Origin: Clostridia bacterium
GTDB lineage: Bacteria; Bacillota; Clostridia; Christensenellales; Borkfalkiaceae
Length of the DNA: 60,624 nt
Direction: 5' to 3'
Assembly: GCA_017507005.1 (NCBI GenBank)
Contig: JAFWBT010000013.1
Coordinates: forward strand, 1-60,624
Part shown: positions 1 to 60,624 of the stretch, piece after piece
Numbering within the stretch: the stretch's first letter is position 1
Layout: each line of letters starts with the position of its first letter
Notes under the pieces: generated by a model
The model's database searches: none
Seen by the model: the letters and a program-made list of their open reading frames with translations, nothing else
What the model was told of the DNA's origin: nothing
Position numbers and translations under genes: made by a program

Positions 1-3000
1 ATTGGGACGGTGCGGCGAACATCGTAACGGTAGAAAACCGGAAAGAAGTGACGAACGGCTCCGACTTTGCAATGAAGTTGAGCTTTGACCCCTCGAAGCT
101 GACGGCTGAACAGTTGGCGGCGGCAGACGTAGCGTGGGAAGGCTGGAGCGCAGACCTTTCTTCGTGGGTAGCGTTTGCTCTGTCGGTAGATTCGTTGGAT
201 TTCAACACCGCAACGTTGGTATTCGATGCGAAATTCGACAATATGAACACGATGGTAACCATTTACGCAGCGCAAGATTACGAAGGTGATTTGGACGCAG
301 TGTACGCAGTGGGCGCAGAGAGCTATTTCAAGGCGGCAGACGCGGAAGACCTTGGCAACGGCTGGTATCGTTTCACGGCAGTACTTGGCGGTGACGGCGT
401 AGCGTTGGATGCAGACTATATCGTATTCAGCCTTGACAATACGGCAACAGGCTTGACGAAGAACGCGGCTTCCACGATGTATATCGATAATCTGTCCTTG
501 ACGATTTGTGAACACGAATATGACAACGATTGTGACGCAGATTGCAACAAGTGCGATAGAGAAAGAGAAGTAGAGCACGATTATGAAGCTCACGCAACCG
601 ACGCGGAGCATTGGACTGAATGTGCTGTCTGCGGCGACGAGATTAATAGAGCGGCGCACGAGTTTGCTTGGGTAGTTGAGGACGGCGTTGCAGCGTTGCG
701 TTGCGACTGCGGTTGGCCGAAATCGGAAACGACGTTGGACGTAGCGAACGAAACCAAGACCACGCTTGATCTTGGTATCAAAACGGTAGGTTCGTTTAGC
801 AGCAAAACGTTCTCCTATGCAGAGGCAATCGACGAGAATATCCTTGCTCAGGACATCACGCTTAAGAGCGTGAAGCTGGGCGACAAGGTGATTGCAGAGA
901 GCAATTTCGATGCAATTCCTTATTCGGCGCTTGGCTATGCGTACGGCGACAAGACGTTGGATTTCGTATTCACGGCTGAGGACAAAGACCTTACCATTTC
1001 CGCAAGCTTTACGTTGATTACGGCTACGCTTACGACGAAAGCGGAACTCGACGGTTTCTCCGCAGTAGCGAAAGCTTGTGAAGCGGATGCAGGTACGTGG
1101 GGCGGCTATTTCCGCCTTGGCGCGAATATCGTCTATAACGACAACCTTGTAGAAAGAACGGGCAGCGGCAGTTTGAGCAAGATTCCCAACAAGTGGAATT
1201 CGAACTTTGCTGGCACGGATACCAACGGTTTCGTAGGTACGTTCGATGGTAACGGCTATGCAATCGACGGCTTGCTCGTATACGACGGCGGCTTTATTCC
1301 CAAAGTAGGCGAAAACGGCGTCATTAGAAACATGACGTATATAAACGCGGTTATTGGTAATAAGGGTAACATTATTACTGGCTACAACTTCGGTCTTGTA
1401 GAAAACGTATACGTACACGTATATGCGTATGGTATCTATTGGGGCCACGGCGGTACGGCAGACGCACCTACTTGGTGTTCGTACACGTACTACAACCCCG
1501 GTACGTTTGGCGCAAACACGGCAATCATCAACGGTCAGGCTTGGGACGCAACGGGTACGGTTGAAAACGTATTCGTAGACTTCACGGAAAGCGCGAAGCA
1601 AATGACCGTTGAATCGGGCAAAGATTGGACGGGTCAGAGCTGGTACGATCATCCTGCTTTGAGCGGAAATTACGACAAAGACGGCAATGGTACGACCGAT
1701 TGGTATCAAGTTCGTCCCTTCGGGCTTAGCTCGAACAAAGCGGCTTACAACGGCATTTACGCAGTAGGCGTTCCCACGGCTGTTACCGTTCTTGGGCACA
1801 ACCACGTAACGGGCGATTTGTTCAATTCGTACGTTGATTTTGACGCATATTTTGAAGCGTATAACGCAGCTGATTCCGCAATCGCGGCAGAAGTGGATAC
1901 TTGGCCCGCATGGCTGAGATCGTATGCAATTCCCACGCAGAAATTGGGTATCACGCGCGACGTAAATTTGGATATGCAGGTAAACGGCGTGGCTGTATCT
2001 TCGAGCAACGGCATGGCAGAAATTGACCTTAGCGAAGTAGGAACGGACCTTGGCGCTTTGTTTAACGTAACCTATAACGGCAAGATGATTACAGGTGCTA
2101 GCCTTGAAGGCACTACCCTCAGCGTTCCCGCAGCGGCGTTTGGTAACGCTTTCGGCGAAAGCTCGATTATGGTTGCTACGGAAAGCGGTAAATATGAAAT
2201 CCCCGTACTTTTGATTTCTAAAGTGTTGAAGACGGCGGAAGATTTCCAAGCAATGAACCATATTGCAAAATCGTATAACACGGATAAAAAGATTTTTGAC
2301 GGCTATTTCGTACTCGGCAACAACGTTGCGTATAACGGTAGTTACGTACCTATGATGGACTTTGGTCTGGGCGTGCAAATTATGTATTCGCAGTTAGGTT
2401 CTATAACGAAGGACGCAGACGGCTATGCAATGTATAACGGTAAGTACCTTTGGAATATGACCACTTGGAAACTTATCCAAAATGCTGAGGAATCTTCGTT
2501 CACGCAAAGCACGGAAGGTTGGTTGTTGCACGATGGCGGTCGTGTTCGTATGAGCAGTGCTTCTACCCGCGCGGTATCTATGGGTTGGGGCGGCGACGGT
2601 TTCCGCGGTACGTTTGACGGCCGTGGCTACACCATCGACGGCATGACGGTAGGTGACGGCGAAGTTACTTATGTGGGCTTTATTCCCGCGCTTGCATCGA
2701 CGGGCGTTATCAAGAACGTTGGTTTCACCAATGCAAAATTGAACAATAAGGGAACGAGCGGCGGTTTCTTAACGATGCTTTGCGTTGAAGGCAGCCTTAT
2801 CGAAAACGTATACGTACAGCTCACGGATATCACCGGCAGTAACTCGGTCAGCGCGATTATGGTAACGGATAATACCCGTAGCGCGTATGGCGCGATCGTT
2901 CGCGACGTATTCGTAGACACGACGGCAATCGAAAGGGAAAAAGATATTTATGTCCTTGGCGGTGGCTATGGCACAAACAGTACGATTTACTGTAAGCACG

Positions 3001-3203
3001 AAGGTTCGTATGCGCTGGTTAAGAACGATGCACAGGCGACCAACGCTTGGGGTAAAGGTTATCAGGAAGGCAGCGTAACGGCGGCGTACACTAGTCTGGC
3101 AGGCCTCACGGCAGATGCGACGGCTCAGGCTGAACTCGCTACTTGGAATACGGCGTACTGGACGATTACGGACGGTGTTCCTACTTGGAATACGGCTGCA
3201 TAA
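1..3203 (+). CDS. large secreted surface protein with GLUG-like repeats (5' end outside window)
   Basis: The frame is open from position 3 through the first possible start (GTG at 48), so the gene begins upstream and only about 1066 residues of its C-terminal part are seen. The first ~500 bases encode a beta-rich segment ending in YIDNLSL, like a carbohydrate-binding jelly roll. A short Cys/His-rich stretch follows (about 510-720; CNKCDRE, CAVCGDE). Two related blocks then carry GTFDGNGYAIDG and GTFDGRGYTIDG followed by GVIRNMTYINA and GVIKNVGFTNA, which resemble GLUG-type beta-helix repeats of bacterial surface adhesins. There is no transmembrane segment or LPXTG motif at the C terminus. The Cys/His stretch resembles modules in the lipoproteins at 36178 and 45959. 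Function is inferred as cell-surface binding; no catalytic motif is visible. Confidence 0.75.
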   Translation, partial: WDGAANIVTVENRKEVTNGSDFAMKLSFDPSKLTAEQLAAADVAWEGWSADLSSWVAFALSVDSLDFNTATLVFDAKFDNMNTMVTIYAAQDYEGDLDAVYAVGAESYFKAADAEDLGNGWYRFTAVLGGDGVALDADYIVFSLDNTATGLTKNAASTMYIDNLSLTICEHEYDNDCDADCNKCDREREVEHDYEAHATDAEHWTECAVCGDEINRAAHEFAWVVEDGVAALRCDCGWPKSETTLDVANETKTTLDLGIKTVGSFSSKTFSYAEAIDENILAQDITLKSVKLGDKVIAESNFDAIPYSALGYAYGDKTLDFVFTAEDKDLTISASFTLITATLTTKAELDGFSAVAKACEADAGTWGGYFRLGANIVYNDNLVERTGSGSLSKIPNKWNSNFAGTDTNGFVGTFDGNGYAIDGLLVYDGGFIPKVGENGVIRNMTYINAVIGNKGNIITGYNFGLVENVYVHVYAYGIYWGHGGTADAPTWCSYTYYNPGTFGANTAIINGQAWDATGTVENVFVDFTESAKQMTVESGKDWTGQSWYDHPALSGNYDKDGNGTTDWYQVRPFGLSSNKAAYNGIYAVGVPTAVTVLGHNHVTGDLFNSYVDFDAYFEAYNAADSAIAAEVDTWPAWLRSYAIPTQKLGITRDVNLDMQVNGVAVSSSNGMAEIDLSEVGTDLGALFNVTYNGKMITGASLEGTTLSVPAAAFGNAFGESSIMVATESGKYEIPVLLISKVLKTAEDFQAMNHIAKSYNTDKKIFDGYFVLGNNVAYNGSYVPMMDFGLGVQIMYSQLGSITKDADGYAMYNGKYLWNMTTWKLIQNAEESSFTQSTEGWLLHDGGRVRMSSASTRAVSMGWGGDGFRGTFDGRGYTIDGMTVGDGEVTYVGFIPALASTGVIKNVGFTNAKLNNKGTSGGFLTMLCVEGSLIENVYVQLTDITGSNSVSAIMVTDNTRSAYGAIVRDVFVDTTAIEREKDIYVLGGGYGTNSTIYCKHEGSYALVKNDAQATNAWGKGYQEGSVTAAYTSLAGLTADATAQAELATWNTAYWTITDGVPTWNTAA

Positions 3204-3251
3204 TCGTACGGAACAAAACAAAAAACACCGTTTGATACGGTAGAATAACGG

Positions 3252-3287
3252 AACGCCCTCACGGCAGCGTGGGGGCGTTTCCTTTTT
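3252..3287 (+). terminator. intrinsic terminator
   Basis: An 11-bp stem (AACGCCCTCAC with GTGGGGGCGTT, one G-T pair) closes a 6-nt loop and is followed by TTTCCTTTTTTT. It lies 48 bases after the stop of the surface-protein gene. Confidence 0.9.
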
Positions 3288-3342
3288 TTATGGCTCGTGT
3301 AAGACAAAGCGGTTTTTTAGCGAGGGAAAATGAAAGATACCA

Positions 3343-3371
3343 TTGACTTTTGCTATTAAAAGTGGTATACT
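3343..3371 (+). promoter_or_regulatory. SigA-type promoter of the LRR lipoprotein gene
   Basis: TTGACT (3343-3348), a 17-nt spacer and TATACT (3366-3371), 28 bases before the start codon at 3400. Confidence 0.85.
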
Positions 3372-3399
3372 TTACGAAAAAGAGTAAGGAGCGCGTAGG

Positions 3400-4038
3400 A
3401 TGAAAAAAGGAAGAATAGGATACGTAGCTGTTGCGGCGTTGTGTCTTGGGCTGACGGTGCTGTCAGCGTGCGGCAAGGACGCGGAAAAACCGCCCAAACA
3501 AAACGATAAAACGAGCGAATCGCAGGTGGAGATAGCGAGTGAGGGGCTTTCGTACGAGCTGTCGGCAAGCGGTGAATATTATATTCTGACGGGTATAGGC
3601 ACGTGCAAGGACGTTGACGTTATCGTGCCGTCTGCATACAACGGCGCGCCCGTGAAAGAGATAGGAGTGTCTGCTTTTGAACAGTGCCAACAGCTGACGA
3701 GCATCACGCTGGGTGCGAACGTCACCAAAATCGGCGGTATGGCGTTCTTCCGCTGTAATGCGCTGACGAGCGTGCAAATGAACGATTCCTTGCAACGTTT
3801 AGAGGACGGCGCGTTTTGGGGCTGCAAAGCCTTGAAAGAGCTTAGCCTGCCCTCGTCGCTGACGTTTATCGGCGCGCAGGCGTTTTTTCAATGCGGCGTG
3901 ACGAGCGTTGTTTTTGGCGCTTGCGACGGCTGGACGGCAGGGAACGTTGCTGTGGATAGAAGCGCGTTAAACGACCCTAAAACGGCGGCGGAATATCTTT
4001 CCGACAACTTCCTCGGAGTAGAGTGGAAGCGCGGTTAA
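3400..4038 (+). CDS. BspA-type leucine-rich-repeat lipoprotein
   Basis: A 212-residue protein with a lipoprotein signal: basic start, hydrophobic core and lipobox LSAC with Cys24. After a polar linker come LRR_5 (BspA-like) repeats built on the pattern 'I..SAF..C..L.SI.LG..V..IG..AF..C..L' (VKEIGVSAFEQC, VTKIGGMAFFRC, LQRLEDGAFWGC, LTFIGAQAFFQC). Such repeats form curved solenoids used for adhesion or protein binding at the cell surface. Its C terminus (GWTAGNVAV...AAEYLSDNF) resembles the end of the larger lipoprotein at 36178, so the two are probably paralogues. It has its own promoter and a ribosome site TAAGGAG, and looks monocistronic. The ligand is unknown. Confidence 0.85.
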   Translation: MKKGRIGYVAVAALCLGLTVLSACGKDAEKPPKQNDKTSESQVEIASEGLSYELSASGEYYILTGIGTCKDVDVIVPSAYNGAPVKEIGVSAFEQCQQLTSITLGANVTKIGGMAFFRCNALTSVQMNDSLQRLEDGAFWGCKALKELSLPSSLTFIGAQAFFQCGVTSVVFGACDGWTAGNVAVDRSALNDPKTAAEYLSDNFLGVEWKRG

Positions 4039-4188
4039 ACGGGCAAAAAGCGGCTATTTTTTGCGTCTTCTAATCGCGTGAGGATTTTACGGATAAAAGA
4101 GGAAAGAAAAAAGTTGCACGTGAAAACGTTTTTTGTGGCGGTGGATAAATTTTCTTTATAAAAGGCGGGCAGAAAACGAGAAAAAGCG

Positions 4189-4217
4189 TGGCATAGCGCG
4201 GGTTTTTATGCTATAAT
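4189..4217 (+). promoter_or_regulatory. putative promoter of the TlpA-like gene
   Basis: A perfect TATAAT (4212-4217) preceded at 17 nt by a weak -35, TGGCAT. It lies 21 bases before the start codon at 4239. Confidence 0.65.
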
Positions 4218-4238
4218 GAGGAAGAAAGGAGAAAAAAT

Positions 4239-4934
4239 ATGAAAAAAACTATCGTATGGAAAATAGGTAGCAGTTTGTTGGCGGCGATTTTGGGCGTTGC
4301 CAGCGTGTCCATGGCAGTGGGCTGTGACGAGGAGAAAAATGGAGCGTCGCACGCGACGTCGCAAAACGTATCGTCCACGTCTTTGGAAGCGTTCACGAGC
4401 GCGCAGGACGAATCAGTTTTGCCGTCGGGAAGTTCGATTGTGGAAGAAAGCTCGTCGGCGGAAGAATCGCAATCGAGCGAGGAAGAATTGCAATCGAGCG
4501 AGGAAGAATCGAGTGTGGATTTCACAAACGTCGCGCCGAGCTTTAGGGTGATAGCGGAAAACGGCAGGGAAGTGGAGCTGTCCGATTTTTACGGTAAGCC
4601 GATTGTGGTGAATTTTTGGGCGACGTGGTGTCCGCCCTGCAAGGCAGAATTGCCCGATTTTCAGGCGGCGTACGAGGAATACGGCGACGAAGTGGAGTTT
4701 TTAATGGTGGCGGTGTTGTGGGGCGAAGCGCAGAGCGACGTCACGACGTTTTTATCGGACAACGGGTATAGTTTCCCCGTGTACTACGACGTATACGGCG
4801 AGGGCGTGAATACGTATGGGATAGAGGGGATTCCTATGTCGCTGTTTATCGATAAAAACGGTGAGCTGAAATATTCGTATAATTATATGATAACCGACTC
4901 GGTGTTAATAGGGAGTATTCAAGACATACTATAA
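4239..4934 (+). CDS. TlpA/ResA-like thioredoxin-fold lipoprotein
   Basis: A 231-residue exported lipoprotein. The lipobox AVGC places the lipidated cysteine at residue 29. Residues ~35-95 are a Ser/Glu-rich linker with repeated SSEEE blocks. The rest is a TlpA/AhpC-type thioredoxin domain: APSFRVIAENGREVELSDFYGKP, then VNFWATWCPPCKAE with the redox pair Cys131/Cys134, and the cis-proline motif GIPMSLFID. Family members reduce disulfides in extracytoplasmic proteins. The neighbouring genes encode cysteine-rich exported proteins, which makes them plausible partners, but this is inference. The ribosome site GAAAGGAG precedes the ATG. No CcdA/DsbD-type electron donor is seen in the window. Confidence 0.9.
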   Translation: MKKTIVWKIGSSLLAAILGVASVSMAVGCDEEKNGASHATSQNVSSTSLEAFTSAQDESVLPSGSSIVEESSSAEESQSSEEELQSSEEESSVDFTNVAPSFRVIAENGREVELSDFYGKPIVVNFWATWCPPCKAELPDFQAAYEEYGDEVEFLMVAVLWGEAQSDVTTFLSDNGYSFPVYYDVYGEGVNTYGIEGIPMSLFIDKNGELKYSYNYMITDSVLIGSIQDIL

Positions 4935-4977
4935 CGAAAAAAGCCGTAAAGTTTCGCTTTAAGATCCTAAAAGGATA

Positions 4978-5000
4978 GGGGCAGGTATGCGTTGAACGCA
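4978..5000 (+). repeat. dispersed motif GGGGCAGGTATGCGTTGA, exact copy
   Basis: Exact 18-bp copy (4978-4995) extended by ACGCA, 44 bases after the tlpA-like stop and before the MFS gene. The same 18-mer with the same AACG extension recurs at 30868. Confidence 0.85.
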
Positions 5001-5023
5001 AAAAACACGAAAAAGAGGGCGTT

Positions 5024-6364
5024 ATGGAAAAGGGTGTGTTTGGAAAAAGAAACTGGTGGATTCTCATTGTTTTCGGGCTGATTGGGCAGTTGGCTTGGTC
5101 GGTGGAAAATATGTATTTCAATCTGTTCGTTTTCGATAGGGTGAGAGAGAATTTAGACGCGATTACGTTGATGGTACAGCTGTCGGGCGTGACGGCGACG
5201 GTGGCGACGCTGATTGCAGGCACGCTGTCCGATAAGATAGGCAATCGTCGGCGGTTTATCGCGTACGGCTATATCATTTGGGGCGTTACCGTCGCGCTGT
5301 TTGGTATGCTCAGCGCAAAGAACGTGGCGGCGCTATTAAACACGACGGAGGCGAAAGTAATCGGCGTGACGCTGTTTGCCGTGATTGCAGGGGACTGCGT
5401 GATGACGGTGTTCGGCTCGACGGCGAACGACGCGGCGTTCAACGCGTGGGTGACGGATAACACGAAAGAGGAATTTCGCGGCAAAGTGGAGGGCGTGCTG
5501 TCGGTGCTGCCCCTTATTGCAATGCTGATTGTCGCAGGCGGCTTTGGTATGCTCGTTTCGTGGCTGGATTATCAAGGGGTGTTTTTCCTGCTTGGCGGCG
5601 TGATTTCCGTGTGCGGCGTGGTGGGCGTGTTCGTGATAAAGGACAGCCCTACGCTCGAAAGAAAAGGCATGCTCAAAGACATCGGCTACGGTTTTAAACC
5701 CAGCGTTATTAAGGGCAATCCGTCTCTGTATTTGACGCTGTGTATCGTGGGCGTTTACGGCGTTGCGTGTCAAATTTTTATGCCCTATCTCATTATTTAT
5801 ATGCGTACGTACCTGCATTTTAGCGTGGTGGAATACAGCGTCGTGTTCGGCGCGGCAATCGTGCTGGGCGCGGTGATTAACGTACTGCTCGGCGGCGTGA
5901 CCGACCGTTTGGATAAAGCGAAAACGCTGTATATCGCCTCGGCAATCCTCTGCGTGGGGCTGGCGGCAATGTATTGTATGCGGTTTGAAAATAAAACGGC
6001 GACGCTGATTACGTTTGGCGTGGCGGGGTTCGTGATGATTACGGGCTACATATTCGTATCGGCGCTGTGCGGCGCGCTGACACGTGATTATACGCCGCCT
6101 CGGGACGCAGGAAAGCTGCAAGGCGTGCGTATGGTGTTTAGCGTTTTAATCCCTATGGTGGTAGGCCCGATGATTGGCAACGCCATCAACAAAGCGGCAG
6201 GGCGCGGCACGGTAGGCGGCGCGGACGCTATGACGACGAAATATTTGCCTGCGCCCGAAATCTTTTTGGCGAGCGCAATCGTGTGTTTGATTTTGTTCGC
6301 TTTGATACCCTTGCTCGTGAAAGCGAACGCGAAGAAAAATGCAAAAGGAGGGGGGCAGGTATGA
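5024..6364 (+). CDS. MFS transporter, probably for a sugar or glycoside
   Basis: A 446-residue integral membrane protein with about twelve hydrophobic segments. It starts with a short N-terminal tail and the helix WWILIVFGLIGQLAWSVE. The intracellular loop after TM2 carries the MFS signature GTLSDKIGNRRRFI, and a related GGVTDRLDKAKT occurs in the second half. The fold and the NMYFN segment in TM1 recall sugar-cation symporter-like MFS proteins. Its stop codon overlaps the next gene's start as ATGA (6361-6364), so it is cotranscribed with and translationally coupled to the GH2 glycosidase. This suggests uptake of the glycoside that the enzyme cleaves. The exact substrate cannot be read from sequence. 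Ribosome site: GAGGGCGTT before the ATG. Confidence 0.88.
   Translation: MEKGVFGKRNWWILIVFGLIGQLAWSVENMYFNLFVFDRVRENLDAITLMVQLSGVTATVATLIAGTLSDKIGNRRRFIAYGYIIWGVTVALFGMLSAKNVAALLNTTEAKVIGVTLFAVIAGDCVMTVFGSTANDAAFNAWVTDNTKEEFRGKVEGVLSVLPLIAMLIVAGGFGMLVSWLDYQGVFFLLGGVISVCGVVGVFVIKDSPTLERKGMLKDIGYGFKPSVIKGNPSLYLTLCIVGVYGVACQIFMPYLIIYMRTYLHFSVVEYSVVFGAAIVLGAVINVLLGGVTDRLDKAKTLYIASAILCVGLAAMYCMRFENKTATLITFGVAGFVMITGYIFVSALCGALTRDYTPPRDAGKLQGVRMVFSVLIPMVVGPMIGNAINKAAGRGTVGGADAMTTKYLPAPEIFLASAIVCLILFALIPLLVKANAKKNAKGGGQV
6335..6363 (+). promoter_or_regulatory. ribosome-binding site carrying a dispersed-motif variant at the GH2 start
   Basis: The 18-mer AAAAATGCAAAAGGAGGG (6335-6352), followed by GGGCAGGTATG, places AGGAGG and the motif core GGGGCAGGTATG directly on the GH2 start codon. 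The same 18-mer lies at 11236-11253 before the dus start, which is also followed by a CAGGTATG core. Confidence 0.7.
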
Positions 6365-8097
6365 GATTAAGGACAAATTACACCGTGGGCGACGTGCCGC
6401 ATAGCGAGCATCCGCGTCCGCAGGCTATGCGCGAAAATTGGCTGTGCCTGAACGGAAAATGGGATTTTTATAAGACGGATAGTCTAGACAATCGCAGTAA
6501 CGCGGGCGTGATTATCGTGCCCTTTTCCCCTGAAACGGAAAACAGCGGTATCGCGGAAGGTTTCGTACTGCGTAGCGGTGAGAAATTGGTATACAGCCGT
6601 AAAATGAACTTGACATCGGCGCTGTTGCAGGGCCGCACGGTGTTGCATTTCGACGCAGTGGATAGCGAGTGCGAAGTGTTTGTCAACGGCGCAAAGGCAG
6701 GCGGACACAAGGGCGGTTTTACGCCGTTCGAGCTGGATATCACTTCGCTCGTAAAAGAGGGCGAAAACGAACTCACGCTAACGTGTGTGGACGACGGCAC
6801 GAGAAACAGCGGCGCGCGCGGCAAACAGAGCGATTTGCGCGGTGGGATTTGGTATACGCCGCAGAGCGGGATTTGGCAGAGCGTTTGGCTGGAGAGTATG
6901 CCCAAAACGTATATTAAAGACCTGCGTATCACCCCTAGCGCCGAGGAAAAAATTGTGACGATTTGTTCGGATAGCGACGGTGAGGAGCAAGAAATCGTTG
7001 TCTACGACGGCGAAAAAGAGATTTTGCGCGAAAAATACGTAGACGAAGTGACGCTGCGATACGATTTCCTTTTATGGTCGCCCGAGCAGCCAAAGCTGTA
7101 CGATTTCGTCGTTACGAACAGTGCAGGGGATTGTGTGCGCTCGTATTTTGGCGTGCGGTCGTTTGGAAAAACGTTGGATAAAAACGGTGTTGCGCGGCTG
7201 ACGCTGAACGGGAAACCGTATTTTTTCAACGGCGTGCTTGATCAAGGGTATTGGTCGGACGGGATGCTGACCTATCCTTGCGACGAGGCGGCGGTGGACG
7301 AGCTGCGGCTGTTAAAGGATATGGGCTTCAACACCGTGCGAAAGCATATTAAAATAGAGCCGATGCGTTGGTATTATCATTGCGATCGTCTTGGGCTGAT
7401 CGTTTGGCAGGATTTTGTCAACGGCGGCGGCGAGTATAAATTTACGCACGTGGCGTTGCAGCCGTTCTTGGGTTTCAAGCACCGCGACGACGATTACGCG
7501 TATTTCGCAAGAGAGGATATGCAGGGCAGGATAGAGTTTATGCAAATGGTGGACGAAATCCTCGACGGGCTGTATAATTGCGTGAGCGTTGGCGTGTGGG
7601 TGCCGTTCAACGAGGGCTGGGGGCAGTTTGATTCGGCAGGCGTGACGGAATACGTCCGTAGCAAGGACGACACGCGCATTATCGATTCGGTGAGCGGCTG
7701 GCACGACCAAGGCGTTGGCAAGACGGAGCTTTTGAGTATGCATACCTATTACACGCCGCTGAGAGTGCCTAAGGACGAGCGTCCCGTTGTGTTGAGTGAA
7801 TTTGGCGGCTATTCGATGAAATGTGGGGGGCATGTATTTGATGAAAGCAAAGAATTCGGCTATAAAAAATTCAAAACGCAGGAAAAATTGACGGCGGCGC
7901 TTCGGAAATTGTACGAGAAAAAACTGTTGCCGTTGATTAAAAAAGGCTTGTGCGGCTGTATCTATACGCAGGTGTCCGACGTGGAAGAGGAAATCAACGG
8001 GCTGGTGACGTACGATAGAAAAATCGTGAAAGTGCCCGTTGACGTAATGGCGGATTTGAGCGCAAAGCTGTACGCAGAAATGGAAGAAATCCGTTGA
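6361..8097 (+). CDS. glycoside hydrolase family 2 enzyme (beta-galactosidase/beta-glucuronidase-like)
   Basis: A 578-residue cytoplasmic glycosidase. The order is the GH2 N-terminal sugar-binding domain (NGKWDFYK...YSRKMNL...FDAVDSECEVFVNG), an Ig-like domain (about 190-285), then a TIM barrel (YFFNGVLDQGYW...LLKDMGFNTVRKHIK). The acid/base is Glu418 in FNEGWGQ and the nucleophile is Glu480 in LSEFGG. The start at 6361 is chosen because AGGAGGGGGG lies just upstream and the ATG overlaps the MFS stop; an earlier in-frame start at 6283 lies deep inside the MFS gene. No signal peptide is present, so the substrate must be imported, presumably by the coupled transporter. GH2 subfamily and linkage specificity are not determined. 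Confidence 0.93.
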   Translation: MRLRTNYTVGDVPHSEHPRPQAMRENWLCLNGKWDFYKTDSLDNRSNAGVIIVPFSPETENSGIAEGFVLRSGEKLVYSRKMNLTSALLQGRTVLHFDAVDSECEVFVNGAKAGGHKGGFTPFELDITSLVKEGENELTLTCVDDGTRNSGARGKQSDLRGGIWYTPQSGIWQSVWLESMPKTYIKDLRITPSAEEKIVTICSDSDGEEQEIVVYDGEKEILREKYVDEVTLRYDFLLWSPEQPKLYDFVVTNSAGDCVRSYFGVRSFGKTLDKNGVARLTLNGKPYFFNGVLDQGYWSDGMLTYPCDEAAVDELRLLKDMGFNTVRKHIKIEPMRWYYHCDRLGLIVWQDFVNGGGEYKFTHVALQPFLGFKHRDDDYAYFAREDMQGRIEFMQMVDEILDGLYNCVSVGVWVPFNEGWGQFDSAGVTEYVRSKDDTRIIDSVSGWHDQGVGKTELLSMHTYYTPLRVPKDERPVVLSEFGGYSMKCGGHVFDESKEFGYKKFKTQEKLTAALRKLYEKKLLPLIKKGLCGCIYTQVSDVEEEINGLVTYDRKIVKVPVDVMADLSAKLYAEMEEIR

Positions 8098-8221
8098 CTA
8101 TTTTCTAAAATTTCATAAATAAGAACGTCTTTTTCGCCACGCTTGGCAAGAAAGGCGTTTTTTTCGTTTGTTTGCGATAGAATTACGTTTTTTCCGCAAA
8201 CTGTGTAAAGGGAGAGGAAAA

Positions 8222-9736
8222 ATGGACGAAAGTAAGACAAAAAACTCGGAAAAGACAACGAAAAAAGCGACAAAGCGCAACGACCAGAGAGCGGAAAAGA
8301 ACGGCAAAGGCAGTTTTTTAAAGGGCGCGGCGTGGATTGCGGCAGGCGGATTTATCGCCAAAGTAATCGGCGCGCTATACCGTATTCCGTTGACAAACCT
8401 CGTCGGCGCGCACGGGCTGGGGCTGTATCAAATGGTGTATCCCGTGTATTGTCTATTGTTGACGGTGTCGGCGACGGGTATTCCCTCGTCGATAGCCAAG
8501 CTGGTTGCCGAGCGCGTCAGCAAAGGGGAATCGGATGCGCCCGTATTCAAGACGGCTATGTGGCTGTTTTTGCTTATCGGATTGTTCGGCACGGCGTTGA
8601 TGGCGATTATCGCGCCCTTTTTAGCGCGCGCGCAGGGCAGTGAGGAAGTGTTAGGCGGCTATTACGCGTTAGCGCCGTCGGTGTTGTTCGTTTCCGCTAT
8701 CTCCGTTTTTCGGGGTTGGTTTCAGGGCAGAAATCGTATGTTTCCCACCGCCCTTTCCGAAATCACCGAACAAGCGGTGAAAGTGGGCTTTGGACTGTTA
8801 TTCGCATACCTGTACCGCACAAATATCCAAAAAGCCGTCGTGTTTTTACTGCTTTCGGTGTCTTTATCCGAGCTGTGCGCACTGATTTTGATGTATATTT
8901 TATATAAACGCGTACATGCCCCCGTCAAAATGAAAAAGGAAGGGGGCATGGTCGAGGTGAAAACGGTGTTGCGGCTGAGTATTCCCGTCACGCTCAGCTC
9001 GATGTTGTTGCCCTTGTCGGGGTTGATTGACAGTGTGTTTGTGCCACGGCTTTTGGGCGCGTACGCCGCCGAGCCGGTGACGCTGTTCGGCTTGTTTTCG
9101 GGCGGCGCGGTGACGATTATCAATCTGCCCGTATCGGTGTGCTACGGTATCGCGGCGGCGAGTATCCCTGCCGTTGCGGCGGCTGCCGCACGCGCAAAAA
9201 CACGCGCAAACAAGGCTGCGTTACCCGACGAAGCGAAGGAAAAGGACGAAATAAACGAAAAACACAACGAAACGAACGTAAAAACAGACGGAAAAATCCA
9301 TAAAAAAAGCCGCAATTCCGTGCGAAAAAAGATAGGTTTTTCGCTGCTGGTAACGGTGGCGGTAGCATTGCCGAGCGCGTTGGGACTGTACGTTCTCGCG
9401 GAGCCTGCCGTCAAAATCGTCTTTCGCAACCTCACGGGCGAGGAGTTGACGACGCTGGTACGGCTGGTGAAGATATTTTCTATCAGCGCGCTGACGCTCT
9501 CTTGCGTGCAAACGCTATCCGCCTGCCTGACGGCGCAGGGCAAACCGCAATACGCCGCTTTTTCTATGCTGATAGCGGTGGCGGTGAAAACGACGTTGTA
9601 CGCGATATGGCTGAAAAATCCTAAAACTTCCGTTTTTGGCTTGGCGCACGCGACAAATATTTGTTATTTGGTTGCGTTTTTGCTCGATTTATTGTATAAT
9701 TTAAGAGTATCCAAAAAAGCAAAACGCAAGGAGTGA
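8222..9736 (+). CDS. MATE/Wzx-type lipid flippase, SpoVB/MurJ-like polysaccharide biosynthesis protein
   Basis: A 504-residue polytopic membrane protein of the polysaccharide-biosynthesis/MviN-like superfamily. A Lys-rich cytoplasmic tail (~38 residues) precedes the first helix, and GALYRIPLTNLVGAHGLGLYQMVYPVY is typical of SpoVB/YtgP/MurJ-like flippases that move lipid-linked cell-wall precursors. A charged ~50-residue insertion (about 9190-9330; Lys/Glu/Asn-rich) lies in a loop between helices in the middle. The start at 8222 is favoured over 8168 because AAAGGGAGAGG precedes it. The mazG gene begins 4 bases after the stop, so they form an operon. Whether it flips lipid II, teichoic precursors or something else is open. 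Confidence 0.85.
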   Translation: MDESKTKNSEKTTKKATKRNDQRAEKNGKGSFLKGAAWIAAGGFIAKVIGALYRIPLTNLVGAHGLGLYQMVYPVYCLLLTVSATGIPSSIAKLVAERVSKGESDAPVFKTAMWLFLLIGLFGTALMAIIAPFLARAQGSEEVLGGYYALAPSVLFVSAISVFRGWFQGRNRMFPTALSEITEQAVKVGFGLLFAYLYRTNIQKAVVFLLLSVSLSELCALILMYILYKRVHAPVKMKKEGGMVEVKTVLRLSIPVTLSSMLLPLSGLIDSVFVPRLLGAYAAEPVTLFGLFSGGAVTIINLPVSVCYGIAAASIPAVAAAAARAKTRANKAALPDEAKEKDEINEKHNETNVKTDGKIHKKSRNSVRKKIGFSLLVTVAVALPSALGLYVLAEPAVKIVFRNLTGEELTTLVRLVKIFSISALTLSCVQTLSACLTAQGKPQYAAFSMLIAVAVKTTLYAIWLKNPKTSVFGLAHATNICYLVAFLLDLLYNLRVSKKAKRKE

Positions 9737-9740
9737 AAAC

Positions 9741-11177
9741 ATGATTACGGTAATCGGCTTGGGAGTGGAAAAGGGCGATTTGTCCAAACGTGGCGAAGAA
9801 GCAATCGTAAACGCGGCGAAAATAGGCGCGCCGATTGCGGTGCGGACGGCGAAAACGCGTTCTTATGAAACGGTGCTGTCGCTGGGCGTACAGCACGTTT
9901 GTTTGGATAGCGTGTACGAGAGCAGTCGCAATTTTTTAACGCTCGCGAAAAATCTCGCAAAAGCGGTGACGGAGCTGGGCGATAACGCCGTATATCTTGT
10001 GGACGGCGCGGCGATTGAGGATAATTCCGTCAAGGCGCTCATCAAGCGCACGCGTGGCAAAGTGCAGATTATCAACGGCGTGTCCAAGGTGACGGCACTG
10101 GTGCAGACGGCGGGCTTTGTCGGCTGTTCGTATACGGCGGTGTCCGCGTACGAGTTGGCGGAAAAGGCAGGCGCAGGGAATTTGGGTTTGCCGCTCGTTG
10201 CCTACGATTTAGACGATAGGGGTTTGGCAAGCGATATCAAGCTGACGCTTGGGAATTTATTCGGTGAGGAAACGCAGGTGAAGTATCTGCAAGGCGGCAA
10301 GGCGAAAAAGATACCGCTGTACGAGCTGGATAGGCAAAAAACCTACGATTATACGTCGGCGGTGGCGATTGAGGAGATAGATTTGCTGCAAAAACAGCGA
10401 TTTTCGATAGAGGATTTGAAAGAGATTATCGTGCGGCTGAGAAAGCCCGATGGCTGTCCTTGGGACAGGGTGCAGACGAACGAGAGTATTAAAATGTCTG
10501 CCGTGGAAGAGGCGTACGAGCTGGTGGACGCCATCGACGCGGAGGACGACGAGAAGATACAGGAAGAAACGGGGGATATCCTACTGCAAGCGGTGTTCCA
10601 CGCGGTGATGAAAGAGGAAACGGGCGCGTTCGACCTCACCGACGTCTTGACGGGGCTTTGTCAAAAGCTCATCACCCGTCACACGCACGTTTTTGGCGAG
10701 GACAAAGCGAAAGACGCAGGCGGCGCGCTGTCCGTTTGGGAAAAGAACAAGATGGCGGAAAAAGGTCAGGACACCTACGCAAAGGCGGTGAACGACGTGC
10801 CGAAGTGTTTCCCTGCGGCGATGCGCGCGCAAAAAGTGGGCAAACGCGCGGCGAAAGCGGGTATGGATTTTGCCGACGTGAAAGCGGCGGCGGAGCGTTT
10901 ACAGGAAGAATTGCAGGAATTTTTTGCGGCGTATGACAGCGGCAATGCGACGGAGACGGAAAAGGAACTGGGCGACGTGCTGTTTGCGGCGGTGAACGTA
11001 GGGCGCAAGGCGGGCTGTGATTGCGAAAAGGCGTTAAAAGAGAGCGTGGAACGTTTTGCGGCGCGCTTTACCAAGGCGGAGGAGCTGGCGTTGACGGAAA
11101 ACAAGGACGTTACCAAGCTGTCCGAGGCGGAGTGGGACGAATATTACGTACGCGCAAAAGGGGCGTTGAAGAAATAA
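9741..11177 (+). CDS. mazG: YabN-like fusion of tetrapyrrole-methylase domain and MazG NTP pyrophosphohydrolase
   Basis: A 478-residue two-part protein. Residues ~1-220 are a SAM-dependent tetrapyrrole-methylase-like domain (MITVIGLGVEKGDLSKRG, VYLVDGAA). From ~230 on are two MazG units: LKEIIVRLRKPDGCPWDRVQT with the metal-binding EEAYELVDAI and EETGDILLQ motifs, then HVFGEDKAKDAGGALSVWEKNK, and a second degenerate unit with EELQEFFAAYDS and EKELGDVLFA. MazG enzymes hydrolyse NTPs to NMP and pyrophosphate, cleaning the nucleotide pool. This architecture is that of Bacillus YabN, which in many Firmicutes also sits beside a SpoVB/YabM-type flippase, as here. The ribosome site AAGGAG overlaps the upstream stop. 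Confidence 0.93.
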   Translation: MITVIGLGVEKGDLSKRGEEAIVNAAKIGAPIAVRTAKTRSYETVLSLGVQHVCLDSVYESSRNFLTLAKNLAKAVTELGDNAVYLVDGAAIEDNSVKALIKRTRGKVQIINGVSKVTALVQTAGFVGCSYTAVSAYELAEKAGAGNLGLPLVAYDLDDRGLASDIKLTLGNLFGEETQVKYLQGGKAKKIPLYELDRQKTYDYTSAVAIEEIDLLQKQRFSIEDLKEIIVRLRKPDGCPWDRVQTNESIKMSAVEEAYELVDAIDAEDDEKIQEETGDILLQAVFHAVMKEETGAFDLTDVLTGLCQKLITRHTHVFGEDKAKDAGGALSVWEKNKMAEKGQDTYAKAVNDVPKCFPAAMRAQKVGKRAAKAGMDFADVKAAAERLQEELQEFFAAYDSGNATETEKELGDVLFAAVNVGRKAGCDCEKALKESVERFAARFTKAEELALTENKDVTKLSEAEWDEYYVRAKGALKK

Positions 11178-11235
11178 AAAATCGAGCCGTAAAAGGGCGC
11201 GGCGTACGGGTTTTGTTTCGCAATAAAAAGTGAGC

Positions 11236-11253
11236 AAAAATGCAAAAGGAGGG
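11236..11253 (+). repeat. 18-mer AAAAATGCAAAAGGAGGG shared with the GH2 start
   Basis: Identical to 6335-6352. Here it is followed by TACCAGGTATGCG, a variant of the dispersed motif, so that the ATG of dus (11262) is the ATG of the motif. Confidence 0.7.
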
Positions 11254-11261
11254 TACCAGGT

Positions 11262-12200
11262 ATGCGTTTACGTGCGTTAAAGGTAGGGAACGTAACGATA
11301 GAAAACAACGTGTTTTTAGCGCCGCTTGCCGGGTATACGAACTATGCGTTTCGGCGGCTGTGTAAGGGGTATGGCGCGGGGCTGTGCTATACGGAAATGG
11401 TGAGCGCAAAGGGGCTGAAATACGGCAGTGAGAACACGGAAGAGCTGTTGTATACGGACGAAAACGAGGGATTGACGGCGGCGCAGATTTTTGGCAGTGA
11501 CCCTGCGATTTTGCGCGCGGCGTGCGAGCACGAGAAATTGCAGCCTTTCCCTATCGTGGACATCAATATGGGCTGTCCCGTACCCAAGATTTATAAAAAC
11601 GGCGAGGGGAGCGCGCTGCTCGAAAACCCGATTTTGGCGGAAAATATCGTCAAGGAGTGCGTAAAGAGCGGCAAGATTATCACCGTGAAATTCCGTATCG
11701 GCATCAACGGCGATAACTTGATAACGGAAGAATTTGCGCGGCGTATGGAGGGGGCGGGCGCGAGCCTCATCACCATCCACGGCAGGACGAAGGACAAAAT
11801 ATACGCCGGCGACGTTAATTATAGAGAAATCGCCGCGGCAAAGCGCGCGGTGCAAATCCCCGTGATTGCCAACGGCGGTGTGTTCTCGGATACGGATAGC
11901 GTATGGCTGCTAGAGGAGACGGGCGCGGACGGCGTTATGGTGGCGCGCGCGGCATTGTTTGACCCGCAAATTTTTTGCGCTTTGACAAATACGCCGACGG
12001 AAAATCGGCTGGAAATGTTCCAAAAACAATTAAAATGGACGGGGCAGGTATGCGACGAACGCTTTACGACGGTGTTTATGCGGAAGATGGCGGCGTTTTA
12101 CGTAAAGGGCACGCGCGGCGCGGCAGCGTATAAAGAACGGCTGTTCCAAGCGCAGTCCCCCGACGAGATTTTGGCGATTGCCCAAGAGATATGGGGCTGA
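11262..12200 (+). CDS. dusB: tRNA-dihydrouridine synthase, DusB family
   Basis: A 312-residue flavoenzyme that reduces uridine to dihydrouridine in tRNA D-loops. Visible motifs are LAPLAGYTNYAFRRLC (FMN-binding start of the barrel), NMGCPVPKI with the catalytic cysteine, KFRIGIN, ITIHGRTKD, PVIANGGV and GADGVMVARAA near the phosphate-binding end. The length is near the usual 310-330. The gene follows mazG after 84 bases and ends at a strong terminator. One internal stretch (WTGQVCDER, near 12041-12060) is encoded by a partial copy of the dispersed motif without adding length relative to the family. An AGGAGGG ribosome site precedes the ATG. Confidence 0.95.
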   Translation: MRLRALKVGNVTIENNVFLAPLAGYTNYAFRRLCKGYGAGLCYTEMVSAKGLKYGSENTEELLYTDENEGLTAAQIFGSDPAILRAACEHEKLQPFPIVDINMGCPVPKIYKNGEGSALLENPILAENIVKECVKSGKIITVKFRIGINGDNLITEEFARRMEGAGASLITIHGRTKDKIYAGDVNYREIAAAKRAVQIPVIANGGVFSDTDSVWLLEETGADGVMVARAALFDPQIFCALTNTPTENRLEMFQKQLKWTGQVCDERFTTVFMRKMAAFYVKGTRGAAAYKERLFQAQSPDEILAIAQEIWG

Positions 12201-12256
12201 AAAAGACTGCAAAGGGCGATGCAAAAAGCGATATAAAATGATAAAAGGACAATATA

Positions 12257-12284
12257 AAAAGCACTCTCGAAAGAGTGCTTTTTT
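12257..12284 (+). terminator. intrinsic terminator after dus (bidirectional)
   Basis: AAAAGCACTCT, loop CGAA, AGAGTGCTTTTTT. The A-run upstream also allows it to stop transcription of the convergent oxidoreductase gene. Confidence 0.92.
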
Positions 12285-12345
12285 CATTACGTATTTTAAT
12301 TTGAGGCAAAAATCGCTTTGCCTAAACCAACTAAATCACGAAAAA

Positions 12346-13608
12346 TTATTCGTGTACGTACACGAGCGCGCCGCCGTTCAAACGCGAGCGTTCCGCGCAG
12401 ATACCCATAAGATGGCTCTCCACGGACGCTTCCAGCGAGGTCGCCGCCGAGCTGTCGCCGGAAAGGACGTCATACAGCTTGTTCACGAGCCCTGCGTCGC
12501 CGCCGCCGTGGCCGTAGCCTTTTTCCAACAGTTCGGCAAGACTGATTTCTTCTCGGGGTTGCCCGAATTTATGTAAATAGATTTTATTTTCCGCCTCTTC
12601 CAAAACCAGCTCGCCCAGCGTGCCGTGGAAGTGGATACGTCTGCCACCGATTGCCGTAAACGCCGTCATAGTAAGTGTTGCTTTCACGCCGTTTTCAAAG
12701 GTCATTTGTGTTAATTGATGGTCGACAACGTCATTGTCGCAGTGATATACGCATCTGCCATAATCGCCCTCACGGAGCGCCTTTTCCAGCTTTTTCTGCG
12801 TTAAGGGCGCGTTGACGACGATATTCCAAGGCCAACAATCCTCAGGCTTGTCCACGAGCCAACCGTCAATATATTGTTTTTTCGCGCTGTACGCACACTC
12901 GTCTTTCAAAGGACAGTCCATACAACGTTTCGCCGCGTTTTTGGGCGCGTTTTCGCTCTTGAAATACACCAAATCGCCAACAGAGGAGATGCTCTTGCAT
13001 TTCGACTGCGCGTAGAATTGCAACAAATCAAGGTCGTGACAGCACTTTGCGAGAATCATAGGCGCGGCAATTTCGCGATTGCGCCAATTCCCACGCACGT
13101 AGCTGTGCGCTTGGTGCGAAAATCCCACTCTTTCCAGCGCGTTGATAGCCACGAGCCGACCGATAGCGCCACTATGCAACAGCTCCGCCGCTTTCAAAAA
13201 AGCAGGGGCGTAGCGCAGAACGTGACAAACGAGCGCTTTCGTACCCGCCTTTTTCTGCGCGTCCAGCAGTTGTTTGCACTCTTCCTCGTTTTCGGTGAGA
13301 GGTTTTTCCACCATAAGGTTGTAGCCGAGCGCAAAACCTTTCAATGCGTGTTTTACGTGGCAGGTGTCGGGCGTTGCAATCAGCAACAAATCCGCGCGCT
13401 TTTGCGTGAAAAATTCTTCTTCCGTCGTAAAACAATCTTCTTGGGGAACGTTGAAATTTTTGCTGAACCTTTCAATGCGTTCGGGACGGATATCGCAAAG
13501 GGACACGATTTTATAACGGTCGGCGGCGTTATGTATCAGCCAACCGTACGCGTCCGCGCCTCTGCCGCCCAGCCCGATAATCGCAACGGTAAAAATTTTC
13601 TTTTCCAT
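12346..13608 (-). CDS. Gfo/Idh/MocA-family NAD(P)-dependent oxidoreductase
   Basis: A 420-residue protein with an N-terminal Rossmann fold (FTVAIIGLGGRGADAYGWL) and the family's EKP motif in MVEKPLTENEEE. The alpha/beta C-terminal domain contains CMDCPLKDECAYSAKK, a four-cysteine insertion seen in one Gfo/Idh branch that could bind metal. Such enzymes oxidise or epimerise sugars, inositols or sugar derivatives. The ribosome site AAGGAGAAAAAG precedes the ATG at 13608. The AraC regulator lies just upstream on the same strand (152-base gap) and is its likely regulator. The substrate is unknown. Confidence 0.9.
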   Translation of the reverse strand: MEKKIFTVAIIGLGGRGADAYGWLIHNAADRYKIVSLCDIRPERIERFSKNFNVPQEDCFTTEEEFFTQKRADLLLIATPDTCHVKHALKGFALGYNLMVEKPLTENEEECKQLLDAQKKAGTKALVCHVLRYAPAFLKAAELLHSGAIGRLVAINALERVGFSHQAHSYVRGNWRNREIAAPMILAKCCHDLDLLQFYAQSKCKSISSVGDLVYFKSENAPKNAAKRCMDCPLKDECAYSAKKQYIDGWLVDKPEDCWPWNIVVNAPLTQKKLEKALREGDYGRCVYHCDNDVVDHQLTQMTFENGVKATLTMTAFTAIGGRRIHFHGTLGELVLEEAENKIYLHKFGQPREEISLAELLEKGYGHGGGDAGLVNKLYDVLSGDSSAATSLEASVESHLMGICAERSRLNGGALVYVHE

Positions 13609-13695
13609 CTTTTTCTCCTTAAAATCGTAAATTTAATAGAAAATTTTATAAAAACCTTAATGAAAATCGCTCCAAAAGGAACGTTTGACGGCTTT

Positions 13696-13724
13696 ATTAT
13701 AAGTGAAAAACGACACTTCGTCCA
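13696..13724 (-). promoter_or_regulatory. putative promoter of the oxidoreductase gene
   Basis: On the minus strand TATAAT (13701-13696) preceded at 17 nt by TGGACG, a weak -35, as expected for an activator-dependent promoter next to an AraC gene. Confidence 0.5.
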
Positions 13725-13760
13725 ACCAAAAACGGACAGATATATGTCAAAAGTTGAGAT

Positions 13761-14537
13761 TTATTTATTGCGAGGGGATTTTCCGTATTCCTTTTTATAG
13801 GCGCGGTAAAAGGTGTTGGGGCTGTCAAAACCGCAATCGTAGGCGATTTCAAGCACGGAAACGTCGGCGTTCTTTTTCAATCGCAGGTGCGCCTGCCGCG
13901 CCCGTTGACGGTTGACGTAGCTGTTCCAATGCTCGCCTATCTGGCGGTGCAGCAGCCGAGAAAGATGCTCGCGCGAGTACCCGAACACTTTGGCTAATGC
14001 AGACAACGAAACGTCCTCGAAAAGATGTTTTTCGGCGTAAAGCAAAACGTCGCTCACCAACGCGCTTTGGGTGTTTTGGTGGCGGGGTGCAAAGGGCGTG
14101 TTCTTGGCGATAAGCCCCAATAAAATTTCAATCGCGCCGCTGTAAATCGCGTACCTGCCTGCCTCGTTTTGCGTATTTTCCTTGCAAAGCGCGTATAAAG
14201 CTTCCAGCTCTTGAAATCGCTCGAAACGGAAAAACCGCGGTGGAGTTTTGTTGCCAAACGCGGAAAAAATCGGCTCGAAATACTCCTTTGCGCCAAGGAG
14301 CACGAAACACCGATCGTGGGAGAGCGGGGATAGGGAATGTACGGAAAAGCTGTCGCAAAAACAGGCGTCGCCTGCGCGCAGGGTGCGTTTTTCGCCGTCC
14401 ACGATGACGTTGATTTCGCCCTCTTTTACAAAATGCAGCTCGATAGCGCTGTGGAAATGCGGTGTCGTTTCCACCTTATCGCGCAGATGAAAATAAAAAT
14501 AATCCTTGCCCTCGGCAGGCAGTTCGTAAAAACTCAT
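13761..14537 (-). CDS. AraC-family transcriptional regulator with N-terminal cupin
   Basis: A 258-residue regulator. Residues ~1-100 form a cupin-like sensor (PHFHSAIELHFVKEGEINVIVDGE...LRAGDACFCDSFSVHSL). The last ~95 residues hold two helix-turn-helix units: VSLSALAKVFGYSREHLSRLLHRQ, then VLEIAYDCGFDSPNTFYRAYKKEYGKSP, the AraC signature. The ATG at 14537 is preferred to an upstream GTG (14546) because that GTG is part of the ribosome site GAGGTG. The sensor type suggests a sugar or small-molecule ligand. It sits upstream of, and in line with, the Gfo/Idh oxidoreductase. A motif variant GGCAGGTACGCGATT lies in its coding strand near 14147-14163, encoding AGRYAI. Confidence 0.92.
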   Translation of the reverse strand: MSFYELPAEGKDYFYFHLRDKVETTPHFHSAIELHFVKEGEINVIVDGEKRTLRAGDACFCDSFSVHSLSPLSHDRCFVLLGAKEYFEPIFSAFGNKTPPRFFRFERFQELEALYALCKENTQNEAGRYAIYSGAIEILLGLIAKNTPFAPRHQNTQSALVSDVLLYAEKHLFEDVSLSALAKVFGYSREHLSRLLHRQIGEHWNSYVNRQRARQAHLRLKKNADVSVLEIAYDCGFDSPNTFYRAYKKEYGKSPRNK

Positions 14538-14555
14538 ACGGTTCACCTCGCTTTT

Positions 14556-14584
14556 AGTATAGCACGGATAAAAAAAGATGTCAA
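14556..14584 (-). promoter_or_regulatory. SigA-type promoter of the AraC gene
   Basis: On the minus strand: perfect TTGACA (14584-14579), 17-nt spacer, TATACT (14561-14556). Confidence 0.88.
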
Positions 14585-14792
14585 TAATTGATAAAAAGAA
14601 AAAGTGAAAAAGGATAAAAACAAGCCTACGCCAAGACCAAAGAAAATAAAAAAGCGAAAAGAAAAAGTCGGCGTTTTGTTTTTTAGGGATAAAACACGCG
14701 ATTTTTTTGCGTGCGTATTATCACTCGGCGGAGCGTAAATATCGCTAATAAGGGCAAAAAGAGAGGCTGATTTTAAAGATTTTTATAAAAAG

Positions 14793-14801
14793 TGTGGATA
14801 A
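14793..14801 (-). promoter_or_regulatory. DnaA box (TTATCCACA on minus strand)
   Basis: TGTGGATAA on the + strand is the exact complement of the consensus DnaA box, about 40 bases upstream of the gyrB -35. Confidence 0.55.
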
Positions 14802-14836
14802 AAAAGGAAAAGATTGAAAAAATTTTCGTCAAACGC

Positions 14837-14865
14837 TGTACTTTTCTATTTTTTTATGGTATAAT
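14837..14865 (+). promoter_or_regulatory. gyrB promoter
   Basis: TATAAT (14860-14865) with a weak -35 TGTACT at 17 nt, 68 bases before the start codon. The second DnaA box (14868-14876) falls on the expected transcription start. Confidence 0.7.
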
Positions 14866-14867
14866 AA

Positions 14868-14876
14868 TGTGGATAA
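14868..14876 (-). promoter_or_regulatory. DnaA box (TTATCCACA on minus strand)
   Basis: Second exact TGTGGATAA, directly after the gyrB -10 hexamer, where a bound protein would block initiation. Confidence 0.55.
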
Positions 14877-14933
14877 GTGGTTTTCCCTTTTTATAAAAAA
14901 GGGAAGTGCGAAAAAATCAGGAGGCAAGACAAC

Positions 14934-16847
14934 ATGGCGGAAAGAGTAGAAGCGGAATACGGCGCCGAGCAAATACAGGTGCTTGACGGGCTGGAACACA
15001 TCAGAAAACGTCCGGGTATGTATATTTCTTCCACCGACGCAAAGGGGCTGCATCACCTCGTACACGAGGTTGTGGACAACTCCATTGACGAAGCGTTGGC
15101 GGGGTATTGTACGCACATTGAGGTAACGATTAACGACGACGGCAGCTGTACGGTGCAGGACAACGGGCGCGGTATCCCTACGGATATTCATCCAAAAGAG
15201 GGGATTTCGACGTTGGAGGTCGTTTTCACCAAGGTAAACGCAGGCGGTAAGTTTGGCGGCGATTCGGGGTACAAGGTATCCAGCGGCTTGCACGGCGTCG
15301 GCGTAAAGGCGGTGAACGCCCTTTCCGAGTGGTTGGAGGCGGAGGTTCGTCACGAGGGTAAGATTTTTAAACAAATCTACAACCGCGGTGTGCCTCAGCG
15401 CGACGTGCAGGTGATTGGCGAATCGGACGAAATGGGTACGAAAGTAACCTTCCTGCCCGACGCGGATATTTTTGAAACAACTATCTTTAATTACGATACG
15501 CTCAAAGGCCGTTTGCGCGAGCTGGCGTATTTGAATAAAGGTTTGCGTATCACCCTCGAGGATACGAGAAAAGGGCAAGAACAAAAGGATTCGTTCTGCT
15601 ACGAGGGGGGTATTTGTTCGTTCGTTGAAGAGCTGAACAAGAACCGTGAAGAAGTGTTGTTCCCTGCGCCCGTCTATTTTGAAGAACAGGACGGCGATAC
15701 GGTGTGCGAAGTGGCGATTCAGTATAACGAATCGTATAACGAAGTCATTTACAGCTACGCGAACAATGTCAACACGATTGACGGCGGTACGCACGTAGAG
15801 GGCTTGAAAATGGCGCTCACCAAGGTCATCAACGACGCGGGTAAAAAGCTGAATATATTAAAAGAAAGCGATAAATTGACGGGTGAGGACGTGCGTGAGG
15901 GTATCACGGCAGTCGTATCCGTAAAGCTCGTCAACGCGCAGTTTGAATCGCAGACGAAGGACAAGCTGAACAACAGCACGATTCGTACGTTCGTCAACAA
16001 ATGCGTTTCCGAGCATATGGCGACGTTCTTGGAAGAGAACCCCAGCGTAACGAAAGACCTCGTTCTGCGTTGTATCACGGCGCAAAAGGCGCGTGACGCG
16101 GCAAGAAGCGCGAGAGAACTGACGAGAAGAAAGGGCGTTTTGGGCAGCACGACGTTGCCTGGTAAGCTCGCCGATTGTTCGGACAAGCGTAGCGAACTTT
16201 GCGAAATTTATATCGTAGAGGGGGACTCGGCAGGCGGTACGGCAAAGCAGGGGCGTGATAGACGTTTCCAGGCGATATTGCCCTTGCGCGGTAAGATTTT
16301 GAACGTAGAAAAGGTACGTTTAAACCGCGTACTCGAAAACGAAGAAATCAAATCCATGATTACGGCGTTCGGCTGTGGTATTTTGGACGATTTCGACGAG
16401 AGCAAGCTCAGATACGACAGAATTATATCCATGACCGATGCCGACGTAGACGGCGCGCATATTCGTATTTTGTTGTATACGTTCTTGTTCCGTTATATGC
16501 GTCCTTTGATTGAACACGGACACGTATACGCAGCGAAGCCGCCCCTTTATAAGGCGAGCCTGAAAGGGAACGTCGATTATCTGTATTCGGAAGAAGAAAA
16601 GCTGGAATACGATAGAAACGCGACGGGTAAAGTGGAATATCAGAGATATAAAGGTCTTGGTGAAATGAGTACGGAACAGCTGTGGGATACGACGATGAAC
16701 CCCGCAACGCGTACCTTAATCCGCGTGACCATGCAGGACGCGGCGGAAGCTGACCAGATGTTTACGATGCTGATGGGTGAAAATCCCGAGCTGAGAAGAA
16801 AGTTTATCGAAGAGAACGCGTCGCTCGTGACCGACCTCGACGTATAA
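14934..16847 (+). CDS. gyrB: DNA gyrase subunit B
   Basis: A 637-residue ATPase subunit of gyrase, which introduces negative supercoils. The GHKL ATPase domain shows HLVHEVVDNSIDEALAG (Mg-binding Asn), DNGRGIP and GLHGVGVKAVNALS. The transducer domain follows, then the TOPRIM domain with Glu429 in IVEGDSAGG, PLRGKILNVEK and DADVDGAHI. The C terminus ends in the usual GEMSTEQLWDTT...TDLDV. The start at 14934 has the ribosome site CAGGAGG; the longer frame from 14877 overlaps the promoter. gyrA follows after a 223-base hairpin array. ParE is an alternative, but the adjacency to a gyrA with GyrA-type CTD motifs supports GyrB. Confidence 0.97.
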   Translation: MAERVEAEYGAEQIQVLDGLEHIRKRPGMYISSTDAKGLHHLVHEVVDNSIDEALAGYCTHIEVTINDDGSCTVQDNGRGIPTDIHPKEGISTLEVVFTKVNAGGKFGGDSGYKVSSGLHGVGVKAVNALSEWLEAEVRHEGKIFKQIYNRGVPQRDVQVIGESDEMGTKVTFLPDADIFETTIFNYDTLKGRLRELAYLNKGLRITLEDTRKGQEQKDSFCYEGGICSFVEELNKNREEVLFPAPVYFEEQDGDTVCEVAIQYNESYNEVIYSYANNVNTIDGGTHVEGLKMALTKVINDAGKKLNILKESDKLTGEDVREGITAVVSVKLVNAQFESQTKDKLNNSTIRTFVNKCVSEHMATFLEENPSVTKDLVLRCITAQKARDAARSARELTRRKGVLGSTTLPGKLADCSDKRSELCEIYIVEGDSAGGTAKQGRDRRFQAILPLRGKILNVEKVRLNRVLENEEIKSMITAFGCGILDDFDESKLRYDRIISMTDADVDGAHIRILLYTFLFRYMRPLIEHGHVYAAKPPLYKASLKGNVDYLYSEEEKLEYDRNATGKVEYQRYKGLGEMSTEQLWDTTMNPATRTLIRVTMQDAAEADQMFTMLMGENPELRRKFIEENASLVTDLDV

Positions 16848-16863
16848 GGAGATAAAGCGAATT

Positions 16864-17042
16864 GCCCAAAGGGCGTGAACTGCAATCGTATTTGCGTGAA
16901 TTGCGTTTTTCAAACGCGTGAATTGCAAGGCTGTGCCTTGCGGTATGAAAATATTACGACGACGGCAGCAACGCTGCCATTTACGAAAACAAAGTTTTCA
17001 ATTCGCGGAGCGGTAGCGAGAATCCACGAAAGCAAAGCTTTC
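16864..17042 (+). repeat. array of small stem-loops between gyrB and gyrA
   Basis: At least seven hairpins stand in a row: GCCC/GGGC (16864-16874), GCAA/TTGC (16882-16895), GCGTTT/AAACGC (16903-16917), GCAAGGC/GCCTTGC (16925-16941), GGCAGC/GCTGCC (16964-16978), GAAAAC/GTTTTC (16985-16999) and GAAAGC/GCTTTC (17028-17042). All but the second have three-base loops. The stems differ in sequence but keep the same architecture. The first four are spaced about 20 bases apart and joined by CGTGAACTGC or CGTGAATTGC. There is no T-run, so these are not ordinary terminators. They would lie in the gyrB-gyrA transcript. Confidence 0.8.
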
Positions 17043-17070
17043 AATTCATTCGACTGATAAGGAGATAATC

Positions 17071-19698
17071 ATGGCTAAAAAAGAAACCAGCCCGGAATTA
17101 ACCGAGGAATTTAAACAAACGCTAGCGATGACGAAAATGCTCGACATCGAGGTCGACGACGAGCTGAAACGTTCGTTTATCGCCTATGCAATGGCGGTAA
17201 ATAAATCGAGAGCAATCCCTGACGTGCGCGACGGTTTGAAACCCGTACACAGACGTATTCTGTATTCTATGCACGAAATGGGGCTTTACAACGATAAGGC
17301 AACGAGAAAGTGCGCCCGTATCGTCGGGGACTGTATGGGTAAATATCACCCCCACGGCGACAGCTCTGTGTACGACGCCCTCGTGCGTTTGGCGCAAGAC
17401 TTTACTATCAATTTCCCGCTCGTGTACGGCCACGGGAACTTCGGTTCGGTGGACGGCGACAGTGCGGCGGCTATGCGTTACACCGAAGCAAAGCTCACCA
17501 AGCTGGCGGCGGAAATGCTGAAAGACCTCGACAAGGAAACGGTCGATTTTATTCCAAACTTCGACGGCAGTGAAGAAGAACCTACCGTATTGCCCGCAAG
17601 ATATCCAAACCTGTTGGTAAACGGCGCGGACGGTATTGCCGTGGGTATGGCGACGAATATTCCTCCGCATAATTTGGCGGAAGTAATCGACGGTACAATC
17701 GCAATGATTGACAATCCCGATATCACGGTGGACGAGCTGATGGAATATATCCCCGCGCCCGACTTCCCTACGGGCGGCTTGATTATGGGCAGAAGCGGCA
17801 TCAAAAACGCTTACCGCACCGGTCAGGGGCGTATCGTTATTCGTTCCAAAGCGGAAATCGAGGAATACGGCACGGGTGGCAACACCCGTTCGCGTATCGT
17901 CGTAACGGAAATTCCCTATCAGGTGAACAAAGCGCAGTTGATTAAGACGATTGCGGATATGGTAAACGACAAGCGTATTGAAGGCATTTCGGATATTCGC
18001 GACGAATCGGGCAGAGACGGTATGCGTATCGTTATCGAGGTGAAGAAAGACGCGAACGCGCAGGTCGTTTTGAATACGCTGTATAAAAAGACGAAGCTGC
18101 AATCCTCGGACGGTATTATTCTGTTGGCGCTCGTGGAAAACGGCACCGAACCGAAAACGCTGAATTTGCGCGAAATTCTGTATTATTACCTTGAACATCA
18201 AAAGGAAGTCATCACCAGACGTACGAGATTTGATTTGGCAAAGACGGAAGAACGCGCGCACATTATCGCAGGGCTTGTGTTGGCGCTCGCGAACGTGGAC
18301 GAAGTGATTCGTATCATCAAGGCGTCGGCGGATAAGAACGAGGCTATCGTGGGCTTGACTTCGGCGTTCGAGCTGGACGAAAAGCAGGCGAACGCGATTT
18401 TGGAAATGCGTTTGCAGAGATTGACTTCGTTGGAAGTGGAAAAGCTGAAGGAAGAGCTGGATTCGTTGTTGAAAACGATTGCCGACCTCAAAGATATTTT
18501 GGCGAACGAATATCGCGTAATGGATATTATCCGCGCCGACCTCACCGAAATCAAGACGAAGTATCCTTCGCCGAGAAAATCGGAAATTTCCGTGGACTAC
18601 GGCAATATCGACGACGAGGATTTGATCGACCGCGAGGATATCGTTATCACCATCACGCACGGTGGGTATATCAAGCGTTTGCCTGTGGACGAATACAAGG
18701 CGCAGGGCAGAGGCGGCAAGGGTATCACCGCGCACAGACCGAAAGACGAAGACTACGTGGAAAAGATGTTCGTTTGCTGCACGCACGATCCTATCTTGCT
18801 GTTCTCGTCGCTGGGTAAGGTGTACTCGATTAAGGGCTATGAAATCCCCGAGGCAAACCGCACGGCGCGCGGCAGAGCTATCGTCAATATCGTACAGCTC
18901 GATCCCGGTGAAAAGATTGAAACGGTATTGCCCGTTTTGGAAAACGGCACGGGTTATCTCGTAATGGCTACCGAAAAGGGCTTGATTAAGAAGACGCACA
19001 CCGACGAATTTAAGCGTATTCCTAAAAACGGTAAGATTGCAATCAAATTGCAGGAAGAAGACCGCTTGATTGCCGTACGCTTTACGACGGGTGAGGACGA
19101 AGTGCTGATTGCTTCGCGTGGCGGTAAGTGTATCCGTTTTGCGGAAACGGACGTACGTCCTACGGGCAGAGGCACGCAGGGTGTCCGCGCGATTGCGCTG
19201 GGCAAAGACGATATCGTTGTGGATATGCTGATTATCGATCCCGCGTTCGATTTGTTCACGCTGACGTCGCTGGGCTATGGTAAGCGTTCGAAGATTGACG
19301 ATTATCGTTTGCAGAGCCGTGGCGGTAAGGGTATCAAGGCAGGCGTGTTCAACGAAAAGACGGGACATCTCGTCAACCTCAAGCCTGTCACCGACGAAAA
19401 CGATATTATGATTATCACGACGGGCGGCACGATTATCCGTATGCACGCAGACACGATTAGCTGTATCGGCAGAAGTACGCGCGGCGTACGCGTTATGAAC
19501 GTAAAGGGCAGTGAAGTGGCGACGGTGGACATCACCGAACGCGACGACGAGGCGGAAACGCAAGCGCCCGAGGAAACGGCGGCGGACCTTAGCCCCGAAG
19601 ATTTGGCAGAGGGCGTAGACGATACGGAAGAATTGGACGAAACGGTGGTTTTGGACGACGAACCCGTTGAGGAAACGGACGAAACCTCGGAAGACTAA
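17071..19698 (+). CDS. gyrA: DNA gyrase subunit A
   Basis: An 875-residue breakage-reunion subunit. The catalytic tyrosine is Tyr137 in AAAMRYTEAKL. The quinolone-determining region reads HPHGDSSVYDALVRLAQ, with Ser98 and Asp102 at the positions matching E. coli Ser83 and Asp87, i.e. the susceptible-type residues. The C-terminal beta-pinwheel repeats are visible (GGYIKRLPVDEY, GKVYSIKGYEIP, GLIKKTHTDEF, GKCIRFAETDVRPTGRGTQGVRAI, GTIIRMHADTISCIGRSTRGVRVM), including the GyrA-box-like QGRGGKG. The tail is acidic and about 50 residues long. Ribosome site: AAGGAGATAATC. It is expected to be expressed with gyrB, because no promoter is evident between them. Confidence 0.97.
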   Translation: MAKKETSPELTEEFKQTLAMTKMLDIEVDDELKRSFIAYAMAVNKSRAIPDVRDGLKPVHRRILYSMHEMGLYNDKATRKCARIVGDCMGKYHPHGDSSVYDALVRLAQDFTINFPLVYGHGNFGSVDGDSAAAMRYTEAKLTKLAAEMLKDLDKETVDFIPNFDGSEEEPTVLPARYPNLLVNGADGIAVGMATNIPPHNLAEVIDGTIAMIDNPDITVDELMEYIPAPDFPTGGLIMGRSGIKNAYRTGQGRIVIRSKAEIEEYGTGGNTRSRIVVTEIPYQVNKAQLIKTIADMVNDKRIEGISDIRDESGRDGMRIVIEVKKDANAQVVLNTLYKKTKLQSSDGIILLALVENGTEPKTLNLREILYYYLEHQKEVITRRTRFDLAKTEERAHIIAGLVLALANVDEVIRIIKASADKNEAIVGLTSAFELDEKQANAILEMRLQRLTSLEVEKLKEELDSLLKTIADLKDILANEYRVMDIIRADLTEIKTKYPSPRKSEISVDYGNIDDEDLIDREDIVITITHGGYIKRLPVDEYKAQGRGGKGITAHRPKDEDYVEKMFVCCTHDPILLFSSLGKVYSIKGYEIPEANRTARGRAIVNIVQLDPGEKIETVLPVLENGTGYLVMATEKGLIKKTHTDEFKRIPKNGKIAIKLQEEDRLIAVRFTTGEDEVLIASRGGKCIRFAETDVRPTGRGTQGVRAIALGKDDIVVDMLIIDPAFDLFTLTSLGYGKRSKIDDYRLQSRGGKGIKAGVFNEKTGHLVNLKPVTDENDIMIITTGGTIIRMHADTISCIGRSTRGVRVMNVKGSEVATVDITERDDEAETQAPEETAADLSPEDLAEGVDDTEELDETVVLDDEPVEETDETSED

Positions 19699-19710
19699 GT
19701 TGTATCATAA

Positions 19711-19748
19711 AAACCCGTTTACAAGCGTGGCTTGCAGACGGGTTTTTT
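19711..19748 (+). terminator. intrinsic terminator after gyrA
   Basis: AAACCCGT pairs with ACGGGTTT, an inner AGC/GCT extends the stem, and TTTTTT follows. Confidence 0.9.
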
Positions 19749-19816
19749 AGTGAAGTTTTTCGCCGTGAGCGAAAAGATGCGGTTGTTATTTTTATAGGGC
19801 GGCTGTGATTTATACG

Positions 19817-19853
19817 AGATTGCCGCGCTCGTTACACTCGCTCGCAATGACAA
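19817..19853. repeat. ATTGCGAG...CAATCT-type interspersed repeat
   Basis: GAGATTGCCGCGC...GCTCGCAATGACA is the reverse complement of a CATTGCGAG...CAATCTC element. A second copy lies at 48930-48963. Short repeats with these ends occur in many bacterial genomes. Confidence 0.55.
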
Positions 19854-19905
19854 AAAAGGCACATTTTTTGAGTGGTGTAATGACGGTCAAATTTTCAAAA
19901 TGGAC

Positions 19906-19923
19906 GGGGCAGGTACGCGTTGA
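19906..19923 (+). repeat. dispersed motif, one mismatch
   Basis: GGGGCAGGTACGCGTTGA, preceded by CAAAATGGAC (as at 12041 and 57686) and followed by ACG. It lies just before the hairpin at 19929. Confidence 0.8.
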
Positions 19924-19928
19924 ACGAA

Positions 19929-19957
19929 AAAACACGGCTAAAATAGCCGTGTTTTTT
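19929..19957 (-). terminator. bidirectional terminator of the P-type ATPase gene
   Basis: AAAACACGGCTA / TAGCCGTGTTTT with a three-base loop and T-runs on both strands, 17 bases beyond the ATPase stop. Confidence 0.88.
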
Positions 19958-19973
19958 ATAACGTTGTTTTTTA

Positions 19974-22559
19974 TCACTCGTCAACGGGATTCATCATATC
20001 AAAGAACCGTATCAAGAAACCCGAAACGGGGAAGCTTGCTTGCACGATAATAATGATGAGCAATAGCTGTGACAAGATGAGCTTGATATCGCTCCAACCC
20101 GTAAATACGATATCGCCAAGATAGGGCACGGAAATTACGAGAATACACAGCGACGTGACGAATACGAACAAGATAACGCGCACGACGTTGAAAGGCTGAC
20201 AAATACGATACAGCATAACCAGCCCCGTGAACGTGAGCGCAATCATCATCAGCGCGTTATACGCAGGCGTATCCGCGCCGTTTGCGTCGACAAACCCGAA
20301 ATCGTCGGCAAGGGAGGTTTTGTGTACGACGTATAGCGTCATAATCCCCACAGCCATCGTCAATGCGCCGGGTATGGCGCGGCTGAGGACGTAGGGGATA
20401 AATTTGCCCTTGACGCGGTTGGTATTCGGCTGCAAGGACAGCACGAACGAGGGGATTGCACTGACGAACATTTCAAACATCATCATATTGTTCGTTTTGA
20501 AGAAATATTCGCTGCCCAAAAGAATACAAACGGTGGAAAGGATTAGCGTCAGCAGCGATTTCATAATATACAGCGCGGACGAATCCTTGATGTTGTTGAT
20601 AACTCGTCTGCCTTCGTTTACAATCTTGGGCATAGACGAGAAATTGTTGTCTTGCAAAACGAGGTTGGACACGTTACGCGCCGCCTCGCTGCCCGAGGCT
20701 ACGGATACGGCGCAGTCTGCCTCTTTCATAGCGAGGATATCGTTGACACCGTCGCCTGTCATGGCTACCGTGTTGCCCGCTTTTTTAATCGAGCGGATAA
20801 GAATAGCCTTTTGTTCGGGGGTTACGCGCCCAAACACCGTGTACTGATTTGCCGCGTTTTCCACTTCTATCCTCGACAAACCTTCCAAGGAAATGAATTG
20901 CGAGGCGTTTTTAATGCCCGCTCGGCGTGCCACTTCGGATACGGTGACGGGGTTGTCGCCCGAGATAACTTTTACTTCTACTTCGTTTTCTCTAAACCAT
21001 TTAATCGTTTCGATAGCGTCGGGACGGATATTGTCCGCCAACGTGACGATAGCGATTGCCTTTGCGCCCGAGGGGACTTTGTCGCCCTGAATTTGACCTG
21101 TCGCGTGGGCTATCACTAGCACTCGAAGCCCCATTTGCGCGTACTGTTTTACGATTTTGTCGATACGCACGGGCATGGGTTTTAACACGAATTCGGGCGC
21201 GCCCATTATAAACGTACCTTCGCTCTCAAAAGTGACGGCGGAGAGCTTTCTTGCCGACGAGAAGGGGAGCGTTTTGATGGGCTGTAACACCGTGGAGTGT
21301 CCAAAACGTTCGTAGAGCGCGATGGACGTTTGGTTGTTGTCGCTAAGGGAGGAGAGCATCGAGCCGATAATGTCTTCCACGGGGTATTCCGTGGGGTTGT
21401 TCAACAGGATACAGTCGCTCACTTTCATTCTGCCGTCGGTGATCGTGCCCGTTTTATCGAGGCAGAGTACGTTGACGCGCGCCAGCATTTCCAAGGAGTA
21501 CATATCTTGCACCAAGGTGTTGTATTTCGCCATACGCACCATACCGACGGAGAGCGCCACCGTGGTGAGAAGGATAAGCCCCGACGGGATCATACCGATA
21601 ATAACGGACACCGTTTTTTCAATCGTTTCGTTGAGGTCGCCTGCTAATAATTTATCCCACATATTGCCTGCGCCTGCGCCCAAATTTTTATAGTTGGTGA
21701 GGAACATCAGTATGGCAATGGGCACGATAAGAATACCGATTACCTTGATGAACAGGCTGATGGAGTTCATAATTTCGGAGTTCGGGCGTTTGTATTTTTT
21801 CGCTCTTGCGGTGAGTTTGCTTATATACGTTGCCGCGCCGATTTTATCTACGCGCACCGCGATACGGCCGCTGGCGATAAACGAGCCTGCATATAAAAGG
21901 TCGCCGTCCTCTTTTTTGATGGGTACGGATTCACCTGTGAGCAGGGATTCGTTGACTTCCGCCGTGCCTTCCACCGCAACGCAGTCGGCAGGGACTTGTT
22001 GACCTGCGGACAGCAGTACGATATCGTCGAGAACGATTTGGTCGACGGGAATTTCTTGCCGTCTGCCGTCGCGCACGACGTTCGCTATCGGGGAAGAAAG
22101 GATAGACAGCTTTTCAATCTTTAACTTCGCGCGGATTTCCTGCACGATACCGATGGCGATATTGCAAAGGAAGATAGGCACGAATAAAAACTGCGTGGGC
22201 GCGGCTTGCGCAATGAGCAGGGCGAGCGCGGCGATAAGACAGAGCAGGTTGAAGAACGTGCAGATATTACCGATAAAAATACTGCGATAGGTTTTCGAGT
22301 ATTTCGGCGCGCTGACGTTGACGTAGCCCTTTTCCATACGCTCGGTTACTTGTTTGGTGGACAAGCCCTCGTTGGCGCGCGCGTTCAGCCGTTTTAGATT
22401 GGGCAGTGGCGCAGGCGGCTCGTCCAGTTTTTCTTTTTTAGAGAACAGCGAGGCGATAATGCCTTTTTGTTCTTCTTCCTCGGGGAGCGCTTCTTCCGAA
22501 AGCTGCATAAATTCCGTTTCGGGAAGCGCGGAGGAGGGTTTCTTTTCTTTTTGATCCAT
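19974..22559 (-). CDS. P-type cation ATPase, CtpE-like
   Basis: An 861-residue ion pump. An unusual acidic, low-complexity N-terminal extension (~70 residues) precedes the usual start (GLSTKQVTERMEKGYVN). Motifs in order: TGES actuator loop (NESLLTGESVPI), the TM4 segment IPSGLILLTTVALSVGMVRMAK, the phosphorylation site CLDKTGTITDGRM, the nucleotide domain (GAPEFVLK) and the hinge MTGDGVNDILAMKEADCAVSV, then further C-terminal helices. The TM4 sequence and the LVQD..SLEMLARV block resemble mycobacterial CtpE, a calcium-linked pump, more than PMCA or Mg ATPases. Substrate assignment is an inference. It is monocistronic, with its own promoter and terminator. Confidence 0.92.
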   Translation of the reverse strand: MDQKEKKPSSALPETEFMQLSEEALPEEEEQKGIIASLFSKKEKLDEPPAPLPNLKRLNARANEGLSTKQVTERMEKGYVNVSAPKYSKTYRSIFIGNICTFFNLLCLIAALALLIAQAAPTQFLFVPIFLCNIAIGIVQEIRAKLKIEKLSILSSPIANVVRDGRRQEIPVDQIVLDDIVLLSAGQQVPADCVAVEGTAEVNESLLTGESVPIKKEDGDLLYAGSFIASGRIAVRVDKIGAATYISKLTARAKKYKRPNSEIMNSISLFIKVIGILIVPIAILMFLTNYKNLGAGAGNMWDKLLAGDLNETIEKTVSVIIGMIPSGLILLTTVALSVGMVRMAKYNTLVQDMYSLEMLARVNVLCLDKTGTITDGRMKVSDCILLNNPTEYPVEDIIGSMLSSLSDNNQTSIALYERFGHSTVLQPIKTLPFSSARKLSAVTFESEGTFIMGAPEFVLKPMPVRIDKIVKQYAQMGLRVLVIAHATGQIQGDKVPSGAKAIAIVTLADNIRPDAIETIKWFRENEVEVKVISGDNPVTVSEVARRAGIKNASQFISLEGLSRIEVENAANQYTVFGRVTPEQKAILIRSIKKAGNTVAMTGDGVNDILAMKEADCAVSVASGSEAARNVSNLVLQDNNFSSMPKIVNEGRRVINNIKDSSALYIMKSLLTLILSTVCILLGSEYFFKTNNMMMFEMFVSAIPSFVLSLQPNTNRVKGKFIPYVLSRAIPGALTMAVGIMTLYVVHKTSLADDFGFVDANGADTPAYNALMMIALTFTGLVMLYRICQPFNVVRVILFVFVTSLCILVISVPYLGDIVFTGWSDIKLILSQLLLIIIIVQASFPVSGFLIRFFDMMNPVDE

Positions 22560-22597
22560 AACGTTTTTTTACTCCGTAAAAAAATTTTGGTGTTTTC

Positions 22598-22626
22598 ATT
22601 ATAGCACACGAGGCGAGGAAATACAA
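22598..22626 (-). promoter_or_regulatory. promoter of the P-type ATPase gene
   Basis: Minus strand TTGTAT (22626-22621), 17-nt spacer, TATAAT (22603-22598). Confidence 0.8.
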
Positions 22627-22676
22627 GTTTTTTGCGGAAATTTTATAAGAAAATGGCGTGGAGAGTTTTTATTTAA

Positions 22677-22705
22677 TTGCTTTTGTGTGGGAAAAGTTGT
22701 ATAAT
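22677..22705 (+). promoter_or_regulatory. serS promoter
   Basis: TTGCTT (22677-22682), 17-nt spacer, TATAAT (22700-22705). Only 48 bases separate it from the start codon, which leaves no room for a T-box. Confidence 0.83.
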
Positions 22706-22753
22706 AGGGAAAACAAAGAAAACAGCAGACAAAAAACATGGAGGCTATTTACC

Positions 22754-24043
22754 ATGATCGATATCAATTTAATCCGTACGAATCCAGAGCTTGTAAAAGA
22801 GAATATCCGTAAAAAGTTTCAAGACCACAAGCTGCCGCTCGTGGACGAAGCGCTGGAATTAGACGCAAAACGCCGCGCGCTGATTGCAGAGGGCGACGCG
22901 TTGCGTTCGGCTCGTAACACCCTTTCCAAGCAGGTAGGTATGCTGATGAAAGAGGGTAAAAAGGACGAAGCGGAAGCGGTGAAGGCGCAGGTGAAGGCTG
23001 ACGCCGACCGTTTGCTTGCCATTGAAAAAGAGAGCGAGGACGTTGAGGCGGCGCTGAAAAAAGCTATGATGGCGATTCCTAACATTATCGCTGACGACGT
23101 GCCTATCGGCAAGAACGACGAGGAGAACGTGGAATTGCAGCGTTTTGGCGAAGCGACCGTTCCTGAATTTGAAGTGCCGTATCATTTGGATATTTTGGAA
23201 AAGCTCGACGGGATTGACGTGGATTCCGCGCGCCGTACCTCGGGACAGGGCTTCTACTATCTCACGGGCGACATCGCGCGTTTGCATTCCGCCGTACTCA
23301 CGTATGCTCGTGATTTCATGATTGACAAAGGCTTTACGTACGTAATTCCGCCGTATATGATTCACGGCGACGTCGTTTCGGGCGTAATGAGCTTTGACGA
23401 AATGGAAAATATGATGTATAAAATCGAGGGCGAGGACTTGTATTTGATTGGTACGAGCGAACATTCTATGATCGGCCGCTTTATGGGGCAGATTATCGAC
23501 GGCAAAAAGCTGCCTTTGACGCTCACCAGCTATTCCCCTTGTTTCCGTAAGGAAAAGGGCGCGCACGGTATTGAAGAACGCGGTATTTATCGTATTCACC
23601 AGTTTGAAAAGCAGGAAATGATTGTCGTTTGCAAGCCCGAAGAAAGCAACGAGTGGTATGAAAAGCTGTGGAGCTATACCGTGGAATTATTCCGTTCGAT
23701 GGATATTCCCGTAAGACAGCTGGGCTGCTGCTCGGGCGACCTTGCCGACCTTAAATATAAGAGCTGTGACGTAGAGGCGTGGAGCCCTCGTCAGAAGAAA
23801 TATTTTGAAGTTGGCTCGTGCTCGAACTTGACGGACGCGCAGGCGCGCCGCTTGTCTATCCGTTATAAGGACGACGACGGCAAAACCAAGCTCGCGCACA
23901 CCTTGAACAACACCGTTGTTGCGCCCCCTCGTATGCTGATTGCGTTCATTGAAAACCATTTGCAGGCGGACGGCAGCGTGACGATTCCTGCGGTGTTGCA
24001 GCCGTATATGGGCGGTAAGAGGGTAATCACGCCGAAAAACTAA
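22754..24043 (+). CDS. serS: seryl-tRNA synthetase
   Basis: A 429-residue class II synthetase that charges tRNA-Ser. An N-terminal antiparallel coiled coil (~residues 28-100, rich in Ala/Glu/Lys) binds the tRNA long arm. The catalytic core shows RTSGQGFYYLTGD (motif 1 region), LIGTSEHSM (TxE loop), the motif 2 segment CFRKEKGAHGIEERGIYRIHQFEKQEM and a motif 3 region ending in NNTVVAPPRMLIAFIENH. The start at 22754 follows TGGAGG; the longer frame from 22658 includes the promoter. The length is typical (~425). It is monocistronic, with a terminator at 24176. Confidence 0.97.
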   Translation: MIDINLIRTNPELVKENIRKKFQDHKLPLVDEALELDAKRRALIAEGDALRSARNTLSKQVGMLMKEGKKDEAEAVKAQVKADADRLLAIEKESEDVEAALKKAMMAIPNIIADDVPIGKNDEENVELQRFGEATVPEFEVPYHLDILEKLDGIDVDSARRTSGQGFYYLTGDIARLHSAVLTYARDFMIDKGFTYVIPPYMIHGDVVSGVMSFDEMENMMYKIEGEDLYLIGTSEHSMIGRFMGQIIDGKKLPLTLTSYSPCFRKEKGAHGIEERGIYRIHQFEKQEMIVVCKPEESNEWYEKLWSYTVELFRSMDIPVRQLGCCSGDLADLKYKSCDVEAWSPRQKKYFEVGSCSNLTDAQARRLSIRYKDDDGKTKLAHTLNNTVVAPPRMLIAFIENHLQADGSVTIPAVLQPYMGGKRVITPKN

Positions 24044-24140
24044 GCGTATCAAGGCGTAAAAGACGCATATAAAACGTCTGTGTAACCGCGCGGATAAAAA
24101 TGCGGCGTGCGAACGACATTGAGTATGTGTAAAAAGCGAA

Positions 24141-24165
24141 ACGGGCATACCGTGTACGCGATGAA
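24141..24165 (+). repeat. dispersed motif, diverged variant
   Basis: ACGGGCATACCGTGTACGCGATGAA resembles the form at 40011 (GGGCATACCAGGTACGCGTTGA). It lies between serS and its terminator. Confidence 0.45.
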
Positions 24166-24175
24166 CTGAAAAATA

Positions 24176-24210
24176 TTCCCCTAAGGAAGTTGCCTTGGGG
24201 GAAGTTTTTA
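24176..24210 (+). terminator. intrinsic terminator after serS
   Basis: An 11-bp stem TTCCCCTAAGG / CCTTGGGGGAA with a 6-nt loop, then GTTTTTA. Confidence 0.85.
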
Positions 24211-24268
24211 TGTCGTGAGAGGATTGGAAAATATCGCCAAGACGATAGGCAAAAAAAGGAAAAAAGCC

Positions 24269-24297
24269 TTGCCTTTTAGTAGGGGATATGCTATAAT
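24269..24297 (+). promoter_or_regulatory. promoter of the exonuclease-rsmF operon
   Basis: TTGCCT (24269-24274), 17-nt spacer, TATAAT (24292-24297), 32 bases before the ATG at 24330. Confidence 0.82.
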
Positions 24298-24329
24298 AAA
24301 TAGGTAAAATAAGAAGGACAACGAAAGAA

Positions 24330-25292
24330 ATGAAATATCTGTTTTTCGATATAGAGTGTTCGGTGGTATCGAAGAACGCGGCGAAGATATGCGCGTTCGG
24401 GTATTGCCTGACCGACGAACAATTTCATATTTTGGAAAAGGAAGATATTCTCATCAATCCGCAGGGCAGCTTTCACCTTACCGACCGCAAAGGTACACAA
24501 GGGCTGGTGTTGCCCTATAAATACGCCGATTTTAAGAAATATCCCACTTTCGTGGAGAAGGCGGACAAGATATACGGGTTGCTGCAAGATAGCGATACGC
24601 TCGTGATTGGCCACGCGACGATGAACGACGTGAAATATCTCAATTTGGAGAGTAAACGCTTTGCCCTGCCCTCGTTTTCGTTCGCTTTTGCGGACACGCA
24701 GTTTTTATATATGAACCGCATTGGAGAGTTTTCTAGGCAATTTGGCTTGGGCGCGATTGCGGAGGAGTTGGGCGTGGAGTTCGTGGCGCACCGCGCGGTG
24801 GACGACGCGTACGCGACGATGAAAACGGCGGAGGCGATGTGCAAGGCGGAGGGCGGCGCGACGTTGCCACAGCTCATTGAAAAATACGAGATTACGTTGG
24901 GGCGTATTGAAAATTACGAAATAGAACAAACGACCTCGACGGCGTACGTTGCCTATAAAAAGGAACAAGAACGCAAAAAGGAAGAACGCGAAAAGCGGAA
25001 GGTGGAATTCCATAATTTTGCCGATAAAGCCAAGCGGAAACGCGCAAAAGAGGGGCTGTTGAAAGGCAAAACCATTTGTTTTTCGCACCCTGTCGAGCAG
25101 GAAACGGAGCGGGCAAAACGGCTGCTCTTGGCGGCGTTTGGCGAGGGCGCCTACCTCACCTATCGCGCGGAGGAGTGCGACGTGTACGTTTGCTTGGAGG
25201 GAGAGAGCGGTCCGCGTTTGAAATCGGCACAAAATCGGGCGCGTATTTTGACGACGGAAGAATTTTCTGCGTATTTGGGTATTGAGGACTAA
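24330..25292 (+). CDS. DnaQ-like 3'-5' exonuclease with C-terminal BRCT-like domain
   Basis: A 320-residue protein. Residues 1-~180 are a DEDD exonuclease fold: exo I in FFDIEC (Asp7, Glu9), exo II around IGHATMNDVKYL, and exo III in FVAHRAVDDAYAT (DEDDh type). A Lys/Glu/Arg-rich helix of ~60 residues follows. Residues ~245-320 (GKTICFSHPVEQETERAKRLLLAAFGEGAYL...ILTTEEFSAYLG) look like a BRCT domain. This resembles the exonuclease-BRCT arrangement of epsilon-like proteins in Firmicutes and suggests a DNA repair or proofreading role. It is followed 24 bases later by rsmF in the same operon. Substrate (DNA or RNA) is not certain. Confidence 0.82.
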   Translation: MKYLFFDIECSVVSKNAAKICAFGYCLTDEQFHILEKEDILINPQGSFHLTDRKGTQGLVLPYKYADFKKYPTFVEKADKIYGLLQDSDTLVIGHATMNDVKYLNLESKRFALPSFSFAFADTQFLYMNRIGEFSRQFGLGAIAEELGVEFVAHRAVDDAYATMKTAEAMCKAEGGATLPQLIEKYEITLGRIENYEIEQTTSTAYVAYKKEQERKKEEREKRKVEFHNFADKAKRKRAKEGLLKGKTICFSHPVEQETERAKRLLLAAFGEGAYLTYRAEECDVYVCLEGESGPRLKSAQNRARILTTEEFSAYLGIED

Positions 25293-25316
25293 ATTTTAGC
25301 GCAAAAGGAGATCGCA

Positions 25317-26624
25317 ATGACGAATTTGCCTGCGGCGTTTATAGAAAAAATGAAAAAACAGCTTCCTGAAAACGAGTGGGAGGCTTTTTTTGCCGTATAT
25401 GAAAAAAAGCCCTTTAAGGGGGTGCGAATTAACCCGTTGAAGGGGGGCAGGTATGCGTTGAGCGCGTTATTGCCCTTTTTAGGCGAACGTGTTGTGTGGG
25501 AAGAAAACGGGTATTATACGGCGGAAGAAAAGCTCGGTTCGTCGCCGTTCCACGCGGCAGGGCTGTTCTATTCGCAAGAGCCGTCGGCAATGTGCGCCGC
25601 GCCATTATTAGAGGCGAAAGAGGGGGAGAGGATACTCGACCTTTGCTCTGCGCCCGGGGGCAAGGGCACACAGCTGGCTTGTCAAATGAACGGCAAGGGC
25701 ATAATCGTCTTGAACGAGCCGGTGTTTGCGCGCGCGAAGATATTGTCGCAAAACGTAGAGCGTTTGGGGATAAAGAACGCCGTGGTGACGAGTGAGTTGC
25801 CCGAAGCGTTGTCGGCGCGCTTTGGCGGATATTTTGATAAAATCCTCGTGGATGCGCCCTGCTCGGGCGAGGGTATGTTCCGTAAAAATGCCGAGGAGGC
25901 TTTGACGGAGTGGAGTGAAGAAAACGTGGCGCTGTGCGCCGAACGGCAGAAATATATACTGCACGAAGCGACGAAAATGTTGCGTGTGGGCGGCAGGCTG
26001 GTGTATTCCACCTGCACCTTTGCGGAGGAGGAAGACGAGGGGCAGGTATGCGATTACCTTAAAAATCATCCGCAAATGCGCCTGATAAAGCAGGAAAAAT
26101 TGTATCCGCATAAGGTGGACGGCGAGGGGCATTTTGCGGCGCTGTTTGAAAAGGTGGAGCGAGATAGCGAGTGGGATACGCGGCTGAAAGAGATAAAGCC
26201 GTGGTGCAGCCGTGACGCGGAAAAGGCGTATCGGGATTTTGAAAAAACCGTATTCAAGGAGAAGTTTGCCTATCGTTTGCACGAGGTAAACGGTATGCTG
26301 TACGAATTACCGCGTGAGGTATTCGATTGGAAAGGCGTGCAGGTACTGCGTGTGGGCGTGCGGCTTGGCGAAGTGAAAAACGGCAGATTGGAGCCGTCCC
26401 ATTCTTTGGCATTGTGCGCGCGAAAGGAAGATTGTGTGAACGTTGTCGATCTTACGACAGAGGACGCGCGGTTGGAAAAATATTTGCGCGGCGAGGTGAT
26501 AGAGGACGCGACGGTGAGGAACGGTTGGTGCGTTGTTTGCGTACACGGGTACCCCGTAGGCTGGGGAAAAGCGGTAAACGGCGTGGTGAAAAATCATCTG
26601 CCTAAGGGTTTAAGAAAGAATTAA
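25317..26624 (+). CDS. rsmF: 16S rRNA m5C methyltransferase, RsmF/NOL1-NOP2-Sun family
   Basis: A 435-residue SAM-dependent methyltransferase for cytosine-5 of rRNA. The motif I loop is ILDLCSAPGGKGTQLA, motif IV is VDAPCSGEGMFRK and motif VI is LVYSTCTFAEEEDE, giving the two conserved cysteines of this family (catalytic in TCT, release in APC). After ~residue 290 comes the RsmF-type C-terminal region with a PUA-like end (HGYPVGWGKAVNGVVKNHLPKGLR). Two copies of the dispersed motif lie in frame: an exact one at 25444-25461 (encoding GRYAL) and a partial one at 26038-26051 (encoding GQVCDY). Neither lengthens the protein visibly. Ribosome site: AAGGAGATC. Confidence 0.94.
   Translation: MTNLPAAFIEKMKKQLPENEWEAFFAVYEKKPFKGVRINPLKGGRYALSALLPFLGERVVWEENGYYTAEEKLGSSPFHAAGLFYSQEPSAMCAAPLLEAKEGERILDLCSAPGGKGTQLACQMNGKGIIVLNEPVFARAKILSQNVERLGIKNAVVTSELPEALSARFGGYFDKILVDAPCSGEGMFRKNAEEALTEWSEENVALCAERQKYILHEATKMLRVGGRLVYSTCTFAEEEDEGQVCDYLKNHPQMRLIKQEKLYPHKVDGEGHFAALFEKVERDSEWDTRLKEIKPWCSRDAEKAYRDFEKTVFKEKFAYRLHEVNGMLYELPREVFDWKGVQVLRVGVRLGEVKNGRLEPSHSLALCARKEDCVNVVDLTTEDARLEKYLRGEVIEDATVRNGWCVVCVHGYPVGWGKAVNGVVKNHLPKGLRKN
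25444..25461 (+). repeat. dispersed motif, exact copy inside rsmF
   Basis: An exact GGGGCAGGTATGCGTTGA within the coding frame, encoding Gly-Arg-Tyr-Ala-Leu. Confidence 0.85.
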
Positions 26625-26643
26625 AAAGCAAAATAAAAGGAAC

Positions 26644-26679
26644 AAAACGGCGGAGCTAGTGACAGCCTCGCCGTTTTTT
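26644..26679 (+). terminator. intrinsic terminator after rsmF
   Basis: AAAACGGCG and CGCCGTTTTTT flank a GC-containing loop, followed by a T-run. Confidence 0.8.
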
Positions 26680-26787
26680 ATTTGCAGAAAGATAGGTGAA
26701 TAACCGTGCCACATAATAAGTAGGATGGGTGGATAATCGCGCGCGATAATATATAAGGAAAGGATAAAGAAAGGGGAATAAGGACAA

Positions 26788-26818
26788 AGAAAAACCGCCG
26801 TGGATACATCCACGGCGG
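26788..26818 (-). terminator. intrinsic terminator of the 1136-aa surface-protein gene
   Basis: Perfect 11-bp arms CCGCCGTGGAT / ATCCACGGCGG, with a T-run on the minus strand after the stem. Confidence 0.9.
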
Positions 26819-26839
26819 ATAATTTCTATTCAGTCGCCC

Positions 26840-29800
26840 TTAGTTTTTCTTTTCCTTTTTGGACTTCTGCGCTGCAACTGCTGCATCAGCAGCTTTCTTT
26901 TTGTTGGACTTTTTAACAGCGTTTCTGATAATCAAGCTAGCCACAGCAATCAAGAGCACTGCTGCAAGAGCAATCGAGCTGCCGAGCAACCACCAGTTGG
27001 TTTCTTCGTGTGCGTGATCGTGTTCTTCTTCGTGGTCGTGATCGTCGTCTTCTTCAACGTCAGCCGTTGCCGTCTTATCGGAAAGACCGTAGTCTGCGAA
27101 AATCTGGTATTCCGTTTCGCTCTCATATTTGAGGTATGCGATACCGGAAACTTCTGCCGTTGCGTCGTAATCGTCATACGAATTGCCTACGCCGTTATTG
27201 TCGAGTTTTTCGTTATAACGAAGGTATTTCGCGCTGTCGTAGAAGGAGAATACGTTTTCAAAGTATGCGCTTTCTTCTACTTCGTCTTTCTTATCGTTGA
27301 TAAGGTTTTCAAAAGACGTTGCGTCTACTGCGTCGGGGCTGTATGCGTCAACGATTACGTACGAGCCAGCCGCCATACCAACGTTTTCGCCGCCACGCGC
27401 GCCGTTCCACACTTCAAGACGATAGTTCTTTGCAACGTCGCCTACGTGGAGATAGAAGGTAACCGTAGCCCACTTGCCGTTCGTGTTGCCAACCTTGAAG
27501 GACAATTCCTTAGCCGCTTCTTCTGCATAACGAGCTTCAAGACCTTCCACCGCCGCAAAGTCGGTAACGGCAATCGTGCAAGCCTTATCCGCATAGTACT
27601 TGCCGTCTTTTGCGTAGAACGCGATACCGTCCTGACCTTCGTCGTTCCAATCGTTGCTGTCGTAGTCGTACGAAACGCCGCCGTCTGCAACGATAAGGTT
27701 GCCGTTGTCGTCCTTTTCATAGTTTGCAAGGTTTGCAAAGAAAGCGTTCTTGTCTACCTTGCTCGCGTGTTCCCAGTTGGGGTTGACCTGATAGAGGCCG
27801 TTAGACTGCAACTTGAACGCGATATTGTTCTGGTTGGAGTTTTCAGCGGGATCTTCTGCACAGACGTTACCGTTTGCATCGTACCAGTAGGATACCTTTC
27901 TGCCGATGGAGAGGATATCGGTGAGGGAATCACCGCTTCTATCCACGAGGTAAACGTAAGCCGTCGTGTTCGTCTTGATACGGAGAGATACCGTCTTATA
28001 ATCGCTAGCGGTGGTGGACGTTTTCGCTACGAAGCCGTAGGATTTGTCTGCCGCCTTTTCATTATAAATAACAAGTGGCTGCGTCGTTTCGTTGCCGAAA
28101 GCTTCTTCCCAGTTGCTTGCGCCGAGTTTCGTGTAAAGGTCGCCGTAGTTGTCAGCGTATTCTTTATTGAAAAGACCTGCCGTTTCGAGGAGATATTCTT
28201 CCGTCGAACCGCCTTTCACGCCAACGTATGCGCTGTCGCTGTATACGCCGCGATAGTTCTTAGGATCTGCATAGCCCTGTTCGATAGCGTCGGAAGGAAC
28301 GGATGCAGGGGAGTCGAAACCGCTGTCGCCTGCTGCGTTGTCCGTGTCGCCCGTCAAGGATACGACTTTGGTATACGTGCCGCTCGTTGCGCTGGAATAT
28401 TCTTCTTCGCTGAGTTCTTTGCTCTCAAAGCCTGCGAACGCTGCGAAACCTTCGTAATAGTTTGCCGTCGTCGTGCCAACTACCGTCGTAGAACCGTAGT
28501 GGAAGGACAACGTGAACGTCTTGCCCGATTCCGTTTCGTTTGCTACGAAGAAGAAGCACTGCTGCCAACCGTCGTAGAAATCTTTATCGTCAGCAATCTC
28601 TACGGGAGAAATCGTCGTCGTGTCGAGAGAGGAGATAGCCGTAGTGTTGTTGCCGTCGTGCAATACGATGCTCGCGCCGGTGAAACCGTTGAGAGCGGAG
28701 GTCTTCACGAAGAAGGAAACAACTTGGTATTCGTCTGCCGCCAAATCGAACGTGTAGCTAGACGTTGCCGTATAAGCCGCTTTGCCAGCGCTCATCAACA
28801 TAAGGATTTTTTCGTTCTTGCCGTTTGCCTTTAAGAAATCTTCTTCTTCGTCAAAGTTTGCAGGATCGAAATAATCGTTATAAACGTTGGAAAGGTAGGT
28901 GCTGTTTTGGTTGAGCATAGACGCTGCGTTAGGCAATACCTTTACGATATCTTTGGACGTATCAAAGCCAAGGCCGTGGTATACGGCGATGCCTTTATTG
29001 TTCGTTGCTGCAGTGTACTGCGTGCCGTCCGTTGCCTTTTCCGTCGTTACGTCTACCTTGAACGTATCGATATAGCTGCTGCCCGAAGGAATTTCGTCGA
29101 ACGCGCCGTAGAAATCGAGCGCGAACGCCTTCGTATCGTCTTCGTACGCGTTAATCACCTTTTCCTCAGCGGTGTTTTCAAAACCGTACGTATATTTAGA
29201 ATCGATAGCCGACGTCTGTTCTGCGAAGGATTCCTGATTGATGATTTCGCACTGGATATCGTCGAAGAACGCATAGCCGTTTACGTATTCCATTCTATCC
29301 TGACCGCCGCTCTGACCAAGGCCGAGAACGATGGAGAAGGTCGTGTCTGCGTAAGCGGTTGCTTGCAGATAGAACGAATACTGCGTCCATTCGTCCGCCT
29401 GAATATTTTTCACTTCGAGGGGATCGAGGGATCTGCCGCCTACCGAGTGGGTGATGCGGATATACGCGCCGAGGTCAACAGCCTCCTGCACGCCGCCAGA
29501 CGAAAGAGAGCATTCCAAATCGCTCGTCTTTACCCAAACGGAGAACTGCGCCGCCGTACCCGCCTTAACGGTGACGGTGGAGGAGGACGTGTATTTCTGT
29601 GCCGTACCCTGCGCCTTGTACGTATCCGTATCGTAAGCGTTGTGGATCATCAGCACGTTCGTATCGTCTTCTGCGCTACCTTCGTGTACGCCGGGGTTTT
29701 CACAGGTGGGAACGTCTTCGTTGTCGATATCGAAGGATTCGTAGAAATCTTTCAATTCTTTGGAAATCGTTTTACCGCTGTTCTTCTTTTTCCAAGCCGC

Positions 29801-30250
29801 GTAATAATCGAGCTTGTCCTTAGCGGTGAGCGTGCCGCTCTTGAATTTGTCTGCAGCCGCCGCTTTGTCTGCAACGAGCGCGTCAATCTCCTGCGTGGAG
29901 AGCGTGTTCGTCGTCAGGTCTTTCCAAGCGTCTTCACTCGTGTCGAGGATACCGCTCTTCGATTCGGAGAGCAGAGCGTCGCCCGTCGAAGTGGAGTTTC
30001 TCGAGTTCGACCAGCCCGTGGGGCTCGTTTCAATAGGGTTGTTGCCTTTGTCGTTGTTGAAGGTTTCAAAGCCGGCGTTTTTGATAAGGCCGGTGTCTTT
30101 CACGTCGTTCGACGTCGAGGAAGACGAGGAGGAAGAGGATGTTTCCGCCGTCGTACCCTTACAAGCAGCAAGGGACGCTACGGAAGACACCATCAATGCC
30201 GACAGGCAGAGAGCAAGAAATTTCTTGCGGTTGTTAATACTTTTCTTCAT
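26840..30250 (-). CDS. large surface protein anchored by N-terminal lipid and C-terminal membrane helix
   Basis: An 1136-residue exported protein. The lipobox LAAC puts the lipidated cysteine at residue 30, followed by a poly-Ser linker. The body has repeated beta-sandwich-like segments with the theme 'NAGFETF...GWSNSR', 'VWVKTSDLE...', 'YFDDIQCEI' and 'FFVKTSALNGFTGASIVLHDG', recalling carbohydrate-binding-like domains. Near the C terminus an acidic His-rich stretch (EEDDDHDHEEEHDHAHEE) precedes one hydrophobic helix (WWLLGSSIALAAVLLIAVASLI) and a Lys/Ala tail. The start at 30250 follows AGGTGG; the longer frame to 30361 runs through the promoter. It is monocistronic and function is unknown. 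Base composition at third positions suggests strong expression. Confidence 0.85.
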   Translation of the reverse strand: MKKSINNRKKFLALCLSALMVSSVASLAACKGTTAETSSSSSSSSTSNDVKDTGLIKNAGFETFNNDKGNNPIETSPTGWSNSRNSTSTGDALLSESKSGILDTSEDAWKDLTTNTLSTQEIDALVADKAAAADKFKSGTLTAKDKLDYYAAWKKKNSGKTISKELKDFYESFDIDNEDVPTCENPGVHEGSAEDDTNVLMIHNAYDTDTYKAQGTAQKYTSSSTVTVKAGTAAQFSVWVKTSDLECSLSSGGVQEAVDLGAYIRITHSVGGRSLDPLEVKNIQADEWTQYSFYLQATAYADTTFSIVLGLGQSGGQDRMEYVNGYAFFDDIQCEIINQESFAEQTSAIDSKYTYGFENTAEEKVINAYEDDTKAFALDFYGAFDEIPSGSSYIDTFKVDVTTEKATDGTQYTAATNNKGIAVYHGLGFDTSKDIVKVLPNAASMLNQNSTYLSNVYNDYFDPANFDEEEDFLKANGKNEKILMLMSAGKAAYTATSSYTFDLAADEYQVVSFFVKTSALNGFTGASIVLHDGNNTTAISSLDTTTISPVEIADDKDFYDGWQQCFFFVANETESGKTFTLSFHYGSTTVVGTTTANYYEGFAAFAGFESKELSEEEYSSATSGTYTKVVSLTGDTDNAAGDSGFDSPASVPSDAIEQGYADPKNYRGVYSDSAYVGVKGGSTEEYLLETAGLFNKEYADNYGDLYTKLGASNWEEAFGNETTQPLVIYNEKAADKSYGFVAKTSTTASDYKTVSLRIKTNTTAYVYLVDRSGDSLTDILSIGRKVSYWYDANGNVCAEDPAENSNQNNIAFKLQSNGLYQVNPNWEHASKVDKNAFFANLANYEKDDNGNLIVADGGVSYDYDSNDWNDEGQDGIAFYAKDGKYYADKACTIAVTDFAAVEGLEARYAEEAAKELSFKVGNTNGKWATVTFYLHVGDVAKNYRLEVWNGARGGENVGMAAGSYVIVDAYSPDAVDATSFENLINDKKDEVEESAYFENVFSFYDSAKYLRYNEKLDNNGVGNSYDDYDATAEVSGIAYLKYESETEYQIFADYGLSDKTATADVEEDDDHDHEEEHDHAHEETNWWLLGSSIALAAVLLIAVASLIIRNAVKKSNKKKAADAAVAAQKSKKEKKN

Positions 30251-30332
30251 ATAACCACCTTTGGTTTTTCTTTTTGTCTGTTTCTCTCGCAAAAATACGC
30301 TTGCGCGCACTCTACGATAACTATACCCTAAT

Positions 30333-30361
30333 ATTTTAATACAAATTGATATTCTTTGCAA
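30333..30361 (-). promoter_or_regulatory. promoter of the 1136-aa surface-protein gene
   Basis: Minus strand TTGCAA (30361-30356), 17-nt spacer, TAAAAT (30338-30333). Confidence 0.65.
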
Positions 30362-30480
30362 GCGATTATGACGTAAAATAGAAGAAAAAGTTTGATAATT
30401 TTTAATTTTTTTACTTATAATATTGTATAAAAGGAAAAAAGGGCGTTTTTTGGAAGAAAAAAGCGGCGTTGGAGGGGGAA

Positions 30481-30861
30481 ATGAACGGCGAAAAAAGCGG
30501 TGAAATGGGAAAAAACGTAAAATCGGTGGCGTGCGGCGGCGTGGTGGGTGCGGCGAATAGTCTTTTTGGCGGCGGTGGCGGTATGATAGCTGTGCCGCTG
30601 TTGATGCAGACGGGTTTGAGCGAAAAACGGGCGCACGCGACGGCGATTCTCGTCATCTTACCCGTGTCGCTATTCTCGTTTTTGTTTTATTGTTTTCGGG
30701 GTTTGTATCAGCCGTCGGTGTTGATTCCGACGTCTATCGGGGTGACGGCAGGCGGCGCGTTGGGAGCAAAATTGTTGCAAAAATTGCCCGTGCGGTCGGT
30801 GAATTTTTTGTTTGCGTTTTTGACGTTGGCGGCAGGCGTTTTTATGCTGTTTTTTCGATAA
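30481..30861 (+). CDS. half-size TSUP (TauE/SafE family) membrane protein, first of a pair
   Basis: A 126-residue protein with about four hydrophobic segments. The GGVVGAANSLFGGGGGMIAVPLLMQTGLSEKRAHATAILVILPVSLFS stretch is the glycine-rich TSUP signature seen in each half of full-length (~250 aa) sulfite/organic-anion permeases. It is therefore only half the usual size. The second half-size gene begins 46 bases downstream and probably supplies the partner, giving a heterodimer. The start at 30481 is chosen because GGAGGGGG sits immediately before it; a TTG at 30469 lies inside that site. The substrate is unknown. Confidence 0.85.
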   Translation: MNGEKSGEMGKNVKSVACGGVVGAANSLFGGGGGMIAVPLLMQTGLSEKRAHATAILVILPVSLFSFLFYCFRGLYQPSVLIPTSIGVTAGGALGAKLLQKLPVRSVNFLFAFLTLAAGVFMLFFR

Positions 30862-30867
30862 AGCATA

Positions 30868-30890
30868 GGGGCAGGTATGCGTTGAACGTG
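30868..30890 (+). repeat. dispersed motif, exact copy between the TSUP halves
   Basis: The exact 18-mer (30868-30885) followed by AACGTG, starting seven bases after the stop of the first TSUP gene and preceded by ATA as at 4975. Confidence 0.85.
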
Positions 30891-30907
30891 ATTTTGAGGT
30901 GGTGGAT

Positions 30908-31279
30908 ATGTCGTTTTATTTATATTTGATTTTAGGTTTTTTAGGGGGGATTCCTGCCGGCATGGGTATGGGCGGCGGTACGGTGACGATTCCGCTGTTG
31001 ACTTTGGTGGGCGGCGTGGAGCAAAAGATAGCGCAGAGCGCGAATTTGTTTGCGTTTTTGCCTATGAGCATCGGCGCGCTGAAAACGCACGCGGATAACG
31101 GACTATTGCAGGTGAAGGGTATCGGCTGGGTGATTGCGCCGGCGCTGTTATTATCGGCGTTGGGGGCTTTGGTGGCGGCAAAGCTGCCCTCGGAAACGCT
31201 AGGTAAGGCGTTCGGGGCGTTTTTAATCGGGCTGGCGTGTTTTGAATTTTACGGCGAAGCTAAGAAAAACAAGGCGTAA
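30908..31279 (+). CDS. half-size TSUP (TauE/SafE family) membrane protein, second of a pair
   Basis: A 123-residue membrane protein with FLGGIPAGMGMGGGTVTIPLLTLVGGVEQKIAQSANLFAFLPMS, the same TSUP half-signature as its upstream neighbour. Four hydrophobic segments and a short Lys-rich tail are visible. The ATG at 30908 is preferred over GTG at 30899 because GAGGTGGTGG serves as the ribosome site. The two genes are oriented alike with no promoter between them, so coexpression and pairing into one permease is likely; two copies of either half as a homodimer is the alternative. Confidence 0.85.
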   Translation: MSFYLYLILGFLGGIPAGMGMGGGTVTIPLLTLVGGVEQKIAQSANLFAFLPMSIGALKTHADNGLLQVKGIGWVIAPALLLSALGALVAAKLPSETLGKAFGAFLIGLACFEFYGEAKKNKA

Positions 31280-31283
31280 AGTG

Positions 31284-31312
31284 TTGAAATTTTGCCGCGA
31301 ACGTGGTATACT
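31284..31312 (+). promoter_or_regulatory. promoter of the HAD phosphatase gene
   Basis: TTGAAA (31284-31289), 17-nt spacer, TATACT (31307-31312). Confidence 0.83.
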
Positions 31313-31342
31313 ATGAGTATAAAGAAAACGAGGACGGCGGCT

Positions 31343-31996
31343 ATGAAAAAGTATGAATATATCCTGTTCGATTTAGACGGAACGCTGGTATATTCCCACC
31401 CGGGGATATTTGCAGGCATACGGCACGCTCTGCGTGAGATGGGCAGGGACGAGGGTATGGCGACGGAGGAGACGTTGCGTAAATGCGTCGGCCCGTCTTT
31501 GGTGTATTCGTTCACGCATTTTTTCGGTATGAACGAGGAGGACGCAAAGCAGGCGACAGCGATTTACCGCGCGCAATATTCCAAAACGGGACTGTATAAA
31601 AGTGCGCCCATAGAAGGGGCGAAAGAGGCACTGAAAGCCTTGAAAGAAAAGGGCTATGTCTTGGCGATGGCTACCTCAAAGCCGGGGGTGTTCGCGGAAA
31701 AAATTGCCGAATATTTTGATTTTGCGAAATATTTTACGGTGCTCGTAGGGTGCGGCTTGGACGGGAGCTTGCCGACGAAAGCGGACGTCATTGAAGAAGT
31801 GGTGCGGCGTTTGGGCGCGGAAAAGGAAAAATGCCTGATGGTGGGCGACCGCAAGCACGATGTCGAGGGCGCAAAAATCGCTGGCGTGGATTGCGTGCTG
31901 TTAAACGTGGGCTACGCCGAGGCGGGCGAGGCGGATTTGTGCCAACCTACCTACGAGTGGCAAGACTATGACGAGCTGCTTGCGAAATTAGGATAA
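31343..31996 (+). CDS. HAD-superfamily hydrolase, phosphoglycolate phosphatase-like
   Basis: A 217-residue soluble phosphatase. Motif I is FDLDGTLVYS with the nucleophile in the first Asp, motif II is AMATSKPG (Thr/Ser), and motif III/IV is KADVIEEVVRRLG...CLMVGDRKHDVEGAKIAG. The helical cap between motifs I and II is of the Gph/PgmB class. The family removes phosphate from small phosphometabolites such as 2-phosphoglycolate or nucleotides. The start at 31343 lies just downstream of the promoter; the frame from 31292 would overlap the -35/-10 region. It is a single gene. Confidence 0.9.
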   Translation: MKKYEYILFDLDGTLVYSHPGIFAGIRHALREMGRDEGMATEETLRKCVGPSLVYSFTHFFGMNEEDAKQATAIYRAQYSKTGLYKSAPIEGAKEALKALKEKGYVLAMATSKPGVFAEKIAEYFDFAKYFTVLVGCGLDGSLPTKADVIEEVVRRLGAEKEKCLMVGDRKHDVEGAKIAGVDCVLLNVGYAEAGEADLCQPTYEWQDYDELLAKLG

Positions 31997-32505
31997 TAAT
32001 AAAACTTCGGCGTTGATTAAGGCGTGGTGTTTCGACAAAACGAAATAAAAACGAAACAAAACGAAATAAAAACGAAAAACAGAGCGAAAACGGGGCGAAC
32101 AGCGCCTCGTTTTTTATATACGAAACAGGGAATTTTGCGTAGGCGCGAGGGGGGATTTTTCGAGGGCTGATTTTGTAGGAATTCGTACGTTGGCGTATCG
32201 TTTTTTTACCTCGTGCATATATAGTGATTGACAATTCGTACAAAAAATCCCTCGGAATTTGTCCAAAATAAGAAAAAATAGACAAAAAGTCAAAAAATTT
32301 TTCAAAAGGGTATTTACAAATACGGTTTTATATGATAAACTATGGGAAAAATTTACTGTGGGACGGTTTGGCGGCGCGGTTAGGAAACCAAAAAAGAGAA
32401 GTGCGATTCGTCGTCCTTTCAAAAGAAGAAAAATACGAAGAATAGACACACCGCAAAAATAAGAAAAAATTAAGGAAATTTGCGGCGAGAGGTGAGGTAA
32501 GAACA
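31997..32505. other. A/T-rich intergenic region upstream of ppx
   Basis: This 509-base gap has no convincing gene. It contains a 21-bp tandem duplication (ACAAAACGAAATAAAAACGAA at 32035-32055 and 32056-32076) and a possible promoter, TTTACA (32313-32318) with a 17-nt spacer and TAAACT (32336-32341). The ppx ribosome site GAGGTGAGG ends it. The ORF at 32259-32462 is very basic, lacks a ribosome site and is not called. Confidence 0.6.
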
Positions 32506-34017
32506 GTGGAAAAATTAGGTATTATCGATTTGGGTTCGAACACGGCAAGGCTAGTAATCGTGGATATGTTCACGGACGGGCATTATATGGTCGTGGACGA
32601 GCTGAAAGAAAGCGTACGGCTCGGTCAAGATATGGATCGCGACGGCTTTTTAAAGCCCCAGCGTATCGCGGAGACCATCCGAACGCTGAAAATGTTTAAA
32701 AGACTGTGCGACGCAAAGGGCGTTGACAGAATTATAGCCGTGGGTACGGCGGCGGTAAGACGTGCGAAGAATCAGCGTTCGTTCTTGGACGAGATTCAGG
32801 TGAGCTGTAATATCACGATTCGCGTGCTGTCTGAAGAGGAAGAAGCGTTCCTCGTTTATCGCGGCGTTATCAATTCGATGGACGTGCCCAAGGGCTTGAT
32901 TCTCGAAATCGGCGGCGGCAGCACAAAAATCATCTATTACAACAGAAGAAACGTGCTCAATTACGCGACGTTGCCTTTTGGCGCGGTGACGCTCACCGAT
33001 TTGTTCGCGAGTGACGCAACGCCCGAAGAAGCGGCGGCGCACGTGGAAGAATTTTTCACCGAACAGCTGAAAAAGCTGCCTTGGTTGAGCGAAATCGATC
33101 CCGAAACGCAGATGATTGGCGTGGGCGGTTCGTTCCGTAATCTGTTTAAAATCAGCAAGCTCGTGCGGAAATATCCCATCGATATGGCGCACAACTATAA
33201 GATGACGACGGAAGATTTTACGGGCATTTACGATATGCTCAAAGCGCTCGACGTGGACAAACGTAAGAAAATTAAGGGTTTGTCGCCGGCGCGCGCGGAT
33301 ATTATGCCTGCGGCGATGGCGATTGTCAAATCTTTCGTTTCGTATATGCAGATTGAAAACTTTACCATCGGCGCGTGCGGTTTGCGTGAAGGGTTGATGG
33401 TGAATCAGGCGTTGCCGATTACGGTGGAAAAGCCGATTTCCGACGTTTTGACGTATTCGTTAGACCGTTTGATTAAATATCACGGCTGTGATCCTAAACA
33501 TATCGAACACGTATTGTTGCTGTCCGTACAGCTGTTCAAGCAGCTGCGCGTGTTGCATAAATTCTCCCGTCAGTATCTCAAAGTGTTGAAGATAGCGGCG
33601 AGCCTGCACGATTGCGGTATGCAGGTGAAATATTACAACCACGCAAAGCATAGCTGGTATATGATTCTCAACGCGCCCATTTACGGCGCAACGCATAGAG
33701 AAATTGTGTTGGCGGCGTTCGTGGCTGGGTGCCATAACAGAGAGGATATCTCGCCTGTAGAATGGCAGAAATACAAAGACCTCTTGACGGAAGAGGATTT
33801 GGACGCTGTGAAAAAGCTGGGCGTTTTGTTGCGTATCGCCGAGAGCCTCGACCGTACCCATTGCGGTATGGTAACGGGCTTGAATTGCGACGTTTTGGGC
33901 GATTCCGTTATTATGAAAACGATTGTGTCGGGCGACGCGGCGTTGGAAATCCGTGACGCGAGCGCGGCAAACCCTGAATTTAAGCGTACCTTTAAGAAAA
34001 ATCTCGAAATACTCTAA
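32506..34017 (+). CDS. ppx: exopolyphosphatase / guanosine pentaphosphate phosphatase family (Ppx/GppA)
   Basis: A 503-residue protein. The ASKHA-fold N-terminal half shows IDLGSNTARLVI (phosphate-binding loop 1), AVGTAAVRRAKN and LEIGGGSTKI (loop 2). The C-terminal half is an HD-type helical domain (SLHDCGMQVKYYNHAKHSWYMI, ATHREIVLAAFVAGCHNR), as in the longer Ppx proteins. These enzymes hydrolyse polyphosphate and/or pppGpp. The start is GTG at 32506, preceded by GAGGTGAGG. A terminator lies just downstream, so it is a single-gene unit. Polyphosphate versus pppGpp preference cannot be told from sequence. Confidence 0.92.
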   Translation: MEKLGIIDLGSNTARLVIVDMFTDGHYMVVDELKESVRLGQDMDRDGFLKPQRIAETIRTLKMFKRLCDAKGVDRIIAVGTAAVRRAKNQRSFLDEIQVSCNITIRVLSEEEEAFLVYRGVINSMDVPKGLILEIGGGSTKIIYYNRRNVLNYATLPFGAVTLTDLFASDATPEEAAAHVEEFFTEQLKKLPWLSEIDPETQMIGVGGSFRNLFKISKLVRKYPIDMAHNYKMTTEDFTGIYDMLKALDVDKRKKIKGLSPARADIMPAAMAIVKSFVSYMQIENFTIGACGLREGLMVNQALPITVEKPISDVLTYSLDRLIKYHGCDPKHIEHVLLLSVQLFKQLRVLHKFSRQYLKVLKIAASLHDCGMQVKYYNHAKHSWYMILNAPIYGATHREIVLAAFVAGCHNREDISPVEWQKYKDLLTEEDLDAVKKLGVLLRIAESLDRTHCGMVTGLNCDVLGDSVIMKTIVSGDAALEIRDASAANPEFKRTFKKNLEIL

Positions 34018-34023
34018 AAGAAA

Positions 34024-34061
34024 AGAGCCGCACCGCGTTGGTTCGTGCGGCTTTTCTTTTT
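34024..34061 (+). terminator. intrinsic terminator after ppx
   Basis: AAAAGAGCCGCAC / GTGCGGCTTTTCTTTTT, 8-bp GC-rich stem. Confidence 0.88.
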
Positions 34062-34090
34062 ATAACGAGGGGAATTTATAGCGAGGGAAT

Positions 34091-34324
34091 ATGGTTTACG
34101 GGAAAACGGAAAAATATATCTACGCGTACGACAACAAATCGGGCTTGACGCTGCGTTTTGAGGACGGGAAATGGCGTGTTTCGCCTACGGTGTACGCGGT
34201 GGTGGAGCACGACGTGGCAGGCTTTGAGGCTTTGGCGGCGGCAGAGGCGTTTGAATTAACGAACGGAGTGACGCCTGCGGAGACGTTGGAGCTACTGAGT
34301 AAGGTGTTAGACCCGAATATTTAA
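34091..34324 (+). CDS. small hypothetical protein
   Basis: A 77-residue protein, YGKTEKYIYAYDNKSG then FEDGKWRVSPTVYAVVEHD, ending in a helical ALAAAEAFELTNG...LLSKVLDPNI segment. No signal peptide, membrane helix or known motif is evident. GCGAGGG precedes the ATG, and the gene lies between the ppx terminator and maf with 63 bases to the latter. Codon use matches the neighbours, supporting a real gene. No function is assigned. Confidence 0.55.
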   Translation: MVYGKTEKYIYAYDNKSGLTLRFEDGKWRVSPTVYAVVEHDVAGFEALAAAEAFELTNGVTPAETLELLSKVLDPNI

Positions 34325-34387
34325 AGGCGCGATTTCATAGAAAAAGTATTTTTAAGAAGACGAAAATCGTCTTCGTGGTGATATGAA

Positions 34388-34969
34388 ATGAAATGGATAT
34401 TGGCGAGTGCGTCACCGCGGCGTAAAGAGCTGTTGGGCGAGGTGCTGGACGATTTTTTGATATTGCCGTCTACGGCGGAAGAGGTCGTGGAAGGCACGCC
34501 TACCCCTGCGGAGCTTGTACAAACGCTAGCAAAGCAAAAGGCGAGCGAGGTGGCGGCACGAAAAGAAGCGCAAGGCTACGCCGTGCTGGGCGCGGATACC
34601 GTTGTGGCGATAGGGGATAAAGTGCTGGGAAAACCCAAGGACGAGGCGGACGCTTTTCAAATGCTGTCTAAGCTGAGCGGTAGGACGCATGAGGTATATA
34701 CGGGCGTTTGTATGCTGTATCCTAAAAAGGACGGAACGTTGGATGAGAAGGTGGCGGCGGCGTGCACGAAGGTACGGTTTTATACGCTGAATAAAGAACA
34801 GATTCTTGCCTATATTGCGACGGGTTCGCCGATGGATAAGGCGGGTGCGTACGGGATACAAGACGGCGGGCTTGTCGAGGGGATTGACGGTAGTTTTTCC
34901 AACGTCGTAGGCTTGCCGATTGAGCTTTGTAAAGAGATGCTGCAAAGCATTGCAAAGGAAGAAAAATAA
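34388..34969 (+). CDS. maf: Maf-family nucleoside triphosphate pyrophosphatase
   Basis: A 193-residue protein with the Maf signature at the N terminus (ILASASPRRKELL), the central LGADTVVAIGDKVLGKPKDEADA motif and the C-terminal GSPMDKAGAYGIQDGG. Maf proteins hydrolyse non-canonical or excess NTPs (dTTP/UTP or m5UTP type) and affect septation. The ribosome site is weak (GTGGTGAT), and an ATGAAATG doublet offers two possible starts; 34388 is taken because it gives the family N terminus MKWILAS. The mreB-like gene follows 123 bases later, in keeping with the frequent maf-mreB linkage in Firmicutes. Confidence 0.94.
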   Translation: MKWILASASPRRKELLGEVLDDFLILPSTAEEVVEGTPTPAELVQTLAKQKASEVAARKEAQGYAVLGADTVVAIGDKVLGKPKDEADAFQMLSKLSGRTHEVYTGVCMLYPKKDGTLDEKVAAACTKVRFYTLNKEQILAYIATGSPMDKAGAYGIQDGGLVEGIDGSFSNVVGLPIELCKEMLQSIAKEEK

Positions 34970-34975
34970 AACTCA

Positions 34976-35061
34976 ACGCGTACATGCTATACGGCAACAA
35001 AAATGCGATTCAACGCGTACATGCCCCACGCGTATTTAAAAATGAGGGGTACAGGTATTAG
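34976..35061. repeat. cluster of three dispersed-motif variants upstream of the MreB-like gene
   Basis: Two inverted copies CAACGCGTACATGC (34977-34990 and 35012-35025, the latter continuing CCC) and one direct variant GGGGTACAGGTATTAGATGA. The first copy begins eight bases after the maf stop codon. Confidence 0.6.
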
Positions 35062-35092
35062 ATGAAACATTGAAGAACCAAAGAGGTGCGAT

Positions 35093-36100
35093 ATGATAAA
35101 ACTTGCGATTGATTTAGGATCGACCATGACGAAGATTTATCGGGCGGATACGAACAACGGCGTCGTATTGGCAGAGCCGTCTTGCGTCGCTGTGAGCGGT
35201 GAGGAAAAGACCGTAAAGGCGATTGGTAAAGACGCGAAAAATCTTATCGGGAAAACGGCGGAATTTACGAATATTCTTTATCCTATATACGAGGGCGAGA
35301 TTGTCGATATGCGCCTTGCGGTGGTGATGCTGAAAGAGTTTTTGTCCCGTATCGGGGTGAAAACGGGAGCTCTTAAATGGGCGCATATTTTAATCAGCGT
35401 GCCTTGTGGGATTTCCGATCGCGCGCTGTCGGCGTATCGCACGCTTGCCGAGGAGTGCGGCTTGCGTAAGGTATGGTTTGTGGAACAGCCCTATCTTGCG
35501 GCACTTGGCGCAGGCGCGGTGTTCAGCGGCGATCCCGTGTTCTGTTTGGATATCGGCGGCGGCGTTTCTAATGCGGCGGTGGTATCGACGGAGGGTTTGA
35601 TTGCAGGGCTGTCTATGAATATCGGCGGCAATAATATGGACGCGAATATCATATCCAAGGTATCGAACAACGACAAATTGCTGATAGGCACGTTGACGGC
35701 GGAGCGCATCAAGAACGAAATCGGTACGTTGGCGCCCGTTCCGCGCGGCGCGTACGTCGCAGAGGGGCGTTCGACGGAGAATTTTCAGCCTGCGTCGGTG
35801 TCCGTGCGGGCGGAGGATTTGACGGAATGTATCCGTGTCTACGTTAAAAAAGTGGTGGAATATGCAACGACGGTGTTGCAAAATTTACCTGCCGAGGTGT
35901 CGGCGGTGGTGAAACGCAACGGCGTGTATCTTTCGGGCGGTGTGATGAAAATTCCTTACGTAGCGCAATTTATCGGCGCACAGCTAGGGATGCGGTTTCG
36001 GGTGTATGAGGAGCCGCAATTCGCGACCGTACTCGGTGGGGGCGTGCTGTTACGGGATAAAGAAATGCTGCAACATTTTTCAAAGAAAACAGGAAATTGA
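35093..36100 (+). CDS. mreB: MreB/Mbl-like actin homologue
   Basis: A 335-residue ASKHA-fold protein. Phosphate 1 is IDLGSTMTKIYRAD, the connect 1 region gives ISVPCGISDRALSAYRTLAEECG, phosphate 2 is FCLDIGGGVSNAAVVS, and the adenosine motif region is VYLSGGVMKIPYVA...VLGGGVLL. It is close to MreB in length, and VEQPYLAALGAG matches the MreB 'EEPMAAAIGAG' block. However, the usual DLGTANTL start is replaced by DLGSTMTKI, so it is a divergent paralogue. MreB filaments guide cell-wall synthesis in rods. No mreC or mreD follows. Ribosome site: AGAGGTG. Confidence 0.82.
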   Translation: MIKLAIDLGSTMTKIYRADTNNGVVLAEPSCVAVSGEEKTVKAIGKDAKNLIGKTAEFTNILYPIYEGEIVDMRLAVVMLKEFLSRIGVKTGALKWAHILISVPCGISDRALSAYRTLAEECGLRKVWFVEQPYLAALGAGAVFSGDPVFCLDIGGGVSNAAVVSTEGLIAGLSMNIGGNNMDANIISKVSNNDKLLIGTLTAERIKNEIGTLAPVPRGAYVAEGRSTENFQPASVSVRAEDLTECIRVYVKKVVEYATTVLQNLPAEVSAVVKRNGVYLSGGVMKIPYVAQFIGAQLGMRFRVYEEPQFATVLGGGVLLRDKEMLQHFSKKTGN

Positions 36101-36112
36101 TTGAAAAAATAT

Positions 36113-36142
36113 AAAGCCTTTCATTAAGTGAAGGGCTTTTTC
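36113..36142 (+). terminator. intrinsic terminator after the MreB-like gene
   Basis: AAAGCCTTTCA / TGAAGGGCTTT with a 5-nt loop, then TTC and a short T-run. Confidence 0.82.
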
Positions 36143-36177
36143 ATATAGTTTTTTACAAAACACGAAGGAGAAAGGTA

Positions 36178-38028
36178 ATGCGAAAGATGAAGAGTAGGGT
36201 GATGGCGTGGTGTCTTGCGGCGGCGACGGGCGTTAGCGTCACGAGCGCGTCCGCGTGCAAAGACGACCACGTTCACGCTTGGTACGACGGCGTGTATATT
36301 GCGGCAACGTGTGAAAACGTTGGGATAAAGACCTATCAATGCGATTGCGGTAAGGTGCAAACGCGGGAATTAGAGGCACTAGGGCATGATTTGGTAGCGG
36401 TGGCGGCGCGTGCGCCGAGCTGTGAGGAAGTGGGTTGGGAAGAGTACTCGTATTGTATGCGCGAGGGCTGTTCCTATCTTTCGCGCGTGGAAATTTCTCC
36501 GACGGGACACGTATGGGAAACGGACGAAACGGCAGGAAAAAAGGTGTGCGTATCGTGCGACGCCGTTTTGCAAGAAAATGATGAAGGGCATACCCATGTA
36601 TTTGATGAAGTGGCGGAAATCGTTATGGCGACGTGTAAAACGGAAGGGCAAATTCGGTATCTTTGCGACTGCGGAGAAGAAAAAATAGAGCCGCTCGCTA
36701 TCACCGACCACGCGTGGAGCGATTGGGAAGAGGGTGAGGGCGGAAAACAGCGTTATTGCAAGCATTGCGGTGAAATACAAGTGGACGTGAGCGATTCGGG
36801 AGAGGAATTTTCCTCTGACGAGGAATCGTTTGAGGCCGAACCGTCCGTTTCGGAAATGGAAGAATATTCCAAAGAGGAAAGTTCGTCAAGGAGAGAGAGC
36901 TCGTCAAGACGGGAAAGCTCGTCTGAAATAGAGTCGGCTGAGGAGTTTTCGAGTGCGGATTTTGCGAGCAGTGAAGAAGAGAGTGGCGAAGAAAGTTCGG
37001 ATGAAAATTTAGGTGAAAATTTGGAAGAAAATTCAGACGTAAATGCAGGCGAAAACAGCCTTGAAAGTGCGGAAGAGCATACCCATGTCTTTAACGAAGC
37101 GGAAAGAACGGAGGCGGATTGCTTGCAGGACGGCGAGGTGATTTATCGTTGTGAGTGCGGTGAGAGCCGCGAAGAGACGTTGCCTGCAACGGGGCATGCG
37201 TACGTGGACGGCGTGTGCGGTTGCGGCGCGATACAAGAGCCGACGGAAGAGGAATTTGGCGAGCTGAACGGGCTGACGTACGCATTGAGCGCGGACAGAG
37301 CCTATTATATATGCGCGGGGTTTGCGGCAGGCACGCGTGCGGCGGTGGTGATTGCGGACGAATATAACGGAAAACCCATTAAAGAGATTGCCGAGGGCGC
37401 TTTTATGGGTTGTTACGCGCTGTTTAGTGTGACGATTGGTAAAAACATCACGAAAATCGGCGATAATGCGTTCTCTCAATGTTATAATTTGGTAGAGGTT
37501 TGCAATTTATCCGTCAAGAAAATCAGCGTCGGCTCTTTTGACAACGGCGGCGTTGCGCTATATGCGAAAGCGGTGTATACGAGCAAAGCTTACACGAGCG
37601 GTATCGGGCGCGAGAACGGCTACGTCACGTATAGCAAGGGCGCTGAAAAGTGGCTGATTGGCTATGAGGGGACGTCGAAAAACCTCGTTTTGCCGACGGG
37701 GATTACGGCAATCAATCAAGAAGTGTTCAATCATTGTTCTGGGCTGCAATCGGTTGTTTTGCCGGATACGGTGCGCGCGATAGAGGCGGAATTTTTAGGG
37801 TGTCGTACGTTAAAGAGCGTAACGATTGGCCGTGGCGTAAAATCGATTGCGCGGAAAGCGTTTAGGGACGCGACGGCGTTGGAAACGCTGACGTTTGCCG
37901 TGAAAGAGGGCTGGAAAACGAGCAATGGCGTGGCTGTGCCTGCGGCGGAGTTGGCAAGCCCTGCCGATGCCGCGTCGTTGTTGCGTACGGGCGGTAGATA
38001 CAGCGAGGACAAGCTGATACGAGAATAA
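36178..38028 (+). CDS. lipoprotein with Cys-His modules, Ser/Glu linker and BspA-type LRRs
   Basis: A 616-residue exported lipoprotein (SASAC, Cys27). Residues ~28-205 contain modules of the type 'HxWY...ATCExxGxxxYxCxCGxxxxREL..LGH' (YQCDCGKVQTRELEALGH; YLCDCGEEKIEPLAITDH), then a Ser/Glu-rich linker with ESSSRRESSS repeats, one further module (HTHVFNEAERTEADCLQDGEVIYRCECGE), and from ~355 BspA/LRR_5 repeats (IKEIAEGAFMGCYALFSVTIGKNITKIGDNAFSQC). The end (GWKTSNGVAVPAAEL...AASLL) matches the small lipoprotein at 3400. Cys/His modules recur in the 927-aa protein at 45959. Ribosome site: AAGGAGAAAG. Surface binding is likely; the ligand is unknown. Confidence 0.85.
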   Translation: MRKMKSRVMAWCLAAATGVSVTSASACKDDHVHAWYDGVYIAATCENVGIKTYQCDCGKVQTRELEALGHDLVAVAARAPSCEEVGWEEYSYCMREGCSYLSRVEISPTGHVWETDETAGKKVCVSCDAVLQENDEGHTHVFDEVAEIVMATCKTEGQIRYLCDCGEEKIEPLAITDHAWSDWEEGEGGKQRYCKHCGEIQVDVSDSGEEFSSDEESFEAEPSVSEMEEYSKEESSSRRESSSRRESSSEIESAEEFSSADFASSEEESGEESSDENLGENLEENSDVNAGENSLESAEEHTHVFNEAERTEADCLQDGEVIYRCECGESREETLPATGHAYVDGVCGCGAIQEPTEEEFGELNGLTYALSADRAYYICAGFAAGTRAAVVIADEYNGKPIKEIAEGAFMGCYALFSVTIGKNITKIGDNAFSQCYNLVEVCNLSVKKISVGSFDNGGVALYAKAVYTSKAYTSGIGRENGYVTYSKGAEKWLIGYEGTSKNLVLPTGITAINQEVFNHCSGLQSVVLPDTVRAIEAEFLGCRTLKSVTIGRGVKSIARKAFRDATALETLTFAVKEGWKTSNGVAVPAAELASPADAASLLRTGGRYSEDKLIRE

Positions 38029-38050
38029 CAAACGAAAATAAACGAAAAAT

Positions 38051-38085
38051 AAACGGCATACCGAGAAATTCGGCGTGCCGTTTTT
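38051..38085 (+). terminator. intrinsic terminator between convergent genes
   Basis: ACGGCA-TA-CCGA / TCGG-CG-TGCCGT followed by TTTTT on the + strand. The A-rich upstream side lets it work for trpB on the minus strand too. Confidence 0.82.
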
Positions 38086-38133
38086 ATGTGGTTTTATATG
38101 TTTTTTGTGTGGTTTTAATCGTTTTGTCGAGCG

Positions 38134-39504
38134 TTATTCGACGTTGGGCAAGCCTGCAAGGCCTTTGGCGAGTTCTTCGTCCGTGGGCACGTAGTCGTTC
38201 ATTTTTCCGTCGTGGAATTTTTCATACGCAACCATATCGAAATAGCCCGTACCCGTCAAGCCGAACAAAATCGTCTTTTCTTCGCCCGTTTCCTTGCATT
38301 TCATTGCCTCGTCGATGGCGACGCGGATAGCGTGGCTAGATTCGGGGGCAGGCAAAATGCCCTCTACGCGCGCGAAATATTCCGCCGCCTCGAACACTTT
38401 CGTCTGCTCCACCGCTCTTGCTTCCATCAGTCCGTCGTCGTAGAGCTGCGACAGCGTGGACGTCATACCGTGATAGCGCAAGCCGCCCGAGTGGCTCGCC
38501 GCAGGGATAAAGCCTGAGCCGAGGGTATACATCTTGGAAAGGGGGCATACCTTGCCCGTATCGCAATAATCGTAGGCGTATTTGCCGCGCGTGAGCGTGG
38601 GGCAAGAGGCAGGCTCGACGGCGATAAATTGATAGTGCGCCTTGCCTTGCAGTTGTTCCGCCATAAAGGGCGCAATCAAGCCGCCGAGGTTAGAGCCGCC
38701 GCCCGCGCAGCCGATAATGATATCGGGCGTAACGCCGTATTTATCCAACGCCGTTTTCGATTCCAAACCGATTACCGATTGATGCAGCAACACTTGGTTT
38801 AACACACTGCCAAGGGCGTAACGATAGCCGTCTAAATTTGCCGCCGTTTCCACCGCCTCGGAGATAGCGCAGCCGAGCGAGCCGGACGTGCCGGGGAATT
38901 CTTCGAGGATTTTTCTGCCGACTGCCGTCGTCGTCGAGGGGGAGGGGGTGACGTTCGCGCCGTAGGTACGCATTACCTCGCGGCGGAAGGGCTTTTGTTC
39001 GTACGAGCATTTTACCATAAACACTTTGCAGTCCAAGCCAAAGTACGAGCAAGCCATCGACAGCGCCGTACCCCATTGACCTGCGCCCGTTTCCGTCGTG
39101 ACGCCTTTCAAACCCTGCTCTTTCGCGTAGTACGCCTGCGCGATTGCGGAGTTTAATTTATGACTGCCGCTCGTGTTATTGCCCTCGAATTTGTAATAGA
39201 TTTTCGCAGGCGTTCCCAACGTCTTTTCCAGACAATACGCGCGAATCAGGGGCGCGGGGCGGTACATTTTATAAAAATCACGAATTTCTTGCGGTACGTC
39301 GATATACGGCGTCGTATCGTCCAGCTCTTGCTTGGCGAGCTCCGTGCAGAACACGTTGGACAGCGCGTCCAGCGTTATGGGCTGCATAGTAACGGGGTCT
39401 AACAGCGGCGCAGGCTTGTTTTTCATAAACGCGCGCAAATTCAGCCATTGTTTGGGCAGTTCGTTTTCTTCTAAATAAATTTTATAGGGAATTTCTTTTT
39501 TCAT
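38134..39504 (-). CDS. trpB: tryptophan synthase beta chain, TrpB2 type
   Basis: A 456-residue PLP enzyme condensing indole and serine to tryptophan. It is longer than TrpB1 (~400) and has the TrpB2 pattern RPAPLIRAYCLEKTLGTPAKIYYKFEGNNTSGSHKLNSA, with the PLP lysine at Lys116. Other motifs are TETGAGQWG, the phosphate-binding GCAGGGSNLGG, and PAPESSHAI near the C terminus. No trpA or other trp gene is adjacent, so it probably salvages free indole. Transcription starts ~400 bases upstream and runs through a T-box leader, which fits control by tryptophan starvation. Ribosome site: AAGGAGAAAAC. Confidence 0.95.
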   Translation of the reverse strand: MKKEIPYKIYLEENELPKQWLNLRAFMKNKPAPLLDPVTMQPITLDALSNVFCTELAKQELDDTTPYIDVPQEIRDFYKMYRPAPLIRAYCLEKTLGTPAKIYYKFEGNNTSGSHKLNSAIAQAYYAKEQGLKGVTTETGAGQWGTALSMACSYFGLDCKVFMVKCSYEQKPFRREVMRTYGANVTPSPSTTTAVGRKILEEFPGTSGSLGCAISEAVETAANLDGYRYALGSVLNQVLLHQSVIGLESKTALDKYGVTPDIIIGCAGGGSNLGGLIAPFMAEQLQGKAHYQFIAVEPASCPTLTRGKYAYDYCDTGKVCPLSKMYTLGSGFIPAASHSGGLRYHGMTSTLSQLYDDGLMEARAVEQTKVFEAAEYFARVEGILPAPESSHAIRVAIDEAMKCKETGEEKTILFGLTGTGYFDMVAYEKFHDGKMNDYVPTDEELAKGLAGLPNVE

Positions 39505-39540
39505 AACCGTTTTCTCCTTATTTTTTCCTTGATAATACCG

Positions 39541-39606
39541 TTAATAGTGTGCGTGTTCTTCGTCGTTTTTTAACGCGCGCCATCGAAATTCTCTTTTTAT
39601 ATACAT
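39541..39606 (-). CDS. 21-residue ORF between T-box and trpB
   Basis: A short frame starting MYIKREFRWRALKNDEE and ending HAHY lies between the T-box terminator and trpB. AAAAAGGAGAAAGGCT, a near-perfect ribosome site, precedes its ATG at 39606. It contains a single Trp codon (TGG) and is strongly charged. It would be translated only when the T-box reads through. It could be a small protein or a leader affecting trpB translation; no family is recognised. Confidence 0.5.
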   Translation of the reverse strand: MYIKREFRWRALKNDEEHAHY

Positions 39607-39623
39607 AGCCTTTCTCCTTTTTA

Positions 39624-39663
39624 ATAAAAAAATCCCAAAAAACGGAAACTCCGTTTTTCGGGA
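39624..39663 (-). terminator. T-box intrinsic terminator
   Basis: Minus strand TCCCGAAAAACGGA, loop GTT, TCCGTTTTTTGGGA, then TTTTTTT. It is the alternative structure to the T-box antiterminator. Confidence 0.9.
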
Positions 39664-39905
39664 CGATAATTTCTTACCGCGGTACCACCCAAATTGACCG
39701 TTTGGTCCACTTGATAGCGTACTGACATACGCCCTGCACTTTTACGGGTGCAGAACCCGTCAACTGCTACTAACGTACTATCCTACGCGTTCGGTTGCCC
39801 TCCAAAGCCCATTCCTTTCGCCAATCGCGCCGTAATCCCACCGCCTACGGCTCTCTGTGTCGATTGCTTGCCAAAAGTACTCTTCTTTTTCATCGGTTTG
39901 CTGTT
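39624..39905 (-). ncRNA. T-box leader controlling trpB
   Basis: The minus strand carries the invariant T-box sequence GGGTGGTACCGCGG (39690-39677), which pairs with the CCA end of uncharged tRNA, followed directly by a terminator. Upstream lie an AGAGAG element, a GGTGGG loop and a conserved-looking GGAATGGGCTTTGGAG block of stem I, with GTACT/AGTAC closing the base. Position before trpB implies a Trp (UGG) specifier. TGG triplets are present in stem I, but the specifier loop could not be assigned with certainty by eye. Confidence 0.92.
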
Positions 39906-39916
39906 TAATTTTCTAT

Positions 39917-39945
39917 ATCGTATCATAATTTTTAATACAAGTCAA
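39917..39945 (-). promoter_or_regulatory. promoter of the T-box-trpB transcript
   Basis: Minus strand TTGACT (39945-39940), 17-nt spacer, TACGAT (39922-39917). Confidence 0.72.
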
Positions 39946-40010
39946 GCGTTTAAACGAAGAAATCGATAAATATTTCAAAATTGTATAACACGTGGCAAAA
40001 ATATAAAAAG

Positions 40011-40087
40011 GGCATACCAGGTACGCGTTGAAAGGTAAAAAATAAAACGGTGACAGCAAAATGCTGCCACCGTGTACGCGTTGAAAT
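40011..40087 (-). terminator. yfcE terminator flanked by two dispersed-motif variants
   Basis: ACGGTGACAGC aaaat GCTGCCACCGT (40047-40073) forms a strong hairpin, with TTTTATTTTT after it on the minus strand. On each side stands GTACGCGTTGAAA (40021-40033 and 40075-40087), the core of the dispersed motif. The left copy continues back to GGGCATACCAG. Confidence 0.8.
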
Positions 40088-40094
40088 TTTTTAA

Positions 40095-40643
40095 TTATAA
40101 CGTCAGGCAGTCGAAAATGCCGCCCGTTTCGAGGTCTTTCCAATACAACACGCCGTCGTCGAGTACAATATAGGAGTGCGGGGTGTCGTCCTTGGGCAGG
40201 GCTGTCGAACCGCAGTTTGCATAAAAACCGCCGCCCGTTAACGCCTTATTGCAAGGGGTGTGGAAATGTCCGTTCAAAAGTACGTCGCCGTTTTTTAAAA
40301 GGGGAGGGTTTTCCTCGTTATACAAATGTCCGTGCGTGGCGAAAAGGGTGTGGCCGTTCGCCTCGATAAGAGCGTAGTCTGCCATAATAGGGAATTCCAA
40401 TACCATTTGATCGACTTCGCTGTCGCAATTTCCACGAACACAGACGATTTTTTCCTTGATAGCGTTGAGCATAGCGAATACTTTTTTCGGGGAATAGTCG
40501 TCGGGGAAATCGTTGCGAGGACCGTGATATAAAATATCGCCCAGCAGTAATAATTTGTCCGCGCCTTCATTTTCAAACGCGGCGAGCAGCTGTTCGCACC
40601 AAAACGCCGAGCCGTGGATATCAGATGCAATAACGATTTTCAT
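40095..40643 (-). CDS. yfcE: YfcE-type metallophosphoesterase
   Basis: A 182-residue calcineurin-like phosphodiesterase. All metal motifs are present: SDIHGS, LLLGDILYHGPRN, VRGNCD, THGHL and NGHFHTP. YfcE/YsnB-type enzymes hydrolyse phosphodiesters in vitro; the natural substrate is unclear. The gene lies 60 bases downstream of the MDR dehydrogenase on the same strand, so they probably share a transcript, and it ends at the hairpin at 40047. Ribosome site: GCGAGG. Confidence 0.92.
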   Translation of the reverse strand: MKIVIASDIHGSAFWCEQLLAAFENEGADKLLLLGDILYHGPRNDFPDDYSPKKVFAMLNAIKEKIVCVRGNCDSEVDQMVLEFPIMADYALIEANGHTLFATHGHLYNEENPPLLKNGDVLLNGHFHTPCNKALTGGGFYANCGSTALPKDDTPHSYIVLDDGVLYWKDLETGGIFDCLTL

Positions 40644-40703
40644 AATGGATAACCTCGCAGGGGAAAAACTAAATCGGGACGTTGCGATAAACCGAAACGT
40701 CGG

Positions 40704-41702
40704 TTAGAAAATAAACTTGATGATGTCGATTTGTTCAGGTAAGGTCGCGCCGCTGCTATACAGGCTGGCGTATTTATCCAACAGCTCGGTCAGCTCTTCC
40801 TCGCGATAGCTCTTAATGGGGAATTCGGAGAAATGCACCGCTTTGTTTGCGAGCAAATTGATAGCGGTGGACACGAATTCACGGCTTTCCGTGATACCCT
40901 TAATCGTAACGTTGTTTTTGAGGGCGTATTCGAGGTTGACATGCAAGGGCTTGCCGATAAGCGAGCAGAACGCCACGTACGCATCCCGTTTTACCAAGGG
41001 GAAGAGCACGGAGGGTTCGCAACGGTTCGCAAAGGCGAGGTACACCGCGCCGTCAGCGAGCTTGCCGCCCGTAATATTCAAAACGTTGTCCTTTAACGTA
41101 TCGTCGTTGGGAAAAGTGTAATAAATACCGCATTTTTTCGCGCGCGCAAGGCGTTCGGCGTTGTTGTCTGCCAAAATAGGCACAGCGCGGTGATAAATGA
41201 GGATTTGACACAAAATATTTCCATACAAACCGCCGCCCAGCACCAACACGTGCTGCCCAACGTCGATATGCATTTCGTCAACGATATGCTCTGCGAGCGC
41301 AATCGCGTCGATTAAGAACGCCGCTTCGTCGGAAACGGACGCAGGCAGGGGATACACGTCGTCCACGCCAGCCAACACGAAATCGCGATAAAAGCCGTCC
41401 ACTGTTTCCCCTGCAATACGCAGTCCGTCGGGGGCGCATTCGTCCTCGGTGACGCTGGAAAGATATACGCGTTCGCCTTTTTTAATGAACGAATCTTCTT
41501 CCGCCTCCGTCACTTGCCCGATAGCGAATCTGCCGGGGATAAAGGGCGCCGTTACCTTCAACGCCCCCGTATACACGGCGACGTCCGATTCGGAAAGGAG
41601 CGCTTTCGTCACTTTCACCTTCACCTTGTCCTCGGTCAGCTTGAGATCGGGGGCGGTGACGTGTTGTAAATTGTGTGGATAAGCAAGTTGCCAAACCTTC
41701 AT
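40704..41702 (-). CDS. MDR-superfamily dehydrogenase-like protein without the zinc ligands
   Basis: A 332-residue protein of the medium-chain dehydrogenase/reductase fold. A GroES-like N-terminal part (ALLSESDVAVYTGALKVTAPFIPGRFAIGQV) is followed by a Rossmann half with VGQHVLVLGGGLYGNILCQI. In zinc enzymes the N-terminal part has Cys and the GHE motif; here the corresponding stretch reads PGRFAIGQV, so the catalytic zinc ligands are missing, and no four-Cys structural zinc lobe is evident. NAD(P) binding is likely, but the reaction is unknown. Ribosome site: AAGGAAA. It is probably transcribed with yfcE. Confidence 0.8.
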   Translation of the reverse strand: MKVWQLAYPHNLQHVTAPDLKLTEDKVKVKVTKALLSESDVAVYTGALKVTAPFIPGRFAIGQVTEAEEDSFIKKGERVYLSSVTEDECAPDGLRIAGETVDGFYRDFVLAGVDDVYPLPASVSDEAAFLIDAIALAEHIVDEMHIDVGQHVLVLGGGLYGNILCQILIYHRAVPILADNNAERLARAKKCGIYYTFPNDDTLKDNVLNITGGKLADGAVYLAFANRCEPSVLFPLVKRDAYVAFCSLIGKPLHVNLEYALKNNVTIKGITESREFVSTAINLLANKAVHFSEFPIKSYREEELTELLDKYASLYSSGATLPEQIDIIKFIF

Positions 41703-41776
41703 ATAGTCAGTTTCCTTAATGCCAAACGCAGGAATTTGACGCGCGAAAAACGCCGCGTCATTGCGCCAGCAAGATA

Positions 41777-41805
41777 AGTATAACGCATTTTCGATAAATT
41801 TGCAA
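41777..41805 (-). promoter_or_regulatory. promoter of the MDR-yfcE operon
   Basis: Minus strand TTGCAA (41805-41800), 17-nt spacer, TATACT (41782-41777). Confidence 0.8.
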
Positions 41806-41835
41806 GTATTTTTTTATAAATTGCGTTAAAAACAG

Positions 41836-41864
41836 TTGACGAGGATAAAAAAAAGCGTTATAAT
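41836..41864 (+). promoter_or_regulatory. rpmE promoter
   Basis: TTGACG (41836-41841), 17-nt spacer, TATAAT (41859-41864), 42 bases before the start codon. Confidence 0.88.
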
Positions 41865-41906
41865 TGTGGAGCATAAGTAAAGAATAATAACAGCGAGGTG
41901 AAAATA

Positions 41907-42110
41907 ATGAAAGCTGATATTCATCCCAAATATCACGAAGTAACTGTAACTTGCGCTTGTGGAGCTACTTTCAAGACGGGTACGACGAAAGACGGCGACG
42001 TAATGAAAGTGGATATTTGCAGCAATTGCCATCCTTTCTTCACGGGCAAGCAGAAGTTGGTTGATACCGGTGGACGTATCGATAAATTCAAAAAGAGATA
42101 CGGTATGTAA
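41907..42110 (+). CDS. rpmE: 50S ribosomal protein L31, zinc-binding form
   Basis: A 67-residue ribosomal protein with [23 protein letters not shown] and [32 protein letters not shown]. Cys16, Cys18, Cys37 and Cys40 form the zinc ribbon of the C+ type, so this is the zinc-replete paralogue. The ATG at 41907 is preceded by GCGAGGTG; the GTG at 41898 is part of that site. It has its own promoter and a perfect 13-bp terminator, upstream of the yqhQ-prmC-prfA block. Confidence 0.97.
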
Positions 42111-42123
42111 CGGAAAACCCGAA

Positions 42124-42162
42124 AAGGCTTTAAGATCACGGTATCTTAAAGCCTTCTTTTTT
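42124..42162 (+). terminator. rpmE terminator
   Basis: A perfect 13-bp stem AAGGCTTTAAGAT / ATCTTAAAGCCTT, loop CACGGT, then CTTTTTT. Confidence 0.93.
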
Positions 42163-42318
42163 ACGAAACTTGTCGCAAATTCTGCCTTTTTAAGGGGAAA
42201 TTGGCAAGTTTTGTAAAAACGCGCAATAAAATAATGCCGTGCGATATATATTATAATATATATTGTACGCGTATATACGCGCGTGACGTTCGTAACGATC
42301 CTGCAAAGAGGCGATTTT

Positions 42319-44169
42319 ATGAAACAAAAAAAACAATTTCACCGCACCTATATAGGCGGTCAAGCGGTGATGGAAGGGATTATGATGCGCGGCAAGAGCT
42401 CGATGGCGACGGCGGTGCGCGATCCCGAAGGCGTGATTCAAATTGAATCAGAGCGTATTACGCCGCCTGAAAAAAAGAGTAAATTTTCCCGCTTGCCTTT
42501 TGTGCGCGGCGTGGTGAATTTCGTGCAGTCGCTCATGGACGGCAACCGCGTTTTGATGCGTAGCGCCGACGTGGCAATGCCCGAGGAAGAGGACGAAAAA
42601 ACACAGACCAAGGCGGATAAATGGCTGGAAGAAAAACACCAGACCGACCGTCAGGGTATTTTTAATATGATTGCGACGGTGATGGGCGTGGTGCTCGCGC
42701 TCGTTATCTTTATCGCAATGCCGCAATATCTCACGGGGCTGTTGTCCGTTGGGAACAAAACGGGCTTGGGCTGGGACGGCGTATTGTTCAATCTCGTAGA
42801 GGGCGGTATGCGGCTCGTCATTTTCGTGGCGTATATTTTGCTGATTTCCTTGATTCCGTCCCTGCGGCGCGTGTTTATGTGCCACGGCGCGGAGCATAAG
42901 ACGATTACTTGTTATGAAGAGGGTAAAGAGCTGACGGTGGAAAACGTGCGCGGCTGTTCGCGCGTGCACGATCGTTGCGGCACGACGTTCCTGTTTTTCG
43001 TTATGATTGTCAGCATTTTATTTTTCTCGCTGGCGAACGTAGTCGTGGGGCGTTGGCTGTATACCAGCAATTCTATGCTCAACGGCTTGATTCGGTTTGC
43101 TTTTAAATTATTGTTATTGCCCGTTGTGGCAGGTTTTTCCTATGAAATCCTGCGTTTGTTGGCGAAAACGAAGAGCAAACTCGTGTTCATCTTCAAAATT
43201 CCCGGGCTGTTGTTGCAGCGTTTGACGACGCGTGAGCCAGAGGACGGTATGATCGAGTGCGCCATCACGGCATTTAAGACGGTGCTTGCGATGGACGAAG
43301 ACCCGACGATACCCGAACGCACGTTCCCGATAGCAGGCAAGATGAGCGTGCTGCTCAAAAACACGAAATCACGTTTTGCCAACTGCGGCGTGGACGAAGA
43401 GGACGCGGAGTGGATTTTTGCGTTGACGTTGGATATTCCCAAGAGCGCGGTGGCAACGGAAGAGCGGATTTTGCGCGTGGCGCAGGTGAAAGAAATCCTG
43501 CGGATAGCCGACGAACGCCTGACGGGGCGGCCGCTGTGGTATATTATCGGCGACGCGGATTTTTGCGGCTATAAAATCAAAGTGGACGAACGCGTGTTGA
43601 TTCCTCGTCCGGAAACAGAAGAAATGGCAATGATGGTCGTGAAAGCGGCGGAGGACGGCAACCATATCCTCGACCTTTGCACGGGCAGCGGCGCGATTGC
43701 GATTGCCGTGCAGAAAGAGCTGGAAAAAGAGGGTAAAAAAGTAAAAATGACGGCGACGGATATCAGCGAGGACGCGCTGACGCTCGCCAAGGAAAACGCC
43801 GAAGCGAACGGCTCGGACGTGTTGTTTATTCAGTCCGATTTATTCTCGCGTATTCGGGGTAAATTCGACGTTATCGTATCCAATCCCCCGTATATCCCCA
43901 CCAAGGACATTGAGGGTTTGCAACGCGAAGTGAAGGATTACGAACCGCGTTTGGCACTGGACGGCGGCGCGGACGGCATGGATATCTATCGCCGTATCGC
44001 AGAGGAAGCGCCTAAATACCTCAACAAAGGCGGTACGCTGATTATGGAGGTTGGCGAAGGCGAGGCGGCGGAGGTCGTCAAGCTGTTCAAGGGCTTTAAA
44101 GGCGACGCATATACCCTGATTGCACAGGATTTCAACGGCGTCGACCGCTATGTGAAAGTTATTTTATAA
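42319..44169 (+). CDS. prmC: fusion of YqhQ-like DUF1385 membrane protein and PrmC release-factor methyltransferase
   Basis: A single 616-residue frame. Residues 1-~330 are a DUF1385/YqhQ membrane protein: YIGGQAVMEGIMMRGKSSMATAVR, four or five hydrophobic segments, and the conserved FMCHGAEHKTITCYEEG and VRGCSRVHDRCGTTFLF. Residues ~335-616 are PrmC/HemK: helical N domain (RILRVAQVKEILRIADERLTGRPLWYIIGDADFCG), YKIKVDERVLIPRPETE, the SAM loop LDLCTGSGAIAIAV and the catalytic NPPY at 522-525. PrmC methylates the Gln of the GGQ motif in release factors, and prfA follows. In most Clostridia these are separate neighbouring genes. The start at 42319 follows AGAGGCG. Confidence 0.93.
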   Translation: MKQKKQFHRTYIGGQAVMEGIMMRGKSSMATAVRDPEGVIQIESERITPPEKKSKFSRLPFVRGVVNFVQSLMDGNRVLMRSADVAMPEEEDEKTQTKADKWLEEKHQTDRQGIFNMIATVMGVVLALVIFIAMPQYLTGLLSVGNKTGLGWDGVLFNLVEGGMRLVIFVAYILLISLIPSLRRVFMCHGAEHKTITCYEEGKELTVENVRGCSRVHDRCGTTFLFFVMIVSILFFSLANVVVGRWLYTSNSMLNGLIRFAFKLLLLPVVAGFSYEILRLLAKTKSKLVFIFKIPGLLLQRLTTREPEDGMIECAITAFKTVLAMDEDPTIPERTFPIAGKMSVLLKNTKSRFANCGVDEEDAEWIFALTLDIPKSAVATEERILRVAQVKEILRIADERLTGRPLWYIIGDADFCGYKIKVDERVLIPRPETEEMAMMVVKAAEDGNHILDLCTGSGAIAIAVQKELEKEGKKVKMTATDISEDALTLAKENAEANGSDVLFIQSDLFSRIRGKFDVIVSNPPYIPTKDIEGLQREVKDYEPRLALDGGADGMDIYRRIAEEAPKYLNKGGTLIMEVGEGEAAEVVKLFKGFKGDAYTLIAQDFNGVDRYVKVIL

Positions 44170-44238
44170 GATAGTCAGACGCCAAATGCCGATGCAAAAC
44201 GCCGTGTTTTTACGGCGGAATGCTTAAAAAAGCATAAA

Positions 44239-44310
44239 ACACTCAAAAAACACTCAAAAAACACTCAAAAAACCGAAAAATACTCCGCCCACGACGAACG
44301 CCGTGGGCGG
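44239..44310. repeat. short tandem repeat and hairpin between prmC and prfA
   Basis: Three units of ACACTCAAAAAA (44239-44272), then a 9-bp GC stem CCGCCCACG / CGTGGGCGG (44285-44310) not followed by a T-run. The rest of the 226-base gap up to prfA is purine-rich. Confidence 0.6.
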
Positions 44311-44395
44311 TAAGCGCGAAAAAGAGCGTAAAAAAGAGCGCAAAGGGCGAAAATAAAAACGCAAAAAAAATAAAAAACGAGGAGGAAAAAAGTCG

Positions 44396-45466
44396 GTGTT
44401 TAAAAAATTAGACGACATCAAAGCGCGTTACGAATTTCTATCTGAAAAACTGTCCGATTCGGCAGTCATCGCAGACATGGGTACGTGGCAGCGCTATTCC
44501 AAGGAACAATCCGACCTGACGGAAACGGTGGAAAAATACGTCGAATACCAGTCGAAAGAAAAAGAAATGAACGACGCTTTTGCGCTGGCGGAAATCGAAA
44601 CGGACGCCGAAATGAAAAAAATGCTCCTCGACGAGGGCTACGCCTGTAAAGAGCTGTTGGCAAAGCTGAAAGACGAACTCAAAATCCTGCTCCTGCCCAA
44701 GGACAAGAACGACGAAAGGGGCTGTATTTTAGAGGTGCGCGCAGGCACGGGCGGCGAAGAAGCGGCGTTGTTTGCAAGCGAGCTTTGCAGAATGTACCAA
44801 AATTATTGCGCCGCGCATAAACTGCGTGTGGAGGAGATTGACGTCAACGCCACGGAGCTGGGCGGTGTGAAAGAGGCGGTGTATAACGTCACGGGCGTCG
44901 GCGCGTACAAATTGTTGAAGTTTGAGAGTGGCGTACATCGTGTTCAACGCGTACCTGCTACCGAGACACAGGGCAGAATCCACACTTCGGCGGCGACGGT
45001 GGCGGTGTTGCCGGAGGCGGAAGAAGTGGAGGTGGAAATCAGCGACAAGGATATCCGTATCGACATTTTCCACTCGGGCGGCGCAGGCGGTCAAAACGTC
45101 AACAAAGTGGCGTCGGCGGTGCGTATCACCCATTTCCCGACGGGGATTGTCGTCACCTGCCAAGACGAACGTTCGCAGTTGAAAAACAAAGAACGCGCGT
45201 TCAAGGTGCTGCGTTCGCGTATTTATGATTTTTATAACGGGCAAAACGCCAAGGCGCGTGAGGAAAACCGCCGCAGTATGGTCGGCACGGGGGATCGTAG
45301 CGAGCGTATTCGGACGTATAATTTCCCGCAAAGCCGCGTCACCGACCATCGCATCGGGCTCAGCCAGTATAATTTGGACGCTTTTATTATGGGCGATATC
45401 GACAGTATGGTGGAAGCGTTGACGATTGCGGATAGAGAATCGTTGCTCGCCTCGTCCGAAGACTAA
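44396..45466 (+). CDS. prfA: peptide chain release factor 1
   Basis: A 356-residue class I release factor reading UAA and UAG. Domains follow the family order: a helical N domain, the codon-recognition region with RVPATETQGRIHTSAATVAVLP, and the peptidyl-transfer domain HSGGAGGQNVNKVASAVRITH with the GGQ at 231-233. The end RVTDHRIGLSQYNLDAFIMGDID is typical RF1. The start is GTG at 44396, behind GAGGAGG. The gene lies downstream of the PrmC fusion, whose substrate is this GGQ glutamine. Confidence 0.97.
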   Translation: MFKKLDDIKARYEFLSEKLSDSAVIADMGTWQRYSKEQSDLTETVEKYVEYQSKEKEMNDAFALAEIETDAEMKKMLLDEGYACKELLAKLKDELKILLLPKDKNDERGCILEVRAGTGGEEAALFASELCRMYQNYCAAHKLRVEEIDVNATELGGVKEAVYNVTGVGAYKLLKFESGVHRVQRVPATETQGRIHTSAATVAVLPEAEEVEVEISDKDIRIDIFHSGGAGGQNVNKVASAVRITHFPTGIVVTCQDERSQLKNKERAFKVLRSRIYDFYNGQNAKAREENRRSMVGTGDRSERIRTYNFPQSRVTDHRIGLSQYNLDAFIMGDIDSMVEALTIADRESLLASSED

Positions 45467-45731
45467 GTGCGTTTCGAGAACTAAACGAGTGCGGAACGAA
45501 AAACGGACGCCCGAAGGGGCGTCGGGAATAAAAAATAAAAAATTTTTTCGCATAGAGCCGAAAGGGTGAAAGAAAATTCTGCCAAAAGAGAATATTTTCA
45601 CCAAAACGGCGTTTAAAAAGAGCTAAATACGCCTTATATATTATAATATATTGAAGCAAAAAAACGAAAAATACTAAAAAAAATAAACAGAAAAATATTT
45701 TTCACTTTTTTTAAAAATATGCGTAAAAATG

Positions 45732-45760
45732 TTGACATTACAAAAAAAAGGTGATATAAT
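45732..45760 (+). promoter_or_regulatory. consensus promoter of the 927-aa lipoprotein gene
   Basis: TTGACA (45732-45737), 17-nt spacer, TATAAT (45755-45760): both hexamers are perfect, predicting strong transcription. The leader is ~195 nt. Confidence 0.92.
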
Positions 45761-45789
45761 CAGACTTGTAATACAATCGAGACGAGTTG

Positions 45790-45912
45790 GGCGTATTATG
45801 CACTCACGAAGAAAAATAGCAGTTGTGAGCGGATAATACGTACAAAAACGACGGTTTTATTGCACGGTGATAGCGACGAAATACATAAAAAATTTAGCCG
45901 CTATGATCGTAG
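45790..45912 (+). promoter_or_regulatory. structured 5' leader with two stem-loops
   Basis: CGTATTAT-GCA-CTCAC (45791-45806) pairs with GTGAG-CGG-ATAATACG (45826-45841). A second hairpin uses ATAGCG / CGCTAT with outer GTG/CAC (about 45868-45917). The 3' side of the first stem contains TTGTGAGCGGATAA, identical to the core of the E. coli lac operator. Confidence 0.55.
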
Positions 45913-45958
45913 TCACTTTTTTCACTTATTTTAAAAATTTTTTAATTGGAGGAGCTTT

Positions 45959-48742
45959 ATGAAGAAAATGAAGCGATTTTTAGTGGCTCTGCTCAGCTGT
46001 CTTACGGCTTGTGCATGCGTTGCTGGTTTGTCTGCTTGTAAAGAAGACGAAAAGAAACCCGCACCTGCACCTGAAAGCAGCGTAGCTGAGTCTGTTGTTA
46101 GCAGCGAAGAAGAAGCTGTTAGCAGCGAAGAAGCACCCGTTGTTAGCGAAGAAGAACCCGTTAGCAGCGAAGAAGCACCCGTTGTTAGCGAAGAAGAACC
46201 CGTTAGCAGCGAAGAAGCACCTGTTGTTAGCGAAGATCCCGTTAGCAGCGAAGAAACCCCCGATAGCAGCGTAGAAGACGATAACAAAGTTCCCGCACAC
46301 GAACACGTGTATGGCGAATGGGTTGTTGAAATCGAAGCTACTTGTGCAAGAAAAGGTCTTCAGACGCATTACTGCACCTTCACCTATGGCGAAGGTTTGA
46401 CCTGTACTGCTGAAGAATCCGAACCTATCAGCGCTCTCGAACACACGGAAAAAGTTATCGAAGGCTATGCAGCAACCTGTACGGAAGCTGGTTTGTCCGA
46501 TGGTAGCTACTGTGAAGTTTGTAACGCAACCATCAATCCTCAGGAAGTTATCGTTGCAGCTGGTCACAACTACGTAGACGTTGCAGCAAAAGCAGCTACC
46601 TGTGAAGAAGATGGTAACGAAGCTGGTATCGTTTGCTCCGTATGCGGAGACGTGAAAGTTGATCCTGTTGTTATCCCCGCTCTTGACCACGATAACGCAG
46701 TTCCCGCTACGTGCTATTCCGTTGCACACTGCAGCCGTTGCGATCAGGACTACGGCGATGTAGCTGATCACCTTTACATTACGACGAAGGCTGTTTTCGC
46801 TACCTGTACGAAAGAAGGTAAGCCCGAAACGGATACCTGCGTATACTGTGGTGATGAAATCGTTGCTACCGTTTCCGCTGAAGAATATGCTAAATACTTC
46901 AAGGCTGGTCACGAAGTAGATTACACTACGGCTGACTGCACGACGGGCGCTATCTGTACCGTTTGTGACGAAGTTGTTACCGAACCTGGTAAGCACATCT
47001 GGACGAAGGTTGCTAAACAGACGGCTAACTACGACCAGTGCGGTTGGGACGAATTCAAAGTTTGTCTTGGTTGTACGCCCGATGAGTTTGTAGATGGTGA
47101 TACCCTTGATATGGCTGCGTTCCTTGCTGAATTCGTTGAAGTTGACGAAAAGACTGGCAGAGAAACGGCTAACCTTAAGGAATTTGAAGGCGCTATCGAA
47201 GGCTTCAAGTATTACATGAGCCTTTGCGTAGAACACGATTGGGACGAAACGAAAGCATCCTACGTTATCGGTGTTGACGCTACCTGTACGGAAGCTGGTA
47301 AGACCTATGGCGGCGAATGCGTACGTTGCGGCAAGAAAGTTGCTTCCAAAGTTATCCCTGCAAAGGGCCACGTTGAATTGGATCCTGCTACGTGTACGAC
47401 GAAAGCTACCTGCGCTATCTGCGAAGATGAAGATGGTAACCCCCTTGAATACGGTAACGTGCTTGGTCACGACACCGAACGTCGCGCAGCTAAGGCAGCT
47501 ACGTGCACGACGCCTGGTTACAAGGCATACGAAGTATGTACGCGTGAAGGTTGTGACTACACGACGTTTGAATACATCGAAGCTACCAACCCTGACCACG
47601 ACGATTACAAGACCACGATGTGGACGGTTGTAACGTACAAAGCAGCTAAGTGCGGCGTTGAAGGTAACGCTACGTACTTGAAGTGTAAGAAGTGCGACTA
47701 CATCGCTACGGTAGATGTAGACGAAAAGAACGTTGCTGTTAAAGAAGATGGCGAATATGTAGGCGTTGCTGAAACGACGATCGCAGATATCACGCTTGCA
47801 GCTCTTGAACACGATTGGGATACGGAAAAAGCAAACTACAAAGAAGCTCAGCTTCCTACCTGTACTGAAGCTGGTTGGACGTTCGGCGGTACGTGTAAGA
47901 TCTGTAAGAAGACCATCACCTCCACGACGGTTGCTAAGCTTGGCCACGACGGTAGCAGAAAGTACACGATCGTTGAAAACGAAGATGGCGTTGACGTAGT
48001 TGTTCCTGTAACGGCTGATATGAAGAACGAAAACGGCTTCTTGGACGACGCTTCCTCGAAGGCTACGTGTGTTGCTAATGCATACTGCGGTTTCTGCGGC
48101 GAATTGGAAGATACGCAAATCGTTGACAAGAACGGCGATCCTAAGCACGCATACAAAGTTGTAAAAGCTGCTTCTCCTACGTGTGTAGCAACGGGTAACG
48201 TTGAATACTACGTATGTACGAATGGCTGTGATTCCATCTGGACGAAGTCTATCGAAGCTGGTAAGACGGTTTACACTGAAGTTAATCTTGTAGACGTAAC
48301 GATTGACGCTGTTGGTCATAGCATGATCACGGTTGAAGCTGTTGCTCCTACCTGCACGACGAAGGGTTGCGCTGAATACACGAAGTGCGAATACTGTGCA
48401 CTTACGAACTACAGCGACGGCTTGATTATCGACGAAGTTGCTCACGCTAACGCTGCTCTTGCAAATGGCGAAACGACCTGTGCTCAGCACGTTGTTTGTG
48501 ACCACGCTTGGAGCGTTTGGACGGATGCGAATGAAGATGGCGTTGAAGACGAAGACGAAATCACTTGGTATGGTTGCGGCGCTTACGTAGTAGAAGTTGA
48601 AGAAGCTCAGAAAGCTGAACATACGTGGAGTGCTGAACTTGGCGAATGTCTCGTTTGCGGTACTGAATGCACGCATCCTGGCTACACGACCATCGAAGAT
48701 ATGGACGTTTGCACGCAGTGTGGTAAGGAAAAGCAGAACTAA
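45959..48742 (+). CDS. exported lipoprotein of many Cys3-His modules
   Basis: A 927-residue lipoprotein (LSAC, Cys27). Residues ~35-105 are a Ser/Glu/Pro/Val linker from a 42-bp tandem repeat. The remainder is about twelve degenerate modules of the plan '(G)H..(W/Y)....ATCxxxGxxxxxCxxCG...': for instance EHVYGEWVVEIEATCARKGL; KAATCEEDGNEAGIVCSVCGD; DATCTEAGKTYGGECVRCGKK; SPTCVATGNVEYYVCTNGCD. Each gives three cysteines and a histidine in near-constant spacing, like small zinc ribbons or disulfide knots. Similar modules occur in the proteins at 36178 and 1-3203. The codons are rich in GTT, GCT and GAA, unlike most neighbours, which with the consensus promoter suggests high expression. The role is unknown. 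Confidence 0.85.
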   Translation: MKKMKRFLVALLSCLTACACVAGLSACKEDEKKPAPAPESSVAESVVSSEEEAVSSEEAPVVSEEEPVSSEEAPVVSEEEPVSSEEAPVVSEDPVSSEETPDSSVEDDNKVPAHEHVYGEWVVEIEATCARKGLQTHYCTFTYGEGLTCTAEESEPISALEHTEKVIEGYAATCTEAGLSDGSYCEVCNATINPQEVIVAAGHNYVDVAAKAATCEEDGNEAGIVCSVCGDVKVDPVVIPALDHDNAVPATCYSVAHCSRCDQDYGDVADHLYITTKAVFATCTKEGKPETDTCVYCGDEIVATVSAEEYAKYFKAGHEVDYTTADCTTGAICTVCDEVVTEPGKHIWTKVAKQTANYDQCGWDEFKVCLGCTPDEFVDGDTLDMAAFLAEFVEVDEKTGRETANLKEFEGAIEGFKYYMSLCVEHDWDETKASYVIGVDATCTEAGKTYGGECVRCGKKVASKVIPAKGHVELDPATCTTKATCAICEDEDGNPLEYGNVLGHDTERRAAKAATCTTPGYKAYEVCTREGCDYTTFEYIEATNPDHDDYKTTMWTVVTYKAAKCGVEGNATYLKCKKCDYIATVDVDEKNVAVKEDGEYVGVAETTIADITLAALEHDWDTEKANYKEAQLPTCTEAGWTFGGTCKICKKTITSTTVAKLGHDGSRKYTIVENEDGVDVVVPVTADMKNENGFLDDASSKATCVANAYCGFCGELEDTQIVDKNGDPKHAYKVVKAASPTCVATGNVEYYVCTNGCDSIWTKSIEAGKTVYTEVNLVDVTIDAVGHSMITVEAVAPTCTTKGCAEYTKCEYCALTNYSDGLIIDEVAHANAALANGETTCAQHVVCDHAWSVWTDANEDGVEDEDEITWYGCGAYVVEVEEAQKAEHTWSAELGECLVCGTECTHPGYTTIEDMDVCTQCGKEKQN
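46118..46243 (+). repeat. 42-bp tandem repeat coding the Ser/Glu linker
   Basis: Three units beginning GTTAGCAGCGAAGAAGCACC (46118, 46160, 46202; the last shortened) encode VSSEEAPVVSEEEP. The units are nearly identical at DNA level, so copy number may vary between strains. Confidence 0.9.
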
Positions 48743-48775
48743 TCAGATAACGGTTAGTTAAAAACCTAAAAAATT

Positions 48776-48806
48776 GAACGCGGTTGAAAAACCGCGTTCT
48801 TTTTTG
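48776..48806 (+). terminator. terminator of the Cys-module lipoprotein gene
   Basis: A perfect 10-bp stem GAACGCGGTT / AACCGCGTTC, loop GAAA, then TTTTTT. Confidence 0.93.
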
Positions 48807-48839
48807 CTTTATTCCGTTTCATTGTTATGCCTATTTTAT

Positions 48840-48965
48840 CATTGCGAGCAACGTTCCGTTGCATCACGTCTTTCTATCTTTCCGTATAGCTTGGATAGTC
48901 GCTTAGTCGGTGTCGTAAAAACCTATTGTGCCATTGCGAGGAGTGAAACGACGAAACAATCTCAT
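48840..48965. repeat. pair of ATTGCGAG-type interspersed repeats
   Basis: CATTGCGAGCAACGTTCCGTTGCATCACGT (48840-48869) and CATTGCGAGGAGTGAAACGACGAAACAATCTC (48932-48963). The first contains the CAACGTTCCGTTG palindrome also found at ~56204 and ~56268. The second matches the element type at 19817 in reverse. Confidence 0.55.
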
Positions 48966-48969
48966 AAAA

Positions 48970-49003
48970 AACAAAATCCCCAGCTCTTTCAATAGAGCTG
49001 GGG
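48970..49003 (-). terminator. pdxY terminator
   Basis: A perfect 10-bp stem CCCCAGCTCT / AGAGCTGGGG with loop TTCAAT. On the minus strand it is followed by ATTTTGTTTTTT. Confidence 0.9.
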
Positions 49004-49020
49004 GTTATATCATACAATAA

Positions 49021-49854
49021 TTATTTCGCAATCAGTTCCATAAGATAGGGCAACGCCAATTCAAATTTCACGCCGTACCAATGCGTTTCGTCGCCTTGCG
49101 TGCGTTTGATACATTCCACGGTGTAGTCCGCGGCAATCTTCGCCGCCGAGAAAAGGCTCTTACCGTTGAGTAGCGCGCCAACGAACGCCGACGCATACAC
49201 GTCGCCCGTGCCGTGACAGCCCTTGGCGATACGCTCGTGCTCGTAATATTCCGTCTTGCCGTCCTGATACACCACAACACCCGTCTTGCCTTTCGCATAT
49301 CCAACGCCCGTCAAAACAATCGTTTTACAGCCCAAGCCGCTCAATTTCGCAAGCAATTCGTTGATATACTCTTCGTCGTATTCTTCTTTATATTCCACGT
49401 TCGCCAAAAAGCAAGCCTCGCTGATATTCGGCACCAAAATATCGGCAGAGGGGCACAGCGTTTTCATCGCCGCGACGTACACTTCGTCGAAGATAGGATA
49501 CAGTTTGCCGTTGTCCGCAAAGGCAGGGTCGACGATGCGAACGCACTCGTCCTTGCCCATAGTATCCAAAATATCTTTCACGTAGCCGACCTGCTTGGTA
49601 CTGCCAAGATAGCCCGTATAAATGGCGTCGAAGGCAATCCCTTCCTTTTGCCAATGCCGTTGGATATACGGCATATCGTCGGTGAGGTCACGAAAGGTAA
49701 ACCCCGTAAAGCCCGCCGTATGTGTAGACAGCACGGCGGAGGGCAATATACACGTTTCCATACCGCACGCCGACAAAATAGGCAACGCAACGGTGAGCGA
49801 GCATTGTCCGACGCACGAAATATCTTGTATCGTCAAAATCTTTTTATAAGACAT
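49021..49854 (-). CDS. pdxY: pyridoxal/pyridoxamine kinase
   Basis: A 277-residue ribokinase-fold kinase for vitamin B6 salvage to PLP. Visible blocks are ILTIQDISCVGQCSLTVALPILSACGMETCILPSAVLSTHT (B6-binding N terminus), DAIYTGYLGS, VRIVDPAFADNGKLY, LVPNISEACFLANV, VLTGVGYAKGKTGVV and the anion hole/catalytic GCHGTGDVYASAFVGALL. The ATG at 49854 is preferred over GTG at 49863 because GAGGAG lies at the right distance. It is a single gene with a perfect promoter and terminator. PLP supply would serve enzymes such as the TrpB2 in this window. Confidence 0.95.
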   Translation of the reverse strand: MSYKKILTIQDISCVGQCSLTVALPILSACGMETCILPSAVLSTHTAGFTGFTFRDLTDDMPYIQRHWQKEGIAFDAIYTGYLGSTKQVGYVKDILDTMGKDECVRIVDPAFADNGKLYPIFDEVYVAAMKTLCPSADILVPNISEACFLANVEYKEEYDEEYINELLAKLSGLGCKTIVLTGVGYAKGKTGVVVYQDGKTEYYEHERIAKGCHGTGDVYASAFVGALLNGKSLFSAAKIAADYTVECIKRTQGDETHWYGVKFELALPYLMELIAK

Positions 49855-49889
49855 TTTTCGCACTCCTCTTTCGTCTGAAATTATAATAT

Positions 49890-49918
49890 AGTATACGCCG
49901 CGCTCATGGATTTGTCAA
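49890..49918 (-). promoter_or_regulatory. pdxY promoter
   Basis: Minus strand TTGACA (49918-49913), 17-nt spacer, TATACT (49895-49890). Confidence 0.88.
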
Positions 49919-49975
49919 GCGTTTTCAAGGAATATCCGTGTGAAAATCGTGTAAAAACCGCCGTAAATTCGCCGA

Positions 49976-51016
49976 TTACGCGCGCGTAGGAGAAATACAC
50001 TCTCCCGTAGCAGCGCTCTGAAATATCACGAAAAACCCCTCGTTTTCGTGCAAAAGAGAGCAAGGCACGAACGCGCAGACGTTCTTAATCTCGTCTGGTG
50101 GCGCGTTCTTATCCTCGGCGGCGAGGGCATAGCAAATATATTTGGCTATGCCGTCGTTATAGAGGACGCCGACGAGGTATTGCGGCGCTTTCGCCGTACC
50201 CTTAACTCGTACCCACTCGCTACACGAAAATGCGCCGTTAAGGGTATTGTCGCGAGGATAGGTGCGGAAAAGTCCGTCCAGCTCGTTTTTTACGGCTGTG
50301 TAATATCCGTCGGAATCCGTTTTAAACGCGTGGAGTACGCTATCAGCATCTCCATTTTTCGTTTCGTCTGACCGCGCTTTCGTAGTTTCCCTTTCAGCTG
50401 TGCTTTCAACACGTGCATTTTCGATAGTTTTTGAAACACCGATTTGTTCATTTGGCTGCTCCTTTTTCTCGTCATCAAAATAGTTGTCCGTCGCCACCGA
50501 CTCGTCGTCGTAGGTCGTTTTAGACGGCGTAGTTTCTTCGCTCTCGGCGCGATAATCGCCCACAAAACTCATAGGTTGCGTATATTTTTGCGTAGGCGGC
50601 ACGGTGTCCGTGACGGCATTTTCGCGCGAGGAGAGCGGAAAGACGGGGGGCAGGGTGGCGTTGAGGATAGAGCGCCAGTCGTAGCTGCCGTTGCCGTTGA
50701 TGCCGTAGGCGATGGGCACGACGTCGTTCTTGACGTAGCAAATAATGCCGCAAAAACCGCCCGAAACGTCCAAATCGGACAGGATATTAAAAAGACTCTT
50801 GCCGCGCAAACACAGCATTTCCGTCTTGCCCTTGCCGTCCGAAAGCAGGCAGTAATATTCGCCCGAAACGAGCGGCGCGAAGTTGATAATGGACACTTCG
50901 ACGGCGAGATTTTTGCCGTATTGTTCGATTTTGATTAAGCCCGACAGCGTTTTGCCGTCCCCTGAAAACCCTTGTTTTACCTGTCGTAAAATACACATTT
51001 TTTTGACGTATTGCAT
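49976..51016 (-). CDS. conserved-looking protein of unknown function, two domains joined by acidic linker
   Basis: A 346-residue soluble protein. Residues ~1-110 form a compact domain (KMCILRQVKQGFSGDGKTLSGLIKIEQYGKNLAVEVSIINFAPL...GEYYCLLSDGKGKTEMLCL). Residues ~125-235 are a disordered Glu/Thr/Lys-rich linker. Residues ~240-346 form a second domain with YTAVKNELDGLFRTYPRD, FSCSEWVRVKGTAKAPQYLVGVLYNDGIAKYICYALAA and FVPCSLLHENEGFFVIFQSAATGECI. No signal peptide or catalytic motif was recognised. The start at 51016 (MQYVKK) follows AGGGAG; the upstream ATG at 51043 has only a weak site. It is divergent from the VanZ gene. Confidence 0.75.
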   Translation of the reverse strand: MQYVKKMCILRQVKQGFSGDGKTLSGLIKIEQYGKNLAVEVSIINFAPLVSGEYYCLLSDGKGKTEMLCLRGKSLFNILSDLDVSGGFCGIICYVKNDVVPIAYGINGNGSYDWRSILNATLPPVFPLSSRENAVTDTVPPTQKYTQPMSFVGDYRAESEETTPSKTTYDDESVATDNYFDDEKKEQPNEQIGVSKTIENARVESTAERETTKARSDETKNGDADSVLHAFKTDSDGYYTAVKNELDGLFRTYPRDNTLNGAFSCSEWVRVKGTAKAPQYLVGVLYNDGIAKYICYALAAEDKNAPPDEIKNVCAFVPCSLLHENEGFFVIFQSAATGECISPTRA

Positions 51017-51152
51017 AGCGTTTTGCTCCCTGTATTCGTTCATAATCTCGTAACGACATTATATACTGCCGTGGCGTGCGAAAGCCGTCGTTTTTGCGCT
51101 GTTTTTGGGATTGTTTGACGGAAAATTATTAAAAAAACCAACGAAAAACAGG

Positions 51153-51181
51153 TTGACCGCGCGGCAAAATTATCGTATAAT
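51153..51181 (+). promoter_or_regulatory. promoter of the VanZ gene
   Basis: TTGACC (51153-51158), 17-nt spacer, TATAAT (51176-51181). The -10 ends only eight bases before the ATG, predicting a leaderless or near-leaderless mRNA. Confidence 0.82.
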
Positions 51182-51189
51182 AGTAGTAT

Positions 51190-51756
51190 ATGAAAGAGCA
51201 AAATAACAAAAGAATAATTTTGTTACGAATCGTACTGACGGCGTTGTGGCTGGTGATGATAGGTTTTATATTTTTTAATTCCTCGCAGACGGGCGAGCAA
51301 TCCGCCGCGCGTAGCAGCACGCTGACGGACACCGTACAGCAGGTCGTTTCCGTGGTCGCGCCGCAGTCGCCCATTGCGACGGCGAAAGGCGAGGCGTACG
51401 ACCGTTTGCATAACTGCGTGCGCGTGTGGGCGCATTTTATCGAGTTCGCCGCGCTCGGCGTGTTGACGTGTTGGGGGTATTTTTCGTACACGAATAGGAA
51501 AAAATACCTTTTCGCGCCCATTTTGACGCTGGTATTTGTGCCTTTTTTAGACGAGTGGTCGCAGACCTTTTCCGTTGGTCGCGGCGCGGAGTGGCAGGAT
51601 TGTTTGATTGACGTAGCGGGCGGTTTGCTTGGGTTTTTATTGGCGCTGTTGGCGCTCGTTATCGTGGTATATTATTATAAAAAACGACGGGCGTTGCGCG
51701 CGCTGTATGATAGCGTGAAAGACCGTACGCGGCAGCTAAGCGGTGGGGCGGTATAG
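51190..51756 (+). CDS. VanZ-family membrane protein
   Basis: A 188-residue protein with about four membrane helices and the VanZ pattern: FIFFNSSQTGEQSAARS after TM1, RVWAHFIEFAALGVLTCW, then LDEWSQTFSVGRGAEWQDCLIDVAGGLLGFLLALL. VanZ proteins are associated with teicoplanin resistance and cell-envelope lipid handling, but most homologues are uncharacterised. No Shine-Dalgarno is visible. The DUF368 gene follows 67 bases later, and a small GCCTT/AAGGC hairpin (51767-51783) between them is not a strong terminator, so they may be cotranscribed. Confidence 0.88.
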   Translation: MKEQNNKRIILLRIVLTALWLVMIGFIFFNSSQTGEQSAARSSTLTDTVQQVVSVVAPQSPIATAKGEAYDRLHNCVRVWAHFIEFAALGVLTCWGYFSYTNRKKYLFAPILTLVFVPFLDEWSQTFSVGRGAEWQDCLIDVAGGLLGFLLALLALVIVVYYYKKRRALRALYDSVKDRTRQLSGGAV

Positions 51757-51823
51757 AAAAAAGCCTTATAAATAAAGGCGTTTCAAGGGCATTGAACGAA
51801 AAAATAGACAAGGAGGCGACGTT

Positions 51824-52819
51824 ATGGGGCAGGAAAACCTGGAAATCGCTTTGATAAAATACAATAAAAAAACGTGGTGCAAGAGCGCGATCCTCGGCTT
51901 TTTTATCGGGTTGGCGGTGATTGTGCCGGGCGTGAGCGGTTCTACCGTGGCAATTATTTTAAAACTGTACGATCAGTTTTTGTACGCGCTGGGGAACGTA
52001 TTTAAAAAATTCAAGGCGTGCATCGTGTTTTTATTGCCGATTGGTATCGGCGCGGTGGTGGGGGTGTTGCTCGGTTTTATTGCCGTGCAGCAGCTGTTGG
52101 AGCTGATTCCCTTTGCAATCGTGTGCCTATTCGCAGGGCTGATGAGCGGCGCATTTCCTGCCGTCAAGGACGAATTAAAGGGCGCAACGTTCACGGCAAA
52201 ACGCGGCATTTTGTTCGCCGTTGGGCTGTGTATTCCCGTTGCACTGGGCTGTCTTTCCGCGATTTTATCCGAGGGCAGCGGCGGCGCGTTTGACAATTTG
52301 CAAGCGTGGCAGATTATCGTTGGCGTGCTCGTGGGGATTGTCGTGGGGCTGACACAGGTCGCGCCCGGGCTTAGCGCTAGCGCGTTTTTGATGGCGCTTG
52401 GCTGGTATAAGAGCCTCACGGAGAGCGTGCATATGTCCTATTGGAAAGGCAATCCGCAAATCTTTTTGCTGTACACCGCGCTCGGAATTGGGTTCTTGAT
52501 TGGCGTATTAGGCTTTTCAAAACTGATGACGAACGTCTTTGCAAAGGCGCGCCACACGGCGTATTCTATGATTGTCGGGCTGTCGCTTGGCTCTATCTTG
52601 TCTATGTTCTGCAACGGCGATACGGTGGCGGTGTATAAGAGCTGGTTTGCACAAGGCGCAAAGCATTCGGCGGTGTTTTTAGACGTCGGCTTAGGGGTGG
52701 TGTTGTTTGTTATCGGCGTTGTGGGCGCGTATGCGTTGGTGCGCTATCAGCGCAAAAAGGACGCGGAAGCGGCTGAAAAATTGACGGAGGAAACTACGGC
52801 AAAAACGGACGAAAAATAA
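51824..52819 (+). CDS. DUF368 membrane protein, PopT-like undecaprenyl-phosphate translocase
   Basis: A 331-residue polytopic protein with eight or more hydrophobic segments. The DUF368 signatures are AILGFFIGLAVIVPGVSGSTVAIILKLYDQFL near the N terminus and the related internal repeat GIVVGLTQVAPGLSASAFLMALGWYKSL. DUF368 (PopT) proteins have been shown in other bacteria to recycle undecaprenyl phosphate across the membrane for wall synthesis; transfer of that role here is by family. The C-terminal tail is charged and cytoplasmic. Ribosome site: AAGGAGG. The stop is followed within ten bases by a terminator hairpin built from a dispersed-motif copy. Confidence 0.87.
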   Translation: MGQENLEIALIKYNKKTWCKSAILGFFIGLAVIVPGVSGSTVAIILKLYDQFLYALGNVFKKFKACIVFLLPIGIGAVVGVLLGFIAVQQLLELIPFAIVCLFAGLMSGAFPAVKDELKGATFTAKRGILFAVGLCIPVALGCLSAILSEGSGGAFDNLQAWQIIVGVLVGIVVGLTQVAPGLSASAFLMALGWYKSLTESVHMSYWKGNPQIFLLYTALGIGFLIGVLGFSKLMTNVFAKARHTAYSMIVGLSLGSILSMFCNGDTVAVYKSWFAQGAKHSAVFLDVGLGVVLFVIGVVGAYALVRYQRKKDAEAAEKLTEETTAKTDEK

Positions 52820-52825
52820 AAAATG

Positions 52826-52866
52826 AGGCGTACAGGTATGCGTTGAACGATACCTATACGCCTTTT
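52826..52866 (+). terminator. terminator hairpin formed by a dispersed-motif copy
   Basis: AGGCGTA-CA-GGTAT / ATACC-TA-TACGCCT closes a loop GCGTTGAACG, then TTTTCC. The 5' arm and loop are the motif variant GTACAGGTATGCGTTGAACG. Confidence 0.75.
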
Positions 52867-52891
52867 CCATAAAAAAGGGAATAAGAAAATT

Positions 52892-53698
52892 ATGGGCTTT
52901 TTACAAAAGTGGGCGAAACGAATACGCAAGCGCGCGGCGACGCACGGCTACGTTTGCGATAGCTGTGGGGCGGAAGTGTTTGAATATCCCTCGCGGCGAC
53001 TTTGCGCGGTGTGCGAGGGCAAAATGCGCCCAAATACGGCCAAAACTTGTGAAAAATGTGGCAGGCAAACGGTGACAGAGGGCGTTTGTCTGCTTTGCAA
53101 GCAAAAATTGCCCGCCTTTACGAGAGGATTTTCACCCTTTGTTTATCGTGGGCTTTCGGCGGCGCTTGTCAACCGTATTAAGAACGGGAAACGGCGTTTG
53201 GCGTATTATTTTGCCGAAAAGATGGCGGAGTATTGGATAGAGAAATATCCAAACGTAGAGCGATTTGCCATACCCATGTCTGCGTTGAACGCTGAATCGG
53301 ACGAAAAAACGGATGCGGAAACGTTGTTGATATTGCCCGTGCCCATGACGGAAAAGGGCGTGAAAGAGAGGGGATTTAATCAGGCGAGCGAGCTTGCCGA
53401 GATTTTAGTGGAAGCTTTGCAAGAGAAAGGGTATGCGGCGGAGCTGGACGTTCAAACGCTACAAAAGCGTAAAGAAACGTCGCCGCAAAAGAAAATGTCT
53501 TTTTTCGAGCGCGCGGAAAATATCGCCGGTGCATATCACGTGCATAAACGCGCGCTGTGCAGGGATAGGACGATTTTGCTCGTGGACGATATTATGACGA
53601 CGGGCGCGACGGGGAACGAGTGCGCGGAAAGACTGCTTGGTGCAGGCGCGAAAGAGGTGATACTCCTCACCGCCGTTTCCTTGCCCGAACGCCGTTGA
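52892..53698 (+). CDS. comFC: ComFC-like amidophosphoribosyltransferase-family competence protein
   Basis: A 268-residue protein. The N-terminal Cys-rich zinc ribbon has CDSCGAEVFEYPSRRLCAVCEGKM and CEKCGRQTVTEGVCLLCKQK. The rest is a PRTase fold: FSPFVYRGLSAALVNRIKNGKRRLAYYFA, LILPVPMTEKGVKERGFNQASELAEILV (PV-P..K...RGFNQ family block), RKETSPQKKMSFFERAENIAGAY and the PRPP loop ILLVDDIMTTGATGNECA. It is longer than usual ComFC (~230) mainly by a segment around IPMSALNAESDEKTDAETL, whose DNA (53268-53292) resembles a dispersed-motif variant. ComFC supports DNA uptake in transformable bacteria; no comFA is next to it. Confidence 0.92.
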   Translation: MGFLQKWAKRIRKRAATHGYVCDSCGAEVFEYPSRRLCAVCEGKMRPNTAKTCEKCGRQTVTEGVCLLCKQKLPAFTRGFSPFVYRGLSAALVNRIKNGKRRLAYYFAEKMAEYWIEKYPNVERFAIPMSALNAESDEKTDAETLLILPVPMTEKGVKERGFNQASELAEILVEALQEKGYAAELDVQTLQKRKETSPQKKMSFFERAENIAGAYHVHKRALCRDRTILLVDDIMTTGATGNECAERLLGAGAKEVILLTAVSLPERR

Positions 53699-53746
53699 TA
53701 TTTGCATTGATAAAAAATTTTGCTATCGGTTTGCCTGATTTTCAGA

Positions 53747-54697
53747 TTATAAAAACCGTCTGGCTTCGACGTAAAAATTCCAGCGATAGGCGCTCATTTT
53801 CTCAATGCGCGCGTAGTCGGACGCGGTGTGGAGAATATAATCGTCGCCAAGATAAATGGCGACGTGCCCGATGCGCTCGATACCCGTGTTATACTGCCGC
53901 TCCTCGTTGGTGAAAAAGATGCAATCGCCGCGTTGTAGCTGGCTGGGCTTGACGTACGCGCCTTGCTTTACCTGCGTGCGCGTATTCACCTGCAACAGCG
54001 TTTTTGCACCTTTATAGAATACGTATTGCACGAGCGAAGAACAATCGAATTTCTGCGCGGAAAAACCGCTGAGCAGTTTTCCTTTTCCGTCGTGCAGACG
54101 TACCGCGCCGTAGACGTAGGGGGTACCGATTAGCTTATAGCCCTCGTTTAGCACACTTTCCGTTTTGCTATTTGCGCTCTTTTCCAAGGTAAACACCGAG
54201 GCATACGAGGCGGAAATATAGGCGATTTGATTTCGATAATAAGTTTTGTACCAGCCGTTGGTTTTGCCAATAATCGCGTACATGGTACCCTTCTTTGCGC
54301 TGCCAAGGACGGAAAAATTCGTGCCTGCGCCCGCGCGGATATTTACGTTGTCGCCCGTGCAACGTATGTATTGCGCGAAAGATGCGCTCGGCGTGGGAGC
54401 GGAAGAAGAACTTTGTTCGCTACTTTGCGATTCCGAAGCCGAAATCGACGAAGAGGAAGATGACGAGGAAACGGACGAGGAAGACGACGAGGAACTTTCA
54501 GGGACGAAAGACGAAAGACTATCTTCGCTATCGGACGTCAGGCTTTCTTCCGTTTCGGGAAGATGTGAGGAAAAAGGGGAGGAATTGCCCGAACTTTGTG
54601 GGCTATTCGTGATATCGTTGCAGGCGTATGCCACGGCAACGGGGGATAGAAGTAGGGCGGCGAAAAAAAGAGCCGCGAGTGTTTTTTTTGGTTTCAT
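53747..54697 (-). CDS. secreted SH3b-NlpC/P60 cell-wall hydrolase
   Basis: A 316-residue exported protein. The signal sequence ends AYAC (Cys26), a non-ideal lipobox, so it may be a lipoprotein or plainly secreted. A long Ser/Glu linker (~30-105) leads to a bacterial SH3 domain (~108-165; VNIRAGAGTNFSVLGSAKKGTMYAIIG...GWYKTYY) and an NlpC/P60 peptidase (~185-316) with the triad Cys219 (FDCSSLVQYV), His278 (GHVAIYLG) and His290 (LHTAS). The family cleaves D-gamma-Glu-diaminopimelate bonds in peptidoglycan. It is convergent with comFC. Ribosome site: CAGGAGAAA. Confidence 0.93.
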   Translation of the reverse strand: MKPKKTLAALFFAALLLSPVAVAYACNDITNSPQSSGNSSPFSSHLPETEESLTSDSEDSLSSFVPESSSSSSSSVSSSSSSSSISASESQSSEQSSSSAPTPSASFAQYIRCTGDNVNIRAGAGTNFSVLGSAKKGTMYAIIGKTNGWYKTYYRNQIAYISASYASVFTLEKSANSKTESVLNEGYKLIGTPYVYGAVRLHDGKGKLLSGFSAQKFDCSSLVQYVFYKGAKTLLQVNTRTQVKQGAYVKPSQLQRGDCIFFTNEERQYNTGIERIGHVAIYLGDDYILHTASDYARIEKMSAYRWNFYVEARRFL

Positions 54698-54841
54698 AAT
54701 ATGTGTTTCTCCTGTGATGCGTTTTGTGTCTTAAAAAAGAGAGCCTCTTTTAAAAAGCGTACAATTTGCTGGAAAACAGTATAATAGAAAAAATGCGCCT
54801 CGTCAATAGGAGAAAAAGCCCAAAAAAGGCAAAAATGAGCA

Positions 54842-54858
54842 GGGCAGGTATGCGTTGA
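54842..54858 (+). repeat. dispersed motif, exact over 17 bases
   Basis: GGGCAGGTATGCGTTGA, preceded by AAAATGAGCA (compare AAAATGAGG before the copies near 35041 and 52826). Confidence 0.85.
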
Positions 54859-54959
54859 CGGAAAAAAGCGTATTATTTTCCAACGTCTACCAAGGCTGGA
54901 AACAAAAGCAGGAAAGAGAAATTTTTTAAGGCAGAATTGCGGCGAGGAACGTTGAGGGC

Positions 54960-54988
54960 TTGCGCTTTCTGCGCGGCTGTGTTATAAT
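54960..54988 (+). promoter_or_regulatory. promoter of the PHP phosphatase operon
   Basis: TTGCGC (54960-54965), 17-nt spacer, TATAAT (54983-54988), 29 bases before the ATG. Confidence 0.78.
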
Positions 54989-55017
54989 AAAGGCCAAGAA
55001 AAGTATCAGGTGAAGAA

Positions 55018-55848
55018 ATGAAGAAGTTTTTGACGGATATGCACACGCACTCAAAATATTCGCACGACGGTCAGGCGAGCCTTGACGAAATGTTGGCGAC
55101 GGCGCAAAAATTAGGCGTCGATTTTTACGGCACGTCCGAGCATTTTGATTACGATTATGATTTGACGAAATTGCCGAAAGAGGAGTTGGCGCGGATAACG
55201 AACTCTAGCCCCGAGGAATATTTCCACGGCGCGCGGCATTTACAAGAGGACTACGAGGGCTGTATGAACGTCGCAGTTGGCGCGGAGTTTGGCTATTCCG
55301 ACGACGAGGCGGTGCAGGGGCGGTATGCGCAGACGTATGAAAAATATCGTCCTGATTACGTCATCAATAGCGTGCACGGCTGGAAGGGCGAGGATTTTGC
55401 GCGTTACGATTTTGGCGGCACGAGCAAGACGGAGCTGTATAGAAATTATTTGCGGCTTGTGCGTCGTAGCCTGGATGCGCCCTATCCTTATGATATCGTG
55501 GGGCATATCGGCTACATTATGCGTTACGTGTCGTTTGAGGATAGACTGATTATGCTGGAAGAATTTGGTGAGGAGATAGACGATATTTTGCGCGCGATTA
55601 TCCAAAAAGGCAAGATTTTAGAGGTGAACACGGCGACAAAAATGCTGCCCGTGCGCTCTTTGCCCGACGAAGCTATCGTGCGGCGGTATTACGAGCTGGG
55701 CGGACGGCAGATTTCCTACGGCTCGGACGCGCATTTCCCCGAACGGATTATGGACAAGCGCGACGACGTGGTGGAGATGCTGAAAACAATCGGCTTTACG
55801 CATATCACGCTGCCCTTCCGCGGCGAATATATCAAGGTGGAGCTGTAA
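55018..55848 (+). CDS. PHP-domain phosphatase, HisJ-type histidinol-phosphatase family
   Basis: A 276-residue metal-dependent phosphoesterase. PHP metal motifs are visible: TDMHTHSKYSHDG (His9, His11), YGTSEHFDY, VGAEFGYS, INSVHGWKG, YDIVGHIGYI, EVNTAT and SYGSDAHFPE. The pattern is that of HisJ/HisK histidinol-phosphate phosphatases, but no other his genes are nearby, so a different sugar-phosphate or nucleotide substrate is possible. Ribosome site: CAGGTG. A 68-residue ORF starts two bases after its stop, indicating an operon. Confidence 0.88.
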   Translation: MKKFLTDMHTHSKYSHDGQASLDEMLATAQKLGVDFYGTSEHFDYDYDLTKLPKEELARITNSSPEEYFHGARHLQEDYEGCMNVAVGAEFGYSDDEAVQGRYAQTYEKYRPDYVINSVHGWKGEDFARYDFGGTSKTELYRNYLRLVRRSLDAPYPYDIVGHIGYIMRYVSFEDRLIMLEEFGEEIDDILRAIIQKGKILEVNTATKMLPVRSLPDEAIVRRYYELGGRQISYGSDAHFPERIMDKRDDVVEMLKTIGFTHITLPFRGEYIKVEL

Positions 55849-55850
55849 TT

Positions 55851-56057
55851 ATGTCAGAGCTGGATTTATTGAAACTCTTTCAAACGTATGGCGAGGAAAC
55901 GGAAATCGGGGATTTCACCCCTGAAGAACTGCAAGAGCTGCTCGACCGTATGCAAAACGACGGCGATCTGCCCCTGACGAAAGAAGCGTTCAAGGAAAAG
56001 TATTTCGCCTACTACGATGATGTGAAGGATAAGAGTCTTAAAAAGCAGGATTGGTAA
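55851..56057 (+). CDS. small acidic hypothetical protein
   Basis: A 68-residue, mainly helical, acidic protein (SELDLLKLFQTYGEETEIGDFTPEELQELLDRMQND). Its start lies two bases beyond the PHP-phosphatase stop, with a GGAG inside the upstream coding end as ribosome site, so it is translationally coupled. No domain is recognised. The tight spacing and codon use argue that it is real. Confidence 0.6.
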   Translation: MSELDLLKLFQTYGEETEIGDFTPEELQELLDRMQNDGDLPLTKEAFKEKYFAYYDDVKDKSLKKQDW

Positions 56058-56178
56058 AAAAACGCCGTATTTGCGTCGCATTTTGGCGTTGCGATTGTGC
56101 GCACCTTGCTCACGTACGGATAGTACGCTCCCGTCGGTGTGCTCATCGCGCCTGAAACTGCTCGCAACTACGCCGTTT
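56058..56178. repeat. ~120-bp imperfect palindrome (MITE-like or giant hairpin)
   Basis: The left arm from AAAAAACGCCGTATTTGCG and the reverse complement of the right arm (AAAAAACGGCGTAGTTGCG...) can be aligned over nearly 60 bases, meeting at CGTACGGATAGTACG. Paired blocks include GCGCACC/GGTGTGC and GGCGTTGCGAT/ATCGCGCC. The outer A/T-runs would make it a terminator for either strand. Confidence 0.7.
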
Positions 56179-56284
56179 TTTAAGGAACCCCCACGTCATA
56201 ATCCAACGGAACGTTGGCGTCTTGTTTGTATCTACGCGTTTTTTTAGGAAAACCCAACGTCACGATCCAACGGAACGTTGGTTA
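56179..56284 (+). repeat. direct repeat with CCAACGGAACGTTGG palindromes
   Basis: TCCAACGGAACGTTGG occurs at 56203-56218 and 56267-56282, each preceded by TTTTTaaGGAa...CCCacGTCa-type sequence, giving two imperfect ~64-bp units. The same palindrome lies at 48848-48860 in reverse. Confidence 0.7.
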
Positions 56285-56297
56285 TAGGAAAATAAAA

Positions 56298-57017
56298 ATG
56301 AAGAAGTATAAATATCTACTATTCGACGCCGATCATACGCTCGTCGATTATAACAAGGACGAGATAGCCGCATTTCGCGCCGTGTACGAAGAAATCGGCG
56401 TGCCCGTCAGCGACGATTTATTGCTGTATAGCCACCGCTTATCTGAAACAGTGTGGACGGAGGCGGGCTTGTACGACGTGCACAGCGAAAGAATCCAGCA
56501 ACAGTATCACGTCTTATACCGCTCGCACGTCAAGGGCGTGTTCGAGCGTGTCTTTGAAAAATACCCCTGCAACGCCGATGCAGCGGCTCTTGGCGAGCTG
56601 TTTTTAAAACGCTTGGAGACGCGAGGAAACTTATACGACGGCGCGGAAGAAGTGTTGGCGGCTTTATCGCAAAAGACGGGGGGCAGGTATGCAATCAGCA
56701 TCGCCACAAACGGCATTATCCCTATCCAAACAGGCAGACTGCAAGCGATAGAAAAATACGTTGACAAGGTGTATATTTCCGAAAGCGTGGGCGCGATAAA
56801 GCCCTTGCCTACGTTTTTTGAAAGGGTGCTTTCCGATATGGGCGCAAAGCGCGAGGAGTGCTTGATGATAGGGGATTCGCTTTCTTCCGATATCGTGGGG
56901 GCGAAAGGCGCAGGGATTGACGCCTGCTGGTACAATCCAAAAAAGAAGGCAAACGAGAGCGGTGTTACGCCTGATTTTGAAATTACGGATTTGCGTGAAT
57001 TGTTGGCGATATTATAA
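56298..57017 (+). CDS. HAD-superfamily hydrolase, YjjG-like 5'-nucleotidase
   Basis: A 239-residue phosphatase. The nucleophile motif is FDADHTLVDYN (Asp-x-Asp), motif II is SIATNGI, motif III is the Lys in GAIKPLPTFFERVL and motif IV is CLMIGDSLSSDIVGAKGAGID. The DADHTL start and the TNG motif place it with YjjG/noncanonical pyrimidine nucleotidases, which dephosphorylate odd nucleoside monophosphates. A dispersed-motif variant GGGGGGCAGGTATGC (56679-56693) lies in frame (GGRYAI). The ATG at 56298 is preferred to the longer frame from 56214, which covers the repeat region. Confidence 0.9.
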   Translation: MKKYKYLLFDADHTLVDYNKDEIAAFRAVYEEIGVPVSDDLLLYSHRLSETVWTEAGLYDVHSERIQQQYHVLYRSHVKGVFERVFEKYPCNADAAALGELFLKRLETRGNLYDGAEEVLAALSQKTGGRYAISIATNGIIPIQTGRLQAIEKYVDKVYISESVGAIKPLPTFFERVLSDMGAKREECLMIGDSLSSDIVGAKGAGIDACWYNPKKKANESGVTPDFEITDLRELLAIL

Positions 57018-57023
57018 AAACGA

Positions 57024-57047
57024 CGCACCCATGTATGCGTTGAGATA
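57024..57047 (+). repeat. dispersed motif variant after the HAD gene
   Basis: GCACCCATGTATGCGTTGAGA, beginning about eight bases after the stop codon. It resembles CATACCCATGTCTGCGTTGAACG in comFC. Confidence 0.55.
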
Positions 57048-57063
57048 CAAATTAAGATAAAAG

Positions 57064-57100
57064 GAAAGCGACGTTTCTAAAAAGAAACGCCGCTTTTTTT
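57064..57100 (+). terminator. terminator after the HAD nucleotidase gene
   Basis: AAAGCGACGTTTCT / AGAAACGCCGCTTT with loop AAAA, one internal mismatch, then a run of eight T. Confidence 0.9.
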
Positions 57101-57122
57101 TGTGTATAAACAATGAATAGCG

Positions 57123-57587
57123 CTAGGATAGCGCTCGTTTTTGCATAACGTAGTCGCAGTTTACCATACCGTCACCAAGGTCGATATCCGTTTTGGAAAG
57201 GATAACGAACCCGTTTTTTAAATAACATCGCACCGCGCGTTCGTTGCTTTGATTGACGTTCAGCGTGATATCCTTGCCGAGCCGTTGCAGCCAAGCGAAA
57301 ACGAACGCGGGATAGTTTTTTCCGCGCACCGAGGGGGTGAGATAGAGCTTGTCAAGATAGACGTCCTTTTCTCGTTCCACGAACACCAAAACGCCAACGT
57401 CGTCGATTTTTTTATATTGATAGCCCTGCGCGCGGTAATATTCCAGCGCGGCGGTGGAAAAATACTTATTCAGCAAAAAATCGATTTGCGCTTTGGGCAA
57501 AATATTGCCGTACGTTTCGTGCCAAATGGGCGACATAAAATCGTATAAGTTAAGAAAATCATTCTCTTCAAAATCTATTAGCTCCAT
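57123..57587 (-). CDS. GNAT-family N-acetyltransferase
   Basis: A 154-residue acyltransferase. The fold's markers are an N-terminal receptor region (NLYDFMSPIWHETYGNILPKAQIDFLLNKYFS), strand beta4 VYLDKLYLTPSVRGKNYPAFVFAWL (motif A; the acetyl-CoA P-loop R/Q-x-x-G-x-G/A is weakened to RGKNYPA) and motif B NVNQSNERAVRCYLKNGFVILS. The weak P-loop makes CoA binding less certain, though the N-x-x-A-x-x-x-Y-x-K-x-G-F end is clear. The ATG at 57587 follows AAGAGGTG. The substrate is unknown. Confidence 0.87.
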   Translation of the reverse strand: MELIDFEENDFLNLYDFMSPIWHETYGNILPKAQIDFLLNKYFSTAALEYYRAQGYQYKKIDDVGVLVFVEREKDVYLDKLYLTPSVRGKNYPAFVFAWLQRLGKDITLNVNQSNERAVRCYLKNGFVILSKTDIDLGDGMVNCDYVMQKRALS

Positions 57588-57606
57588 AGGAACACCTCTT
57601 AATGAT

Positions 57607-57635
57607 AGTATAGCACGGTGAAAAAGAAAAGTCAA
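57607..57635 (-). promoter_or_regulatory. promoter of the GNAT gene
   Basis: Minus strand TTGACT (57635-57630), 17-nt spacer, TATACT (57612-57607). Confidence 0.82.
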
Positions 57636-57685
57636 GACGCGCGCGATTTAAGGCAAATAAAAAATGCAAAAAATTAAAAATGGAC

Positions 57686-57786
57686 GGGGCAGGTATGCGT
57701 TGAGAATAAAAATAATGTGGATAGATGTTATGCGTTTGAGGGTTTTAAAACGTAAAAATCCGACCGAATTTACTCGGTCGGACGTA
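57686..57786 (+). repeat. ~100-bp repeat led by the exact dispersed motif (copy A)
   Basis: GGGGCAGGTATGCGTTGA, then AATAAAAATAATGTGGAT, a TTTGAGG..TTTAAAA..GTAAAAATCCGAC stretch and the hairpin TCCGACCGA / TCGGTCGGA ending in CGTACG. Copy B at 59534-59627 aligns along the whole length with small indels. Confidence 0.75.
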
Positions 57787-57802
57787 CGTATTATGATGAC
57801 GA

Positions 57803-57836
57803 CAAGCTAAAAAGCGTTCAAAAAGACGGCTTTTAG
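57803..57836. terminator. AGCTAAAA/TTTTAGCT hairpin
   Basis: AGCTAAAAaGC and GCTTTTAGCT pair around GTTCAAAAAGACG. It is a terminator-like structure between copy A and the tRNA fragment. Confidence 0.5.
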
Positions 57837-57916
57837 CTAGTTCGGATTATGCTTCATTACATAAAAAGTATTTAGTATTATTGCCTAAATTCGAAAAATT
57901 CATCCATAAAACAAAA

Positions 57917-57960
57917 TAGGCCGAACATCTTACCAACGGTAAAGAGGTTCAACCTATTAA
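57917..57960 (-). terminator. terminator 3' of the tRNA-Leu fragment
   Basis: On the minus strand AATAGGTTGAAC...TTTACC gtt GGTAAG...GTTCGGCCTATT forms a long hairpin followed by TTGTTTTATGG, directly downstream of the tRNA 3' end. Confidence 0.65.
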
Positions 57961-57964
57961 GACT

Positions 57965-58019
57965 TGGTGCCGCTGACCGGACTTGAACCGGTACGGTCGT
58001 TAAACCGAGGGATTTTAAG
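57965..58019 (-). pseudogene. 3' fragment of a tRNA-Leu gene (integration-site core)
   Basis: The minus strand gives CTTAAAATCCCT (anticodon loop with TAA and 3' anticodon stem), a class II variable arm (TCGGTTTAACGACCGT), the T-arm ACCGGTTCAAGTCCGGT, the acceptor half CAGCGGC, discriminator A and encoded CCA. Sequence 5' of the anticodon loop (GCAAGTAC...) cannot form the 5' anticodon stem, D-arm or acceptor. The identity therefore breaks at the anticodon loop, as expected for the displaced 3' piece left when an element integrates into a tRNA gene. Confidence 0.85.
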
Positions 58020-58864
58020 GTACTTGCGGGTTGATTTTCAAGAGAATTTTACAAAAGAAGAAAAGTGCAAAAACGGGGCGGTTTTGCACGAAAAACCATC
58101 AAAAATGCCCCAAAATAAGCAATTTTTACAAAAAATAATCCATGCTCCGATTTCCTTAAAAAATAGCCAGGTTCCCAGAAGTTCCCAAATTTTGAACAAA
58201 GAAACTAAACGAAATTCGCCCTTTTTTGAGCGTTGGAAGAGATGAATTTTTAATGCTAAGACCTACTTGCAAGGGATAAGTCCGCATATATGGTGGTAGG
58301 TGGTACCTGTCATGATGGCAGGACAAGAACTTACTCATTAGAAGAAATATTAACAGAGAAGAAATATATAACACGCGCGCGAGTGCTTTCCACACGGCGG
58401 CGTGTTTTTTCTTTTTTTCTGGAAAATAACGTAACGATACAGTATAGCGGGAAAAAATCGACGGACGAAGATTTTACATTACTCATGCTTATAAGGAAAC
58501 AAGATTAAAAGGGCTTCAAGGGGCTAAAATTTGGCTAAAAACGCGAGGTAAATTACAAAGCGAAGACATACTCGAGGGGAGGAGAGAAATGAAAATAAAG
58601 CCCTTTTTGAGGGGAGTGGTACGAAGATAAGGGGAGAAATCGGCATTCGATTTTCTTGCAGGAATAAGCGGTGGGGTCAAAATACCCCTTTCCGCGATAA
58701 ACATCTGCCGGCAACGCCGACAGTTAGCGGAGTTCAGCGATTTGGGGATAGGGGTCAAAATCGACGAAAAAATACGGCGGTGGGGTCAATAATCCGTATG
58801 CTCGCGGGGTTTCAAGGAAATTCTATGGGGTCAAAGTAAAAAAAATGAAAAAGGAGGTGAGAAA
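58020..58864 (+). mobile_element. element-like DNA next to the tRNA fragment
   Basis: No intact gene is visible here. The stretch has a TGCAAAA/TTTTGCA hairpin (58067-58089), two GTTCCCA repeats ten bases apart (58171-58187) that could be recombinase arm sites, an ACACGC/GCGTGT terminator-like hairpin with T-run (58373-58412), and four GGGGTCAAA-type repeats before the RHH gene. Its position beside the tRNA 3' fragment suggests that it is the end of an integrative element. No integrase is visible within the window. Confidence 0.55.
58673..58836 (+). repeat. four GGGGTCAAA direct repeats upstream of the RHH gene
   Basis: GGGGTCAAAAT at 58673-58683 and 58751-58761, GGGGTCAAT at 58782-58790 and GGGGTCAAAG at 58827-58836. 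The first and third share GCGGTGGGGTCAA. They are possible operators for the RHH protein or origin/transfer iterons. Confidence 0.6.
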
Positions 58865-59272
58865 ATGGCAACGGAAAAGAAAAAATATGCGTTTTATACA
58901 TCGCCGCAGCTGATGGAAAAAATCGAGCAATTGTACAAGTTGGACGGCTGTACAAGCAAGACGGAATTCATTGAGCGAGCGGTGGAATTTTATTGCGGAT
59001 ATCTAACTGCGGACAATTATAAAGAGTATTTTCCTAATGTAATCGTCTCGACTATGAAGGGCACGCTGAATAGCTTGGAAGACAGAATGGCTAAGTTATT
59101 GTTTAAGTTCTCGGTAGAGCAAGCGATGATGATGCACGTGCTTGCATATACGTGCGAAATTGATGAAAATACGCTGAATAAGTTGCGCGGGTACTGTGTA
59201 ATGGAATGTAAACGTATCAACGGCGCAGTAACGTTTGATGATGCGGTTAGATTCCAAAAGAGTAGCGACTGA
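58865..59272 (+). CDS. ribbon-helix-helix-type DNA-binding protein of a mobile element
   Basis: A 135-residue protein. The N terminus (KKYAFYTSPQLMEKIEQLYKLDGCTSKTEFIERAVEFYCGYL) fits an RHH fold: a short beta-strand, then helices with TSKTEFIERAVEFY. A C-terminal helical domain of ~80 residues follows (FSVEQAMMMHVLAYTCEIDENTLNKLRGYCVMECKRING). Such proteins are common next to mobilisation or replication modules of Clostridial elements and bind direct repeats; the four GGGGTCAAA sites lie just upstream. The ribosome site AAGGAGGTGA is perfect. No relaxase, ATPase or integrase follows in the window. Confidence 0.8.
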   Translation: MATEKKKYAFYTSPQLMEKIEQLYKLDGCTSKTEFIERAVEFYCGYLTADNYKEYFPNVIVSTMKGTLNSLEDRMAKLLFKFSVEQAMMMHVLAYTCEIDENTLNKLRGYCVMECKRINGAVTFDDAVRFQKSSD

Positions 59273-59354
59273 TGAGGTGGTTCATTTTGTATTGGTATAG
59301 TAAACTCATAGGAATGTGAAATAAAAGAAGAGAGTATACGGATAAAACAATTAT

Positions 59355-59384
59355 AAAGCCTACGGGAGGTGTTCCGTAGGCTTT
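59355..59384 (+). terminator. terminator after the RHH gene
   Basis: A perfect 11-bp stem AAAGCCTACGG / CCGTAGGCTTT with loop GAGGTGTT. The T-run is short. Confidence 0.75.
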
Positions 59385-59533
59385 ATGGTTAGATAAAAGT
59401 TGATTGGAATGATGCGGTGGTTATTTTTTAATAGTAAGTAGATTTTTGCACAAATGGCTAACGCTGCCCTGCTGTAAATTGGAAGTGCCAATTTTGCACT
59501 GTTGGGGGAATGAAAATAGTTGTTTGACGGGGA

Positions 59534-59627
59534 GGGCAGGTATGCGTTGAAGATAAAAATAATGTGGATTTTACATTTGAGGATTTAAAGGCATAAAAAA
59601 TCCGACAGAGTTAATTCTGCTGGACGT
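59534..59627 (+). repeat. ~95-bp repeat led by the dispersed motif (copy B)
   Basis: GGGCAGGTATGCGTTGA, AGATAAAAATAATGTGGAT, TTTGAGGATTTAAAGGCATAAAAAATCCGAC and the imperfect hairpin TCCGACAGA...CTGCTGGA ending CGTGC. It aligns with copy A (57686-57786) and abuts the truncated DUF1273 gene. Confidence 0.75.
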
Positions 59628-59780
59628 GCTTCCTATGTGGAGCGAAATCAACTAATGATTGATGCGAGCGATATTGTGGTTGTCCATTTAAATAAAGGAA
59701 AGCGTGGGGGTAAACCAAGCGGAACAATTCTTGCCTATGATTATGCAGTGAATAAAGATAGAAAAACGATTATTATATAA
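59589..59780 (+). pseudogene. C-terminal fragment of a DUF1273 (SLOG-fold) gene
   Basis: The frame ending at TAA 59778-59780 encodes GRASYVERNQLMIDASDIVVVH and then KPSGTILAYDYAVNKDRKTIII, the conserved end of DUF1273/YpsA-like proteins (AG-ASYVERN--MID-SD, SGT--AYDYA). An in-frame stop lies at 59586 and there is no start codon or upstream domain, so the N-terminal two thirds are missing. The break coincides with the end of repeat copy B, suggesting that the repeat or a rearrangement truncated the gene. A tiny translated remnant from ATG 59652 is possible but unlikely to function. Confidence 0.75.
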
Positions 59781-59901
59781 TTTTAAGAAAAGCGGTGTCA
59801 AAAAAGTCAAGCATCTACAAGAAAATGGAAAATTTGTTGAAATTTGCATATATTTAACAGTTGAAAAGTTTATTTATAATGCAAAATGGTTTAATTTTTA
59901 T

Positions 59902-59921
59902 ATTGAAAATTCATTCTCAAT
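59902..59921. promoter_or_regulatory. Fur/PerR-like palindrome in the last gene's promoter
   Basis: ATTGAAAATTCATTCTCAAT reads ATTGAnAAT-TC-ATTnTCAAT, an inverted repeat close to the Fur box but with a two-base centre instead of one. It overlaps the -35 hexamer. Confidence 0.45.
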
Positions 59922-59931
59922 GCGATAAAAT
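59903..59931 (+). promoter_or_regulatory. promoter of the last gene
   Basis: TTGAAA (59903-59908), 17-nt spacer, TAAAAT (59926-59931), 61 bases before the ATG. Confidence 0.7.
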
Positions 59932-59992
59932 GGTAGCGTCGGAGTGTAGTATCATCAAAAATAAAAACGTAACAGGAGGAACTATAAAAATT

Positions 59993-60624
59993 ATGAAAGT
60001 ATTAAAAAGAAAAATGTTGAACGTTTTGCTTGCTTTTGTAATGGTATTCAGCTTTGCTTTTTCGGGGTGGGGCGGTATCTTTACTGCAATCAGCGTTAAA
60101 GCGGAAACGACCGTCGTTGAGCTGACGTATAAGTCAATGCAATACCAAAACAATTATGAAAATGCAGGTTCGTATTGGACGAGTGTGTGCTTTAATCCGT
60201 CCGTGGGTGATGGCGTAAGTACGGGGAATGCGTCGGGCACTATTGCTGCGGATTTTAGCGACTTGCTTGCAAAAACAACGTATAGCGGCAGTGAAAATAG
60301 CATCATCTATAATGCTGCTTGCCATTGGGGGTGGTCAGCGGATACGAAATCCAGCACCTTCAGCTTTATCTATTTGCGTACATTAAATGCACCTGAGGTT
60401 GGCGATACAATCCAGATGAAGAGCGGTGCTTGGTTTGTGACGGGTGGTAGCATTGACGATAAATATGTACTCGCAGAAGATATTAACTTAAAGTTTAATG
60501 GTACGGCTTGGGAATATTATGTTCCCGTTGTAGATAATACGCAATTTGTAACGGAATTTACCAATAACGGTCAGTTTGTTGTGGGTAATTATAATAGCGA
60601 CGCGGTTAATTATCCCTATGAAAT
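59993..60624 (+). CDS. large secreted protein, N-terminal part (runs off the window)
   Basis: The frame is open from ATG 59993 to the window end (210 codons). A classical signal peptide is present: Lys/Arg-rich start, hydrophobic core VLLAFVMVFSFAFSGWGG, and a likely cleavage after VKAE. The mature part is beta-rich with many Ser/Thr/Asn/Tyr (YWTSVCFNPSVGDGV, CHWGWSADTKSSTFSFIYL, DTIQMKSGAWFVTGGSIDDKY). No lipobox is evident. Style and composition match the surface protein at 1-3203. The ribosome site CAGGAGG stands 12-15 bases before the ATG, slightly far. Function is unknown. Confidence 0.8.
   Translation, partial: MKVLKRKMLNVLLAFVMVFSFAFSGWGGIFTAISVKAETTVVELTYKSMQYQNNYENAGSYWTSVCFNPSVGDGVSTGNASGTIAADFSDLLAKTTYSGSENSIIYNAACHWGWSADTKSSTFSFIYLRTLNAPEVGDTIQMKSGAWFVTGGSIDDKYVLAEDINLKFNGTAWEYYVPVVDNTQFVTEFTNNGQFVVGNYNSDAVNYPYE

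Follow-up and report, generated by a model that had tools for sequence, protein, structure and literature searches.

A dispersed DNA motif with helically phased flanks in gut Clostridia: a possible packaging or exchange signal

Why should one 18-bp motif recur about sixteen times within 60 kb of a Clostridia genome? The stretch of DNA analysed here, which we call the window, is 60,624 nucleotides long, and an original prediction described in it a dispersed family of copies too numerous for chance. Our scan recovers all four exact copies, both 17/18 copies (each one base earlier than predicted) and the one-mismatch copy. The listed variants exist as well, although several lie 1–4 bases from the positions first given, and one, at 35046, is weak and falls outside the 176 matrix sites described below. 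Allowing up to three mismatches, the window contains 16 matches, compared with a mean of 0.06 and a maximum of 2 in 100 dinucleotide shuffles. When a weight matrix is built from 446 kb of the window's own genome, it places 22 copies at ≥18 bits within the window, including copies absent from the earlier list (Table 1).

Table 1. Copies of the motif in the window, with one gene of interest. The last column relates each copy to the original prediction: listed; corrected (listed at a slightly different coordinate); or added by the matrix.
Feature	Position	Strand	Score or match	Relation
Exact consensus, intergenic	4978..4995	+	27.0 bits	listed
Variant	6352..6369	+	20.5 bits	listed
Genic, antisense; orthologous place in L122 reads GGGGCAGGTACGCGTTGA	8905..8922	-	24.8 bits	added
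Form B (GTACCAGGTATGCGTTTA)	11253..11270	+	22.3 bits	corrected
Genic; missing, without gaps, at orthologous place in L122	12041..12058	+	23.7 bits	listed
One mismatch, intergenic	19906..19923	+	27.4 bits	listed
Weak copy, genic	21938..21955	+	18.0 bits	
Form B (ATACCGTGTACGCGATGA)	24147..24164	+	19.5 bits	added
Exact, in RsmF-like methyltransferase gene (25317-26624), in-frame GGRYALSA	25444..25461	+	27.0 bits	listed
Second copy within RsmF-like methyltransferase gene	26039..26056	+	23.1 bits	corrected
Exact, short intergenic gap	30868..30885	+	27.0 bits	listed
ATAGCATGTACGCGTTGA	34973..34990	-	24.5 bits	corrected
GGGGCATGTACGCGTTGA; direct repeat of 34973 copy at 37 bp	35010..35027	-	27.6 bits	corrected
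Form B (ATACCAGGTACGCGTTGA)	40014..40031	+	24.0 bits	corrected
Genic, antisense	44944..44961	-	25.8 bits	added
Weaker copy immediately upstream of comF-like gene	52829..52846	+	16.0 bits	corrected
comF-like gene	52892..53698	+	weak double zinc ribbon and PRTase matches	
Within comF-like gene (TACCCATGTCTGCGTTGA)	53271..53288	+	18.9 bits	added
Genic; common to loci L071 and L099	54271..54288	-	21.6 bits	added
17/18	54841..54858	+	25.7 bits	corrected
Genic	56680..56697	+	19.3 bits	corrected
CACCCATGTATGCGTTGA	57026..57043	+	23.0 bits	corrected
Exact, intergenic	57686..57703	+	27.0 bits	listed
17/18	59533..59550	+	25.7 bits	corrected

The excess is not confined to the window. A genome-wide check finds 156 copies, compared with 4 for reversed controls, and the motif's own 10-mers and 12-mers top the over-represented words of the 446 kb when ranked by z-score. 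The matrix statistics refer to this portion, 445,877 of 1,557,667 bases (29% of the genome), with home-made gene calls and a leading strand inferred from GC skew. It contains 176 matrix sites. Copies have a mean spacing of 3.4 kb and a near-Poisson distribution, and 11 close pairs occur. Of the 95 strong sites, 47 are genic and lie in either orientation, 13 of them antisense to the gene; strong sites also occupy the gaps between genes. The excess is of the DUS/USS type. Intergenic DNA is enriched and many copies sit just behind genes, at no fixed distance from gene starts among the own-genome sites. The start-Arg-stop minimal ORF (ATG-CGT-TGA) once read into the core does not survive these data: 54% of the 176 copies have a C at position 10, which destroys the ATG, and the antisense copies count against it as well.

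The copies also have a preferred direction. That nearly all of them lie on the plus strand is true of the window but not a general rule; the strand follows the leading strand given by GC skew, and the majority of copies are on the minus strand in C7 and C10, two contigs of opposite skew. At ≥16 bits, the leading and lagging orientations number 52 and 20 in leading-strand genes, 9 and 4 in lagging-strand genes, and 42 and 11 between genes. At ≥18 bits, the corresponding numbers are 56 and 15 for one form of the site (form A) and 35 and 12 for a less G-rich one (form B). The family is therefore orientation-biased, as had been predicted, with an overall polarity of about 3:1 for the leading strand irrespective of gene strand.

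The 18-mer is itself the core of a larger site, in which an A-tract, CG-n-GG and a left half precede CA(G/T)GTAYGCGTTGAA; forms A and B are interchangeable versions of the left half. Across the 176 copies, information content is above 0.7 bit at each of roughly 15 core positions, and the core together with the A-tract exceeds 30 bp. At 297 sites, the core is centred in AT/GC phasing with a period of ~11.5 bp that reaches ~140–180 bp on each side, or ~300 bp in total, and whose amplitude is 0.057–0.069, compared with 0.002–0.009 at 9,339 matched anchors lacking the core. These sites include orthologous copies from several species, and we repeated the analysis on the window's own genome alone: for its 95 sites all four windows of distance lie above all 300 shifted nulls, and for its 37 genic sites three of four do so, the exception being 80..140. 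Sites scoring only 13–18 bits are phased too, so many weak sites are real. Flank and core scores are weakly correlated overall (rho 0.20, p 0.03), with no correlation found among genic sites, and outside the core nothing is conserved save the AT phasing. Beyond ±200 bp, one window (-600..-540) reached six times the noise, which we take as chance. A defined core within DNA that is predicted, from its phased AT tracts, to be bent is the anatomy of a pac-type site, and the earlier notion of a protein-binding element now appears probable.

We also wish to know whether the site is maintained as DNA. Across 34 aligned sites in orthologous genes, third-codon positions are 92.7% identical in the core (96 cells) and 52.9% identical in the flanks (2207 cells), the relatives' loci for this and the other orthologue comparisons having been fetched for holding an exact motif. 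We counted retention by starting from sites in the relatives and looking for them in the window genome, where motif position was not the only criterion for choosing contigs. Since core identity lies far above that of the flanks, the DNA itself is subject to selection or drive. Where a genic copy is absent from an orthologue, the alignment is ungapped in 16 of 22 cases (pairs of places, not independent events), so that loss or gain is mostly by substitution. All six absent intergenic places have gaps, and insertion may thus have occurred there. At one orthologous place the left halves are swapped (TACCCATG.. versus GGGGCAGG..).

Among close relatives, the motif is present in 54 of 56 congeners and missing from the other two, G001 and G002. 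Both outcomes that the original prediction had named as refuting the family, a genome-wide frequency at control level and disappearance from close relatives, were looked for and did not occur. Each motif-bearing congener has between 6 and 160 copies with at most two mismatches, a more than 20-fold spread among drafts of unequal completeness. Two related genera carry dialects of their own that differ at core positions 8–10. In these GC-rich genera unsupervised matrix refinement drifted to codon bias, and we used fixed patterns instead. In G064 phasing appears in the pattern whose left half has GGG (n=35) and not in the other (n=15); in genus g4 (G059), no clear phasing appears in patterns with n=27, 28 and 8. 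The motif was not found in the 65–124 kb sampled from each of seven genomes of other genera (G061, G062, G063, G066, G068, G069 and G071).

What could such a site be for? The pattern recalls the USS of Pasteurellaceae and the DUS of Neisseriaceae, which are likewise in excess in genes and gaps, in both orientations, with clade dialects and maintenance at the DNA level; USS have AT-rich flanks, and one reading frame of the DUS includes a UGA stop, according to PMC3630211. One might therefore suppose a pilus-independent uptake sequence, in which a receptor at the surface or membrane, beside ComEC, prefers free DNA that bears the site, and the bias in uptake spreads it. Substitutional turnover and intergenic enrichment agree with this, as do the AT tracts adjoining the core, described for USS in PMC12616744, and the presence of ComEC (68 of 73 genomes, including all 45 searched in the genus) and DprA (28 of 29). 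Known uptake sequences, however, rely on pili and a pilin receptor, whereas pilin N_methyl and prepilin peptidase occur here in only 2 of 29 genomes (G029 and G067); the pilus/secretion ATPase T2SSE exceeds the cut-off in 4 of 29, strongly only in the same two, and the window's own genome matches none of the three families. Type IV pili are thus missing from nearly all genomes tested, and the motif is no classical uptake sequence. ComEA was not recognised either, HhH matches being restricted to proteins of 400–800 aa, by their size Tex and others. The site also differs in having a lower density, a leading-strand bias that uptake would leave unaccounted for, and a Clostridia host. Its AT phasing runs along both sides, while PMC12616744 describes two AT regions on one side of the USS, within 32 nt, and a period of ~11.5 bp is easier to reconcile with DNA that is supercoiled or wrapped than with free, relaxed DNA. 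We consider this explanation unlikely.

Another reading is a role in chromosome architecture, that is, a core wrapped by DNA gyrase or by a nucleoid or segregation protein that sets supercoil domains. Two-sided phasing, which would imply wrapping, the many copies just behind genes and the three quarters on the leading strand all fit, and strong E. coli gyrase sites are symmetric, phased and wrapped (PMC6379681). Those sites, though, span 130 bp (~65 per side) with a period of 10.75 bp around a degenerate core, in contrast to the longer flanks, longer period and sharply defined core found here; and the absence from two congeners, the spread in copy number and the dialects also speak against such a role, which we rate as only slightly less unlikely than uptake. 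Chi and KOPS sites are 5–8 nt long. A polar guide to recombination or segregation of this kind would explain the G-rich core with GGGCAGG and the leading-strand preference, which holds whatever the gene strand and in the less G-rich form too. The likeness, raised in the original prediction, is mostly refuted by anatomy: a site of over 30 bp whose phased flanks add more than 200 bp, ~3:1 polarity where that of KOPS is stronger, and two congeners without it make this very improbable. Even less credible is the view of the copies as the regulon of a transcription factor or as interspersed repeats, whether mobile or REP-like. Dispersed and often intergenic copies, the close pairs and the gaps at absent intergenic places would suit it, but insertion fails to explain the mostly ungapped genic absences, about half of the strong copies are genic and in both orientations, only AT phasing is conserved past the core, and the distance to gene starts is not fixed.

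In these uncultured gut bacteria, the copies look like tags by which some machine for exchanging DNA, possibly a domesticated virus, would know the cell's own DNA. The reading we favour, tentatively, is a packaging or exchange signal that is read on the supercoiled donor chromosome, is spread by biased gene transfer and works like the pac site of phage SPP1. A candidate machine exists in the same genomes, namely the C22 locus, a syntenic stretch of ~9 kb encoding TerL, TerS, portal, a putative scaffold and capsid. TerL is found in 54 of 57 genomes of the genus and in 15 of the 16 further genomes from the family, with conserved gene order; in the TerL tree the genus groups together with G059 next (100/93 and 99/95), many other forks being open. 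The closest phage TerL and capsid are only ~30% identical, and none of 10 proteins in and beside the locus matched replication or integration families. By its genes, then, the locus resembles a vertically inherited GTA, like RcGTA and the FpGTA of Faecalibacterium (PMC12946183), which are also host-locked, syntenic loci of ~9 kb with a TerS lacking a DNA-binding domain.

We infer a link between this GTA and the motif, and several observations bear on it. Only two viral stretches carry the exact pattern: in L173, a locus of GTA type, it follows terL directly, and in L172 the match has no A-tract and seems fortuitous. The locus is not a hot spot for sites (3 within ~9 kb in G000, and 0–9 per 16–20 kb in ten congeners), and it is present in the motif-free G001 and G002 and in the seven sampled genomes of other genera; it thus does not need the motif. 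No N-terminal DNA-binding domain was found in the candidate TerS; its N-termini are short and its match to phrog_309 is confined to the final 118 positions, and another reader would be needed. In RcGTA, that state of TerS is held to explain random packaging, and PMC6854486 describes GTA packaging as apparently random, with no packaging site known.

Two candidate readers were rejected. The K/R-rich tail of TerS does not track the motif: G011 and the dialect carriers G059 and G064 lack it, and G001, which is motif-free, has it. Strong HHH_3 matches, probably Tex by protein size, are absent in motif-free G001, G002, G066, G067, G069 and G070, yet present in G061 and G063, whose sampled DNA is motif-free; we therefore dropped Tex.

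If the sites are indeed packaging or exchange signals, each copy would be one binding site for the exchange apparatus, and the core with its phased bends would be the point at which a complex of the terminase type takes hold of the donor chromosome in its negatively supercoiled state. The model for this step is SPP1, whose pacL-pacC-pacR region is intrinsically bent; according to PMC4856287, its TerS wraps bent pacL much as a nucleosome does, with oligomers of the protein on either side of the cleavage position. What SPP1 TerS reads is said to be the structure of the DNA and not its sequence, whereas the putative pac role here involves hundreds of chromosomal copies with a strong core. Packaged fragments would enter siblings through ComEC, ComF and DprA and then recombine; recipients of RcGTA (Rhodobacter) require ComEC, the DNA-import protein ComF, and DprA (PMC10883770). 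Since DNA with good sites would have better odds of being packaged and handed on, such sites, together with flanking bases that help only weakly, could pile up genome-wide by biased gene transfer, as is supposed for DNA uptake sequences. It is possible, though more doubtful, that a GTA of gut Clostridia gained sequence-specific packaging in this way, with hundreds of pac-like sites accumulated by biased packaging (molecular drive) and dialects isolating genera; the host genome would then bear the packaging code of its domesticated virus.

Our literature search found no described family with this motif, in line with the original prediction, and we take the element to be of a new kind because every known family examined fails a tested feature; its mechanism may yet be a variant of the uptake-sequence principle. 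According to PMC12616744, Neisseriaceae and Pasteurellaceae alone tell their own DNA from that of others through short tags in the genome. A third genome-wide self-tag, with phased bends and dialects in largely pilus-free gut Clostridia, would imply that self-recognition evolved outside pili, and, should the packaging reading be true, a packaging code spread over a host genome would be seen here for the first time. The single match of the window to Rfam is a T-box, unrelated to the motif, and the relatives among the matches listed are Clostridia MAGs of ruminant gut.

In the window, the 18-mer GGGGCAGGTATGCGTTGA matches 16 times at up to three mismatches, compared with a mean of 0.06 and a maximum of 2 matches in 100 shuffled controls. 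The original prediction would have failed had the motif been no commoner genome-wide than in controls, and it passes this check: the draft genome from which the window comes (G000; 1,557,667 bases in 33 contigs, 71% complete) contains 156 matches at this tolerance, versus 4 for the reversed pattern. The sample we studied comprises the window together with stretches from four further contigs, 445,877 bases in all (29% of the genome). A ranking of over-represented words in these 446 kb is headed by the motif's own 10-mers and 12-mers.

Iterated fitting of a weight matrix to the same 446 kb yields 176 sites scoring at least 11 bits, versus 12 with the reversed matrix, and the fitted site extends beyond the 18-mer on both sides. 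From the left, it consists of a W-tract (-16 to -13), AAAA (-9 to -6), and then N, G, a, G, G, followed by a left half in one of two forms, GGGG or (N)TAC/CAC. To its right follow C A [G/T] G T A [C/T] G C G T T G A A C G and two further W-tracts (+23 to +27 and +35 to +38). The left halves are interchangeable at one orthologous place, where G000 has TACCCATGTACGCGTTGA (C16:48828) and a relative's locus, L072, has GGGGCAGGTACGCGTTGA. Copies of the signal can also overlap in G000: at C16:105391-105423 two inverted copies form a near-perfect hairpin, whose + copy is also present in three relative loci (L069, L075, L168), and the pair at C11:22152-22184 resembles it.

Sites of at least 20 bits number 95 in the 446 kb. 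Since only 47 of them lie within genes, which cover about 89% of the studied DNA, intergenic DNA is enriched in sites. The mean spacing of sites of at least 18 bits is 3.4 kb, and their distribution is near-Poisson (CV 0.87). With the leading strand assigned by GC skew, the ratio of leading to lagging sites of at least 16 bits is 52/20 within leading-strand genes, 9/4 within lagging-strand genes and 42/11 between genes. The bias is also present in the less G-rich form of the site (35/12, versus 56/15 in the other form). The orientation bias tracks replication, not transcription.

Around 297 sites from G000 and its relatives, AT content oscillates on both sides of the core, with peaks near -84, -73, -61, -50, -40/-37, -26, -15 and -7 on the left and near +25, +36, +48, +60, +71, +83 and +94 on the right. 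In a fine scan the best-fitting period is 11.55 bp left of the core and 11.65 bp to its right, single windows ranging from 10.75 to 12. In 60-bp windows, the phasing power is 61 times noise at -120..-60 and 14 times at -180..-120, and on the other side 47 times at 80..140 and 11 times at 140..200; farther windows lie mostly at or near noise, with a single stray window at 6 times noise. Far phasing is almost missing from two sets of controls: its amplitude, 0.057-0.069 at sites, is 0.002-0.009 at 9,339 anchors chosen for the same near-flank AT pattern without the core, and 0.006-0.009 at 3,701 AAAACG anchors. When the 95 sites of G000 are taken alone, none of the 300 shifted nulls reaches the observed value in any of the four tested windows; for its genic sites (n = 37), three of the four exceed the shifted nulls, the exception being 80..140. 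A period above 10.5 bp is commonly attributed to the pitch that negatively supercoiled DNA adopts (PMC4132750), but this reading is contested (PMC7537859).

We aligned 113 relative loci, chosen for holding the exact motif, to the contigs of G000, mostly at 65-85% identity. Opposite 34 relative sites, 89% of informative core positions are identical in G000, versus 72% in the flanks; at third codon positions the figures are 92.7% (96 cells) and 52.9% (2,207 cells). Of 44 sites that score 18 bits or more in the relatives, 29 also reach 18 bits in G000. Genic places without a site are free of gaps in 16 of 22 cases (both directions counted, cases not independent), which indicates gain and loss through substitution within genes; intergenic places without a site show gaps in 6 of 6. 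One antisense genic site, C7:106407, is common to five relative loci (L064, L108, L114, L119, L140). Whichever purpose it serves, we are highly confident that the site is a DNA signal recognised by a protein and that it has been maintained from species to species.

Among 56 congeners, 54 hold 6 to 160 matches at up to two mismatches, and G001 and G002 hold none. For the rest of the family and order, represented by 64 genomes, the highest counts are 7 (G059, G064) and 5 (G118). Two of these genomes have their own versions of the signal: CATGTCCGCGATGA in G064 (genus g9), with the A-tract and CG-n-GG in the same register as in G000, and CATGCCYGCGTTGA in G059 (genus g4). In G064 the flanks of the GGG-type sites (n = 35) are phased as well, with power reaching 26 times noise; the flanks of the G059 sites show no clear phasing. 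A pattern covering all dialects, applied to 201 genomes, gives more than two matches only in genera g1, g4 and g9 (15, 16, 3, 4 and 0 in five g4 genomes; 15, 4, 2, 1 and 1 in g9). No comparable word was found in 65-150 kb from each of seven other genera; other repeats were seen in the sampled DNA of G068 and G071.

The exact pattern also occurs in two viral stretches. The match in L172, which has no A-tract, is probably due to chance. In L173, a 5-kb piece, the order is terL, motif, small-terminase-like gene, portal gene. Its TerL has counterparts in most of the genus (54 of 57 genomes, as a rule a single copy, at 74-83% identity) and of the family (15 of 16 further genomes, at 61-76%). In G000 this locus (see table) looks like a domesticated, vertically inherited gene transfer agent (GTA), apparently undescribed for this group in the literature consulted; its gene order recurs across the family and its position is conserved. 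Among the matches listed from 50,697 phage records, the best relatives of TerL and capsid are about 30% identical. The best 80 of 274 viral-contig relatives comprise 41 loci at 54-82% and a remainder at 34% or less, with a gap between; all but one of the 41 sit on short contigs (4-19 kb), the exception being 68 kb long. By its description in PMC12946183, FpGTA I of Faecalibacterium resembles the C22 locus; that paper also reports packaging of GTA-like kind in some Christensenellaceae. TerS has a lysine/arginine-rich, AT-hook- or H1-like tail in 9 of 11 genus genomes read (G000, G001, G014, G023, G027, G035, G037, G039, G046) and in L173; the tail is absent from G002, G011 and the other genera read. 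Directly behind the head genes, at G000:C22:65172-68492, lies a BspA-type leucine-rich-repeat protein (1106 aa), and similar long proteins follow the locus in G027, G037 and G068. The motif-free G001 and G002 keep the locus (L181, L325) and thus provide natural negative controls for the reader of the signal.

What might the signal be for? A Chi- or KOPS-like element and a mobile repeat are both disfavoured by the features tested. A DNA uptake sequence working without pili is quite unlikely. Of 29 genomes, only 2 (G029, G067) have the pilin N-methyl and prepilin peptidase families, and the T2SSE ATPase is strong only in these two, with weak over-cut-off matches in G068 and G031; with pilus families so nearly absent, the defining feature of the uptake sequences of Neisseriaceae and Pasteurellaceae is lacking. 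No comparable system was among the results listed in open-access literature for uptake sequences of Gram-positive bacteria. Import proteins are common: of 73 genomes 68 have ComEC, and so do all 45 of those searched from the genus (two partial); DprA is found in 28 of 29, and a comF-like gene in the window. In Rhodobacter, according to PMC10883770, the acquisition of DNA delivered by GTAs depends on ComEC, ComF and DprA. A gyrase or nucleoid site is rather unlikely.

The reading we tentatively propose, at somewhat less than even chances, is a candidate packaging site for GTA-like machinery, spread by biased gene transfer. Such transfer would produce a DNA-level tag in genes and gaps alike, with dialects and varying copy number, and might take the GTA route, pili being nearly absent while GTA genes are present together with the proteins through which GTA recipients import DNA. 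A phasing period longer than 10.5 bp points to a signal recognised while the chromosomal DNA is supercoiled or wrapped, and this would therefore take place in the donor. In phage SPP1, as PMC4856287 describes, packaging starts at bent DNA wrapped nucleosome-like by TerS, whose oligomers bracket the cleavage site. Several observations speak against packaging: the GTA-like locus also occurs in motif-free genomes, the candidate TerS lacks a DNA-binding domain, the distribution of its K/R-rich tail differs from that of the motif, and sites are not concentrated in the locus. Nor was a comparable system among the results listed in open-access literature for GTA packaging sites, and PMC6854486 states that none was known for GTAs; the motif's letters returned only unrelated fish papers, presumably primers.

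Several minor observations remain. Pilus-type clusters (pilin, prepilin peptidase, ATPase) lie at G029:C21 and G067:C29 in an otherwise pilus-poor family. A strong HHH_3 match is absent in G001, G002, G066, G067, G069 and G070, among them both motif-free congeners; in other genomes the HHH_3-bearing protein (about 725 aa) is, by size, probably Tex, and in other genera match and motif show no consistent pairing. The 927-aa protein of the window carries 21-bp tandem repeats of Val-Ser-Ser-Glu-Glu type near its N-terminus (46076-46282).

Coordinates of the GTA-like locus of G000 and of two other features of the window
Feature	Position	Strand	Details
GTA-like locus (loci L054, L055, L281)	G000:C22:55799-64729		TerL, TerS, portal, putative scaffold, capsid, further head genes
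T-box leader	window 39656-39902	-	Rfam RF00230, 104.7 bits
927-aa protein	window 45959-48742		no Pfam match
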